From assembly GCA_002794775.1 (NCBI GenBank), contig NBAY01000015.1, forward strand, positions 372,001 through 436,000: a DNA stretch of 64,000 nt. The letters are read 5' to 3'. The position numbers and the translations under genes are program-made. This document shows, one piece after another, positions 1 to 64,000 of this stretch. This DNA comes from Porodaedalea pini (lineage: Eukaryota; Basidiomycota; Agaricomycetes; Hymenochaetales; Hymenochaetaceae). Within the stretch, counting starts at the first letter, position 1; the number at the start of each line of letters is the position of its first letter. Below the pieces are notes generated by a model. The model saw only the letters and a program-made list of their open reading frames with translations, searched no databases and was not told the origin of the DNA.

Positions 1-237
1 TGCAGATGCATCTATCGATGTATATTTCAGATGAAAATTTACGGCCGTAAACCATTTTACATTATGGTACGAAGCCTCATAGAATTTATACAACATGTTC
101 TTTCTCCGCTTTATATCTTTGTGCATGCTTTACCACAAGAGCTGAGCAGATCGAGCCCCGCTCAATTTATCCATTACAGCAAATCAAAAAAGTGTGAAAC
201 ACTTATGAAAACAGCTGTAATACATGTGTCCTGACAA

Positions 238-765
238 TTACCGAGGTTCAATGTCCATTTCTTCCACCACTATTGGATCACGTTGATGATAGGCTCCACC
301 TGTTTTGTCTTTAGCCTTTTGTTTAAGATCCTTGGCCTCCGGTGACTTAGACCATGTAACGACAACATTATAAAATATCATTCTGACTTGCTCCCTATCC
401 ACCCCGACAGAACGTTCTACCTTCAGGAGTTCAATCTTCGGCTGTTTACTGAACAGGCCAATATTTGCTTTGCCTTTGCTACTATCTTCCTCCTCATTAT
501 CATCTCTTTTTAACACTGAAGGTGAACAAATTCATTCATAAACCCCGAAGTTATTCTTGACACAGGGTACCCATATACTCACAGCGCAGGCCATATGCCC
601 TTTGCAAACCCCTGTCATTTTTGACAACATACTCTTCTACGGCACAGTTGTGCTCTGAAGCAACTGGATCATATTTGCTGAACTTCAGTATGACATGTTA
701 TAGATTCCAGTTCAAAATTATGCACTACGGCATGCATTATCATAAAGCCAGCTGTGCTCCACCAT
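238..765 (-). pseudogene. gene A copy 1 (decayed copy of the small three-exon family)
   Basis: This is a diverged copy of the family described at 5242-5755. Exon 1 would start at 765, intron 1 is about 683-725 (GT-AG) and intron 2 about 516-582 (GT-AG), both in the same places as in the intact copies. Exon 2 keeps the family signature YDPVASEHNCA and exon 3 has the family's charged C-terminal region. The spliced length is not a multiple of three: compared with the other copies, one base is missing near the start of exon 2. I therefore call it a frame-broken copy, although an alternative acceptor could rescue it. The tail (ending MDIEPR) differs from the SQAK ending of copies 3, 4 and 5. The function of the family is unknown. 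Confidence 0.5.
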
Positions 766-839
766 ATTGCTATGTGTCTTGCGAGGGGATGCAGAACTTC
801 TTTATTTCCAAATGGCAGGAAAAGGTGAAGTAACTGATG

Positions 840-851
840 CATATTTATATG
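840..851 (-). promoter_or_regulatory. TATA element of gene A copy 1
   Basis: Minus-strand CATATAAATAT(G/C)-type element about 75 bp upstream of the start codon. It is at the same distance as in the other four copies of the unit and in the same flanking sequence. Confidence 0.5.
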
Positions 852-869
852 TAGGAATTCGGGAGCAAA

Positions 870-1160
870 GTAATCTATCCCACCCTCCAGCTAAATCAGT
901 ATGCTAGGCTTACTGGAGCTTATGTTTAATAACGTACTTTAGTGGACATGTGCTAGTGGTTTAATGTAATTAGATTAACCTAACTTTGCAGATATTTGTG
1001 AGAAAGTGACATTAGGATTGAGTTAGTTTTCATACTTATTTCATTTGCTAGTTGGACCATTATTGGTTAAATGCAGTCATAGCAACACCCCGGAAGGCAA
1101 AAAAAAAAAACTAGTAATTATAGGAACTATGCACAATTAAGACTGATTCTGTAACAGGCC
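870..1160. repeat. degenerate copy of repeat block Y
   Basis: Diverged version of the non-coding block found at 5830-6170, 41436-41740 and 46830-47130. Shared landmarks are the GAGAAAGTGACA(C/T)T stretch, the GGAAGGCAAAA stretch and CAATTAAGAC. Similarity stops near 1160. The block always lies upstream of a gene A copy, so it may hold regulatory sequence; I see no coding potential. Confidence 0.6.
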
Positions 1161-1640
1161 CAGGATCATAAAGTAGCTTCTAAAGACACGACAGGTGGTG
1201 CACTTCCTCCAAGGACAGGATTATTGGAAGAACGGGATTTGAGATCCTGGTAATTTGTTAGAACATACATGTCAAGAAAGGAAGAATCTTGTTGGAAAGA
1301 CATAGTGATGTTTAGTAGTCTGCTGGAAGAGAGAGAGCCCATATCAAACAAATTAGAGCACCACATGGCTGCATGGGCTAGCTAAAAGTTCCCTACCAAA
1401 ATAAAATTTCCTGTCAGCAAAATGTTAACTAACCTGTGCAGGTGAGCGATGTAACACATGGAGGAGAGCCAGTTACAGAACGATGGAATGCAATATGTTA
1501 TCCTGCTGGTACTACAACTGGAATAAGACCAAATAGTGAATTTTGTTACTGCTTGTAGAAGGTCTGGTGGCGGGCTTGAGCATGACGAGCGACTAGTGAC
1601 GGGTGATCTCACATCGACTTGAGCGCGGAGGGGAGTGAGT
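1161..1640. other. unassigned sequence
   Basis: No recognisable gene, repeat or RNA. It follows the point where copy 1 of block Y loses similarity to the other units, so it may be a separate insertion or simply diverged sequence. Confidence 0.3.
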
Positions 1641-3530
1641 GCGCTGACAGTGACACCACCGAGGCATGCAGTGTTCATGCTGATTCAATCAGCTTGATTT
1701 GCCTTGACCTCCTTCGCATCTGCAGCCCCACCCATCGGTGTGCTGCGTGCTTTGTGCTGCGATGCACGAGGAACGGGTCGAGTTGCAAGCCCTTGCTTCC
1801 CATTCCCTTGCACAAAGTACTGTATTGTGTGAATCATGCCATCCATGTCAAAGCACCCATATGCCTGCACAAAGATATGTAGATAAGTTGGCGGCTTGCC
1901 GTAAAGATGGCATGACCTGTAAATCTTCCGTGGTGTAAATAAATGATATAGTGAATGTATACGCACGATGATATTTCAAAAGGCATTTCGGAATTCCGTC
2001 ACGGACTGAAATCAAAGATAAAAGCTTCCGGTTTTGGTCTGCGGCCCGGGCCGATCATCGTGAGATTTCCGAGTCCTCCAAGTCTTGCCAGTTCTAGACT
2101 CAGGCTCCCACCGGCTGAAAAGTCAAAACACCGGTACAAAACTCCAGTTAAAACAACATCTTTTGCAAACGACGCTCAGCATTCGGATGGAGAGGGCGAA
2201 TTTCGTGTCTTGTTCCTCCTACTCAGAGCCGCTCGTCCCGCTCATCATGAGCACCAGTACAGCACTCTAAATGACCTCTTTAACTCCTCCGTCCTTCCTT
2301 CCAGAGCCTTTGCTGCACCGTCGACTCATCCAGCTGGGTATGACATCTGAAGTATTAAGGCGCAGGTAAAAACTGGAGGTGAGGATCTTAAACGCGTTTG
2401 GCACCTCCCAATACTGACTGTTCTCACATTCGCGTAGCTCCGAGACGACCGTGACGTGGTCTGCGAACATCTCCTTCACCTCCACCACCTCTGGTCTGCA
2501 GGTGCAGCTCCATCCCGCGCATATCGTGCCAGACTTCCGCTCCGCACACGTCACGCACGGCGGCTCCCGGGCACGAGACCCAGGCACACTGGCAGCTCAA
2601 GTCGAAGGTCCCTTGATCAACTTCGCGATACTTCTGCGTGAACTGAAGAACAACTTGGAACGCATGGGGACAAGCGAGCTATGCGTCGCATACCCTCGTA
2701 TTCAATCGTCGTGGTGATCTGCTGCTTGTGCGTCACCGTCCGTGGCGTTCATGGTGAGAGTGCGTCAAGTGCGAACGGTAGCGCCCGTAAGGCCATTAAC
2801 GGGAAGAGCAGCGTTTCTTAGCCTGAAAGATAATGCAACACCCGTCGGCATGAATGGAAATGGAAACGCAACGAGCGAGTATTGTTTTCGACACGGTGTG
2901 AAGATTCATGAATAATCTCCTTTCGAATTGCCTCTGATCTTCATGAACTAGTCGTCCACAATGCAGGAGACACGATTAACATTTTCTCTCCTTCTATCTT
3001 CCGTATGTCTAGCGCCTCGAAAACAACAAGCTCGAGCTTCATTTCACACCAGACAGGCATGCGTCAGAGCTCTTCCATCCAGATCTGTGGCGAGGATGGC
3101 GATTACTCTGAGTTCGATAGTGTGAAGGAAAAGCTGTATATGGTGGTGCCTGCGCTGCTACTTCTGTTTCTGGGAGTGCTGGAATGATAGGCTTGTACAT
3201 CGAGATGGACTTGTTACAGAATTTGTCTTAATTGTGCATAATTCCTATTGTTATTTATTTGCTTTTGCCATCCGGGTGTCACGTACGGCTGCATTTAAGC
3301 AATAACGGTTAGATTAGCAAAGGAAATATGCATGTGAGCTAGGTCAATCCCAGTGTCACTTTCTCGCAAAGTTGGGGCTTGTCCAATTGTATCAAATGCA
3401 TTAAGCCCCGTTAGTCACAAGCGGCTCTACTAGCACACGTCCGCTATGCTACATTGCTGAGTGTACACTCTGACAAACCTAGCACACTGAGTTGGCCCGG
3501 AGGGTGGAATAGCTTACTTTGCTCCCTGCG
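1641..3530 (-). repeat. inverted copy of repeat blocks W, Z and Y
   Basis: This stretch is the reverse complement, with divergence, of the block order seen at 5830-7060 plus 33740-34090. Positions about 1830-1970 match the W block (compare 47,930-48,040), 2230-3190 match Z (compare 6440-7030) and 3200-3500 match Y (compare 5870-6170). The inverted unit ends in gene A copy 2 on the plus strand. The gene A units are therefore not a simple head-to-tail array: the leftmost two face each other. Confidence 0.7.
2267..2740 (-). CDS. gene B, coding-like segment of the repeat unit (unknown function)
   Basis: A coding-like segment that recurs in the Z and X blocks of the repeat units (here, 4507-4872 minus, 6616-6986 plus and about 33,962-34,500 minus). 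Conserved pieces include IEYEG, YREVDQ, an SCPGA-like stretch, EVKEMFADHVTV and the C-terminal end KDGGVKEVI followed by stop. The matching copy at 6,986 ends KDGGVKEVV, so two diverged copies share both frame and stop, which supports real coding. The exon structure is unresolved, because the pieces lie in more than one frame and short introns are likely. No known domain was recognised. Antisense similarity alone could explain part of the pattern. Confidence 0.3.
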
Positions 3531-3534
3531 CCTA

Positions 3535-3546
3535 CATATAAATATG
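3535..3546 (+). promoter_or_regulatory. TATA element of gene A copy 2
   Basis: CATATAAATATG, 55 bp upstream of the ATG at 3601, followed by the family's conserved leader (TTATCACACCCTCTTCTGCC). It is identical in sequence and placement to the copy 3 element. Confidence 0.6.
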
Positions 3547-3600
3547 CATCAGTTATCACACCCTCTTCTGCCACTTGAAAAAAGGGAAGCTCGTATTAAT

Positions 3601-4116
3601 ATGGATACGCCCGATTATCTTGTAGCTAACCATGAGTAATTCAAGTTTGATTTGGACTCTACAACATATCATGCTTAGCTCTGGTCCATATGATCCAGTT
3701 GCTTCAAAGCATAACTGTGCCATAGAAGACTGTGGAATCGAGGACAGGTACGGAAGAGTAGAAAGGTTTGTCTTACACTGTGAGTCTATGGGTATCCTAT
3801 GTTGCACAAGGGCTTCTAGTTTAATGAATCTTATTTACTACCAGTGGTGAAGGATACAGATGTTAGCAAGAGGGGAAATAGTGCCAGAGATAAATTGAAA
3901 CGCCTGTTCATGTCCAGCAAGCCGAAGAACACCATCTTGGAAGTAGAAGCGCCCAGTCACAAAGGCAGGGAGTTCGCTATAAACAAGTTTTATAAGGTTG
4001 TCAATGAATGGTCTAAATCGAGGGAGGCTAGGCAGCGTAAAGAAGATTGTAATGCCATAGCAAGTGAGGTAAATCCTCGAAGGACATGGGTGATTTGGGA
4101 ATGGGAGCTTAGATGA
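3601..4116 (+). CDS. gene A copy 2, small protein of unknown function
   Basis: Three-exon gene: exons 3601-3635, 3679-3779 and 3845-4116, with GT-AG introns of 43 and 65 nt. The spliced coding length is 408 nt, in frame, giving 135 aa. The exon 2 signature is SGPYDPVASKHNCA. Exon 3 is lysine/arginine rich, with an amphipathic stretch (EFAINKFYKVVNEWSKS) that aligns with DALKKFDDAIVKWLNT in copy 3. The C-terminus differs from the SQAK ending of copies 3, 4 and 5. No signal peptide or membrane segment is evident. Protein sequence has diverged strongly between copies while intron positions, intron 2 length and promoter are kept, which suggests selection for expression. I do not recognise the family. 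Confidence 0.65.
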
Positions 4117-4470
4117 TGATCAACATCACTACCATTTTGTCTCCGTAGATTACATGCCAGCCTCTGTCCACATTTCCTGTTCTGGCCAGAGCATCTAATG
4201 TGCCAGCTGCTTGACTTATCACCTCAGTCCTGTATTCTTACTATGACTGAGGTGAGTATTCTGCGTCACAGCTCTCTTCATGCTATGCCTTACATTCATT
4301 ATTGTAGTCCTCTTCTACACAGTCTGAAAATTGGACTTCAGTGATCTGTTAGAACATATGTATTACAGTCTTGGTCCGGTCCTTGCACCACCACATTTTG
4401 CTAATGGCATGAAACCTGTTAGAGAATTGTCTGCATAATGTAAATTGAATTTTAGATAGCTAAGTATGAA
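4117..4470. other. unassigned sequence between gene A copy 2 and block X
   Basis: No gene or repeat recognised. It probably holds the 3' region of gene A copy 2 and the boundary of the next unit. Confidence 0.3.
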
Positions 4471-5040
4471 GACACGGGAAAAGACTGGAGGCGAAGATCT
4501 TAAACTCTATTGATACTTCCCAATACTGACTGTTCTCACATTTCGCAGCTCCGAGATGACTGTGACTTGGTCTGCAAACATCTCTTTCACCCCTCCACTG
4601 CCTCTGGTTTGCAAGTGCAGCTCCATCATGCCGGACTTTTGTTCCACACATGTCACCCACGGCATTCCTGGACGCGAAACACAGGCGCAGGCGCTCGAGC
4701 AGCTCAAGGTGAAGGGCCTTGCTTCGCGATTACTTCTGCGTGAACTGAAGTACGACCTGGAACGTATGTGCAACAGGTATGCGAGTGCATGCACACGAGC
4801 TCTGCATCGCATACCCTCATACTCAATCGTCATGGTTATCTGCTGCTTGAGCTCACTGTTCATGGTGTTCATGGCGAGAGTACAGCTGTTTACAAAAATG
4901 TTTGCCCGAGCTCATGATCACGTGATTTTGTTGATTGCGATGGCCTCAACACTCAAACAAAACAAAAAAATCAGAACTCACTCAAATCTTCATTTTTTGC
5001 AAACAACTGTAACAATATAGAGTGATTTTTACGCAGTATG
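4471..5040. repeat. repeat block X with a gene B copy on the minus strand
   Basis: This block recurs at 34,093-34,700. It starts at an AAAAGACTGGAGG stretch and contains TGCGTGAACTGAAGTACGAC. Its minus strand is related to the plus strand of block Z (6440-6990), so X and Z form diverged inverted arms on either side of gene A copy 3. The minus-strand coding-like segment at 4507-4872 carries IEYEG and VKEMFADQVTVISELR, as in gene B at 2267-2740. Confidence 0.55.
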
Positions 5041-5241
5041 CATAAAGTAAGCTTTGCTAATTTATGCATTTAGTTGTTCACATGCACATACGCCGCATAC
5101 AATATGGGCATATGCATATCTGAAATTCCAGACACGTATATTATGCGCCAGTATGCGTTTGAAGGTGGGGATGTACATGCGTATGGTACGGAGACCTACG
5201 TCCAGGAACCTGTTCCTGAATCACGCACGTCCCTTGAGGAT

Positions 5242-5755
5242 TTACTTCGCCTGCGAGTCCTTACGCTCCTTAGCTGCTGCTTGACGCTTCCGGCCCCCCG
5301 ACGTGTTAAGCCATTTCACGATAGCATCGTCAAACTTCTTTAGAGCATCCCTCTCTCCCTCCAAATAGGCTGATTTTGTCTCCACGAGGATGTTCGACTT
5401 GGGGGGGTTCAACAGGTGTTTGACCTTATCTCCGAGACCCTTTCCCGTCCGAGTCTCGCTAGCAACATTCTCATCCACCACTGGTAGCGAATAAGATTTG
5501 TCAACCTAGAAGCCCTTGTGCGACATAGGATACCCGTAGACTCACGGCGAAATACATATGTTTTTTCAGTACCGTAGGAGTCCTTGATTATATCTTTGTC
5601 TATGGCATAGTCATACTCTGAAACAACTGGATCATATGGACCGGAGCTAAGCATGATATATTGTAGACTTCAGATCAAAATTACGCACACTTCTCTACAC
5701 GGCGCCGGTACTTGTCGATGTCTTGCTGCTCCGAGTCCGAGTCCGAGTTTGACAT
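5242..5755 (-). CDS. gene A copy 3, small protein of unknown function (reference copy)
   Basis: Best-preserved member of the family. The start is at 5755, intron 1 is 5647-5690 (44 nt) and intron 2 is 5481-5545 (65 nt), both GT-AG. Spliced coding length is 405 nt, in frame, giving 134 aa. The N-terminus is acidic and serine rich (MSNSDSDSEQQ). Exon 2 encodes SGPYDPVVSEYDYA, and exon 3 a basic region with GLGDKVKHLLNPPKS, an amphipathic helix-like segment and the end KERKDSQAK. No known domain, signal peptide or transmembrane segment was recognised, and the high charge suggests a soluble protein. It lies between inverted blocks X and Z and has its own TATA element. It could be a host gene amplified with the repeat, or a gene belonging to an uncharacterised mobile element. 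Confidence 0.7.
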
Positions 5756-5811
5756 ATTGATACGAGCTTCTTCTTTTTTTCAAGTGGCATTAGAGGGTGT
5801 GATAACTGATG

Positions 5812-5823
5812 CATATTTATATG
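5812..5823 (-). promoter_or_regulatory. TATA element of gene A copy 3
   Basis: Minus-strand CATATAAATATG, about 57 bp upstream of the ATG, in sequence conserved across all gene A copies. Confidence 0.6.
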
Positions 5824-5829
5824 TAGGAG

Positions 5830-7054
5830 CGGGGAGCAAAGTAACCTATTCCACCCTCCGGGCCAACCCAGTATGCTAAGTTTGTCAGAGCGCACACTTG
5901 GCAATGTAGCATAATGAACGTACGCTAGTGGAGCCGCTTGTGACTAACGGGGAATAATGCATTTGATACGATTGGACAAGGCCCCCAGCTTTGCGAGAAA
6001 GTGACACTGGGATTGACCCAGCTCATATGCATATTTCCTTTGCTAGTCTGATTGTTATCAATATTGCTTAAATGCAGTCGTGTGCAACAGCTCGGAAGGC
6101 AAAAGCAAACTAATAACAAGAGGAAGTATGCGCAATTAAGACAAATTCTGCAACAGGTCCGTCTCGACGTACGGTAGCCTATCATTGCGACGCCCCCGGA
6201 AACAGAAGACGCAGCAGCCCAGGCACCACCATCTGCGGCTCTTCCTCCACGCCATCGGGCTCAGAGTAGTCGTCGACCTCGCCGCTGATCTGGATGGACG
6301 AGCTCTGACGTCTCGTGTGAGACGAAGCTCGAGCTCGTTGCTCTTGAGGCGCTGGTCATGCGAGAGATAGAAGGAGAGTAAACGTTGACCGTGTCTCCCA
6401 CCTGGTGGATGACTAGTCCATGAAGATTAGAGGCAACTCGAAAGGATATCATTCATGAATCTTCATACCGTGTCGAAACCTATGCTCGTTCGTTGCGTTT
6501 CCATTTCCATTCATGCCGACGGGCGTTGCACTGCCGTTCAGGCAGGCCACGAAATAATGCTCTTCCCGTTAACCGTCTTGCGGATGCCACCGTTCGCGCT
6601 TGACGCACTGTCAACGTGGGCACCAGAGACGAAGAGCTCGAGCAGCAGATCTCTACGACGATTGAATACGAGGGTATGCGACGCATAGTTCGCCTGGCCC
6701 CGTGCCTTCCAAGTCGGTCTACAGTCCATGTAGAAGGTATCGCGAAGGCGATCAAGTTAGGGGACTTTGCCTTGAGCCGCTCGAGCGCGTCTCATATCCG
6801 GGAGCGTCGTGCGTGACGTGTCACGTGTGGAACGGAAGTTTGAGAATCAATGAGATCTTCACCCCTAGTCTTTACCTGCACCTTCATACTTCAGATACAC
6901 CATATGCCATACCTGGCGGGATGAGTCGACGGTGCAGCGGAGGCTTTGGAAGGAAGAAGGATGGAGGAGTTAAAGAGGTCGTGTAGAGTGCTGTACTGGT
7001 GCTCACGATGAGCGGGACGAGCGACGCTGAGTCGAAGGAACAAGACTGTACCAG
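5830..7054. repeat. repeat blocks Y and Z, interrupted at their right end
   Basis: Y (to about 6170) and Z match 41436-42295 and 46830-47755. Similarity runs up to GAACAAGACTGTACCAGCCT at the right edge, then breaks exactly where the 26.7-kb element begins. In the other two units the sequence continues directly into CTCACAAC and TTTGATCATCCC, which in this unit resume only at 33,732. This unit is therefore the split target of the large insertion. Confidence 0.85.
6616..6986 (+). CDS. gene B copy on the plus strand (unknown function)
   Basis: Coding-like segment in block Z with the family pieces TIEYEGMRR, RRYREGDQ and the C-terminal RKKDGGVKEVV followed by stop at 6986. The matching minus-strand copy at 2267 ends RKDGGVKEVI, so the stop position is conserved. 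The pieces fall in different frames and need one or two short introns that I could not place with certainty. In the copies at 42.2 and 47.7 kb the 3' part is deleted. The function is unknown. Confidence 0.3.
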
Positions 7055-7061
7055 CCTCACA
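7055..7061. repeat. left target-site duplication (CCTCACA) of the 26.7-kb element
   Basis: CCTCACA here and at 33,732-33,738, but present once in the uninterrupted units at 42,296-42,302 and about 47,750. Extending by one base on either side produces a mismatch, so the duplication is 7 bp, or 8 bp with one change. Confidence 0.8.
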
Positions 7062-7140
7062 CAGGCATCACAGCAAGTTAGATCAACGAAGGACTGATAA
7101 GTGGTTAGATCGGTTCAAAGCTCTGAACCGATCTAACTGT
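7062..7140. repeat. left terminal inverted repeat with perfect 14-bp hairpin
   Basis: It pairs imperfectly with 33,650-33,731 and shares CAAGTT and GGTTAGATCGGTTC in register, with one gap. Within it, 7104-7117 and 7124-7137 form a perfect 14-bp inverted repeat with a 6-nt loop. This is a likely transposase-binding site. Confidence 0.8.
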
Positions 7141-7350
7141 ATATTGAGTGTAGAGTTTTACAGTAACACTACTACATATGTAAAATAATGCTTCGTAAAA
7201 AAGAGAGATGAAAGAACGGTTCAAAATGCAAAGGAGAAAAGCTCAAATGAAAGGAGTAGAACAGATCAATATTCATGCGAGTAAAGGAAGTCTTGTCTGA
7301 GAGTATAGAATGGTTCACAGGGAGTGTTGATATTGGATGTATGAAAGATG

Positions 7351-10300
7351 TTAGAATGACTCCTTAATATAACAACTACCTGCGTGCTACAGACAGAAAA
7401 GTTAGACAACCCATATAAATGTAACACAAGAACTTACCACACTTACGAGGTTCATTAGGAGAAGACTTGTGTTTCAGTGGCTGATGAGTGTTTACTCCAG
7501 TGTTATGGGGTACTGTGTTCGAGGCTGAAGCCTCTTCTTCAAAAAGTAAGCCGCAGTCAGTAAATAGATCCCTAGCATTGCTAGCCATCACATGATAGAT
7601 GGCCTTTTTACGAGATGCATATGCAGAAGACCCAAGTGAGCCAGATCTTTGCATACTGGAAGCTGCCATAGCCCATGTCATTGACAGTGCCTCAAAGCCA
7701 CAAATCAATCTTTTGAACTCTTCCTTGACAATGATGATTTCTTCTTGCCAGTGATCCTGAGAAGCACATGAGTGGAACCAAAGTACACGATCCTCTACAA
7801 AAGCATCAGCTTGTGAGGTTTATGAGAAGCATGGATGTACCTTCTTTCACCCATTCCTGAGAGTCCCTTTCTTTGTGACCCATTTTCCATACCCATCCAT
7901 CAGTCTTCCCCCCCGACCCAAGTTCATGAGGTTCAGTGATTGAAGGGCGATACATATCCTCTTCTTTCAATGGATGTAGGGTAGTGTCCGCTTCATCCAT
8001 ACCCAGAGCAACAAGTGCAGCACATGTAGTCCAATATTCATTAGCCCATTTCCACTTCCTGTTGTCTGCCTGCTTTCACGCTCTCGCAGTCCTAGTCTTG
8101 TCTTGCTTTCCAAATCTGTATTTGTTTTGCTGGCTTTCTAAGTAGCTACATTCCCAAAGAGCAGCCTTTAGACCTTGGAGATCATCATACGCTTCACCTT
8201 CCTGCAGTTTGTACTCGATATCAGCAAGTTCTTCAAGATGATGGAATGCACATTCATCCTTGGTAAAGGAAGACGGGAGCCACAGATTCTCATCTTTGAT
8301 GTCACCCTTGTGCTCGTCAACGATCTCCTGCACACTTGGCATGAATAACACTTGCTGGGAGCGCCATTTCTTCACTTCATGTTCTAATGCAATGCGAGCG
8401 GATTTTAAGGACTGAAGTCCACTCTTGGACTTCAAGTCTCGCCTGTACATAAAATTTAGTTATATTATTGAAAATCATATGAGCGACAGACTGACTGACG
8501 AAACTGAATTGAAATTCCAGTACTTATGAATATAGCAGTTTTTCCTCTTGCTTTCAGATGGAGTCCATCCCCACATTTCAGCACCTCATTCTCAAGTGCC
8601 TTTGCTCGGGAAGGATCTAGGAAATGGCAAAGATTCAGTAAAATGGATTTGTGAGGCACAAGTGCAGGTTCCAACGACCGCAACAACTAATGTAACTTAC
8701 AAGTGAGATTGGGTTGATAGACACTAACCCATTCACCTTTCGAGTCCTTGTATGGCTGTGTGTCCATTCCCTCCCACTGCTTAATGAGTCTCTCACCATA
8801 TATATGCCACATGCTCGAATCTGAGGACTCAAAACTGATTTTTGCTTTATCAAAGGTTTCCTGCGCAATTTTATAGCGTCTAGCAAGAATTCGTGCTATG
8901 ATGTAAATTAGTATCTCCTGTCTTAATAGAGAGATGTTATTTAAGACATACCCAATGATTCAATCTTGGACCAGTTCCATGCTCCGATGATATCATCAAG
9001 GGTATCGCATCAATGTCCAGGTCCCATCTGCTTAGTACTTCCAGCAACCAGATTTGCTTCTGACCACCAGCGCTCAACTTCTTCTCCATCAGTACACCCA
9101 ACACCATCCGTATAATTAAAAGAAAATCCATATTGACATGATTCGATATGACCAAAGAGATGCAACTTGCCAACAAGAATCTTCATGTCACAAATCATGT
9201 CAACAGACTTGGGAAAGCACTTCTCAAACCTCTCTATGAGTTTTACGGAGTACTGGCAGCCTATATCGTATGATAGAATGAGTCATTGGATCAATTCCTT
9301 GCCTTTTAGAGCACCCGCCAGGGCATAATCAACATTGATGTGCCTATGAATACACCATGAGAGTTCAATTATGAGCGAGACTATCAGTGGATATATACTT
9401 ACCTTTTGCTGTACTGTAGATTAACTGCTCCCTCCGGCTCCCCAAGACCGTGCTTGCACAAAACCATAATGAGGCCACTGGCATTCTGGCCACAATGTTT
9501 CAACATGTTCACATTGTCAATCACATGAAATCTAGAACATGTAGATTTCTTCAAGTGCAGTCAGAATTAGATTATGATTATTTGTGTGGCTCACATACCT
9601 CCTCCTTGAGTTCACTGTATTTCTTTATATGCATATCTAGATCTTCTTGCTTTCTAACATATCCCCATCCACCTCACAATGCCTTCTTGTGAAGATTATT
9701 CTTTTTGTTCAAGCCAATGAGGTGGAAGTTCGCATTGACTGATATGTTCTTTTGATTCTTGTAGCTTTCGTTATAATGATCAGAAATAGAGCATAGTACA
9801 TGTTTGGAAAGCTTACTGTGGACTAAGATCCCATTCAGTATTGAGACTGGGAAGGGGACAAGCCAGACAGACAACTGCAAATGATCCACGTGGCTGACTG
9901 AGTGATGTATCATCAACCTTATGAAGCTGACCACTCCTCCACTCAGCAAGTAGGAACTGCCAGTAGTGCGCAATACGTATAAACTGCTGGGAAGGGACCT
10001 AATTTATCAGAATGAATTTGACTTCCAGGAAGACCGAATTCAATTAATCAAACATACCTTAACCTTTGAAGGAATGAAATTATTGGTCTTCTTTCAAAGC
10101 CTGATCATATAGTCATATGCAGACTTCTTTGAAACAGTAGTATGTGTATGAAAATCCTGCAGCGCATTAAACATGAATGCTACCTGGGGTAACTTGACAG
10201 ATGCGGGAAAGAGTCCATATCTTATTAGTTGTAAAATGACATCATCCTTTCCTGCACATGCACAGTATACAATCCAGCATTTATGTATCCCGTTTACATC

Positions 10301-11097
10301 TCCTATGGTAAAGTCATAGGCCTTAGAAGTGGCGGAAGGACATTTGTGGCCGGCATGCCCCAGATGAATCTTGAGACCCAAGAAAGTGAGATCGATGCGC
10401 TCAAAATATTTGCCAGTCCATCTCTCTGCCCAATGGAATGGGCAACAGACGTGATGCTCCAGTAAACATGTTTCGCAGACCACATTGACTCGCACACAGT
10501 CAAAGCAACGGTATAGGCGCAACTTCCCTTCCCTACCGCATTCACACAAACTACCAACATTCAGATCGTACTCAATGTCCATAATAAGGTCTTGGATTCT
10601 GCTCTTATATTCTGAAAACCCTGATAGCAGGTGTTCTGCAGATTGCAGCTTATTATATATAAGAAAGAGGACCTGAACAACAACATTGCATGCTTACCAT
10701 GATCACTTCGCTTTCGCTGTCTTGTGCTTCACTTTCTTCCCAGCAGGGAATTTGCAGTTCAAGGAGCTTGTGACATACATGTAAGTCATTATCATTGTAT
10801 GACGTTTTGTGGCCACTCACTGCTGTTGTCTCAGTAGGTTTTCTGACCGAGTTCATGGCATTGGCCATGAGTTGCTCTTGTGTGCTGTTCTGTCTCAAAC
10901 AAGTCAGGCAGTGTTCTTGCCAAAGCAGAGAAGGAACTTGCCTGTTGTAAGCACCCACCTGCTGACCTTGATTCAACTCCAGAAACATTGATCCCTTTGA
11001 CATCTTCATCGCTGTCACTGGTATCACTGCTGTCACTGTTGTGGCTCCTTACATAGTATTCATTTGCTTTAGGTAGGATGGAGGTCTTGCGAGCCAT
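7351..11097 (-). pseudogene. KDZ transposase with N-terminal CxC2 cysteine cluster, inactivated
   Basis: Multi-exon transposase gene of the RNase-H-fold KDZ superfamily. From the N-terminus: an acidic, serine-rich start (about 11,097-10,830); the CxC2 cluster at 10,582-10,094 with CECG, YRCFDC, CETCLLEHH and ERIDLTFLGL; a catalytic-core part near 9,750 reading VNANFHL; then YDIGCQYSV (about 9,270), KLHLFGHIESC, NYTDGVGCTDGEEVERWW and KQMGPGH (about 9,020); and the C-terminal region LWLPSSF (about 8,270) to GWVWKMGH. All of these match the family in order. Breaks: in-frame TGA codons just before YDIGCQYSV and just after KQMGPGH, plus Asn where the family normally has Asp in D-A-N-F. The three changes fit CpG to TpG/CpA transitions. 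There may also be a frame problem near 10,830. Exon limits are approximate. Confidence 0.88.
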
Positions 11098-11378
11098 GGC
11101 TGAAAGTAATCATCGAGGAAGAACTGAGGTGATCAGTATATATACCTTTCATATAACAAAGCATGACATTGTCTTTATCTATATCAGGCCACACAGCTGG
11201 GCCACAAGCCTTATATACATAAACAATAAATTATGCATCTACAAAGTCCATGAAAATGCAATGATATTTGGAGAATGGAGGAATGCTGTTGTCGCCCTAA
11301 TTCATGAGTTCATATGAGAAGTCTGGGCAAGAGTAGAATGAAAGGCACGACTCACTATGATCCGTGAAACCATACAAC
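11098..11378. promoter_or_regulatory. upstream region of the KDZ gene
   Basis: A 280-bp gap between the KDZ start (minus) and the 3' end of the Spt5-like gene (minus). It should contain the KDZ promoter; I see no clear TATA or other motif. Confidence 0.3.
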
Positions 11379-12082
11379 CTATTTCAGCTCGACTTTCATC
11401 ACATTAGAGGCGAGCTCTTCCCAACAGTGTCTCTTATTCCCCAGAACACAGACTGTGACCTTCTTTGGGCCCCCATCTCTCTGTCAGGGCAGACCTGCTA
11501 CTTCCAGAATCCTGCCGACATGCACATCCAGAAACTTGGTCTGTGCTACAAGTTCTCCTTTTTTTGTGGGTATACGAGAACATAAGTCCGAAACTAGTAA
11601 CAGTGATGATGAAAATCCGTGGCCCGTGTCGACGTTAACATTGACACAACACCCACTGTGTGATGTCAAGCAATTCGTATGGTGGTCAAAGGGGTCGGTG
11701 ATGACGAGAACTCCAGATCTATCCCTTGGCAAGACTTTCACATGAACCTTGTAATTAGAAAATAACGCCCATATAGCGGGTGAAAGAATCCACATTCCAG
11801 GTCCAGAAAAGTCTACGAACTCATCAGCAAAGCCTAGATTACAAGTACATAACACATACCAGATAAAGGTACCAATTCAGCTGACTGGGATAATTCATCG
11901 GGCGTTAAGGCCCATTCATCGCCAGTTGATGAAGTCAACGCATGCGGTGGAGTGGAGGGACATGATATAAAGGAGGTCATACGCATGTCCTTAAACCTGT
12001 CCGCTGTAGCGCTCGATTCACGCTTAGGTGCCAGCCATCCCAGCATACCACCCGCTTTATTTATTATTATATACAGATACAA
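11379..12082 (-). pseudogene. 3' part of an Spt5-like gene, separated from its 5' part
   Basis: Minus-strand exons reading WALTPDELSQSAELVPL, a short intron, then ADEFVDFSGPGMWILSP, a stretch ending DVHVGRILEVAGLP, an in-frame TGA, and continued coding to the stop at 11379-11381 (NVMKVELK). The order and character fit the C-terminal part of the agaricomycete Spt5-like (NGN/KOW) proteins whose 5' part lies at 14,522-16,650 on the same strand. The TGA could have arisen from CGA. The C-terminal assignment rests on position and general resemblance, so it is weaker than that of the 5' part. Confidence 0.45.
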
Positions 12083-12818
12083 ACCCCATAAACACAGTCA
12101 AGCACCTCGTTTCATCACTGACTATCTTACACTTCGCATTTCACATGCTCAAATGGTCACACTCGGCCATTCGAGCATCAATATACCTTCGAATCTTTCA
12201 TATGATGCAGTAGTAACCTCATAAATATGTTCAAATACTTTCATACACCCATTCGAACACTCATACCACTTCCTAGTCACACTCGAACGCTTTGTTTCCT
12301 TTATATTCATTCCATATCCCACTATATGCACGCTCGAGCACTCTTTCCACTTCGTATCCACTCATTCAAACGCTTATAGCACAGCCGCATTACGTGGTTG
12401 GGCTCAGGGAACGCATTAGGTTCCACCATGGGTCGCTCGAACGGTTCCTGGGCCGTCGACGTTGAATGTATCACGCTCGAACGACCGGATTCCATCATTC
12501 GCCGTGTTCTCCATGGGGCTCGAGCATTATTTATCATTGTCTATCACTTCCAGGGGTGCATTCGTCGCCATCACGCCCCAGGAACATTTGAGGACGTTCA
12601 AATGGAGTTGTTGGAAGCACACATGATAAATTTCTTGGGTTTCATTGGTCTTTTTATTGATGTCGAACCATTATTCCCCTTTGAGTTTGTGACTCATCAT
12701 GTTCTCGAGTCATTCCATCCCTAACATATGACTATTCTGACTCGAATACACACCGCACGCACTCCCTTACCTCCGTATGTACGTTCGACGTTGGTACCGA
12801 GCTCGTTTCGCCTAGAGT

Positions 12819-12830
12819 ATAAATAGTGCA
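12819..12830 (+). promoter_or_regulatory. TATA-like element inside the 2.4-kb insertion
   Basis: AGTATAAATAGTG followed by a pyrimidine-rich stretch, the arrangement of a pol II core promoter. No downstream ORF is convincing, so it may be the promoter of a non-coding element. Confidence 0.35.
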
Positions 12831-13363
12831 CACCTTTTGTACTCATTCGGTAGAGGGAATACACCCCCAGTTCACCGCACAGTACACTTTTCGAGTCTCA
12901 TAAGTCATTCCCATCTTCAGTTCATCTCTGCTCTGCCTTAGCGAGCTTCGCCAACTGCTCGAATAGCGCGTTCGGTTCACCACATATGCTCGAAACCAAT
13001 ATTCCAAAACTCCGAGCACCCGACAAACCCAACAGGGTATTATACCTGCATACTTCCGTCACCCCACACGTTCGCCGCCTACTAAGAAGTCACTCGATCG
13101 CATCGGGATACGCTCGAACACCTTCAAGTGCGTTCGAACGCTCGACGAACACCATCCAGGGGTTCGAACCGTCCAAAACAGACTGACATGGCCCTGCACC
13201 TTCCTCAACTTCAGACTTCAATCACTATAGTTATAGGGTCTGCGTTGAGAGCTCGATTCTGTCAGGATCGAGCACTTTGGCAAAGTTTCTGAACCAGAAG
13301 AGCCATTGTCTCGACCGTTCGGTCACTCCGTTTCTATTTGGTCGTCCCTCCTCAACTATCGAG

Positions 13364-13427
13364 TCACCGCAGTCTTTCTTGGGAAGAATATAGATTCACC
13401 GCAGTCTTTCTTGGGAAGAATATAGAT
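13364..13427. repeat. tandem repeat, two perfect 32-bp copies
   Basis: The unit starting TCACCGCAGTCTTTCTTGGG occurs at 13,364 and 13,396, and a third copy begins at 13,428 but is lost after six bases. Confidence 0.85.
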
Positions 13428-14521
13428 TCACCCTTGAATCGACCGTACGGTCTACAAAAGAGTCTGCATCGCTGTGGAGATCCCAATGCCGCTGGCCTCG
13501 GAATCGGCTCTATTAGGTTCAACTCGACTCAGGACAGTCTTACAAGTATCCCGATGCATTTCAGGACAGTTTCAGTGTTTGGCAGTATTAACTCGACGCA
13601 TACAGCTTGGTTCTGCACCAGTGAGCCACCGAAGTCTGTTTTGGGTCACGTCTGGTATTGTTCCGAGCCTCCCGAAGCTTAATTACTCATGTTCTCAAGT
13701 TACGGCTCCGAGTTCCGGCTATTTGGTGTTGTTTGGCTAGAGCCTCCGGTCTGTCTTTGTGTCCTTTGTACGCCGCTCAGAGGCTCAACCCTCTGTTGGT
13801 TATTTAAACACTCATGTAAATGTCTCAAAAATACAAGTTTAGTTCCCCCGAGTCAGTCCCAGTCTTTAGTTCTCGTCTCCGTCGCCGTTCAGTGTCGTTC
13901 CGTCCGTTCCGTCCGTTCCGTCTCAAGTCCCGTTTTCGGCCAAATCTTGCTTTCGCTATATCGCCCTCAGTTCTTATCCGTTTCCCGAGCTCTCTTCAGA
14001 TTCTTGATCTCGTCGAAAATCGCTTTCGAACACTGTCTTTTCTTGCACGATTCCGAGCCCACATCGTAGAGCTACGAAAATAGCTTTTGGTTCCGGGAGT
14101 TCCGTGCGTTCCGCCAGCCGCAACCAGTGCAACTGCCATATCTCCGTCAATTCTGCACCGCATCTCGAGATCTTTTCAGATTCAGAATCGTCTCGACGAA
14201 TCGTTTCGATTACTGTCTTCACTGGCAAGTTTCCGAGCCCGGGTTGTCAAGATCGTAGTCGCTCTTTGTTCTCCGACCACATTTAGGCACGTTTTGCCGG
14301 TCGTCCTTTGTACTCGCGTCCTCAAGTCGACACCTAGCCCCGAGTATTCCCCTACACTTCCCTACACTTCCTGACACTATCCCCTCCATCAGACACGTTA
14401 GAGTGAACCCCCAGTGGCCGAACTCAACCAGGTCCGAGTCTGCCAGTAGACCGTACCGTCACCTTTCATCGCGATACCGCGTACTCAAGTCTTTCTGCGT
14501 CCGTCAAGGGATACAAATGAT

Positions 14522-16650
14522 CTAAACAGCAGATCTCATCGCTACATTCAGTGCCGCAGAATTAGCGGTAAATTGAGTTGATAAGCACGCAAGGATGCAC
14601 ATTGAGATCAGGCTTCTAAGGGCGAATGTATCGACAGTGTTTTTTGTGCCATAGGACACCTGCACTGTCTTGTTCGTCCTGTTGACGTTCATAACATATC
14701 CATGGAATCCCTTGGCGAACTTCACTTTACCCTCCTGGCCCCAAATAAGCACAAGCTTGCCTATATATGGATTGCATGCCTCTCATTCATATGCATACAG
14801 GTCCCTTATCTTGTTCTTCACCGTGTCATCGCACGAACATTCCTCAACTGAGTGCAAAGGCAGTTCGAGCTTAGCAGAGAAGTGATCAGCTTCACAATTG
14901 TGGCGCAATTATAAGACATACTGTTTGTATTATGCATTCGAACACACGCACTTGCACGACTTCCAATTTGACCTCTAAAACGAACCCTCTGTGGCCTTTG
15001 AACTGTCCATCCTTCAGCATGACACTAGCACCATACATTAAAGGTCGAATCCCGGCTTTGCATAGAAGTCCACTGTTAGCGACATCCATAGTTTTGACCC
15101 AACTTGATCTAATCTTCAGCTAGTGTTTAAAAAATGAATCCTATCAAAAAAATAAACCACAAATAATATAGATAATGCATACTAGATCCTCGTGTTCGCT
15201 TAGAAACAATGGTATTATTTTTTTTTTCGATTGCCACAATGAAACCTGACTTTCCCGAACATGGACCGGCTTTCACAGCGACGTTATCACCAATATTGAA
15301 GAGTCGACAAATAGCTTTCTGAGATACAGTGACATCCTGCAATACAGGCTCCAAATCCTGAAGATCCTGCACTTTTCCACAAGAAGTCAAAAACTCAAGC
15401 CCAGCGTTGTTGATCTCCTCGTCTGACATCCCAACCAAAATACTGTCTATGCGACAGACATGACCAAGAACAACAGACTTGTCATTAAGGGATGTGACCA
15501 TGCCAGCCATCATCTGGAATGGACCAGAAACTATTACCATGCTATCCCCATGTCGAACGTAGAATTCTACATCTTCAAGATTGCCAAGATCTGTATGAGA
15601 GAAAAGAAAAATATCGTGCAAAGTTGGGGAGGCTTGTCGTACGGAATGCAAGCTGGGTACAGTAAGAATTTGCAAGTTGTCCACATAGTCTGCCTTGCAA
15701 AATTTGAAGTGGTTGTTGGAGACGATGTGAAGTTTTTTTTTTTCCTGTGGAAATTGAGCAGCTAGATGTTCCGCAGTTACAAGAGCGCATTCCGCATGCT
15801 TTGACTGAACTCCTCCCTTTGTATGTATGTGCGGAATGATGGCTAGCTTCAGTGCGTCACCCTCCAACACTTTGCACATGATGGCAAGGTTGCCACAGTA
15901 TGTTCCTCGACGAATCAACACCCAGTTCCCAACATTGTATTTACTAGAATGCAGTCCGTCCCAACAATCGAATACAGAATTAACGTCAGCAAATGGAACA
16001 AAAGAAAGATAATGATTTGGCAACATAATGCCATGAGCAAGATATGAGTTGAAAATAATCTTTGCATTTGGAGCCCAGAAGTATATTCGGCCAGGAAGAG
16101 CCATCACAGCGAAAGCCAAGCACTGGTCTGGAAGCCAAACCTGAGCAAAAGCAGCCACTCTCATTTCCTTCCTGGGCTTTCAAATGAGATCAGCATTAGA
16201 TTGCAAAGCAACAAAGAATATAATACATACAGCAATGCGAAGCATCATTAGGTTGTACTTCAAATCATCGATTCCCATTTCTGGAGGGAAATGGCTGGTC
16301 CTTGGAATGGATCGAAGAACTGGGTGGCTCTCCTTGGAAAGACCATACGGGCAGGACCAGTGCGTGCACACTTCCTGAACCTCTCTGCAATACCCTCAAG
16401 ATCTTCCGTAGCACCTGAATCCAGCATAATACGAGATGAAGAAGCATGGTTAGTACTTGCAGGCAGATGAACATTGTCGTCAATGAAATCTAAATCTGTT
16501 CGATCATACATTTAGGCTTGGAAACATACAATCGACGGAGATACGTACCTTCTTCGTCATCACCAAATAAACTATCTTCATCATCGAAGACTTGCGCCTC
16601 ATTGTCAAGAAACATGGCAACTTGAGCATGAATGGTATCATCCTCCATCT
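14522..16650 (-). pseudogene. Spt5-like gene, NGN and KOW domains (5' part)
   Basis: Spt5 is the conserved transcription elongation factor that binds RNA polymerase; basidiomycetes also carry diverged multi-copy relatives. The N-terminus is acidic (MEDDTIHAQVAMFLDNEAQ at 16,650, then LFGDDEE and, after an intron, LDFIDDNVHL). An NGN-like stretch follows at about 16,150-16,000 (AVMALPGRIYFWAP), then KOW-type motifs: GNWVLIRRGTYCGNLA, GDSMVIVSGPFQMMAG, GDNVAVKAGPCSGKSGFIV, ASVMLKDGQFKGHRGFV (about 15,000) and GFHGYVMNV (about 14,700). Introns are short. The segment itself shows no certain stop, but the gene is separated from its likely 3' end by 2.4 kb and is unlikely to be functional. It is cargo of the KDZ element. 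Assignment to the Spt5-like family is firm; a role in transcription is inference. Confidence 0.7.
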
Positions 16651-18950
16651 GTCATATTTATTTTCTCAATACACTGCTCCACTTTCTTTTCATTCAGCGC
16701 CATACCTTCTCAGAGATTTCTTAGGTAACTTGGTATCTTGCATGCAGATTTGCTTCTCTAAGGTAAAACAACTAAACTACACAAGTCCTACCTACTACAA
16801 CTAGCTACAAGTCTGACAGAATGAAGAAGAGCAGAAAAGATGTATGATCTGCTTGACGATCTCGCTCAAGAATGATATGGTGAATGCGTAGAACTTGTAG
16901 ATTCTGAGCTCGAAGGTTTCGAAATCTGAAAAAAACCAAAACCAAAAGACAAGTCATTTCGTATGTAGAAGCAGCTTACCGCTCACTGTGCCTGCTGTGC
17001 ATGGCTACATTGAGCTGTGGAATGAACATAAGTCAGTGTATGCAAGGGCACAATGCTGATGAGGGTGTACTCACTTAGACTAGCGAAGAAACCCGCTCTT
17101 GTCTATGTGCAGGGGAATGAGCGAGGCAGTCACACGAGGACAATAGCAGGGCATGGCTTGAGTGGGGATGAAGAAGACGGTGGGACAATAAGCTGCACAG
17201 CAAGCGGCTGCAGTGATCGTGATGGAGGCTGAGCTGAAAGGCATGCCCTGGTGTTCACCGAGCGCTTTTGTTCGCACTGATTGTGGGAACAGCTTTCCTT
17301 TGAAATTAAACTACTGTTACACACTTCACATTTGTAAGCTACACTGTCAAGGTAAGATGTTCTCACAATTGACACGAACAAAAGCGCTCAGAGATCACTG
17401 GTAACACCTTTCAGCTTTGCCTCCACCATCTCCATAGTGGCCGCATGACACTTGGGCTGCCATCGTCACTGCCCTGAATGTGCTGCATGAAAGCAACAAA
17501 GCCTGCTGCGAGATTAGCAAACTGGGAATGGCCTCATAGAACAAAGCCATCAAGCGCTTACAATTCAGGTTGGCTTAGAGGCATGGCTTGGCCGGTAAGT
17601 TGTACAGCATACCCTAGATCTTTATTGTGTGTTCAACAGTTCATGGCCCGATCAGAATGTGAACTCAATACTGTACATCAAAATCACCTACTGCGTTCTA
17701 ATGGGAAAAAAAGCTAGCCAATGATTGTTATCCTGTCGGTCTGACCTTTTCTTTTTGTTCTTATTACCCGTGCATTTTGCCATCGACATGTCCTGTGTAG
17801 CCCTTGTGTAGAACGTAGTCTATTCTGGCAAGCGCCCCAAAAACTTTGAATAGAAAAGTTCTACATTTTGTGTGAACCGAGCTGAGGATGACGATAAAAC
17901 ATATATAGTAATGTTTTGTTGCTCTTGTCCTGACAAACAATAGGTCATGCAGGCATGGACTGGCAGGAGATGTGAGCAAAAAGTCAGTGGGTTCCTTCTG
18001 TTCTCTTATTTATATGCTTGTTTAACACATTTTTTACCTATGCTCTCCAAACTCCACGATTTCAACTACACGAGACAATCAGTTATGCCGACGTACGAAA
18101 TACCCTGGTTCATTGAGCGCATTGTGCAATGCCAACTTCCTATGCACTTGATGTTCGAGATTGCAGATGGTTTTCACTGCATACACGGATGAACCCATAT
18201 TGTTAGAAAGAACTATGGTCAGAAACACCCTAATGAGGTTGGTCAGGCGAAATTATATGTGAGTTCAAAATTTGTAACATAAATTTGATTATAATCTTAT
18301 GGACATGCTAAGTGCTTCATACCAAGTGATACACACGAATGGGTCAGACATACAAGGCCATGCCATCTTCATAACATGGTTGTCGCTTTGATGGACTTTG
18401 GGCTTAGGGAGTTGTGTACTGAAGGTATAGTAATGGAAAGCGAGCTGGATTATGAGGACAACCCAGTGGAGGGATTGCTTAATTTCTTCAAGATAGAACC
18501 TGAGTACTTTGTTCATATGAACTGGGACTAAGCAATGAACATGTAATAACTAAGTGATGAAATGCAATGCATGGCCAGAAATGATGAGCTGAGAACAAAA
18601 TTGATGAGGCTAGCGAGGCCTTGTGTGCACTCATCGAACAATAACTGTCTTGTGAGGTATGTGGTCTACATAGATATAAAATCTAGATCACTCAGTATTT
18701 TTTTTCTAGTATTCTCAATCCTAGCTATGCAGATCTATCCTACTGCAAAACTTGCGCCTCACAATTCAGATGTTTGAGTCACTCGAATTCTGCAATCTCA
18801 TCTTCCTCCTCGAACAGAGATCGGCCGAGCATTTGTGATGATGGTCTCTGAGTGTCATAAACTTGGTTGCGACTGACATCACGAGATTTGTCTCTGTCTC
18901 AGAGAAGTGGAAAGACAGAATGTAGGTCTGTTGTTTCTGCAAGTACGTCT
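16651..18950. other. unassigned region with coding-like fragments
   Basis: No gene recognised. Short coding-like plus-strand pieces occur at 17,947-18,192 (containing ERIVQCQLPMHLMFEIADG) and near 18,370-18,530 (containing ELDYEDNPVEGLLNFFKIEP), broken by stops. They may be decayed cargo. I looked for TET/JBP dioxygenase signatures here, because such genes accompany KDZ elements in some fungi, and saw none. Confidence 0.3.
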
Positions 18951-19139
18951 CTTCATTGCCATCCTGCTTTATTTGCTCACCAAAGTATTCAGTGCAAGGC
19001 AAACAAGTATTTTCATCAGAAACCACTCAAGGGCGTGCAAATGAACGATGTGATGAGGGCTGCCTGCATTCACAAAATATTAGAATTGGAACCTCCTGTG
19101 ATCATTGGGAAAGCCACTTGAAGTGCAAACAAGAAGCTT

Positions 19140-19790
19140 TTGAAGGAACTTGTCCCCTATGGCTATCGAAAAAAGAATGTGAAGAAATTGGCTGAGCAAG
19201 TGGTGCGAAGCTTCAACAGCAAGTCCGATTCTGACTCTGACTCTGACTTTCACAAGAGTCCCGCCCTGGCTGGTGGACTATCGAAGTCTTCCCCTGCCAG
19301 CAAGACATCAAAGATGACATTCTCTTCAGACCACATCTCGAAATCATCTCTGATTCGCAAGGTGTCCGTTAGGTCTATGATCACTCCGATTGCACTGTCT
19401 ATGGCGCCAGTGACAAGTCTGCCAGCCACAGGCGAGGTACTTAAGAAGCTGCTCGATAGTATGACACCAAAGACACCAAAGAGGACAGTGATACGTGTGA
19501 AGGGAAACTCGAGACCCAGCTTTTCATCGCTTTCAGCAACTGGCAGTTCTTCTCTGCCGAGCCCACAAACTTTCATGTGTGAGATCAAGGCTTCATTCAA
19601 GACCACACCATGGATGAAGGCCTCCAGATTGACTTCAAACGAAGCGGGTCCATCGAAGGAGCTGGATATTATTGAGATCAGCTCATCAGATGAGGATGAC
19701 GGATACTTGTCTAGCCCACTTGCTCAAAAACAGCCTCGTACTACATCCATGGACAAGGACATGAGCAAGAAGAACGCCAAGAAGGCATGA
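19140..19790 (+). CDS. serine-rich protein of unknown function, cargo
   Basis: Uninterrupted 216-codon reading frame with strong low-complexity bias: a KSDSDSDSDFHKS stretch, many Ser/Thr/Pro and Lys, an acidic IIEISSSDEDDGYLSS segment near the end and a basic tail (KKNAKKA). The composition suggests a disordered nuclear protein. The SSSDEDD context resembles a SUMO-interacting or CK2-type motif, but that is only resemblance. An upstream exon may exist (18,867-19,121 is coding-like). It precedes the gene at 20,349-22,816 on the same strand and could belong to the same transcript. Confidence 0.4.
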   Translation: MKELVPYGYRKKNVKKLAEQVVRSFNSKSDSDSDSDFHKSPALAGGLSKSSPASKTSKMTFSSDHISKSSLIRKVSVRSMITPIALSMAPVTSLPATGEVLKKLLDSMTPKTPKRTVIRVKGNSRPSFSSLSATGSSSLPSPQTFMCEIKASFKTTPWMKASRLTSNEAGPSKELDIIEISSSDEDDGYLSSPLAQKQPRTTSMDKDMSKKNAKKA

Positions 19791-20201
19791 TACAGGAATT
19801 AGAATATCTGTAGTATACATATGCAAACAGTTTGTGCAGCGCCTGGTGCGCTTCTTTTGCTTGAAATAAACACATATGCTCATGAAAACACTTTATCACC
19901 CTAGGTATCGTATCATTGGACATGACATCTAAGATTGTCAAGAGGCACCACCCATGTGCTTAGGCCCCATCAGTGCTTGGACCGAAGAAAGCCACTCGTA
20001 CGAAACAAAGCCGATATCATAAGGCATACAAAGCACCATTCTTGTGTTTGGGCCATAAAATTGTGGTCAACGATGTGGTTTCCACTTTAGCAATGCGCTT
20101 CACAAGTAAGCGACCTTATATACTGCATCTTGCCTTGGCTGACTACCTCATCTTCCTACTTTCCTATCCTTACTAGGTCTCTCAATATGTCCTCAAAAGC
20201 A

Positions 20202-22816
20202 AAGCTCAAACAGACTACACTTCCTATTCACGCAGTACCGAAGTCAATGGACATGAACATGCTGAATGAAATGGGAGATTCCTCTGATGTACAGGTACTA
20301 TCAACCATGGAATCACATGTGGAATTCAGAAAGAAGAAAGGAAAATGAGTGAAGTTTACTGAGGAACAGATGGCGTGGCTGAATGAGAATGTTCCACTTT
20401 TCTATAATCTCCTGCATCATAAGGCACATGACCTGGCCATACTGTCATTCAAGGCATCACTCACAGAAGAGTATGTAAAAAAATTTGATTTCTCAAAGAA
20501 TGAACTTACAGCCTTTTTCATAAGTCCTGTGACACGTGCATGTCATGTGAAACGAGCCGCATCAGAGCCAGAATGTCAAAAAATTAGAATGAATGCCTAT
20601 CTTCTCTGTAAATTCTGCACAGTACCTGCTCATTAAGTACTCAAAAAAAAGGCATGGTTCTCAGGAGCAGAAATATGTAGAATAGGGAGCAATACATTGA
20701 CTGTGTAGGCTGGTGGAGATCAAACAAGTGCAGCTGGTCTGTTCTCTCACACATTTCCACTGAGATTCAAAAATTATGGCTCCTCTACATCTATCTATAA
20801 AATTCTTTCCTGTGTCTGTAAATTAAGTATATGACTATACCAACATCTCCTGCAAGTTTGAAGCCAATCCATTCAGTATTCATGGTACAGCAGCAAGATT
20901 TGTGTTCTACTCTGCAAGACCTGTTATGAGAAAAGGAGGGTAGAAAGAGCTTGAAGTGGAACACAAATCTTGCTGCTGCACCATGAATACTGAATGGATT
21001 GGCTTCAAACTTGCAGGAGATGTTGGTATAGTCATATACTTAATTTACAGACACAGGAAAGAATTTTATAGGTAGATGTAGAGGAGCCATAATTTTTGAA
21101 TCTCAGTGGAAATGTGTGAGAGAACAGACCAGCTGCACTTGTTTGATCTCCACCAGCCTACACAGTCAATGTATTGCTCCATATTTTACATATTTATTCT
21201 CCTGAGAACCGTGCCTTTTTTTTGAGTACTTAATGAGCACGTATTGTGCAGAATTTACAGAGAAAATAGGCATTCATTCTAATTTTTCGACACTTTGGCT
21301 CTGATGCGGCTTGTTTCACGTGACATGCATGTGTCGCAGGACTTATGAAAATGGCTGTAACTTCCATAGAGAGGTGCACTATTTCATTCTGAAGTTTTTA
21401 TTTCATAAACAATACTGATATATTTATAGAGAGCAATACATTACCTCTCGAATGAGAAATGCAAGGACTGTCCAGGCAAAGTCATCAAGAATGTGTCTGA
21501 GAAGGACTGTGACATGATCGCAAACTTCTTCAAAAAGGAGTGTTCTGTTACTGGCAGAGCATTGTTCATTCGCGAGCACAAAGATCTCATCAAAGAGCAC
21601 ACCGCGGAACTGGTATCATCATGCAAACAAGGGAAAAAGAACAATCGGGGACTGTCGTCCATCATTCAAAAAGAGGTATACAATGCGCTATCTCAGACAG
21701 AGAAGGATGAATATGAGAGACGGGCTTCTGTGGAGAATGCTAGGATTGCAGGTGAAGATAGTATAGATGATAACACCATAGAAGAGTATGTTGCTTTTCA
21801 TATTCATTTTGCACATCTGAACTGACGCAAACTCATTTAGGAATCAGAACAAGGCTCCTGATGTATTGCAATGTCTCATGACTGGGTTATGCGGCCGTAA
21901 CAGTAGCTGGTCTGTGGGAGATGCCATTTTTCACATACAGTATGCGTTCCACTCTCTGAGTGGTGAGATTATTGTGGATAGGTGCGCTAGACCTTATACT
22001 GGTTCTGTGATTGCATTCACTTATATGATCAACAGTCTTCATACAAATTTTGAAGGGAATTTGTTCTACAATAGTAAATACTATAAGAGAGGGAAAATAT
22101 TGAAAGCCTGGAAGTCATTTGCAAAGGAGGCATTTGGAGAAAGTGAGTAACAATTTGTACAAGTTCGTCTCCCTTGCTTACTGATCACCTTCATTACTAC
22201 TTCGCAGTGAAGGAACAGCTCGATTTTCAGAATAATCATGTGGCCCTGAATAGCAAGACTGATGGTGATTCATCTATGGCTGGTTCTGATGTTATCAACA
22301 ATGAACCTATCCCTCTACGTGTGGCATGCACGGAAAGACGAACACCAACTATTCTTTTAGAGGATGAGATGTCATGCAGCGTGACACCAGTCGTACCAAA
22401 CACATGCTCTTCGCAGGTCCCGACTTTGAGCCTCGACAATACAAGTGCCATAGATGGCAATTATTCCAATTCATCACCACAAGGCACACCTCAGCACTGG
22501 ACTCAATGTATGAGCTCAGTTCTGGAACACGCAGCAAGGCCTAGCAACAACAATCTTAATACTATAGATACCGAGGACCTGGCAGGCCCAGTTTCTTCTC
22601 CAGTCACTATGGAACCTCCCAAGCCCATCACCGACAATGATGATGCAGCTCATGAAGTTGAACACAACAACAAGACTGTCAAGAAGTCAAAGAAGCAGCA
22701 AGCAGGGACTGGAGCTACCACCTCTAAGCAGTCCACTGAAAGAGCATTGAAGAAGCCCCACATGGAAGAGGCTTTGATGACCACTGCTCAGCGGAAGAGC
22801 ACTTGCAACATTATTA
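20202..22816 (+). pseudogene. multi-exon gene of an unrecognised agaricomycete family, broken by two MITEs
   Basis: Exonic pieces: 20,349-20,508 (FTEEQMAWLNENVPLFYNL), 21,442-21,790 (SNEKCKDCPGKVIKNVSEKD to DEYERRASVENA), 21,850-22,150 (FHIQYAFHSLSGEI) and 22,200-22,816 (a long polar tail). Further plus-strand coding lies at 20,187-20,346. The TEEQ...WLNE start and the SQTEKDEYERRA segment are typical of large, poorly described gene families in agaricomycetes; I cannot name a function. MITE 1 sits inside an exon or at its border after KNEL, and MITE 2 replaces the 3' end after RKSTCNII. The reading frames run on into the MITEs, so any protein made would be truncated or chimeric. Confidence 0.5.
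20509..21357. mobile_element. foldback MITE 1 (Tc1/mariner-like, TA target)
   Basis: An 849-bp element that is almost wholly palindromic: two arms of about 400 bp around a short centre near 20,930. It starts CAGCCTTTTTCATAAGTCCTG and ends with the inverted form, flanked by TA at 20,507-20,508 and 21,358-21,359. The ends match those of the 9.4-kb composite at 23.7-33.1 kb, so it is a non-autonomous relative. No coding capacity. Confidence 0.85.
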
Positions 22817-23653
22817 CAGCCATTTTCATAAGTCCTGCGACATGGGCATGTCATGTGAAGTGAGCCGCGGCTGAGCCAAAATGTCGAAAAATTAGAATGA
22901 ATGCCTATTTTCTCTGTGAATTCTGCACAGTACCTGCTCATTAAGTACTCAAAAAAAAGGCATGGTTCTCAGGAGCAGAAATATGTAGAATAGGGAGCAA
23001 TACATTGACTGTGTAGGCTGGTGGAGATCAAACAAGTGCAGCTGGTCTGTTCTCTCACCCATTTCCACTGAGATTCAAAAATTATGGCTCCCCTACATCT
23101 ACCTATAAAATTATTTCCTGTGTCTGTAAATTAAGTATATGACTATACCAACATCTCCTGCAAGTTTGAAGCCAATCCATTCAGTATTCATGGTACAGCA
23201 GCAAGATTTGTGTTCTACTCTGCAAGACCTGTTGTGAGAAAAGGAGGGTAGAAAGAGCTTGAAGTGGAACACAAATCTTGCTGCTGCACCATGAATACTG
23301 AATGGATTGGCTTCAAACTTGCAGGAGATGTTGGTATAGTCATATACTTAATTTACAGTCATGGGAAAGAATTTTATAGGTAGATGTAGGGAGCCATAAT
23401 TTTTGAATCTCAGTGGAAATGGGTGAGAGAACAGACCAGCTGCACTTGTTTGATCTCCACCTGATTACACGGTCAATGTATTGCTCCCTATTCTACATAT
23501 TTCTGCTCCTGAGAACCATGCATATTTTTTTGAGTACTTAATGAGCAGGTACTGTGCAGAATTCACAGAGAAAATAGGCATTCATTCTAATTTTTTGACA
23601 TTTTGGCTCAGCTGCAGCTCACTTCACGTGACATGCACGTGTCTCAGGACTTA
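22817..23653. mobile_element. foldback MITE 2, truncated at its right end
   Basis: Same family as MITE 1 and highly similar to it, with TA at 22,815-22,816 on the left. The right arm ends at CAGGACTTA and runs directly into the left end of another family member (TA then CAGCCATTTTC at 23,654), so the last bases of its own terminal repeat are missing. Confidence 0.8.
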
Positions 23654-23921
23654 CAGCCATTTTCATAAGTCCTGTGACACGTGCATTTCACATGAAATGA
23701 GCTGTGTCTGAGCCAAAACGTCAAAAAATAGAATAAATGTTGATTTTCTCTGTAAATTCTGCGCAGTACCTGCTCATTACAGCCATTTTCATAAGTCCTG
23801 TGACACGTGCATGTCATGTGAAGTGAGCTGCATCAGAGCCAGAATGTCAAAAAATTAGAATGAATGCCTATCTTCTCTGTAAATTCTGCACAGTACCTGC
23901 TCATTAAGTACTCAAAAATAG

Positions 23922-25778
23922 GCATGGTTCTCAGGAGCAGAAATATGTAAAATAGGGAGCAATAAGTTGACTGTGTAGGTGGGTGGAGATCAAACAAGTG
24001 CAGCCAGTCTGTTCTCTCACCCATTTCCACTGAGATTCAAAAATTATGGCTCCCCTACATCTACCTATAAAATTCTTTCCCATGACTGTAAATTAAGTAT
24101 ATGACTATACCAACAGCTCCTGCAAGTCTGAAGCCAATCCATGCAGTATTCATGGTGCAGCAGCAAGGTTTGTGTTCCACTTTGAGCTCTTTCCACCTTC
24201 CTCTTCTCACAACAGGTCTTGCAGCACGGGCAAGAAGACCGCTAAGATTATGATTCTTTTTGTGTAATTATCAGACACATAAAAGCCATCTTCCCTGCAA
24301 GTTTCCTGTCCATTCACTTTGTGCTTCGACTGCTATGCTCAAATTTCTGTGCATACTACCAACACCTGTGAGCACGTGAGCATGTGTTAGCCAAGCCACT
24401 GCCATGCAAACATGAAAGCCAACACTCTACTTCCTCCTCCTCTCAGGTCGTTCCATGATGGTTTCAGGCAAGGCACTCTCAGATGATGCAAGACACATCA
24501 TATTCAGACTGTATCAGTCACGACTCTTCACCGTGCATGACCTGGCCAGGGTAATAGATATCCATCGAGCAACAATCCACCAAACTGTTGCTCAACACAA
24601 GCACATGGGGCATTTACGACAGGAGGGCACAAGGACTGGAAGACCAAGGTTGCTTGATTATGCAGATACACAGGTGAGTGCATTTTTTGAATTGTAATGA
24701 CTCACTGTGGCTAACTGAACTATAGTATCTCTTGAGCACGATAGAGCATCGCAAGGACCAGTACTTAGATGAGGTGAGGGAGGAGCTGGAAAGGGTAACA
24801 GGCAAGAAGGTTTCAGACACTACAGTATGGAGGTCTCTGCACCGGGCTGGGTTCACTCTGAAGACGGTGTGGTGATGCTTATGGCTTCACATCAGCAAAC
24901 TTACTCTGCTCAAGATATTGAAAAGGGCACTTGAACGCAGCGAGTCCGCTCAGCTCTGGTACACATTGAGAATGGGATCTCAATATGAGGCAGAACAGCT
25001 TGTCTTTGTCAACGAGAGTGCATGCGACTGATGTACCTTCTTGAGGAAGAAAGCATGGGCTTTGCAGGGTTATCAGGCATGTCAGAAAGTGATCTTTACA
25101 CAGGGAAAAAGGTGTGATGCTTACCTTTATGACTGCAGATCTGACTGCTTACCTCTTCTAGGTATTCGATCTTGCCCACAATCACTTCGACTGGCATGCT
25201 TGACTGTACAATACTGGAAGGATCCTTCAATGCCACCTCCTTCTCCACATTTATCAGGGATCTCTTGGACCACATGCAACCTTGGCCAGCCCAAAGTTCT
25301 GTCGTGGTGATAGACAACTGCACAATCCACAAGTCACTGGAAATCCGCAAACTCATTGAGTCAAGGTCCGTCTATTTTGACCTGTCATGCTGCAATGCAG
25401 GGCTCTTACTGATCTGACTCTGCACAGGGGCATGAAACTGGAATTTCTCCCTGTGTATTCTCCGGACTTCAACCCAATTGAGCTGGCATTCTCTCTGCTG
25501 AAATCTCAACTTTGTCAGGTCAAATTCAGTGATGAGGAAACGGACACTTTGGTATTCGCGAAGCTTTATGGTGAAACCATGTCTATCAGTGCTGCAGACT
25601 GTTGTGCTTTCTATCATCATTGCAGTTATCTCTGTTAGTGTCGGGTTTCTTCATCGAGTGGATACAGGCTTCCTTGTCACTGTCTCAACTGGTCCAACAA
25701 TGTAATATATTCTGTCTATATGATGTACACATAACTACTGTTCCTTGATGTGAGAAACATCCTCCTGCGCATATCGAA
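23922..25778. repeat. left arm of the long inverted repeat
   Basis: Reverse complement of 31,099-32,955, with no net length difference over 1,857 bp and identical translated segments. Its inner edge (25,735-25,778) is a copy of the last 44 nt of the cargo gene at 29,306-31,142, including its stop codon. Confidence 0.9.
24455..25638 (+). pseudogene. Tc1/mariner-type DD34E transposase, left copy, inactivated
   Basis: N-terminal helix-turn-helix region with HDLARVIDIHRATIHQTV and GRPRLLDYADTQ, then an intron at about 24,674-24,724. The catalytic domain has LVFVNESACD at about 25,005-25,030, an intron at about 25,108-25,161, VVVIDNCTIHKS, a 66-nt intron at 25,365-25,430 and FLPVYSPDFNPIE. With that intron removed, 34 residues separate the second Asp from the Glu, the canonical DD34E spacing. 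Lesions: the first catalytic Asp is Asn (VFVNES), a TGA follows SACD where the family usually has Arg, and the frame breaks near 24,870. GAC to AAC and CGA to TGA both fit CpG decay. A cut-and-paste transposase by family, but it cannot be active as written. Confidence 0.85.
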
Positions 25779-25789
25779 CAGTGTGAGTG

Positions 25790-25935
25790 AGTAATGCAAG
25801 ACTTGTCTCAACCTCTGCATCCTTCGCTCTTGGACCATATGCAGTCTTGCCATGCCCAAAGGCTATTGTAGTGATGGACAATGAGTTGAGCAGTGCAGAA
25901 CATCACGCACTCCATCATCATGGTCACTTTCTAGC
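25790..25935 (+). pseudogene. relic fragment of a second Tc1-type transposase
   Basis: TTGGACCATATGCAGTCTTG and the following bases, up to GATGGACAATGAG, resemble the transposase stretch at about 25,263-25,320 (DHMQPWPAQSS to VVIDN), at clearly lower identity and with stops. It lies just inside the left arm and is absent from the right arm, so it predates or is separate from the arm duplication. Confidence 0.5.
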
Positions 25936-26207
25936 AGTAAACTTCAATCATTGAATAAATAAAATGTACATTCTACACAACTAATCATACAAAACCCTGG
26001 TATTTCTGTATGAAAGAAGACTTAGTAGGAGGAATACAAAAGGAAATAGTAGACAAAAGGATTTGAGGCTATGCAAGAGCATGTGTCTGATTGTTCAGAC
26101 CAATTTGATCCATGCTGGAGTCCCTCCTCATTACCGCCGCTTCAGTGACCACCTTGGACACCTCGAGGTCATTGTCATGATGTCAGAGCAACTCTTCCGG
26201 AACTCTC
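25936..26207. other. unassigned sequence inside the composite
   Basis: No feature recognised. It lies between the relic transposase fragment and the 3' end of the minus-strand cargo gene. Confidence 0.3.
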
Positions 26208-28961
26208 TCAGTGATGTCCATGTCTACCCCCTCTTCTGGAGTAGCTGTATTCCCATCTCTGGTCATCTCTATCCTCTCTTCCGGAGTGGTAGTCGTGTCT
26301 CCATTTCCGGTTGCTTCTACCCTCTCTTCTACCCTCTCTTCTGTAGTTCTCGTAAGTCTGATCCCAGTCAATGGGGGGAGGTGGCCAGAATGAGGACAAA
26401 GTGAGGAGGGACCAGGATGTGTTTCCATGAGCCATGCCTCCCCTTCCGGCATTAAACAAATGAGAGGGGCCTGGCTGGAGTGAGGACAAAGTGGGGGGGG
26501 GGGATGGCAGGGATGTGTCTCCACGAGCCATGCCTCCCCTTGAATTAGAGGGGCCTTCGTCATGCGGGTAATCCAATTGATTCTTTTTTTTCTCTGGCCT
26601 CATCATAAGGGCATGATCATCAGTGGGACACTTGCAAAATGAGTTCGCAGATGACGATGGATAGGATTGCAATGCACTAGATTCCCATTCACTGGATCAC
26701 ACCGCATTGTCCACATGTGGAAGGGGGAACCCTACACTTATAGGTCTGTCAGGGATACTGTTATGCATGTTGATTCCCTGCTGGATGGCCAAAATCGCTC
26801 TGAAATGTGGAGCACACTCCTTAAACTTCCCCTGCAAAACGCCACGCTCCTCCAATGCTTTTATTGCAGCTTTATAAGATTTCACAGGCTCAGACATATC
26901 ATGGGCACCTCCATGTAATGCAGTTATGAGTGAGTCATAGGCATCTTCCTGCAATAGAATGTTAGCAATTCTGTCCTCCAAGAGCTTGAGAGCTGCCAAT
27001 AGTGCAGACAGGTCCTTGATGAAAGGCATATATGCCCTAAGATTCCTGTAATTCCTGGATAGCAAGTGCTTCAGACTGCCCACTGGCGCACTGGCCTCTG
27101 TGAGAAGTACTCGGTTGTCCAGTTCTTTGTATGACAAGCTTGCTTCATTACAAGGACCCACAACAAGACTGACATATTCTCTCATTTGACTATCGGCCGA
27201 CTTGAAATCATATTTTTCCATTCCCTCCAGTTGTGGTATCGGGGAAGCACTAAACAAGATATCCACATCCTCTTTTTGTTGCCTGAAGGCGAGACCAAGT
27301 ACGTATGCGATTCGGTTGACAGAATCACGTGTAAGTCTCTTTTTCAAATCAAATTGCACGCCCAATACAGTATCGCAAGGGGTAGAGCCCACATTGGAGA
27401 GTTGGGAAGAGTGCGTGGAGTAGTGAGCAGAGCCTCTTTTAGGCCAACTCTTTTTATACTTTTGCTGATACTGATCAAAAATCCACATCACTTTGTGGCC
27501 TGTGAAACTCTCAATTTTGCTCTTAGTCTCGGGTTTCCCCTGTAGCTCCATGGATATCTTGGATGCCTGTGGAAGTCTGCTCCTAATAACTTCCACCAGA
27601 ACATAAGCATCCACATCACTGTATTGGGCCTGGTTGCAGAAAGGTTTGCAATTTTCATATCCTGCCTGTTCTACCCTCACAGCAAAGGAAAGCGAAGTGT
27701 TCATCTCCTAGAAACTCAGCCGTTCATGAGCATGCATAAAAGCAACTACCAAGTCATGCAAGTTTTGGACTACCTTCTCTCTGTCATAGTTCAGATAGAG
27801 TTGCCCGAGATTGAATGTGTAGTTTTTTGTTATATTGGCAATTGATTTGAATGCCTCAAAGGGCATGCCAGGGCCTGCCTTTGGGGTTTGAGCGCACTGC
27901 ACAAGGTCCCTCAAGACCTGTTTGTATGACCACAGGTCATACACTGTGTTTTGCTGAATATGAGGGTGGTCAATCAGGATGAAATAATGAATCCTTTTAG
28001 GCTTGCAGACATCCTCATTATTTGAAGTGTTTCCTGAGCAGTAGCAAATCTGCAGGACACGCTCCACAACACTGAATCCCATAAGGAGTATAATCTTTCC
28101 TTCCTCGATTAATTTTCAAAGGTGCAACTTATCTGCCGCTTCAGGCTCCTAAATCAGAATGTGAGAATCAAGTAGAGTGATACTAGAGAAGGAGCTTTAC
28201 CCTGAGAATAGCATCCGTATGAAGACTAAGTACACTATGTATTTCATCTTCTACTCGATGCGCATTGATTTCGCTTTGTTCACTTTTCTCCTCCAATGTA
28301 TTAACCCGATCCGTGACAATAAGAAGGCCAACCTGGGCCTCTGAAGAACGTGCCTCATCAGCTGCAGCAACATCTTGAACAGTTCGAAGCACAGTGGCCT
28401 CACTTGTGTGGATTTGTGACTCAAGTTGGGTCATCCTAGCCAAGAGAGAATCATAATCTTTTCTGGCGTGAAGACGTTTTTTATGCCGCTTTGACTTTTC
28501 CTCAATCTGACCATGCTTAGCAACAGCTGCCTCCACAATTACCACAACTTCGTCATAGGACTATGATGCCTTCACTTGAATGAGCTGCTTCTTTAGTGCT
28601 GCACTTTCGGACGCTGAAAAATAGTGCACAGATGCATCAGGACAATCCCGCAGCAATTGTATAAATAGTACTTATGGCTACTACGACTAGATTCCTCCCC
28701 TGAACTCTCTCAAGCCACTTCCTTTCCCTTTCCTTTTGAATCATTCTCTGCAGGTCCTTCAGAAGAAACTTCATCTGACATCACGTCAGAAGGGCCCATG
28801 GAACTTACCAGGGAAGACATATGCTTACCAGATAGCACCTCTTGCAACTGCTCAGAGTCTTCCATGGTGTCTTCATGATCATGAACTTCACTGGGTGCTA
28901 CACAAAATGCCTGTTTGTAAGCCACCAAAGACTTAGAACATGGCGATCTATTCCATACCAT
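26208..28961 (-). pseudogene. large cargo gene of unknown function, coiled coil to Arg-rich tail
   Basis: One reading path across four blocks: an acidic start at 28,961 (HEDTMEDSEQLQEVL, then SKGKGKE); a coiled-coil-like block at 28,640-28,190 (LLARMTQLESQIHTSEATVL); a central globular block at 28,140-26,700 (for example IHYFILIDHPHIQQNTVYDL and RNLRAYMPFIKDLSALL); and an Arg/Gly-rich tail at 26,690-26,208 (SNSRGGMARGD, REGRREGRSNRKWRH). Single stops between blocks at about 28,562 (TAG), 28,107 (TGA), 27,708 (TAG) and 26,697 (TGA) do not change the frame. Two could come from CGA by CpG decay and two from CAG by C to T. One intron lies near 28,140-28,195. The RGG-type tail suggests nucleic-acid binding, which is inference. 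No known family recognised. Confidence 0.5.
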
Positions 28962-29305
28962 TAACCATGACTATGTCACTGGAAGGATCCATAGGATGCT
29001 ATCCAGCTTGTCCTTCCATAGCAATGAGTACTTATAGGGGTGAGCGATGAGGCGGGAGAGCAAGACTGATGGGGATGGGAGGAGAAGGATGAGAGATAAA
29101 GATGAGACTGGTGCATTTTGATGCCCTGAACCCTCCTTTTGTATTCTTGCTGCATTGGGATAGCCAGTTCCCTACCTTCAACCTTGGTCCACAATGGCTC
29201 AGTTGGCATGAAAGCAATAGTCATGAAGGAGGTAGAGGTCGCTGACATCTTTCGGGAGGCTTAGGTACCAAAATATTCAGTAAGCAAAAATATCCAATGC
29301 TCTAA
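28962..29305. promoter_or_regulatory. shared divergent promoter region of the two cargo genes
   Basis: A 344-bp spacer between the starts of the minus-strand and plus-strand cargo genes. No clear TATA box is seen on either side. The divergent layout suggests coordinated expression, which is inference. Confidence 0.35.
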
Positions 29306-31142
29306 GTGAAATCAAATTGTGTTTCTTTTCCTGACCCCACAATGCTGCCTCAACATGTCAGAAAGAAGTCCAAAAATCTCAAAGACGGCAAAGAACTAGC
29401 TGCAGAATTAGCTATGCAGATGAAGAAATGCCCTGTTGGTTGCTCCAGGAAAAATGAAGTCCCCAATCAGGTCCCCGAAACTCCCACAAAAAAGCAGTCA
29501 AAATTGAGTGGGAAGAAATATGCTACAACAGCAAAGCCGACCTGCTGAACTGTGAGTTGTGAAATTTGATGCAAATGCTCTCTCTGACCGATTTTCATGC
29601 CCATAGCCATGCAAGAAGGGCAATGACAAGGATACAGTTGAACAGGAGCATTTGCCTGAAGATCAGGGGGATATATCCATTGCAGACGTCGTTTGGGCTT
29701 CAGGACTTGGCTTGAATGACACTATGAATGAAACACAGGGTTTTGACAATGACAGATTGGCCTTTGATGAAATTCCTGACTCCCCTGACAAGCCTGATGA
29801 GTGTTCTTTCCATCTTGATGATGGTATGAAACCTCCATTCATTGTTGCCTAAGGCTGTGGCTAAGAAAAGTATAGCTGGCAAGTACGTGGACTGGAATAC
29901 TCCCTCCCTTGGACATGCAAAAGCTTATGGATGGATCACATTGACACCTGCTGCAGAGAAAAAGCCCAAACTGGAAGTCATGGTAAAAATTCATGACGGT
30001 ACTGGCATGCGAGACATGAAGATCAACTCCAAGATGTTGCTGGCTGATTTGATCAATGAAGCGGTTTCAATCACCCAGGGCCATTCTACATTCGACCAAC
30101 TTGGTTACACAGCTTGCTGGTCTGTGAAGTCTGGGACAAAGCTCAAACCAGAATATTTGAATACACAAGACCAGTTGGACGCGCTGTTCAAATGAGTTCA
30201 CAGGCATCAAGCAGCTGAAAAGAAGAAGAAATGAGGTAACGAAAACCCTGAAATTGTCATTCAGAATCTCAGTAATCAGGTTTGTCTATAGTATTTGATG
30301 TATAAAGTGGTTCCTGACATGCAGTGAAGAATACACATGGGAACAATGGGAACAGCAATAAACAGCAAAGTGCGACTAGAACAAATGTGACTCCTTCAGG
30401 GGTCACTGGTGCTAAGGAAGCTTATGATGCTGCACTCAAACGGATTATGGTGCAAATTGCAGCAGCATTCAAATGTGATAAACACGACAGCAGGCTCTGT
30501 GGTAAAATAAGAGGGTCAAAAGACCATCTTATGTATTCCAACAAACATCTTGTTGAACATGCAAAACTGATTGTGAGTCCATTGACAAAGCACAATCTCA
30601 CTGGACTAAAAGCATACTTTGTCCAGTATAAGAATACTCCCAGAGTCAAAGTGGATGAAGTACTGGGGCAACTGAAAGTATTGGACAAGCAGTGGAAAGC
30701 AGCTGACAATGCCAGTGCAGGAACTGGCTCTGACATAGCAACTGGGCCTACAACATCCCTCCCCAACAGTGCTCCTGTGACAGCCAGAACAGTGGCAACT
30801 GTAGTGCCAATGCAACCTTTCAACCAGCCAGTCATTGCCCAGCACTATGAAATGCATAACCAGGTGATAGCTGAGCGCAGGCCACGCAATTACCCTTCTG
30901 TTTGGAATTGGATTGAATCATTGCACGATGACATGGAGAGAGGCCACGATGACTACCAATACAGGTCTCTGCTACCTGTTTTCGAGGCCAATGATGTTAA
31001 ACACTTGGATGACTTGGCTTACTTAGAATTTGGAAGGCTTGAGAAGATGGTTATTGATGCTCAAGTGGAGGCAAGCATTGGGTTACTCAATCATATCATT
31101 CGATATGCACAGGAGGATGTTTCTCACATCAAGGAACAGTAG
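29306..31142 (+). CDS. plus-strand cargo gene of unknown function
   Basis: Exonic blocks: 29,306-29,548 (Lys-rich, CPVGCSRKNEVPN), 29,605-29,852 (acidic, DIPDSPDKPDE-like), 29,848-30,195 (KYVDWNTPSLGHAKAYGWIT), a decayed or spliced part at 30,195-30,320, and 30,324-31,142 (273 codons). The last block ends with YPSVWNWIESLHDDMERGHD and FEANDVKHLDDLAYL, which looks like a small helical SAM-type domain. Likely short introns near 29,549-29,605 and 30,285-30,325; a TGA at 30,193-30,195 needs splicing or is a lesion. The final 44 nt lie inside the right arm and are duplicated in the left arm, so this gene was next to the transposase copy when the arm was duplicated. Function unknown. Confidence 0.5.
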
Positions 31143-33098
31143 TTATGTGTACATCATATAGACAGAATATATTACATTGTTGGACCAGTTGAGACAGTGA
31201 CAAGGAAGCCTGTATCCACTCGATGAAGAAACCCGACACTAACAGAGATAACTGCAATGATGATAGAAAGCACAACAGTCTGCAGCACTGATAGACATGG
31301 TTTCACCATAAAGCTTCGCGAATACCAAAGTGTCCGTTTCCTCATCACTGAATTTGACCTGACAAAGTTGAGATTTCAGCAGAGAGAATGCCAGCTCAAT
31401 TGGGTTGAAGTCCGGAGAATACACAGGGAGAAATTCCAGTTTCATGCCCCTGTGCAGAGTCAGATCAGTAAGAGCCCTGCATTGCAGCATGACAGGTCAA
31501 AATAGACGGACCTTGACTCAATGAGTTTGCGGATTTCCAGTGACTTGTGGATTGTGCAGTTGTCTATCACCACGACAGAACTTTGGGCTGGCCAAGGTTG
31601 CATGTGGTCCAAGAGATCCCTGATAAATGTGGAGAAGGAGGTGGCATTGAAGGATCCTTCCAGTATTGTACAGTCAAGCATGCCAGTCGAAGTGATTGTG
31701 GGCAAGATCGAATACCTAGAAGAGGTAAGCAGTCAGATCTGCAGTCATAAAGGTAAGCATCACACCTTTTTCCCTGTGTAAAGATCACTTTCTGACATGC
31801 CTGATAACCCTGCAAAGCCCATGCTTTCTTCCTCAAGAAGGTACATCAGTCGCATGCACTCTCGTTGACAAAGACAAGCTGTTCTGCCTCATATTGAGAT
31901 CCCATTCTCAATGTGTACCAGAGCTGAGCGGACTCGCTGCGTTCAAGTGCCCTTTTCAATATCTTGAGCAGAGTAAGTTTGCTGATGTGAAGCCATAAGC
32001 ATCACCACACCGTCTTCAGAGTGAACCCAGCCCGGTGCAGAGACCTCCATACTGTAGTGTCTGAAACCTTCTTGCCTGTTACCCTTTCCAGCTCCTCCCT
32101 CACCTCATCTAAGTACTGGTCCTTGCGATGCTCTATCGTGCTCAAGAGATACTATAGTTCAGTTAGCCACAGTGAGTCATTACAATTCAAAAAATGCACT
32201 CACCTGTGTATCTGCATAATCAAGCAACCTTGGTCTTCCAGTCCTTGTGCCCTCCTGTCGTAAATGCCCCATGTGCTTGTGTTGAGCAACAGTTTGGTGG
32301 ATTGTTGCTCGATGGATATCTATTACCCTGGCCAGGTCATGCACGGTGAAGAGTCGTGACTGATACAGTCTGAATATGATGTGTCTTGCATCATCTGAGA
32401 GTGCCTTGCCTGAAACCATCATGGAACGACCTGAGAGGAGGAGGAAGTAGAGTGTTGGCTTTCATGTTTGCATGGCAGTGGCTTGGCTAACACATGCTCA
32501 CGTGCTCACAGGTGTTGGTAGTATGCACAGAAATTTGAGCATAGCAGTCGAAGCACAAAGTGAATGGACAGGAAACTTGCAGGGAAGATGGCTTTTATGT
32601 GTCTGATAATTACACAAAAAGAATCATAATCTTAGCGGTCTTCTTGCCCGTGCTGCAAGACCTGTTGTGAGAAGAGGAAGGTGGAAAGAGCTCAAAGTGG
32701 AACACAAACCTTGCTGCTGCACCATGAATACTGCATGGATTGGCTTCAGACTTGCAGGAGCTGTTGGTATAGTCATATACTTAATTTACAGTCATGGGAA
32801 AGAATTTTATAGGTAGATGTAGGGGAGCCATAATTTTTGAATCTCAGTGGAAATGGGTGAGAGAACAGACTGGCTGCACTTGTTTGATCTCCACCCACCT
32901 ACACAGTCAACTTATTGCTCCCTATTTTACATATTTCTGCTCCTGAGAACCATGCATATTTTTTTGAGTACTTAATGAGCAGGTACTGTGCAGAATTTAC
33001 AGAGAAAATCAACATTTATTCTATTTTTTGACGTTTTGGCTCAGACGCGGCTCATTTCACGTGAAATGCACATGTCGCAGGACTTATGAAAATGGCTG
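31099..33098. repeat. right arm of the long inverted repeat and right element end
   Basis: Mirror of the left arm up to 32,955. The outermost 143 bp differ from the left arm's adjoining copy but match the extra terminal segment at 23,654-23,777. It ends GGCTG followed by TA at 33,099-33,100. Confidence 0.88.
31239..32422 (-). pseudogene. Tc1/mariner-type DD34E transposase, right copy, inactivated
   Basis: Mirror image of the left copy with identical encoded segments: HDLARVIDIHRATIHQTV, VFVNESACD then TGA, VVVIDNCTIHKS and SPDFNPIE. It carries the same Asp-to-Asn change and the same stop, so both copies became inactive before or during the event that made the arms identical. It faces the cargo genes. 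Confidence 0.85.
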
Positions 33099-33100
33099 TA

Positions 33101-33650
33101 AACCATGAGTATCTTTTTCACTTATTAATTACACAAAAAAGTCTGAATGTTTTGTGCAGGCAGGGGTTGGACCTCGACCTGCCGAAAAATAAGAAACATA
33201 GGAAGTAGGCCAAATGGCATTATGTTTGAATGGCTGCTAATTTTGGGGCTTGATTATGTTCTCGTAACTAATGCACTCTTTCTCATTTATGCCATCCTGG
33301 GTTTAATAGAACCGTTCAAGCAGAGAATGGTTATAATTCTCAGCAACGGTTTTTCCTCTTTTTCTTTTTCTTTTTCTTTTTCTTTTTCTTTTTCTTTTCT
33401 TCCTATAGTGATCCGTTCTCATTTGAACTGATCGCGCATAGTTGGATATTGATTTCATAAGAACCGTTCAAGCGGATAACAGTTATAATGTCAGCAGAAG
33501 TTTCTTTTCCTATCCTTTTACTTTTTTTCCCATTCTGATCCGTTTTCAGTTGAACGGATCTTGTGTAGTTAGGCTTGGACATTGGACAGTTCACATGTTG
33601 TGTCATGATCCATTCAAAACAGTGCACTTGTACATAGACTGTATATATAT
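33101..33650. repeat. subterminal palindrome array of the KDZ-type element
   Basis: Several copies of GAACCGTTCAAGC and of GATCCGTT...GAACGGATC, for example GAACCGTTCAAGC at about 33,311 and 33,461 and imperfect hairpins at about 33,409-33,433 and 33,539-33,562. They share their core with the terminal GGTTAGATCGGTTC hairpins, as expected of clustered transposase-binding sites. No coding sequence. Confidence 0.65.
33354..33401. repeat. hexanucleotide microsatellite (CTTTTT)n
   Basis: About seven to eight tandem CTTTTT units between two of the subterminal palindromes. It is not a telomeric repeat. Confidence 0.9.
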
Positions 33651-33731
33651 ATATTAGATCAGTTCTTAAGACAAAGAACCGATCTAACCGGTTTTCGGTC
33701 TCTCCGATGAACGAACTTGATGTGAAGTTAC
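33650..33731. repeat. right terminal inverted repeat of the KDZ-type element
   Basis: Its reverse complement aligns with 7062-7140 (CAAGTT, GGTTAGATCGGTTC) and it also forms a stem between TTAGATCAGTTCT and AGAACCGATCTAA. Its outer edge is at the 7-bp duplication. Confidence 0.8.
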
Positions 33732-33738
33732 CCTCACA
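33732..33738. repeat. right target-site duplication (CCTCACA)
   Basis: Second copy of the 7-bp word at 7055-7061. The repeat unit resumes here with AACCCTCTCATTTGATC. Confidence 0.8.
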
Positions 33739-34700
33739 ACCCTCTCATTTGATCATCCCTTCGCCCAAATGCTGTTCATCGATTGCAAAAAGTGTGTGTG
33801 ATTGTAACTTGCCTTTTGAACCTGTGGGAGTTTGAGTCTAGAACAAGCAAGGCGGCTCTACTGTACGTGCAGACTAAAAAATGGAAGCTTTATTTTAGCC
33901 ATCTTTTATCTCTGACTGTGACGAAATTCCAAAATGCGCTTCGAGATATCATTGTGCATATTCATTCACTGTGTTGTTCATTTACGCCACGGAGATTTAC
34001 AGGCCATGTCATCTTACGGCAGGCATGCATATGGGCGCTTTGACACGGACAGCATGATTCACACGATACTCGTTCCTCGCACGGGGAAAGAGGACACAGG
34101 AAAAGACTGGAGGTGAAGATCTTAAACTCTATTGATACTTCCCAATACTGACTGTTCGCACATTTACGCAGCTCCAAGATGACTGTGACGTGGTCTGCAA
34201 ACATCTCTTTAACCTCCACTAGTACTGCCTCTTGTCTGCAAGTGCAGCACCATCCCGCACATATCGTGTTGGACTTTCACTCCACACATGTCACCCATGG
34301 CATTCCTGGACACGTAACACAGGCACAGGCGCTCAAGCAGCTCAAGGTGAAGAGCCTTGCTTCGCGATTACTTCTGCGTGAACTGAAGTACGACCTGGAA
34401 CGCACGTGCACAGGTATGCAAGTGCATGCACACGAGCTCTGTGTCACATACCCTCATACTCAATTGTCGTGGTTATCTGCTGCTTGAGCTCACTGTTCAT
34501 GGTGTTCATGGCGAGAGTGCGTCAAGAGCATCCGTAAGATGGTTACAGCTGTTTACAAAAATGTTTTCCCAAGCTCAGGATCACGTGATTTTGTTGATTG
34601 CGACGGTCTCGACACACCCAAAAAAAAATCAGAACTCACTCAAATCTTCATTTTTTGCAAACAGCTGCAACAATATAGAGTGATTTTACACAGTATGCAT
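33739..34700. repeat. repeat blocks W and X with a gene B copy
   Basis: W (to about 34,090) continues the unit broken at 7,054 and matches 42,303-42,690 and 47,758-48,080. X (34,093-34,700) matches 4471-5040. Gene B pieces are on the minus strand (about 33,962-34,500, with VKEMFADHVTVILELRKC). Confidence 0.65.
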
Positions 34701-34898
34701 AAAGTAAGCTTTGCTAATTTATGCATTTAGTTGTTCACATGCACATACGCCGCATACAATATGGGCATATGCATATCTGAAATTCCAGACACGTATATTA
34801 TGCGCCAGTATGCGTTTGAAGGTGGGGATGTACATGCATATGGTACGGAGACCTATGTCCAGGAACCTGTTTCTGAATCACGCACGTCCCTTGAGGAT

Positions 34899-35407
34899 TT
34901 ACTTTGCCTGCGAGTCCTTACGCTCCTTAGCTGCTGCTCTACGCTTATGGCCCTCCCATGTTTTAGCCCATTCTTGGACTTTATCATGAAATTCCTTTAC
35001 AGCATCCTCCCTTCCCTTCCAGCCGGCCGATTTTACCTCCACAGGGGTGTTCGACTTGAACAGGCGTTTGACCTTACTTCTGAAACTATTTTCCTTCTGA
35101 GTCTTGCTAGCATCTTTCTTTTCCACCACTGGTAGTGAATACGATTTGTTAACCTAGGAGCGCGTGTGCAACATATGATACCCGTAGACTCACAGCAAAA
35201 GACATATGTTTTTACACTATCATCAAGGGGGTCCTTGATTATATTTTCTTTTATGTCATAGTTATACTTTGAAGCAACTGGATCATATGGACCGGAGCTA
35301 AGCTTGATATATTGTAGACTTCAGATCAAAAATTACGCACACTCATTTACACGATCCCAGTAATAGGCAAGGTTATGCGGCGATGAGTCTGAGTTCGAGT
35401 CACCCAT
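34899..35407 (-). CDS. gene A copy 4, small protein of unknown function
   Basis: The start is at 35,407, with introns at 35,298-35,342 (45 nt) and 35,129-35,193 (65 nt), both GT-AG. Spliced length is 399 nt, in frame, giving 132 aa. It begins MGDSNSDSS, exon 2 has SGPYDPVASKYNYD, exon 3 has SKVKRLFKSNTPVEVKSA, and it ends KERKDSQAK as in copy 3. Exon 3 identity to copy 3 is only moderate, while the C-terminal 11 residues are identical. The promoter is intact, but the unit is interrupted upstream by the element at 35,519. Confidence 0.65.
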
Positions 35408-35472
35408 GTTGATATGAGCTTCTTCTGTTTTTTTTTTTTTTCGAGTGGCAGGAAAGGGTGAGATAAGTGATG

Positions 35473-35484
35473 CATATTTATATG
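35473..35484 (-). promoter_or_regulatory. TATA element of gene A copy 4
   Basis: CATATAAATATG on the minus strand, about 65 bp upstream of the start. The 5.9-kb element begins only 35 bp further upstream, so block Y no longer adjoins this promoter. Confidence 0.6.
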
Positions 35485-35518
35485 TAGGAGCGGGGAGCAA
35501 AGTAACCTATTCCACCCT

Positions 35519-35533
35519 CATCACGAAAAAGTC
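35519..35533 (+). repeat. left 15-bp terminal inverted repeat
   Basis: CATCACGAAAAAGTC, perfectly inverted at 41,421-41,435. Confidence 0.85.
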
Positions 35534-36025
35534 TAAAATCTTGCACGGGCTTACATACCCGTAGAAGATAGTAAATTATGTAAATTATGTATATTATGTA
35601 CAAGAGAATCTAGCGCACTCTCAAAATGATCAGAAATGTACAAGTTGCCGCAAGATCGCCGCAAGTCTGATGCATATTGCCAAGTTAGGTCATACTGATC
35701 GTCACTTACAAGAATGGCCGGCCCTGAAGAAAATATAGAAGAGAATACGGCGCACCTTCAAAATGACATGGGATAATCTTACTTGTGGTTCTTGTCGTGT
35801 CTGGTAGAGTTCTTATATAAGGCCTGCAAGTCGTTATACGAGACTGAAAGTCTACTGGTTCATTATCACACCATTTAAATAATATAACAATAATGTATTT
35901 CTATTGCATCATTTATTGTACAAATGAATTGTTCAAAATCGTAGCCACGTCAGAATCATAGATAAAAGCAAAAGAAGAACAAAGAATTCAGGTTTGAGGC
36001 GTCCGCAGGCGAGGTGAGGTGCGGG

Positions 36026-37880
36026 TTATAACTGCGACGAGTCGAGTAGGTCCTCGAACCGGAAGTGCATCGCGTACGTGTCCATACGCTCACCGTCCGG
36101 CCCCATCCCATCCATCCCATCACCAATCCATCGACCCCATTGAGCCGAAGCTCATCCACGGCGGCAGCCCCATGTCCATTTCGATGTCGATTTTGCCGAC
36201 TACATCCTGACTCTGCATCTCCTGGTTCTGACCATGCGAGAAATGTGTGGCAGATTCGTCGGTATCGCACAGCGTCTGCATTGCCCGCGCTGGCAGGCCG
36301 TAGTCGTCCCACTCGCCAGCAACTGGCCGTTCTGATGACTCAGGCAGCCCGTGCGGCACTGCGCGCTGACCCGGCACTTGAAGCTGTCCGCCAGGCGATT
36401 GGCTAGCTGGCAAAGAGAATTGACCAGAGAGAAAGAGACACGATGGCGAGGAAGACGAAGAGGAAGGAGGTGCTGGTACGGAAAGGGGGCCCCTTGAGGA
36501 GGTTGAAGGCTCACTAGGAATGTTGAGCTGGGTGAGCGCGCGAGAGCAAGGCTTAGCGGTAATGGGTACCTGCTCCTCGTAGACCTGAAACATGGAATAG
36601 CACGCTACGACGAAAAGCAGAAAAATACACCTGCATCTTGCCGCCAGGAGTCGAGAAATCGGGGACTTGCCCTGGCATACCTTAACCATCAACTGCGGAT
36701 GCGAGTTCGGGAACTGGTAACCGTTCATCACACCAAATACCTCCTCTCTTTGCTGGCCGTGGCCATTTGTCTGCATCTGCTGCTCACCTTCGCTGCCCTC
36801 ATGCGTCACAGGTGAGCCAACCGCCGAGCTACTGTTCGAACCAGGCGCTGTCTCGAGCAGCCTCGGGATCTTGATTGTAGGAGGCGCAGGCGGGCAGAGG
36901 TCGGCTGGCATCGTCGGTGGTCAGTGTACCCGGTGCGCTCGTCGAACGGCGGTTCTGAGGGAGGACAAAGCTAGATGGTCCGGGAACTAGGCTCTGGGAA
37001 GTCTGAGTCGGGATCTGCGCGGAAAGTGAGTATCCATGTCCATGCCCGTGTCCACCGTGGTGCGAGTGCGAGTAGGAAGACGTGCTGAGCAGGCCGGATT
37101 CGAGAGAGAAGTTCGCAAGAGCATTGCGCGTGTCGATCGCAAGGCTCGCTCTTGATCCAGAACCAGATGCGCCAGAGAGCGAGGGCATCGAGAGGCTCAG
37201 CTGGAGCGAGAGTGTCTGACCTTGAGCCTGGCCCTGCGATCCCTCCGATTCGCTCATGTCGAAGTCTGCGAGGTCCGCCATCTCGACTTCGCGCATGCTG
37301 CTGCACCCGCCGTTCGCATAGCCGTATGGACCATAGAGAGACCCGTCGGCGGAGAGCGAGTCGAGCTCGCTGAAATCTTCCGAATCGACGGTCGATGCAG
37401 ATGAGGGGGCACTCGTGGTGCTGGTGGTGCTGGTAGTGGAGCACAAGGAACTGTTGCGGGCACGCGTGCCGAAACCGCGCACACAGCTGCTCGACTTGGT
37501 ACGGTCACGACGCTCCTTCCCATCCTTCTCCTTCCTCACCTTTCCACCCGCTATCGACTTTGCCTTGCCCTCCTTCTCCTTGACAATCCGTGTGGGTTGA
37601 TAGACGTACCATAGATACATCTCTTCCTTCATGCCCCTTGTGCTGCTTCGCGAGGTCGTCCCAATACTTGCATTCCTCCGCAGAGACTGAGCTCCATTGC
37701 TGGGAGATCGTCTTGGACAGGTCGGCTTGGCGCCAACAGCGCACGATAGGGCCGCCCTCGGATGCCGCTGCAGCCTCTGCCTCGTTCTTCTTGAGGCTTC
37801 ACTCCCAGTTGAAGAGTATGAATACGTTCTCCGGCCACTTGATGTATTCCTTGCTGTCTTGCTTGAGTTTCAACTGATAG
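36026..37880 (-). pseudogene. HMG-box transcription factor, captured and broken
   Basis: The HMG box starts at 37,880 after an intron acceptor: YIKWPENVFILFNWE, an in-frame TGA at 37,799-37,801, then RQADLSKTISQQWSSV and YWDDLAKQ, then a frame change near 37,625 into MYLWYVYQPTR. This matches the MAT-type/Ste11-like HMG boxes of agaricomycetes (ADLSK, ISQQW and YVYRP-like landmarks). The rest is a long Ser/Gly/Gln-rich tail with further frame changes near 36,900, 36,690 and 36,140, ending FEDLLDSSQL at the stop at 36,026-36,028. One intron lies at about 36,585-36,630. Such factors are nuclear DNA-binding regulators, but this copy cannot make the protein. It is divergent to the cyclin copy at 38.6 kb. 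Confidence 0.75.
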
Positions 37881-38592
37881 CTGTGGACTAGAGGCCAGTT
37901 GTATGAATTGTATGTATACAGGGGCTACTCACCAATTTGAGTGGCACGAGCGTGTCTGAGCTCTGTTTGCAGCTACATTTTGACTAACATACTCGTTATA
38001 TCCCAAAGAATATGTGGTCTTAGTTTTGATGTGCTTGACAGATTTGCGACCGAGGGAGAGGCAGGCGATGGTGGTGGGAGAAAGCAAAGTGCAACGACGC
38101 GTCGAGATGCTCGACGCGTTTTCTAAGTCTGCAATTTCTAAGTCCGCTAAGTCCGCCAAGTGGTGAATCTCGTCTGATGCGTGTCCTTGTCCACTCACCA
38201 TCAGCATCCCAATTCTCAAGAATCCACTTATTAATTACTCCAGCTACATCCATGTACACTATCTAGTATTTCTCCCGCTGTCTCCACCTTCTCCCAATAC
38301 CCGCACCTACTCTCTTCGGCGCTGCAGCAAGCGGTGCCTCAACCATTGAAACAATCCCAAGTCCCGAAGATGCACCCGGCAAAAGCAAACTACGTGGCTT
38401 TCCTGGTCGGCGAATCAAGCATTCCCATTGTCGGCAACCTTCCGAGGCGCGCACGCAAAGTCGACAGATAAATTGCCCTGCTTCTCTAACTGACGTGCTC
38501 GATCCTAGATCAAGCTGTGAAAAGCCTGACCGCCATCTGGCGCCCTGAGAGAGTATCCCGGTCGTCTTCTCAAGTCAAACAGTTATCACGGT
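37881..38592. other. spacer between the captured HMG-box and cyclin genes
   Basis: Probably upstream exon and promoter remnants of both divergent genes. It contains a short perfect palindrome (ACGCGTCGAG and its inverse around 38,096-38,119) and a TAAGTC(C/T)G repeat beside it. I could not place 5' exons. Confidence 0.4.
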
Positions 38593-40340
38593 GGTGACGA
38601 AACAGCTGCTGTCACTCCCTTCTCAACGCCAGCCACTAAAACGTCAGTTGGTTCAACTTCCCTCGCCCTGTTCATCGAGTACACTTTCCTCCCTCTTCCT
38701 CCTGCCCCTTCCGACCCACTATACGCTTCATCGACGTCAGCCGTTTTCCCATCCGCCTTTCTTGCCGAGAATTTCGGTAGCAGCGCCGCAACCATCGTGT
38801 CCGAGAAGGATCTCGTTCCGATCGAAACATTAGTACAGGTCCTCCGCCGTTCACGCACAACATGCAGCGTCCTGAAGTCGACGCTTTGCTACATCGAGGC
38901 GGTGCGAGGGAAGGTGCCAGAGCTCGTGGAGCAAGAGAGGCTCGGCACGGGAGTGAGAGGCGAGCCGGAGTTGGATAAGAGGATCGTGAAGGAAGACGAG
39001 GCGTCTGCCTCGTCGAAGGCGAATACCTCTTTGGACACGTCCAACCTCTGCGGTCTTCCGACTGAATTGATGTCAATGGACCCGTTCGACGCATCGTGTG
39101 TGCAGACAGACCTCCAGATGGACGCTTCGCTTCCATTAACTCAGTAGATGCAGACTCAAAGGCAGTCTAACGACAAGCGTCGCAAGATTCCGGCAAAACA
39201 GCTCACGCCGCTGTCACCTCTTCTCTTGCCGCTCCTCTGTCCGCGGCGCATCTTCCTCGCCGCGCTCATTCTAGCATCAAAATTCTTACAGGATCGATGC
39301 TATTCGAATCGTGCAGGAGCAAAGCTCTTCGGTCTCCCACTGCGGGAGTCTGGACACTGCGAACGTGCATTCGGCGATGCGTTTGGGTGGCGTCTCTCAG
39401 TCGGCAAGAGCTCAACGCTCCCGCAGGAAGAGAACTCGCGCAGTATGCAACGCACGAAAAGCGAGGGTACAATCACATTTGGATTGTCTCCGGTTTCTGC
39501 AATGCGCAACGCGATGCACTTTCCGAGTCCACCTTGTCGGATGCAGGCGCAAGTCCGGAGTTTGGCCATGCGCAGACGGAGGCAGACATGGCAAATAGAG
39601 CACTCAGACGTGCTGCGACACTGCCAGACGATGTGGCAATGCGGAGCGCCGCTTATCGATCCCCAGGATCGTTGCCGTTCTCGTTTGCAGGTCCACCTCA
39701 GCTCACCAGCACGCGGCGCTTAGTGCACAGTAAACATTGCTTTCTTCTGCATTTACGTCACGGACACCCTTGCCTTCTGATCCGACGCCTGTCCCACTCG
39801 AAGAGCCGATACAGCGCCTTTCGTATTCGCCGCTCTCGGTGAATCAATGCTCAAGGCGCCAAGTGCTGCGTCGTGCAGCTACAGTTATAACTACAATTTC
39901 AACAATGGTACCAATGGTGTGTGGAGTCCCGCACAGAGCACGGACTCGAACGATTCGTTCGACTCGGGCTCGAGCGTCAGGTCGGAGGCCGTCGCGACTC
40001 CGCCAGACATGTCTACGGTCGTGCGGCTTGCAGGCGATGTCGTGGGTTCCGGCATGGGTGCAGCGAAGGACCAGCGACTCGTCCCCGTGGACGTCTCAGA
40101 CCAGTTGCGTGGTATGCGCAGGTGCTCTCCGTGGGCGTTCCCGGGAACGGGATCGTGATCAGCGGCACGGGCGGAATTGGATACGGAAACGGGATTGACG
40201 GACAGGACAGGCATCCATGTCGATGGCCATGCTGGATAGCCTCACAACTGTTGATCTCGGGCTTGGGCTTGGGCTCGGGCTCGGTGGTCATGTATAGGCT
40301 GGTGCAACGACTTTCGCGATTTATGGATTTGGATGCGTAG
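38593..40340 (+). pseudogene. PHO80/PCL-type cyclin, captured and broken
   Basis: The cyclin fold is recognisable in two blocks: 38,800-38,950 (VLRRSRTTCSVLKSTLCY, KVPELVEQE) and 39,210-39,410 (CPRRIFLAALILASKF, CYSNRAGAKLFGLP, CERAFGDAFGWRLSVGK). These match the N-terminal cyclin domain of fungal Pcl cyclins, which activate a Pho85-type kinase. A TAG at 39,145-39,147 lies between the two blocks in the same frame, and after about 39,410 the frame changes at least once (the later LEEPIQRLSYSPLSV is in another frame). No start codon could be assigned. The C-terminal low-complexity part to about 40,340 is tentative. Confidence 0.75.
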
Positions 40341-41420
40341 GATATGGGTGCGGGCTACTGGTCTGGGCTACGCTGAGTTGGACTGTGCGGAGTTTGAGGG
40401 CCTTTCTTCGCTGGTTGTCGGGCGCTTGCTCGCGATCGCAGAGGTCTTCGCTCTTGTCGGTACGGCTTCGGCGCGCCTTCCACCTTGTACTCTCTTCTCT
40501 CCTCTCTTATTTCCTAGCAATACATGTGTCTCGTACACCCTTCCCTCCAACCGTACACCCAACTATCTCATTCATCCAGCCATTTGTGCGGCGCGACTTG
40601 TCCATTCACCATACACGGTCTCCTCTTCCTTTTCTCTCCGCGATTCTGTACTTCGGCTCGTATCTTCTGTAGATCTCTTTTTTCCTCCTCTTTACTTCAT
40701 TGACTCGACTCTTGTTACTTCTATTATTCCATGTGCTCGAGCCCTTGCAAAGCATTTTTCTCTATATTATACTATCGTCTCGTCTCATCATCCGCTCTTC
40801 AGCCTTTCGGCTCTCAAGTTTTAGTGCTGGATTGGCAGCCCGAAAGGGGCAAGTGGGTTTGAACTCCCACCGTGTGTGCCTCTCTCCTGAAAACAAAGCA
40901 AATCTTGGACAGTGATTGAAGAGCTGATATCTGAAATATAAGTGGACTATCAGACAATAACACTAGTACTATGATGAATACATTACAGTTGAGACATTAG
41001 ACTTCTGAAGGACATACAAGTGACATATAATATGAGAAAAATAAATGTTCATTTCCTGTAAGCATTTATCTAAGCTGTATTTACCTTCTAACCTAATAAG
41101 TATCTGACATGCAGACTGACATACTGACACTGAACATATAAACCTGTGAAGAGCCTTCCGGCCTGATTGTTAGGCATAATCAGTAGAATAAATGCATTAC
41201 AGCTCAGACATCAGACTTTCAGAGGGCATATAATCAGAATACAAAGTGATAAAAGTATAGTATATTTTTTGTAATTATCTATCTGTCTTGTATATGCCTT
41301 GTATTGCACCAAAACTCTTGTAACAAGCTTGTATTCGACTCAAAGACATTTTGGCACAAGACAAGCTGACTAACAGACTTATATTACCTTACAAGGTATA
41401 CAAGGTTATACAGGCGACGC
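40341..41420. other. right subterminal region of the TIR element
   Basis: Up to about 40,850 it is GC-moderate and may be 3' flank of the captured cyclin. From 40,850 it is AT rich, with repeated CTTGTA and ACAAG words and no ORF. Confidence 0.45.
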
Positions 41421-41435
41421 GACTTTTTCGTGATG
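41421..41435 (-). repeat. right 15-bp terminal inverted repeat
   Basis: GACTTTTTCGTGATG, the exact reverse complement of 35,519-35,533. Confidence 0.85.
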
Positions 41436-42776
41436 CTCCGGGCCAACTCAGTATGCTAAGTTTGTCAGAGCGTACACTCAACAATGTAGCATAGCGGACG
41501 TACGCTAGTGGAGTCGCTTGTGGCTAACGGGGAATAATGCATTTGTTACGATTGGACAAGCCCCCAGCTTTGCGAGAAAAGTGACACTGGGATTGACCTA
41601 GCTCACATGCATATTTCCTTTGTTAGTCTGATTGTTATTGTCTAAGTGCAGTCGTGTGCAACAGCCCGGAAGGCAAAAGCAAACTAATAACAAGAGGAAG
41701 TATGCGCAATTAAGACAAATTCTGCAACAAGTCCATCTCGACGTACGGTAGCCTATCATTGCAGCCACCCCAGGAACAGAAGCAGCGGCCTATGCACCAC
41801 CATCTGCAGCTTTTCCTCCATGCCATCGGGCTCAGAATAGTCGTCGACCTCGCCGCTGATCTGGATGGACGAGCTCTGACGTCTCGTGTGAGACGAAGCT
41901 CGAGCTCGTTGCTCTTGAGACGCTAGACATACGAGAGATAGTAAACGTTGATCGTGTCTCCCACTTGGTGGACGACTAGTCCATGAAGATTAGAGGCAAC
42001 TCGACAGCAAATCATTCATGAATCTTCATACCGTGTCGAAACCAATGATCGTTCGTTGCGTTTCGATTTCCATTCATGCCGACGGGCGTTGCACTGCCGT
42101 TCAGGCTAAGAAACGTCTTGCGGATGCTACCGTTCGCGTTTGGACGCACTGTCAACGCGGGCGCCAGAGAGGGTAGTAAGCTCGAGGGTATGCGACGCAT
42201 GGCTCGCCTGCTCCCATGCCTTCCAAGTTGTATCGCGAAGTCAGGGACCTGAGCGGGACGAGCGACTCTGAGTCGAAGGAACAAGACTGTACCAGCCTCA
42301 CAACCCCTTTCATTTGATCATCCCTTCGCCCGAATTCTGTGCGTCGATTGCAAAAAGTGTGTAGTCTTATAAGAGTTTAAGTCCAGAACAAGCAAGGCCT
42401 AGGCGACTCTACTGTATGTGCAGACTCAAAAACAGAAGCTTTATTTTAGCCATCTTTTATCTCTGGCGGTTACGAAATTCCGAAATGCCCTTCGAGATAT
42501 CATCGTGCGTATTCATATTCATTCACTACGTCGTTCATTTATGTCACGGAAGATTTACAGGCCATGCCATCTTTATGGCAGGCATGCATATGGGCGCTTT
42601 GACACGGACAGCGTGATTCACGCGATACTCGTTCTTCGCACGGGGAAAGAGTGGCGAAGGAGGTCGAGGCGCGACGAGCTCATTCAATCACCCATCTATC
42701 AATGTTCACTCTGAAGCACGCACTCTCCTCTGCGGTCAACGTCAACGTCGAGTTCGTCCGTCGCTCGTCGCTCGTC
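41436..42776. repeat. repeat blocks Y, Z (internally deleted) and W
   Basis: Continuation of the gene A copy 4 unit. It matches 46,857-48,187 nearly base for base until GTCGCTCGTCGCTCGTC, where both copies end. It provides the empty site for the 26.7-kb element (CCAGCCTCACAACCCC at 42,292-42,307). The gene B 3' part present at 6.8-7.0 kb is missing here. Confidence 0.85.
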
Positions 42777-45240
42777 TTAAATATCATTTCAAATCCTGAA
42801 GCAGAAAAAACAATCACATTTGAAAATAAAAATAACCTGAGCAGTAAATTCTATGGCCATGCATTACAGCTACCCATCTATCTAGGTCACAAGGCTAAAT
42901 AATGTGTTAGGAGATGGAGTTGGAAATTGACATGTTTGAGTTGTCAGCTTGGTTTATAATGATTTTACAAACATGAATTGGACTGGAAATAAGTTTTCCT
43001 GGTGAGCAGGAAGCAATGGAGAATATGCTGATTCTAGGTGTTCTAGCACTGCATCAAAGTGGCACATGGAGCAAATAATACAGTACGACATGGACATAAT
43101 CATAATAGGATCATATTATCATATCTGACTGTTTCTCCTCACTTCAACTGCAGGTCTGAGGTCAGGAACAAATAGACAAGGTAAATGCATACAACATCAA
43201 GGGTTATCACAATTACCCAAATTGTTATGCAATATTAACATACATTTTGCAGCAATGTAAAAGTAGAAATCAAAAAATGAATTTAGAAGCTTATTTGATG
43301 CAAACAGTCAAATTTTGAGAGAGATATGATGAAATCATGTGAGTGCATATACTTTTGAAAATAACTGTAATTCTATTTTCTCACTTCTTTCAGTCATTCT
43401 ATAAAACTACTGCTTTTTTGAAAAGAATTCATAAAGAGTGATTTTTTTTTTCAGTGCTGAGGTTGTCAAAATGTTAGGGTCAGGCGAATATTCCAATTCT
43501 TTAACCACGAAGGTGTTGCCTTCTGGACTGTATGGTCCTCTGAGTGGTGTATTACCGAGACGACTTTACTTATCTTCGACCAATCCCGTAACCAGCTTCT
43601 CCTTTGCTGCCCTTATCAGGTGGAACCTGAGGTTGGTATTGAAAGCACTTAGTTACAGCAGATAGGGGAGGTGATGCCCTAGAGGGTCGAGAGACGTTTG
43701 GTTATGCTGCAATGTTGTCTAGGAGGCAAACTGCAAGGCTTGGCGTAGCCGAGATGCACTCAACCAGACTTGGTTCTGTGGACAATGAGAGGAACCTTCT
43801 AAGTGTGGCGTAGCTGAGGGTCTACTCAATCAAAGTCAATCCTTATTCAACTTGGGACAAATCCTCAACCCAGTATGGGGCGGACTCGTTATTCAACCAA
43901 GGAGGATATTACACAGTGGTAGTTATAGATGTAGAGGTAGGGGTAAGAAGTAGCAGTGTTCTTGTAACCTTCTGAAAACCTTGAAATAAAAGTTAAAGCG
44001 ATAGAGAATGGGGATCTGGGGTGCTAGTTACTCGGCCTTATATAGCCTACTGAATTTCTAATTTCTTTACGTTCTGTCCAACCAGATGCCCTTCCGTCTC
44101 CTTCCTATGTTTCAGGTGGCTGCAGCACTTGGCTGCTGCAGTGGGGATGTATGCACATGTACCTCGTCCAATGGTTTGCTTGTATCTGCACCTTGAACTG
44201 CGGGTGTGAGTCACGTGATGTCATGACCCGCACGCTTGGGTGAGTACATCACTGATTTGGTAGTTGGGCTCCCACGTTCTCCACATGCTTCGGTTTAATT
44301 AACTTCCTGCTTCTCCCGTGTGCTTCTATATCAGGGCTCTACTTCCCTGCTTCTCGAAGCATCTTCCTCGGTTGTGGCACTGCATAGCCTATCAGGTGGC
44401 ATTGCTGTGCTCGGGTGTTCATTCCTCCCATTCAAATCCATTGGGGATAACCATGTGGACCCATGGGTTATTCTTGGATCGCCATTCAGTGTCAGGTCCG
44501 TTCGGTGTTAAGGCTGCGCCACCGAGACATGTCTCCATTGTGAATGGTGGGTCATGTACTCCTAGGGCTAGAGTGATCTTGAACGTTCATCTTCGTGACA
44601 CGTGCTCGAATTTGTATAGTGTAATCATGCCTTGATGCTTTATGTCCCTGAGGTATGCCCAACAGTGCTTGAGTGCTGTTGTTATATGTATTGGTATGTC
44701 ATTCCCTTGTACTGGACTTGGGGTAGGTATTCGTATCATCATCTTGCAGTTCCTGCATTCTTCATGTGGCTCCTTATTGTATTGGATGACTGTATCCCAT
44801 TTGTAGTTTTCCATGCCACGTTCTTCTTTACTGATATGGACTTTATATGTCTTGGCATCTCAATAGTAGATTGCCTGTCCTGTTTCAAAGTATGGGGATT
44901 GGCCTTCCCACTTGTGTGCTCGTAATGTGACGTCCTGGTCCATTAATCCTATTGTCTTCAGGAGTTCCGGAACCTTCTGTGCTACGTTCTGTAGTAGCAT
45001 GCACTTGGTGCATTGGGGATCAACCTCCATAGGTTGTCCTTTGCTTTCTTGACGTTTATGTGCCATGTCCCAAGATGTGACAGTGTAGTGTGACTGTGAC
45101 TGACGGATTTTTGCCTGGGCAAGTATCCGTCAAGATCAGGTGACTGCGTAATCACGTGTATGATCAACGATGATCTGCTTGATCGACATTTCCAAATGTG
45201 CAAAAATTTCCTTTCACAAAATCACAAAATGATGTGATCA
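42777..45240. other. AT-rich unassigned segment between repeat units
   Basis: It begins exactly where block W ends and is followed by a degenerate piece of block X. No gene is recognised. A minus-strand coding-like stretch at about 45,066-44,587 (DPQCTKCMLLQN, EECRNCKMMIR) has paired cysteines and may be a decayed ORF. It may be a further insertion; no inverted or direct terminal repeats were found. Confidence 0.35.
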
Positions 45241-45397
45241 TGAGCTTGGGAAAATATTTTTTTGCAAACAGCTGTAACACTCTAGAGTGATTTTATGCAG
45301 TACATGCACAAAATTAGCATTAATATTAATAGTTTTGTATTTATTTGTTCACATGCATATATGCTGCATATGATATGGGCATATGCATATCTGAAAT

Positions 45398-46117
45398 AGA
45401 GCTCCACAGCTTATCTTATAGGCCCTTATAAGGCTCACCTTATAAGAGATACACCTTATACTTATAGGTTTTTGAGCTGCATTTATAAGACCTTATCCTA
45501 ATAAAAACTCAAAAATTAAGGAATTTATTTAAGCCAGACATCCAGAGAGGTGAGCTGAAAATTTGTTCATGTGAGCATGGCAGCAGCTGCTGGTGCCATG
45601 TGTTGCAGCCATGCTCATTTCCTTATCACCTCCACCCACCATCCCACCTCCCACCTCCCACTCCCTCCCTTCCTCTGAGTTTCCAAGCATCCACTTACAT
45701 ATTTATTTCATATTGGGGATAGTTGTCTAACAACAACAATCTTCTGGCCTGAGAGGATTTGCATGGTGAGTAAATCTCTCAAGATATTCATTGTATTCCT
45801 GGTGCATATTCATCTTGTTATTTATTTTTATATAGCAGATCTAATAGCTGATAGGGTCTGCTGTTGTGGTTGAGCATATTTTTTCTGGAGGACATGATAC
45901 TATTGCTCTTCAACATGCAGGTCTCAAACCAGAAACTATTAGAGATCTTATGCTTGTAAAGCACAACTTGATTACAATGACAATGTAGTACATAATAAAT
46001 TACTGTCTTATTTCTACCTTTTGACCTTATAAGCCTTATAAGATAAGGCCGTATTCTTATAAGCCCTCCGAACATAAATATAAGGCCTTAGCTTATAAGA
46101 TAAGGTGCGAAGCCATA
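45398..46117. mobile_element. 720-bp hAT-like MITE with 9-bp target duplication
   Basis: Inserted in block X: ATCTGAAAT occurs at 45,389-45,397 and 46,118-46,126 but once in the other units (for example about 5,119-5,127). The terminal regions are inverted, sharing GCT(C/T)C(A/G)CA and CTTATCTTATA, and the ends are packed with CTTATAAG words. No coding sequence. The duplication size (8 bp with chance extension, or 9) and subterminal repeats fit the hAT superfamily, which is inference. Confidence 0.75.
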
Positions 46118-46240
46118 ATCTGAAATTCTAGACACATACGTTATACGCCCGTATGCGTTTGAGGTGGGAACATACATGCGTATGGTACGGAGCCCTACGT
46201 CCAGGAACCTGTTCCTGAATCACACAAGTCACTTGAGGAT

Positions 46241-46754
46241 TTACTTCGCCTGCGAGTCCTTAAGCTGCTGCAGAGCTTCACTACGACGCCTCTGGCCCTC
46301 CCGCGACTGATACCATTTGGAGGTAGCATCATGAAACTTCTTTGCAGTACCCACCTCTCCCCTCCACCAGGCCGATTTTATCTCCACGAGGATGCGCGAC
46401 TTACGGGGCTTCCACAGGTGTTTGACTCTATCTCTGAAGCCCTTTCCCGTCTGAGTCCCGCTAGCAACATTCTTATCCACCACTGGTAGTGAATAAGATT
46501 TGTCAACCTAGAAGCCCTTGTGCGACACAGGATACCCGCAGACTCACGGCGAAGGACGTATGTTTTTACACTACCATCGAGGGGGTCCTTGATTATTTCT
46601 TCTTCCTTGGCAAAGTTATACTTTTTACAAACTGGATCATATGGACCGGAGTTAAGCATGATATATTGTAGACTTCAGATCAGAATCACGCACGCTGCTC
46701 TAACTGATCCCGGTAATATTTGAGGTCTATCTTCTCCGACTCCGTGAGTGACAT
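46241..46754 (-). CDS. gene A copy 5, with altered intron 1 splice sites
   Basis: The start is at 46,754; intron 2 is 46,483-46,547 (65 nt, GT-AG). The intron 1 position (46,652-46,695) is conserved, but its ends read GC and AA instead of GT and AG. With both introns removed the length is 405 nt, in frame, 134 aa. Exon 2 is NSGPYDPVCKKYNFA, exon 3 has GFRDRVKHLWKPRKSRI, and it ends QLKDSQAK. If intron 1 cannot be spliced, an internal Met (MLNSGPYDPV) could still start a shorter product. The promoter is intact. Confidence 0.55.
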
Positions 46755-46810
46755 ATTGATACGAGCTTCTTCTTTTTTTCAAGTGGCAGAAGAGGGAGTG
46801 ATAACTGATG

Positions 46811-46822
46811 CATATTTATATG
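46811..46822 (-). promoter_or_regulatory. TATA element of gene A copy 5
   Basis: CATATAAATATG on the minus strand, 57 bp upstream of the start, as in copy 3. Confidence 0.6.
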
Positions 46823-46829
46823 CAGGAGC

Positions 46830-48187
46830 GGGGAGCAAATTAAGCTATTCCACCCTCCGGGTCAACCCAGTATGCTAAGTTTGTCAGAGCGTACACTCAG
46901 CAATGTCGCATAATGGACGTACGCTAGTGGAGTCGCTTGTGTCTAACGGAGCTTAATGCATTTCATACGGTTGGACAAGCCCCCAGCTTTGCGAGAAAAG
47001 TGACACTGGGATTGACCTAGCTCACATGCATATTTCCTTTGTTAGTCTGATTGTTATTGTCTAAGTGCAGTCGTGTGCAACAGCCCGGAAGGCAAAAGCA
47101 AACTAATAACAAGAGCAAGTATGCGCAATTAAGACAAATTCTGCAACAAGTCCATCTCGACGTACGGTAGCCTATCGTTGCAGCCACCCCAGGAACAGAA
47201 GCAGCGGCCTATGCACCACCATCTGCAGCTTTTCCTCCATGCCATCGGGCTCAGAATAGTCGTCGACCTCGCCGCTGATCTGGATGGACGAGCTCTGACG
47301 TCTCGTGTGAGACGAAGCTCGAGCTCGTTGCTCTTGAGGCGCTAGACATACGAGAGATAGTAAACGTTGATCGTGTCTCCCACTTGGTGGACGACTAGTC
47401 CATGAAGATTAGAGGCAACTCGACAGCAAATCATTCATGAATCTTCATACCGTGTCGAAACCAATGATCGTTCGTTGCGTTTCGATTTCCATTCATGCCG
47501 ACGGGCGTTGCACTGCCGTTCAGGCTAAGAAACGTCTTGCGGATGCCGCCGTTCGCGTTTGGACGCACTGTCAACGTGGGTGCCAGAGAGGGTAAGCTCG
47601 AGCAGTAGATCTCTACGGCGGTTGAATACGAGGGGATGCGACGCATGGCTCGCCTGCCCCCATGCCTTCCAAGTTGTATCGCGAAGTCGATCAAGTCAGG
47701 GACCTGAGCGGGACGAGCGACTCTGAGTCGAAGGAACAAGACTGTATCAGCCTCACAACTTCTTTCATTTGATCATCCCTTCGCCCGAATGCTGTGCGTC
47801 GATTGCAAAAAGCGTGCGTGATTGTGGGAGTTTGAGTCTAGAACAGGCAAGGCGGCTCTGCTTGTGCCATCTTTTATATCTCTGGCTGTGACGAAATTCC
47901 GAAATGCGCTTCGAGATATCATCGTGCGTATTCATTCACTGTGTTGTTCATTTACGCCACGGAAGATTTACAGGCCATGCCATCTTTACGGCAGGCATGC
48001 ATATGGGTGCTTTGATACGGACAGCGTGATTCACGCGATACTCGTTCCTCGCGCGGGGGAAGAGCGGCTGCAGATGCGAGGCGCGACGAGCTCATTCAAT
48101 CACCCATCTATCAACGTTCACTTTGAGGCACGTACTCCCCTCCGCGGTCAAGGTCATCGTCGAGCTTGTCCGTCGCTCGTCGCTCGT
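46830..48187. repeat. repeat blocks Y, Z and W of the rightmost unit
   Basis: Uninterrupted copy that serves as the empty-site reference for three of the insertions. Its right end, at GTCGCTCGTC, coincides with the end of the copy at 42,776 and marks the edge of the repeat array against host-type sequence. Confidence 0.85.
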
Positions 48188-49160
48188 CATGCTCAAGCCC
48201 GCCACAGCGTCTCACTCTCCGCAGCCAATCCCAGCGGCCGATAAGCACTCCGCCAGTCGCGCAGCGAGCAAGAGGGGCCGCACGCGGATACGCATTGCTC
48301 CCACTCGATCCTAGGAATCCTCGAACCTTGTAGTCCAGAGCGTTCTCCCATCACACACACTTCCTCTTCCCCTTCCCCATATTCCAAATTCCGTTTCTGG
48401 ACCGTTACTTATGGCCTTCTGTCCGTATCTCTGGGGAGAGCTCCCCCCTCTGCTACTCCTGCTTTTGCTCCTATCGACACACTTGCACTACGACTGGGCC
48501 TCCGATGCTCGCCGCGTTCACCGCGTCCGCATCCTCCTCGCGCCAACAGCAGCGGCTCTCACAGGAGCAGGCACCTCCACGCCTCCAGCTGAATCTACCC
48601 CTCTCCCCGCCGCTATCGCTCTCGTCCATGCAGGCCGACCTACAGCTGCCCGCAAGCCCCACAAAGAAGAAGGAGAAACGTCGGGTGAGTCCCTCTTGTC
48701 GTTCCCTTCCGGATTGTCGCTGTCACCTCGTGCGACGCCGATACACCCGTTTCTTCGTCCTTCCCGCCAAGATTGTTCTGGCCTTTGTCTCGATCTTTTG
48801 CATCATCATCATCATCATCACCAACGTCGGTTCTTTTTTCCACTTCATCTCCTTCGTGCACCGCACAGTCGTCTGCAGTATCCATCTCCAACATCCATTC
48901 TCCGGCCTCTTCCATGTTGTCGGACGCACGTTCCTCCGTATCACCATGACTCGAAACACCGTTTCTTCTACACCGCTCCGCCATAATCGTGTTTAGTAAA
49001 AACTCCAAAGCCCGGGTGCTTAGTCCTTAACCTTGTCTCTAAAACTTCATAACTTTTTTTAAAATTTCCATTCCATTCTCTCTTCCCTTTTCCTCTTCCC
49101 CCTCTCCTCTATACGCCCCCTTCTCACTCACTCCCCGCCAATTGTTAAAACCTCTTCACG
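48188..49160. other. upstream region of the DUF3602 gene
   Basis: GC-moderate, pyrimidine-rich sequence typical of a basidiomycete promoter and 5' leader. A possible short upstream exon starts at 48,505 (SSRQQQRLSQEQAPPRLQL, to a GTGAGT donor near 48,684), but I could not find a matching exon, so it is not called as a gene. Confidence 0.35.
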
Positions 49161-52100
49161 ATGGAATCGGAATCACATCCTGATACTGACTCCGGACACG
49201 AACACGAACAGGTGCCCTCCTCAGGACGCGGCGGACTGGGCAACATCCGCGCTAAGAATCAGTCCAAGGATCTACCGAAAAGCCCTTCGAAAAACTCGGC
49301 GAAGGCGAAGACGACGACGACGATGCCAACGACCTCGCCTTCGAGTTTCCGATTCCGTCCGGGGTTCGTCTCGTCGGAGAGGACGTCGTTTGCTTCTAGC
49401 TCTAACTCTGGCTCGGGAACTGGAACTGGCTCGGGAACTGGATCGGCAAGCCAGGAGGGAAGAGTGGGATCGAGCGGCGCGTCGGCGTATTCCGCCTCTG
49501 TCGTTTCTGGCTCGGCGTCGGCGTCGGCGTCCGTATCGGACGACCACGCACAGACGCGCTCGTTCTCTTTCTCCGCCCGCCGCCGATCTTCTCATTCGCG
49601 TTCCTCCGACGTCGACGGCCCCGGCCCCGGCTCCCTCGCATCCCCGCATCACGATCACGATCCCCACGACGAGTATCCCAACGAGGAGGAGACGAGGAGA
49701 GGAGCCCGCCTCGCCCCTCTCCTCCTCCTCCACCTCGCACGCGTCCCCCACTACATCCAGCGGACCGGGAACCGTATCGAAACCACTATCGAAAACGGGG
49801 GGAACGACGACGAACACGAGCACGAGCACGGACTACGCCGCACACCTGCACGCCGACGCGCGGCAGCGCGCACTCGAGAAGCGGCTTGCGCGGGCGCGGG
49901 CGCGCGAGGCGAAGCTCGTCGATGGGGTTGGGGTCGGGGTCGGGGTCGGGGCCAGGATAGGCTCTGTTGAAGATGGGTATGGATATGCGGTCAGAGGTGG
50001 TGTGGATGAAGGGACCGGGGCGGAGGAGAAAGTCGTGCGTGTGCGGACGGGGCGCGGAGGCGCGGGGGTGTACAAGAAGGTGGGTGGTGGAGTCGATCCT
50101 GGTGCGTTTTTTTTCTCTCTTTCTTTTTCCTCCTCCTTTATCCTGTATTCGTTTCTCTGTTTCTTCCTTCCTTCCTTCCTTCCTTCCTTCCTTCCTTTTC
50201 TTTCTTTTTATTCCAGTTCTTTCATTCTCAAATCTCGAACGAATAATTCTAACTTTGTGCTTCGTGCAGCCCTCCACCCACGCGCAGCGCACATCACGCT
50301 CGAATACGAAGCGCGCTTCGCCGCACTCGAACGCACGCTCGTCGCCGCCTCGCGTGCGCGGGCGGCTGCGCATGGGAGCACCGGGCGCGGTGGGGCGGGG
50401 AACATCGCGACTGTGAGCGAGAGCGCCTTTGGGGGCATCGGCATCGGCATCGGCGGCGGCGGCAATGGGAAGGGGAAAGGAAAGGCAAAGGCGAACAATA
50501 AGACAAAAGTGGAAGAGGGGAAGAACGTGAGTGGGAGTGGGTTGGCGAGGATGGAGCGGGCTGTTGGGAAGGGGAAGGCTAGAGCGGACGAGATGGACGG
50601 CGGTACGGGGGACGCGGAGCCGACGTTAGAGGAGCTCGCTGCGCTCGACGACGAGCTCACACTTGCAGATGCAGCGTCCCGCGTCTCGCTAGCTCGCACG
50701 CGGAGCCTCCCGACGAGCAACTTGTCCGCTTACAATGACGACGACGCCTCGGAGGCGCGCGCCCCCGGTGAGGCGAAGATGAAGATGAAGATGAAGATGA
50801 AGACGAAGGATGAGAAGAGGAGCCCTGGGTTGAGGAGGCTTTGGAGGCGCGTCACTGGTTCGGGTTCGGGTTCGGGTTCGGGTACGGGCGTCGCTGTTTC
50901 GCGTCATGCGGACCAGACTAGAGATACGACTCGGATATCGACAGGTGTGGATCGTGAGCATGAAGTCTTAGAGATCGGGCACGGCGCATCGTCATCCGAC
51001 GCTGTCACGTCTTCCAACTCGAACCTACCTCCTCCGCCGGCCTCCGCTTCCCGCAGCCAAGGATGCACCACTACCAGATTGCGCAAGCGCTCCAGGTCCA
51101 AGGCAAAAGCGAGAGACAAGGGCAAGGGCGAAGATGGGAAAGAAGAAGCTGACGGTGCGGCGCTCCTCGCGTTCGTGAACTCCGCGCTGCCGGACCTGCC
51201 GCGGAACGTGCTCGGCGTGGCCGGTACGCCGGGGTTCCCGTTCCCCGCTGGCTACAGAAAAGATCGAGTTTCGAAGAAGGAGGGCGAGACGGGTATGGCG
51301 GGCGTTGGGGTGCGTAAGATGGAGTCTGCCGTGGCTACTGCTGCTGCTGCTGCGACGCCGACGGACGCTGCCGCTGTGCGTGAGGAGAACCGGCCGATAG
51401 AACGAGTCGAGCCGTTCGAGGAACAGGAGGAAGAGGAATGGGTCGACGATTTGCTTGATGATGATACTCTGCGGGAAGTCGATGAAGAGGAGGAGGAGGA
51501 GGAAGACGACTCGGACATCGACCCGCACGGGCATCCCAGCGCGTTCAAATTGCATCATCATCATTACCATCACCCACACAATTCCTTCTCTCGTTCGTAT
51601 TACAAACGGCCCGATAGCCTCGACGTCGTCATCCGCGTCGCTCTCGACAAGTTGGGCGTGGACGTAGACGTGGGTGCGGGCGCAGGCGACGCGTGGCGCA
51701 GCGCGGAGTCGGAGTCGGTCGGTACGTTCGGGCCTCGCGGGAAAGCATCGGAGGTCGTCAGCTCCGATCCCAATTCTAATTCGAGAGTGGGAGTGGGAAT
51801 GGGAGAGATGGGCCGGGATGGAGATGAAGACGAGGGCGAGGAGGAGGGTATAATCGATCCCTATGCGTTCTCCGAGCACCCATCCCGGACGAGAGCAAGT
51901 GCCGGTGTACATCCCGATGCTCGAACGCAGACCCAGACCCAAACCCGGCCTCATCAAGCTCCCACTCCCGAATCGTACTCCGTAACCCAGATCCAAACCC
52001 AAACCCAGACCCAAACTCAGAGTAAGAGTCAGACCGGTCCTCATCGGACACCAGGCGCTCCGCCCGCTCCGTTCATGCTACCTCTTCCGCGCTACCTGCG

Positions 52101-52278
52101 CGCGAGCGCCCCGATTGCACGTACCCGTTCCGGTGTGAGTGGAGGAGGAGGAGGACTCGGGGTCGGAGTTGCGAAGCTTCAAGCTCCCGGGCCGCCGCCT
52201 GCGAGGCCGGTCCCGCGTCTCCCTGAGGTGTCCCCACCGGCTCCGGCTGTGAATAATGGCGTGCATGCGAGTGGATGA
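49161..52278 (+). CDS. DUF3602-type (GRGGAGN repeat) low-complexity protein, one apparent frameshift
   Basis: Start at 49,161 (MESESHPDTDSG), stop at 52,276-52,278. The diagnostic motif occurs three times: GRGGLGNIR near the start, GRGGAGVYK at about 50,050 and GRGGAGNIA just after the intron. DUF3602 is a fungal family that includes yeast Par32, a protein phosphorylated on rapamycin treatment; its biochemical role is not settled. The rest is low complexity: Ser, Gly-Val, Thr-Gln and Glu-rich runs. The intron is 50,102-50,269 (168 nt, with a CCTT microsatellite). The first motif is in a different frame from the later two; the switch must lie near 49,685-49,705 in a GAGGA-rich run, with no plausible intron, so a 1-base indel (assembly error or real) is likely. 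Confidence 0.65.
50164..50200. repeat. (CCTT)n microsatellite in the DUF3602 intron
   Basis: About eight tandem tetranucleotides inside the 168-nt intron, adding to a long pyrimidine tract before the acceptor. Confidence 0.9.
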
Positions 52279-53118
52279 GGCTCGGTAAACCGTTAAGCGT
52301 CGATTAGCGTTATCCCTCATCTGGAGAAACTTAGACAACGACGCTCCCTGGCATACGACTCTTTTTTTTTCTCTCAGAAGCGTGTCTTGCTTTTCTTTTT
52401 TGCTTGTTTCACATCTCTTCTACAACCACCGTTCCTTTCGCTTCACTTCGTTCCCAATGCCCATTCTGGGTTCGTCCTCTCCTTTCATATTGATCTCATC
52501 CCACTCCCACTCATTCCCATCTTCCTCCAAGTCACTCCTTCGACCCGACTCCGAGCCAAGCTTTCTCTACCCCTCATTTGGATACGTCTCCCACACCACT
52601 TTCTATCTCATGCACGCCTTCCCTCGTCGTCGTCGTCGTCGCCTTCTCACCGGTCGGCGCGTTATCTGTCCTCTTGTCTACTGTTCTTACACGCGCAGCT
52701 TCTATCATCTTGGCTTGTGTGTTCTTGCTTATCGGCTATGTTGTACTTTGCTCCCGGTCCTACTACGCTCACACTATTCCAAACTCTCCCGCATGTGCAT
52801 CTCGCTTTGGATCTCCTCATCCCCTTTTTTCTTTGCCCGTTCATTTATGTTCTCGCTATCTTACACTGTCTTAATTTGCCCCCCTTTCTTTTATTTTCTT
52901 CCTTCTTTTCAGCAACTAAATTGCTATTGTTGTAAACATCAGTCTTTTGTTGTACCTGGAATTGTACTAGTAGTGTATGATTGATTATAAAACGTAGCTA
53001 ACTGTTGACGAGGAGACAAGAGAGTGGTGGTCGAGGAAAGAGAACATAGGATTAACTGTCCAAAATACAGTCCTTAACATATACATACACGTCTATGGCA
53101 TGCGTCTCCAAACTGCAC
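52279..53118. other. convergent intergenic region
   Basis: Lies between the 3' ends of the DUF3602 gene (plus) and USO1 (minus). It is T/C rich and holds both 3' untranslated regions. Open frames here have composition-driven sequence and no recognised domain. Confidence 0.5.
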
Positions 53119-56100
53119 TCAATCCTCCTCTCCATCCTCCTCTCCATCTTCAGCACCATCGCCCTCACCCTCGTCTTCCGATACCTCCAGCCCCGCCTTC
53201 CTCATCGTCTCCTTATCCCGTCTCCGCTTCGCGCTCATCTCGTCGAGGAACACAAGCAGGTCCTCCTGCTCCTTCTCCGCGTCGCTGCTCTTCTGCTGCG
53301 CCGCCGCGAGCTCCGCGGTCAGAGAGGTGATTTGGGACTGAAGATCCGAGATCTATGAGGTTGTGGCAGAAGCAGATGTGGTTTTTTTTCAGTGAGGAGA
53401 GGTTAATTGAGGGATGGGAGCGGAGGGGGAGACGTACCTCAGACGTGGAGACGGCTGCGACGGACGTGATTTGCGCCTGCAAGTCCTGTATCTTGTTTTC
53501 GAACGGGTTAACGATAACTCACACACGCGCGGAAAGGGGATGAAAATGGACGTACCTCAGTCTGTCTTTCTGAGACGGCAGATTGCAGTTGGGCTTGGAG
53601 CTCCTCGATTTGAGATGCCTGGTTCCTGATAACCTCGCGAAGGGACGCAATCAGCATAGCTGACTCCGCATTCTCGCCTACTCGTCTTGTCAGTGCCGCA
53701 CTTGGTTTCTACCAAGCATATACGAACTGAGCGCACCTGATGACGAGCTCAGCGTGTCAGGATCAAGCGTCACAGCTCTCTGGATGGTATCTGTCATTGC
53801 CCTCATGAGTCTCAAGCGATAGTACATAAAAAAATGCGCTTGTGGACGCACAGTAGTTGCTCTTCCAGAAGTCCACAAACGCCCAGTCGAACCAGATCTC
53901 AACCTCAGCGTCCTCGTGGCCGTCCGAGCCTGCGGGAGCCGAGAGTGTCGCGGGAAACCGGTACGGCAGGACGATGTCTTCGGGCCCGATAGCCCTAAAT
54001 CGCTCGTCCTCGCGAACGCGTGCCATCCGCCCAACGATTGCGTCGGCGCTTAGCCGTATCACGATGGCGTGGATTGTCGATCTGCCCACAAATAAAGAGC
54101 CGATAAGCATAGTCAAAACATGAGAGGAGAAACGTAGGGCGAACCGAGTGATCTCTCCGGGTTCGCGGTTGAACTCATAGCACACGCCAAGGAGGTAGGC
54201 GCATAGGCCTTGAACGAGCGGATCCACGTCACTCGTCTGGTTTATCGGCTCGACAAGCTACGAATGAGATGGAGGCAAAGAGGGGTTAGTTCAGAGAAAC
54301 AATGCGACGCGGAGCTAAACGTATAACGCACCATCCCAATCCCTCCGTTCTCCAGAAACTCGCGGACAGCCTTCGGCTCCTCCCATAGCCACTGCGCAAG
54401 AAGAGCAAGATAGACGATAATCAAGCGATCCCACTCCCTCGCATCACGCTCCGTCTCCGCAGATGCAGCATGCGCTCGGGACAGGAATGCCAACGAAAGG
54501 TGTTCCGAGAGCAAGGCAATGAGTGTCTGGGGCTCATCATCGCCTGTATCCGGTGAAGCTGCTTCCGGTGCGCCCGCTGGTGAACCATCAGCCGGCACGA
54601 AGAATTGTTGTACAACAGGCGGCGAGTTTGCTGTGGGTTTTATTTGGCGCGCGAGCTGCTTGCAGCGTGAAGAGGAGCGGATGAGAGATGCAAATAACAG
54701 CGAAGCAAGGTGAGTTGATAGAGAGGAAGCTGGATCCAGTGGTGCGGTGGGAGGAGTAGCAAGACATTGCAGGAGTGCAGGAGTCGGACGCGGGGCATTT
54801 GGATCTGGAAGGCACTATCAGTACTAGCGATAGAGTAGGGGTGCTGACATATGTACCTTCATTGGGCAGCATGGCTTTCAAGATGATGAGCCGCAATTCC
54901 TCCTTCCGAGTGTAGTTCTGCGCTCAAAAAGCTCAGGAGGTTAGCTCGTCAACTATAAACGGAAGCCATACCTCGAATACTGTAGCTCCGGCTGTCCGTA
55001 GGAGAAGCGCTTCTTTTGCCTTCCGCTTCGTTCCACTCTCCCCGGAAGCCCCGTATTCCCCCATGACCACCAGTTCAATTAAAGCATCAAGGGCAACGAT
55101 AGGCTCTAGACGGTCCCATTCTTCACCATTCGTCTCGGGAACAGGTATATATGGCGTAACAATATGAGAGATGAATGGGAAGTTGAGATTGGTAGGAAGA
55201 AGCTGAAGAGCCTAAGCGGTATTTGTTCTAGCTTGGAACAGTGTGATAAATAACAGAGCGCTTACCTGAGTCTTCAGAACAGTAGGCGCATTTGAAGCCA
55301 AGGCGAGTTCGATGAGACATCGAATGAGAAGATTCGTTTCTGCTTCCTGTGCTGCTTTAGAATGTCGTTGAAAAAGTGAAATTAAACTATCCACACACGT
55401 TGCTGCCCTTCGAGCTAACCAAAAGACCGAGGATCCCAATAACAAGTCGTACATTCGAGGTCTTTTGGGTATCCCAGAACTGAAGCGCGAACTCCTGTGG
55501 TGCAGGTTCTTGCGGCGGAAGATTAGTCGGGAAGAGAAGCTGAGCGGTAAGGAAGCCAGCAAGCCCTGTCTCGCGGAAGAACGTCTGGTTGGAGGTGTTC
55601 AGTCGCAACAGTCCATCGACACATGTAAAGCAATCTTGGACGATCAAGCCACCATCAACACCGCCCTCCTTCTGTATTATGCCGAAGAATTTGTCGAACG
55701 CGCCTTCGAAGGCTAGCAGCTTCTGGATATCGGGACTTTGGGAAATGAGAGACTGTATGAGGATCAATCCCTCTGCAGAGCATGAGCTGCTGATCGAACT
55801 GTGTCCGATTTACTCACCATTTCGAATGATCTCCCGTCGGTCCTCCAATATAGCTAACATGTTCGCAGGTGCGTTCTGGGCGTTAAGGAAGTATGACTGT
55901 ACAAGTTGTCTGCGATTATGCAGAAGCGTCGCAAGCAGCTGCAGCGCCGCGTATTTAACGTAGAAATTCTGGTCTCCAAGTAGCGTGAACAGCTTTTGAG
56001 TCGGCTGGTCGGTCTTTAGAACCTCGTCCGTGTTCCTCAGGCCAAATACTTTGCTCTCAGCTGAAGGACTGGCATCGCCCACGTCGCATAGTGAGTGCAG

Positions 56101-56364
56101 GGTTTCGAGTACGGCCTTTCCGATCTCCGCATCAATTTCCGCATCGTTTTCCAGTACCTCAAGCAGGCCAGCAAGGGCATATTCACCAACGTCGGCCTTC
56201 CAGTCTCGTGATAGGCCCTTAAGAGATAGAACAGCAGCGCGTCGGTCGGCTAGCAGCGTGGATGGCGAAAGTCGGCCTGAGAGTCGCTGGATGGTCTCAA
56301 GCGCTGACTGCGGAGCACCGGTGGGCCCTCTGAGCGCATTGTACGTCTGGGAGAAGAAGTCCAT
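53119..56364 (-). CDS. USO1: USO1/p115 general vesicular transport (tethering) factor
   Basis: Golgi tether that captures ER-derived COPII vesicles and helps SNARE pairing. The start is at 56,364 (MDFFSQTYNALRGPTGAPQ), where the family's conserved N-terminus begins. The globular armadillo head runs to about 53,760: LADRRAAVLSLKGLSRDWKA, RREIIRN, LIVQDCFTCVDGLLRLNTSN, RCLIELALASNAP and DPLVQGLCAYLLGVCYEFN. A coiled coil (IEELQAQL, IQDLQAQI, ISDLQSQI) and an acidic tail (EDGEEDGEED) follow, ending at 53,119-53,121. This is the usual head-coil-acidic order, with a shorter coil than in yeast Uso1. About ten short introns, for example a GTGTGT...CAG one around 55,352-55,400. No frame break was seen, and nothing suggests transfer. 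Confidence 0.93.
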
Positions 56365-56775
56365 GCCTTTTGAGAACGACAACAGCAAACGGAACGCGCT
56401 CTCAACGTGCGCGCGAACACGACATGGCTTGCGCCGATCTCTTGCCTGATAGGGACGCAATGATTGCTCTCAACTTAAACAGCGCTGCCATAGTTGTTAA
56501 AGCCTGCCATAACAGATATATAGTACATACTACGTTGCTTTATCGAGAATGTGTCTGTTGCAAAATGTCGTAGATAGTTTACTGATTGTCAAAATAAAGG
56601 ATATGAACTCGACCCAGAAACTTTTATTGTCTGTACACAAATGATACCGTTACAGTTTGTTGAATGAGAAAAGAAGCAGATGTGGTAAATACTCCAAAAA
56701 GGGTTTTGCTTTCAATCGACGAGTGTGATGAGGTGGGATAAGATGTGAATAGAAGAAGGAAAGATAGCAAAAGGA
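56365..56775. promoter_or_regulatory. USO1 promoter and 3' region of the NifS-like gene
   Basis: A 411-bp gap between two minus-strand genes. It should hold the USO1 promoter and the end of the upstream transcript. No distinct motif identified. Confidence 0.4.
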
Positions 56776-58795
56776 TCAGTGACACCCATGCGCCCTTCCA
56801 GACTTCTTCCACTCCTTCCACAAAATATGCCGTTCCTCTCGAATAGAAATGCATCGAGCGAACTCCAACACGCGCCATACGTCCACAAAACTGCTTGCAA
56901 GCCCGAGACTTATACGAACGACGCCAAGCTCGTGCCCAACGCGCGATTGGAAATCCCTCAAAGTCACGCCTTCGTACAATTGTTCCATGTCGCTTTCGAT
57001 CCCGATTATTGCCGCCGCACCGCCAGGATTACATACACATCCCGTGCGGAGCGAGATTTTGCGCCGTGCAGCTGCGTGCTCAATGAATGAAAGGGGAAGC
57101 ATAGTACCATCGGACTTCCATTCAGAACAAGACAGTATTTAGTGTTAATGAGTGAGACGGATCGAGGCAGAATCTCACTCACGTCAAGGAAGTGCATCGA
57201 AACAGTCGATCCGAAGTTTGCTTGCTCCCCTATCTCCTTCAGGCGGCGTGTTGGTAGACGGGATAAAATTCTTGCAACACGCGTGCCATTGATGTCATGC
57301 CGGAGCTCATCCAGTCCGGCAACGAGGTAATGAAGCAAAGCTGACAGCCGTAAAGGAAGGAACGGGAGGTATATAGAGAGAAAGCGGAGGCCGTGTGTGA
57401 CTGCTGGGAGACTAAGGTAGTTGATCGTACCATCCTACATTAGGGAGTCGGTCAGAAAGTGCCTGCATAAGGGGCATCTGTGAGAAACCGCACCTGAAAC
57501 TGTTCCATGAGATCGTCCGCCATCGTGACGAGCGACCCTGGTACCTGCACAACATCGACCGTCCCACCAGAGAACCAAGGACGCTGGAGAGTACGAAGGA
57601 AGTCCTCCTTTACAACTAGCGCTCCGACACCGGTCGGGAATCCGAACATCTTGTAAAAGCTAACCACCATGGCATCAACGGGAGTTTCCGCAAGATTAAT
57701 TACTGATGTTGTGGCGAGTGCGGCGGCATCGAGAAGAGTGTGGTAGCCAAGACTTTTCGCGTAAGCACAGATTGAGAGCGGATTTTTTGTGTTGGAGATG
57801 TTGGAAAGACCAGTGAGTGCGAGAAGACACGGAGCGCCGTCCGAAGAAGGCTGATTATCATCGAGTATATTCTAAAGCGAACAAAGAAGCTGCGGATCAG
57901 CCTATGCCGGCGCTTAGGAATGAATTAACAAACCTCTGTTTCTGCTAAGTCTACGCCTCCGCGACTCCCTGATCTCAAGTAAACGACGCGTGCACCGGCT
58001 TGAGACGCAAAGCGCCGAATTCCATTGACACTGTTGTGCGAGTCCACACCAAGGATAAAGGTTCCGCCTTCACGAAAAGGATAGGACTCCCCAACAAGCT
58101 TCAGAGCTCCCGTCGCGTTCTGAGTAAAGATTACCTAATACAGAGTTAAAACTGGGTTCTTTGCTGTTCTTCGTACCTGTCTACTCACCGTGTAGCCAGG
58201 CGGTGCCTTGAAGAAGTCAAGAACTGCTATTCGTGCCTCGACCGCGAGATTAGTTGATGTTTGGGAGCTGTACAAGGGCATCAGCTGAAGGCGTACTATC
58301 AATCACTATCCGAAACGCCGATACTCACCTGTTGCTGACAGAATGGGTGTTACCCATGATGTTTCGTGAGAGGAAGTCCGCATGGATCTGGACAAGACTT
58401 TCGGGGAAGAGACAACCACCCATGTAATCGACATAGGTCTCATCGGTACGCGTCAGACGAGTATAGTCACTTCGTCTAAGCGAATCGACGATCCAGGTCT
58501 GGCGATATTCCGGGTAGGCATCGACGAAGGAATCAAATGCTTCCTTGAGTTCTGGTGAAGTCTCGATCGAGTGGTCATCGGGCCTGACGAGGGAATGCTG
58601 AATGACGGCGGCGCGCTTCTCACTCAAGTTTGTGTCAGTGATGAACGAGCTGCCGGAATGAAGCGAGTCTTGTGAAGACCAAGCGGTGATACACGAGAGC
58701 TTGTGCGCCAGCTTTGGCTGGTGCGGCGCTGACGGACGATTGGCGGTGGCGCCAGGCCTGGAAGCGTGCTGGATGTGCGAGGACGTGTTGCCCAT
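56776..58795 (-). CDS. molybdenum cofactor sulfurase-like PLP enzyme (NifS domain only)
   Basis: Class V aminotransferase-fold enzyme related to the N-terminal domain of Moco sulfurase, which moves sulfur from cysteine to the molybdenum cofactor. The start is at 58,795 (MGNTSSHIQHASRPG). Landmarks: DYMGGCLFPESLV and GNTHSVSN at the substrate pocket, FTQNATGALKLVGESYPF, LTGLSNISNTKNPLS, DAAALATT, the PLP lysine in SFYKMFGFPTGVGALV (about 57,640), and RTGCVCNPGGA (about 57,040), whose Cys corresponds to the catalytic one. The protein ends after WKEWKKSGRAHGCH with no MOSC domain, as in several fungal relatives. About seven introns. It could instead be a related cysteine desulfurase-like enzyme with another acceptor. 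No break seen. Confidence 0.85.
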
Positions 58796-61700
58796 TGTAC
58801 GACGTGAGAGCGATGGGGGGAGTGATGCATTCCACAAGACTGCCATGCCGCATTTTTATCCGCTGCAGACCTGATCGCCGGACTGTGGTATTGTTTGCTC
58901 CCTCAGGGAGCAGGACAGGAGTGCGAACCGGAGCGCTGGCAAGAACAGAGCCTACGGAGTGATCTAAGATCACACCCGATGCTGAGTTGAAAGAACTGAG
59001 CCCATCCAGAATGTGCAATTCAAAGTGCACCGATTCGTTCGAGGACCCCGCTAGAGTACCCCTCTGCCGTGATAGCTGATGGTTAGGCATATCATAGGTT
59101 GAATTGACAGCATTCAGATCCGGGATTACTAGAGAGCCGCTAAAGTCTTGTTGAGTACGAATCTGGCGTGTTGAGTGATCGGAGAATCCAGACTAGACTC
59201 GGCGTTTCGCACCTTAAAGCTGAGCAAAGCGCAGCACACCGAGCTTATGTCCAAGGAGTCATAAGATAAGCTGACAGCACCATCTTTCCCTTTCCCATAA
59301 AATCACCGAGTTTTACATGTTAAGTCTGGACGGCTTTGACCGAAGCGTGGAGACGTCTGTCAGTGCTCATTGCATGTTTTCCTTCGTTCGCTGGCAGCTA
59401 GATCCAGACTGTTCATCTTACCATGTCGTTATCAAGCACAATAGCAACTTCTTGGAGATGCTGACGTTCAGAAGGAGTGCAGAAGCGAAGTAACACAGCC
59501 GAGGTTGAAGAAGATGTGCTGCTGGTGGGTCGACGCGGCAAGCTGTACGTTTTGGAAGTTGAACCGTGACCATGACGGTTTCGCAGATCATACATTCAGA
59601 CTCCGACATTGTCCTATTCTGGTTTTGATCTGAGCAAGTGCTTGGAATTCGAATAAAGGAAGACCTCGAGCACTTGATCACAGCATTAAAATAAAAGTGA
59701 CGTGAGAGACTAACTAAACTATAACCTAGTCCAAAAACGTGGTTATACTGGTAGTAATGTTCGAAACAGTCTAATGACCAACTCATCTTTGATTTTACTT
59801 TGTTAACTGAGAGTCAGAGATACTATGATAATCCAAGAGACGTTGACGAGCGGTGGTTTGTAACACTGTGAGCTCTATCCGACTTCACTTCATATCCGGC
59901 TAGTTATGTGCCATTGGCTTGTCGCATCTTCAAATGACACCTGGAGAAAACCTTGCTATTCAAAGCATACTGTAGTTATAACGGAAAATAGACCTACATA
60001 TTTCATACTTCTTAGCCTATCATACAAGCAAACGCTCAGATTCTGTAGACTGTATTCCTGATGAGCGTAAACCGTCGCTGAAAATTTGACCTCTATCAAA
60101 AAAGGTTACATTAAATCTTTGCAAGGCGCTGAGCTTGACATGAGCAATTCGCTGATACTAGCGGGCTCATTCGAAACACATTGAGGAATTGGCATGATAA
60201 CTGCTCACTGCGACTTTTTGACGAACGAAGATCGATGAAACTAGTGAACCATGGGATCCGAGCAAGTGTTCTGTTAAGTCGCGCGCTCACAGTTACTCTC
60301 GTATATATCACAATGGAAATTATGCCTTGTCATACCTGAGCGCCAATTGTGACAATTCAAGCTCATTTTCAAATGCTCAAAGCCCATAATGAGTAAAACT
60401 CTATCAATGCACTGAGACTTCAAAGCTATCAGTGCATTTGGATATAGATCTTTCCTACATACAAAATTTCAAGTTTCCTTCTAGCAATACCTACTTCCTC
60501 ACAAAGAATCTCCGCCGATTCCCATATTATGTCGATCGCCAGCTGCCAGAAATAGACGTAGAAGAGCTTATCGAGAGCCGCAGAAAATAGAACCGAGAAA
60601 TGGCGTTAAGCAAATAAAGGTGTTGCCATAATGATACAATACAGAGAATTGAGAAGGCACAGAGGCGATACAAGTCAATCTATATAATGTGCCGCATAAG
60701 CTACGTTCGCGCTCCTTTGGTCATAAATGAGGGTGAGAAATGTCTCACAGAGGATCGTCGCCGACAAGATACACCCTGGATGAAAGCCTAATGAGGATAC
60801 GGTGGCATCTGAACCTTACGTACCATTGCCATAGCAAGTTTGTCTCAGGTATCCCGAAGACAAGAATATTTCGTGCGAGATTTGAGGAGCGAAGCTTGAT
60901 CTCGAGAGCGTATCTATGCTCAACGGAACAGTATGTCAACAAGAATAGAGCTGCCGACATCAAGATTAAGCCTGCTTTGATGTTACGCCAATGTCAACGT
61001 ATCTTGATGCCACAAGAGGAACAACGTATTGCGCAAATTGCAGCCGCGAAGGGACAAGGATGCCAAACATTACTCACGCTAGCAGTACCAACTGTTCCTC
61101 GAGATCGAAGCAGATTTCTTGAGCCATACATCCGCTTCTCATAAAAGATGCGGAGTCAAAAGATGAGAAGTCAGACCGGCAAAGCTTAGCCGGCTCTCTG
61201 TGCGTACAAAGCAGGCGCAGTCGTCGTGTAATCCCAGGTCCCTGTCAGCTCTCATGCTTGAAAATGCCAACGCGCCATCATAAAGACGTTGAGACAGGTC
61301 TGCTCTGTCGACTTTCGAGCTCGACTCCTATTCACGTATACCGTGGAGTTTAGACCAGCAGATATAACAGGCCAGGTGCTCGGGAGTTCCAGGAAGATTG
61401 GACGACCGATCTTTGACGTTGATGCGACCTGACGTCCTGATACCTTTGGGTGGCCCGCATTTCTCCAAAGACAATTATTTGATGAAACCTAGATATCTTT
61501 CCACGGAACACAGACAGTTTTAAGCGAGGACTTCGCATCTCATACTCCCGTATCCGAAGAGAGCCGGCTGGAATCCGGATGATTGTTGTGCTAGAACAGA
61601 TTTGCAACGTCTTTCGAAGAAAGCATCGGTACTGTGTGAGCTCCGAGGAGCGGTGCATGCTTTCCGCAGCGCCTTGCTTGTGCCCGGTTAAACGCGCACC

Positions 61701-62527
61701 CGCTGCTTGTTTGTCCGGAGCAGGTCCTGCCGGCTTGCAAAGATAGGACAACCCTGAGACCAACATCAAGGTGCGTCGCTGGCAAGATTGAAGCAGAAAT
61801 TCATGCGTCTTGGACATTCAGATCGTCGTAGCCATTGACTGAGCAAACAGAGTACAGCCTAGATACCGCATCTCTATGTTCTCTCTAGCACTCGTTCGAC
61901 AACGGAATGCGTAGCTTAGGTCGAACTGACATTGATTGGCGAAAAAATCATGTGGATCTACATCATTGAAGTCCGTCAATCCATCATCTACTTTATGTGA
62001 TTTTACACACACCATAGTCCAACAATCGACCGTTCATGTCATCAAAATGACTGTCAGCTCAGAAGCTTAGGCTAAACATGCTAACGCCACTTTTGACCGC
62101 GGGCCAACTACCAATTCTTCAGTTCAGTCGAGCGGCACAAAGCCCCGACGTAAGAGACAACACATTGAGCGCTGTCAGATACATACTGTTCTGTCATCGG
62201 ATGGCAATTACCCTGTGTTGACCTTGTCCATCTTCTAGCTTCAATAAGCGAAAATATCATTTGAAATCTGTGCAGGGAAGAAGACATACGCGTACAGTTG
62301 AACGACGTACCGATGGTGTTCGATCGTCGGATGAAGCCGGCTTTATCGGCCACGGAATGGATGAGGCGATGGAGAGTGTGTATATTGCGACAGAAGTAAG
62401 CTGATATCCGCGGGAAAAGAGGTAGGCGAACCGGGAGGCGATCATGACATCGTCGACGCAAAGACGTGTGTTATATGTTTGCGTATAAATAGGAGCATAA
62501 TATGTTGGCATTACATGAAAAATGATG
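58796..62527. other. 3.7-kb intergenic region, mostly unassigned
   Basis: No supported gene. It contains the promoter of the NifS-like gene. A minus-strand fragment at about 62,257-62,490 (DDVMIASRFAYLFSRGYQLT and YTLHRLIH-like pieces in two frames) faintly resembles the C-terminal helices of the DUF6534 membrane-protein family of agaricomycetes, but no N-terminal part was found. Plus-strand frames near 60,740-61,144 show no recognisable domain. Confidence 0.35.
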
Positions 62528-63522
62528 CTACTGAAGAAAAAAGCATGTTTATGTCAAATTCTCGAGGTCGAAAAGGGATTGACCTCACCTTAATAAACCT
62601 AGACATGAACTTCTTATGAAACTCTGTCCGTAAGAGGTCGTTCACGAAGTGACCTGGTGCTTTTTCTGCGCTCGCCTGGTTCTTGAAAATCAAGTCTGTA
62701 GGTATATTAGACAAGGCTGTGAGAGCGTTGACACCGGACAGTAGTACATACCGTCGTCCCAACGTCGCTTCACTGCGAAGGTGCCAGGCGCCGTCGTGTT
62801 CACGCCGGTCTTCTGACCAAGGGCGGCCGCAAGATTGAGCAGCGGGTTCGCGGTTGCGATCTCCTCCTCCCGTGCAACCTGTGCGCTGGCATTCTGCTCC
62901 CGCTCTAGTCTCTCCTTCTCCTCTGCACGCTCACGCTTTATCCTCGCGAGTTCACGCAAGAGCTCTGCCGTGTCATCCTCCTCCTCGGAGTCATCATCAT
63001 CATCACTGCATGGGACAGTCAAGCCGCGAAGGATAGGAGTGTAGAGAGCCACGTACTCATCGTCTGCACCCGACTTGTTACCCTTCTCCTCGTCATCCAC
63101 TTCCACCTCACTTTTCTCGTCTGAGCTTTCGTCGTCATCATCCTTGTCGAGCTCGAGCGCCTCTTGTAACAGTTTCCGCCGCTTATTCGTCTCGCTGTCC
63201 TCTATCGCAGCTACAGCCGACGGTGCGGGGGCATCCTCGAGTGCAGGCCTTCCTTCTGCCTTCCTCTTCTTCTCACGTGCAGCATGTTCCGCCTCTAACA
63301 GCTCCGCACGCAGATCACGCTTAACTACGTCTGAGGTCGCTGTCTGTCCAGGTTGTCTACACCTTAATTAGACGACCAGGTCCTATTAGACCTGTTGAAA
63401 GAAACCCACCGAAATTTCAACTTGGTGTGAGAGGCAACGTCCCGCGCCGAAATTTGACGTGAGCCACCCTTGACCTCCTTTGCCTGAGCTGGGTCCCATG
63501 TTGGTCTGTGAGCCGTAGACAT
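62528..63522 (-). CDS. CWC15: CWC15/Cwf15 spliceosome-associated protein
   Basis: Component of the Prp19-associated (NTC) spliceosome core in the nucleus. The start is at 63,522: HRPTWDPAQAKEVKGGSRQ and ASHTKLKFR, the family signature. After an intron (to about 63,363) come PGQTATSDVVKRDLRAELLE, an acidic middle (DDDDESSDEKSEVEV), an in-frame 51-nt intron near 63,005-63,055, a charged helix (ELARIKRERAEEKERLERE), RRWDDD (split by an intron near 62,700-62,755), LIFKNQA and the conserved C-terminus TEFHKKFMSRFIK. The last intron (62,531-62,588, GT-AG) joins that final Lys directly to TAG, so the last exon starts with the stop codon. If it were retained, translation would run 25 residues further to 62,511. 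No break seen. Confidence 0.93.
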
Positions 63523-63776
63523 TGTATAGGTATATGGAAGGATGAAGGAGAGTTCAGGACTCAAGAGGCGTGACCCAGAACGGTAAAGAGCAACAGTTAC
63601 GGCACATGTGACTAAATAAGTCTTTCTTTATTTGTGTCACGCTGAATTCTGCTTCTCTGACTCTTGAGTCCTCTCCGAAACGTACAGCAAACTGTGGTTC
63701 ATTTGTCGACGTCTGCGCTCCCTGAGTTTTTCCAAACAGCTCGACAGAGTAACAGTTATTTCGGGTTACCTGTTTA
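63523..63776. promoter_or_regulatory. bidirectional promoter of CWC15 and the pseudouridine synthase gene
   Basis: 254 bp between the two start codons. It must contain both 5' leaders. No TATA box is obvious, as is common for housekeeping genes. Confidence 0.5.
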
Positions 63777-64000
63777 TGGCAGCCTCTGAGAACACGTCCA
63801 ACGACGCTGTGGACACGCGCGTAACTTCGAGAGGCCGACCTGGACTCAAGAAAATTCCACCATACTGGTACCCTTACAGAACGAATGCCAAAGCTCGCTG
63901 GTTCGATCGAGAGATATTGGAGGTTGTTTCGACGGAATTCAGAGATAGGAGTGTCGAATACTATGTGCGTTCACCTTACATTCCCATTCTCCAACCTTTT
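63777..64000 (+). CDS. RluA-family RNA pseudouridine synthase, 5' end only (PUS8/PUS9-like)
   Basis: The start is at 63,777 (MAASENTSNDAVDTR), then GRPGLKKIPPYWYPYRTNAK, ARWFDREILEVV and STEFRDRSVEYY, with a GTGCGT donor right after the last Tyr at 63,965. The PY-YxY-KxRW and EFRDR-x(3)-YY pattern is the N-terminal extension of eukaryotic RluA-type synthases such as yeast Pus9 and the synthase half of Rib2/Pus8, which modify U32 of tRNA. The catalytic domain lies beyond the window, so the exact paralogue cannot be told. Confidence 0.75.

Follow-up and report, generated by a model that had tools for sequence, protein, structure and literature searches.

A probable KDZ-superfamily DNA transposon with an Spt5-like gene in Porodaedalea pini

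The insertion, its termini and the nested DNA

The window, a stretch of 64,000 nucleotides of Porodaedalea pini (contig NBAY01000015.1, positions 372,001 to 436,000), contains an insertion of 26,670 bp at 7062..33731 (+ strand, nested DNA included), which flank alignment, end matches and the target duplication delimit to the base. The heptamer CCTCACA is present at each side, at 7055..7061 and at 33732..33738 (both +), and is identified as the target site duplication by the sequence itself, by sister copies of the element and by the repeat units in which the insertion lies. Compared with the units located at 42.3 kb and 47.75 kb, the 53 bp of flank next to the left end are 98% and 96% identical, respectively, and the 361 bp next to the right end 82% and 79%. 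In both units the alignment crosses from the left to the right flank at the exact insertion base. The sequence-only reading had described both units as running straight through one string. Both are indeed uninterrupted at the junction, but the exact string CCAGCCTCACAAC occurs in the 42.3-kb unit only, the 47.75-kb unit carrying TCAGCCTCACAAC at the corresponding site. Neither flank, used as a DNA query for an unoccupied allele elsewhere, gave a second full-length match; 12 of the 16 right-flank and all 17 left-flank matches lie on C15. An assembly artefact can be ruled out, because other copies show both ends and target duplications.

The left terminus, CAGGCATCACAGCAAGTT..., is followed by a subterminal hairpin at ~7104-7137 with 14-bp arms that are matched throughout (7062..7137, +). 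The right terminus, ...GAACTTGATGTGAAGTTAC, is preceded by a hairpin at ~33653-33688, in which 13 of the 14 arm positions are matched (33653..33731, +). The hairpin is seen again in a distant copy, with changes on both arms. The element starts with CAGG and ends with GTTAC, such that its right end reads GTAA inwards; in the copy C138 the end is GTTAT if the duplication is taken as 7 bp, an 8-bp reading being also possible there. Imperfect inverted repeats at the ends had been proposed from the sequence and are present but weak, with 27-28 identities of 60 in register versus 19 for shuffled sequences (P 0.0008-0.003 in three copies).

The full length of 26.7 kb, which had been given as the size of the element, is misleading and is rejected as that of the mobile unit, because the uninterrupted copies C93 and C45a measure 13.1 kb and about half of the window copy (~13.6 kb) is later nested DNA. 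An insertion of ~2.5 kb (12003..14480), absent at that place in the uninterrupted copies, splits the Spt5-like gene described below, and a MITE-like insertion of ~0.85 kb, self-matching in both orientations, is located at 20508..21358. A further 10.3 kb of nested DNA (22816..33099) is made up of a single MITE (22814-23653) and, at 23777..33101, a composite element, which has 2.05-kb terminal inverted repeats with 98.3% identity and tips that match the MITE. This composite transposon had been noticed before and is confirmed here; a Pfam search of five of its frames gave nothing over the cut-off. Since MITE-related sequence of ~850 bp occupies other places in other copies, the MITE is discarded as cargo. 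The window copy is further damaged by indels and by in-frame stops in the transposase gene, the Spt5-like gene and gene 3. Once inserted, it decayed and received at least three later insertions.

Genes of the core and copies in the same genome

The gene beside the left end (7436..10648, −) is a damaged KDZ transposase gene, traced as six tblastn segments against the model from the copy C76. The superfamily was reportedly named KDZ by Iyer et al. in 2014. In Pfam searches, the KDZ domain (PF18758) is matched at 1.7e-35 in the C93 frame and at 6e-54 in the C76 model, and the CxC2 cysteine cluster upstream of it at 2.1e-29 and 5e-28, respectively, over the cut-off. The window copy itself yields a KDZ match over the cut-off, with two stops, at C15:380974. 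The early assignment of this gene is therefore upheld by the KDZ domain in the window copy and by KDZ together with CxC2 in sister copies. Eight database relatives entered the transposase tree.

The Spt5-like gene follows on the same strand, with its 3' part at 11388..11858 (−) and its 5' part at 14594..16505 (−), the latter including an open exon of 350 aa at 15130-16179. The KOW match of this exon (0.0057) falls below the Pfam cut-off and those of sister copies lie above it, the C76 model giving 1.5e-14 over three stretches. A two-row profile of the Spt5-like protein searched against solved structures finds Spt5 at 3.6e-15, and the plant chain 'RNA-directed DNA methylation 3', which we take to be KTF1, scores only 0.35. 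The spliced gene model is supported by an 821-aa Sanghuangporus protein, the one database relative found, which aligns over 98% of it; a second protein search with the two-row alignment again returned this protein alone among 7994 scored candidates. Pfam reports no Spt5-NGN domain for the transposon protein (C76 model), and the domain is matched at a single place in the genome, presumably the host Spt5. Residues 22-119 of the window exon match a frame overlapping this sole NGN match at 5e-5; across 98 residues, the exon resembles the presumed host Spt5 at a level of ~30%. An AlphaFold model of the 350-aa exon, calculated from two sequences, has a pLDDT of 36.

Two genes without assigned function, gene 3 (19035..19784, +) and gene 4 (21466..22144, +), complete the core. 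Gene 4 is defined by tblastn segments and is followed by a further open frame at 22147-22857. Pfam gives nothing over the cut-off for either gene, and the profile of gene 4 searched against solved structures has one match, with an E value of 0.99.

Searches of the same genome with the ends gave eight left-end matches starting at query base 1 and eight right-end matches ending at base 151 or 152 of 152, the window's own included in each case. Further copies thus exist: 15 can be paired with both ends, seven from the two end searches and eight by the coordinates of further end matches. By coordinates, all 15 enclose matches to the KDZ transposase, the Spt5-like KOW protein and gene 4, and no paired element lacks a KDZ match; gene 3 is present in all eight copies read. 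The observation that the sequence-only reading had named as refuting it, such ends around elements devoid of a KDZ gene, was therefore not made among the 15. The Spt5-like cargo proposed by the sequence-only reading is accordingly real in that the gene lies inside the element, but it is not peculiar to the window copy, as all 15 paired copies have one.

The 7-bp duplication is exact in six of the seven paired A/B copies read and has a single mismatch in the seventh, whereas the one C76-type copy read has no matching 7-bp flanks. As C93 and C10 have a common insertion site, the seven read copies represent six sites; the flanks of the others differ. In-frame stops are found in the transposase and Spt5-like genes of all seven A/B copies. 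One paired copy, C45b, is swollen by nested DNA. At C23:109607 a left end matches the core over its first 267 bp; no right end was found for it, and the following 29 kb contain no further core sequence.

Selection on the core genes and linkage of the Spt5-like gene

Between the two subfamilies, the calculated dN/dS is 0.14-0.17 for the transposase, 0.25-0.30 for the Spt5-like gene and 0.23-0.44 for genes 3 and 4, versus 0.68-1.37 for frame-shifted controls; the bootstrap upper limits of the three extra genes (Spt5-like, 3 and 4) are at most 0.60. The test is restricted to codons aligning to the C76 models and so favours conserved codons. Gene 4 shows the smallest contrast (0.39-0.44 versus 0.77 and 0.89 in its controls), and the values within subfamilies are higher, at 0.33-0.61. 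To judge from these ratios, all four genes look to be under purifying selection between subfamilies, and the Spt5-like gene appears to be a selected component of the element and not an accidental passenger.

The Spt5-like gene is also associated with KDZ genes across the genome. Of its 42 loci, 33 are linked to a KDZ match where ~1 would be expected: 32 lie within 12 kb of such a match (~1.0 expected), and C45:312025 falls within a paired element that nested DNA has enlarged. The nine loci without a linked KDZ match comprise the presumed host Spt5, five loci with ~40% identity to the query and a further three. Conversely, an Spt5-like match within 12 kb is lacking at 21 of the 53 KDZ loci, among them C45:275372 and C45:299198, which sit inside the swollen copy C45b. 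A second, divergent KDZ group contributes twelve KDZ/Spt5-like pairs. In one of these, L044, the KDZ match is at 4.4e-59 and the Spt5-like exon matches Spt5 at 2.7e-8. The Spt5-like proteins of the two groups share 26% identity across 503 aa (E 5.8e-27).

The linkage statistic alone would also fit a preference of KDZ elements for inserting near members of a host family that comprises the Spt5-like and the other genes, and the twelve second-group pairs are known from linkage, the ends having been determined in the first group. However, the matches fall between both ends in 15 of 15 first-group elements, the insertion site of the window copy is uninterrupted in both sister units, and the seven copies read have different flanks, the C93/C10 pair excepted. 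With the ends bracketing the gene matches, target preference instead of carriage is rejected, and we regard it as very improbable. A somewhat larger, but still low, probability is attached to passive capture, in which a host Spt5-related gene and two others would ride along without serving the element. Capture of host genes is common among transposons, and both the damage to the genes of the window copy and the higher dN/dS within subfamilies fit such a scenario. It is at odds, on the other hand, with the low ratios of the extra genes between subfamilies relative to the controls, with the nearly full-length alignment of the Spt5-like model to its Sanghuangporus relative, and with the linkage of a homologous Spt5-like protein to other KDZ genes.

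Relation to known elements and possible role of the Spt5-like protein

Taken together, the results make it highly probable that the insertion represents a KDZ-superfamily DNA transposon that was once mobile and is now damaged. Its core of four genes, ~13 kb long, would encode the KDZ transposase, the Spt5-like KOW protein and two proteins without assigned function. Recognition by the transposase would involve the hairpin sequence as well as the imperfect terminal repeats, and the cut would have a 7-base stagger.

The element resembles the Kyakuja elements of Agaricomycetes, some of which carry TET/JBP genes, in its KDZ transposase, 7-bp duplications, CA start and an extra gene that is apparently kept (PMC12730594). 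Kyakuja is described, however, as ending in 5'-CA..TG-3' and lacking terminal inverted repeats (PMC12730594), whereas the present element has CAGG and, inwards, GTAA ends, weak inverted repeats and hairpins, and its extra genes are Spt5-like and two without assigned function instead of TET/JBP. Because the termini differ, it is not assigned to Kyakuja as published. A search of the genome for TET/JBP gave none over the cut-off and one sub-threshold match, at C6. Zisupton and Dileera also belong to the KDZ superfamily, but are described there with 8-bp duplications (PMC12730594), while the seven copies read here are best accommodated by a common length of 7 bp. The KDZ1, KDZ2 and KDZ3 elements of Cryptococcus, for which movement has been shown, share a KDZ transposase with a CxC domain, terminal repeats, target duplications and a size of ~9-11 kb, but differ in having terminal inverted repeats of 139-241 bp, duplications of 4-8 bp and CxC1 instead of CxC2 (PMC12810828). 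The main text on these elements makes no mention of the word Spt5 (PMC12810828), and a conserved Spt5-like partner in KDZ elements was not found within the searchable literature.

The Spt5-like gene would take the place that a TET/JBP gene has in other KDZ elements. Spt5 normally helps RNA polymerase read through chromatin, and CpG decay is seen in the element. It is conceivable, and we propose it tentatively, that the Spt5-like protein works for the element and would most likely do so by assisting RNA polymerase II in transcribing the CpG-mutated and presumably methylated element DNA. The protein has, in its KOW domains and its match to Spt5 structures, a likeness both to eukaryotic Spt5 and to KTF1/SPT5L, the plant Spt5-like protein of RNA-directed DNA methylation (PMC3111484).

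A role in transposition instead of transcription, whereby the protein would bind DNA or RNA beside the transposase or deliver the latter to transcribed targets, appears rather unlikely, although the present data fit it and the transcription role equally: KOW domains are nucleic-acid binders, and in the first KDZ group the Spt5-like gene accompanies the transposase, while elsewhere it adjoins other KDZ genes. The broader proposal covering both roles, namely that KDZ transposons of this lineage encode their own Spt5-like factor, kept in two deep KDZ groups and serving the element in transcription through methylated or silenced chromatin or in transposition, seems to us slightly short of an even chance. 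TET/JBP genes are already known from transposons and may help them to escape silencing; if the proposal is true, KDZ elements would possess, in the Spt5-like gene, another kind of gene that counters silencing. A relative of Spt5, a universal elongation factor, kept by selection over a deep divergence would, moreover, suggest transcription elongation as another contested step between host and transposon. The idea that the Spt5-like protein serves the element is made testable by the young subfamily of C76, C54, C38 and C21, whose ends are 98-100% identical.

Ends, insertion site and copies of the element

The KDZ-superfamily transposon at 7062-33731 of the window is inserted in one repeat unit between two copies of CCTCACA, read in the window sequence at 7055-7061 and 33732-33738. 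The repeat units at 42.3 and 47.75 kb are uninterrupted, and in them the last base of the left flank and the first base of the right flank meet. The genome (53.3 Mb in 201 contigs, the window being C15:372001-436000) was searched with both ends of the element. The first 139 bp have eight places that start at base 1, and each of the eight matches of the last 152 bp extends to base 151 or 152; the window's own is among them in both cases. These ends delimit seven complete elements, named after their contigs, which form two closely related subfamilies, A (C15, i.e., the window copy, 26,670 bp; C138, 38,247 bp; C3, 14,732 bp) and B (C45a, 13,099 bp; C93, 13,096 bp; C10, 14,396 bp; C45b, 50,071 bp), about 81-82% alike over the aligned columns with C93 as reference. 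In addition, the right end alone was found on C129 and the left end alone at C23:109607. The 7-bp target duplication is exact in six of the seven paired copies, C45a having one mismatch. Because C93 and C10 share flanks (97-98% alike where alignable), the seven elements represent six insertion sites; this pair, and likewise C138 and C129, with a common flank 97% alike, are alleles or duplicates.

C93 and C45a are 94.5% identical in an unbroken alignment over their full length, and the core of the element is therefore 13.1 kb. Three stretches of the window copy, at about 12003-14480, 20508-21358, and 22816-33099, are absent from these two; the last contains one MITE and an element at 23777-33101. 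The inverted repeats of the latter (2.05 kb) are 98.3% identical and its tips match the MITE, of which, judged by sequence, it may be a larger relative; the five frames examined gave no Pfam match above the cut-off and no recognisable transposase domain. The MITE itself, 850 bp long, also occurs in several of the KDZ copies and seemingly duplicates TA.

The left end reads CAGGCAYCACAGCAAGTT... and the right end, read inward, GTAACTTCACATCAAGTT.... Aligned in register, the two ends of three copies agree at 27-28 of 60 bases and shuffles at 19 (P 0.0008-0.003), and the terminal inverted repeats are thus real but weak. A subterminal hairpin, beginning 41-48 bp from the tip and having arms of 11-16 bp, is present in 15 of the 16 ends analysed (13 of the 14 from A/B and both ends of C76, a copy of a third subfamily). 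Only the right end of C45b lacks it; this end departs from the others past about 50 bp. The hairpins score 9-15, against 6-9 for the best of 60 shuffles of each end; the left one of C10 (C10_L), with 9, is barely above its own best shuffle, 8. The arms have changed on both sides and yet remain paired (GATCGGTTC/GAACCGATC in C76 versus GAACGGATC/GATCCGTTC in A and B), and we infer that the hairpin is a putative binding site of the transposase.

The diverged repeat units around the element fill window positions 1-7061 and 33732-48190, extend over C15:322-576 kb, and are almost confined to this contig. They are mutually 67-89% alike and present in both orientations. Of ten frames of the array tested, only that at 39148-39720 has a match, to cyclin and barely above the cut-off.

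Gene set and a young third subfamily

The aligned pieces of C76 (L042, L043) are 66-80% like C3. Genome searches with both C76 ends, paired by coordinates, yielded eight further elements: C76 (12,333 bp), C54 (12,349 bp), C38 (13,265 bp), C21 (12,345 bp), C3b (13,736 bp), C1 (18,558 bp), C24 (19,822 bp), and C46 (19,039 bp). On C31, one of the two ends was found. Five of the seven other KDZ-side end matches begin exactly at the tip, while that of C3b begins 2 bp inside it and that of C21 extends 7 bp beyond it; for these two elements the alignment was used to place the KDZ-side tip, which lies 7 bp inside the match in C21 and 2 bp outside it in C3b. C76, C54, C38, and C21 have ends that are 98-100% identical. 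Compared with A/B, the two end types of this subfamily are swapped relative to the genes, CAGG lying beside gene 4 and GTAA beside the transposase. Matching 7-bp flanks are absent from C76, the one element of this type whose flanks were read.

Spliced gene models were built on C76 with our own script. They comprise a KDZ transposase of 952 aa (Pfam KDZ 6e-54, CxC2 5e-28), an Spt5-like protein of 811 aa (Pfam KOW 1.5e-14), and genes 3 and 4, of about 236 and 454 aa, neither with a Pfam match above the cut-off. KDZ, Spt5-like, and gene-4 matches fall, by coordinates, inside all 15 paired elements, and gene 3 was found in all eight copies read. All seven named relatives of the transposase in the database come from basidiomycetes. 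Sanghuangporus and Coniferiporia are among the top three, the other being a contig protein, and in a ten-row tree the transposase groups with these three at 92/97, under the strong-support mark of the tool; the source would accordingly be a mushroom-forming fungus near the Hymenochaetales.

An external check on the Spt5-like gene model is its alignment with a hypothetical protein of Sanghuangporus baumii (821 aa; 98% of the length aligned, 32% identity), the sole match among 7994 scored candidates. A two-row profile of these proteins matches Spt5 structures, at best with 3.6e-15. The sole Pfam NGN match in the genome, at C24:294683, presumably marks the host Spt5, and residues 22-119 of the window's Spt5-like exon weakly match a stretch overlapping it (5e-5, 30%).

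Linkage of Spt5-like and KDZ genes in the genome

The 56 Spt5-like matches reduce to 44 start points, with 12 extra pieces dropped, and after merging to at least 42 loci, and the 77 KDZ matches to at least 53 loci, with 24 extra pieces dropped; both counts are lower bounds because the searches score the best candidates only. A KDZ locus lies within 12 kb of 32 of 42 Spt5-like loci (at least 42 in the genome), where about 1.0 is expected by chance. The locus at C45:312025 is farther away because of nested DNA but lies within the paired element C45b, bringing the linked total to 33 of 42. The nine without a linked KDZ match are the presumed host Spt5, five loci about 40% identical to the query (C1:2296645, C1:2568395, C7:321325, C107:34669, and C3:920094), and those on C25, C106, and at C7:834k. 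The five, with no KDZ match within 12 kb, possibly belong to another carrier or are host-domesticated copies. Conversely, 32 of 53 KDZ loci (at least 53 in the genome) have an Spt5-like match within 12 kb and 21 have none, two of the latter being inside C45b.

In twelve of the linked pairs the KDZ gene is a different one and the Spt5-like match next to it is weaker (30-35%). In the locus read from this second group (L044, on C5), the KDZ match is 4.4e-59 and a CxC1 match is under the cut-off; the Spt5-like exon, oriented divergently to the KDZ gene, has a KOW match of 1.4e-5 and one to Spt5 structures of 2.7e-8. Over 145 residues the KDZ domain of this locus and that of C76 are 28% alike. In a small tree the C5 domain stands apart, and the tool marks the placement of its very long branch as unsure. 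The Spt5-like proteins of the two groups match over 503 residues with an E-value of 5.8e-27, compared with 5e-5 for the window exon and the presumed host gene, which would favour a single old acquisition over two separate captures. At four first-group loci (C2:439-447k, C23:54-64k, C67:61-71k, and C46:207-216k) the KDZ and Spt5-like genes are on opposite strands, so the gene order has been altered while the set was kept together. This layout is unlike that of the window's family and like that of C5.

Selection, possible role, and CpG decay

The dN/dS values (Nei-Gojobori) of five A-B pairs, on codons assigned by aligning the copies with the C76 models, a procedure biased towards conserved ones, are 0.14-0.17 for KDZ, 0.25-0.30 for the Spt5-like gene, 0.23-0.27 for gene 3, and 0.39-0.44 for gene 4, the highest bootstrap upper limit being 0.60. 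Frame-shifted controls (same codons displaced by 1 or 2 bases, pair C3-C45a) give 0.68-1.37, with 0.89 and 0.77 for gene 4. The within-subfamily values, 0.33-0.61 in four pairs, are higher, which in our reading would reflect constraint relaxed after insertion. Counted on the C76-aligned codons, all seven A/B copies have in-frame stops in the transposase and Spt5-like genes, the latter being also split by nested DNA in the window copy.

Selection together with co-inheritance suggests that the element uses the Spt5-like protein. The transposase presumably acts as in other KDZ elements, some of which bear TET/JBP genes thought to counter methylation (PMC12730594); no TET/JBP match above the cut-off was found in the present genome. 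From these genes elsewhere and the CpG decay here, our first guess is that the Spt5-like protein would help transcription through silenced DNA, the main rival being that it takes part in transposition itself. A full-text literature search found no KDZ element with an Spt5 gene, and since most subscription papers were outside its scope, the novelty is provisional. Comparison drew on PMC12730594, PMC12810828, PMC7641404, and PMC8290104; neither Spt5 nor KOW is mentioned in the first, nor Spt5 in the main text of the second.

In seven same-subfamily pairs, of all CpGs that one or the other copy has, 60-73% are decayed in its partner. Transversions number 24-73 per 12,163-13,085 positions (under 1%), and non-CpG transitions amount to 1.9-3.3%, a figure that takes in positions at which each copy may have lost a CpG in its own way; in four within-subfamily pairs transitions make up 91-96% of the differences. 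PMC12730594 reports hypermutation as undetected in Agaricomycotina; despite this statement, CpG-specific C-to-T decay is very strong between close copies among the seven of A/B. ACG and TCG are somewhat commoner contexts than CCG and GCG, with no single one dominant, and the decay may represent a slow loss of methylated CpGs. The CpG ratio of C76 is 1.02, as expected for a young copy.
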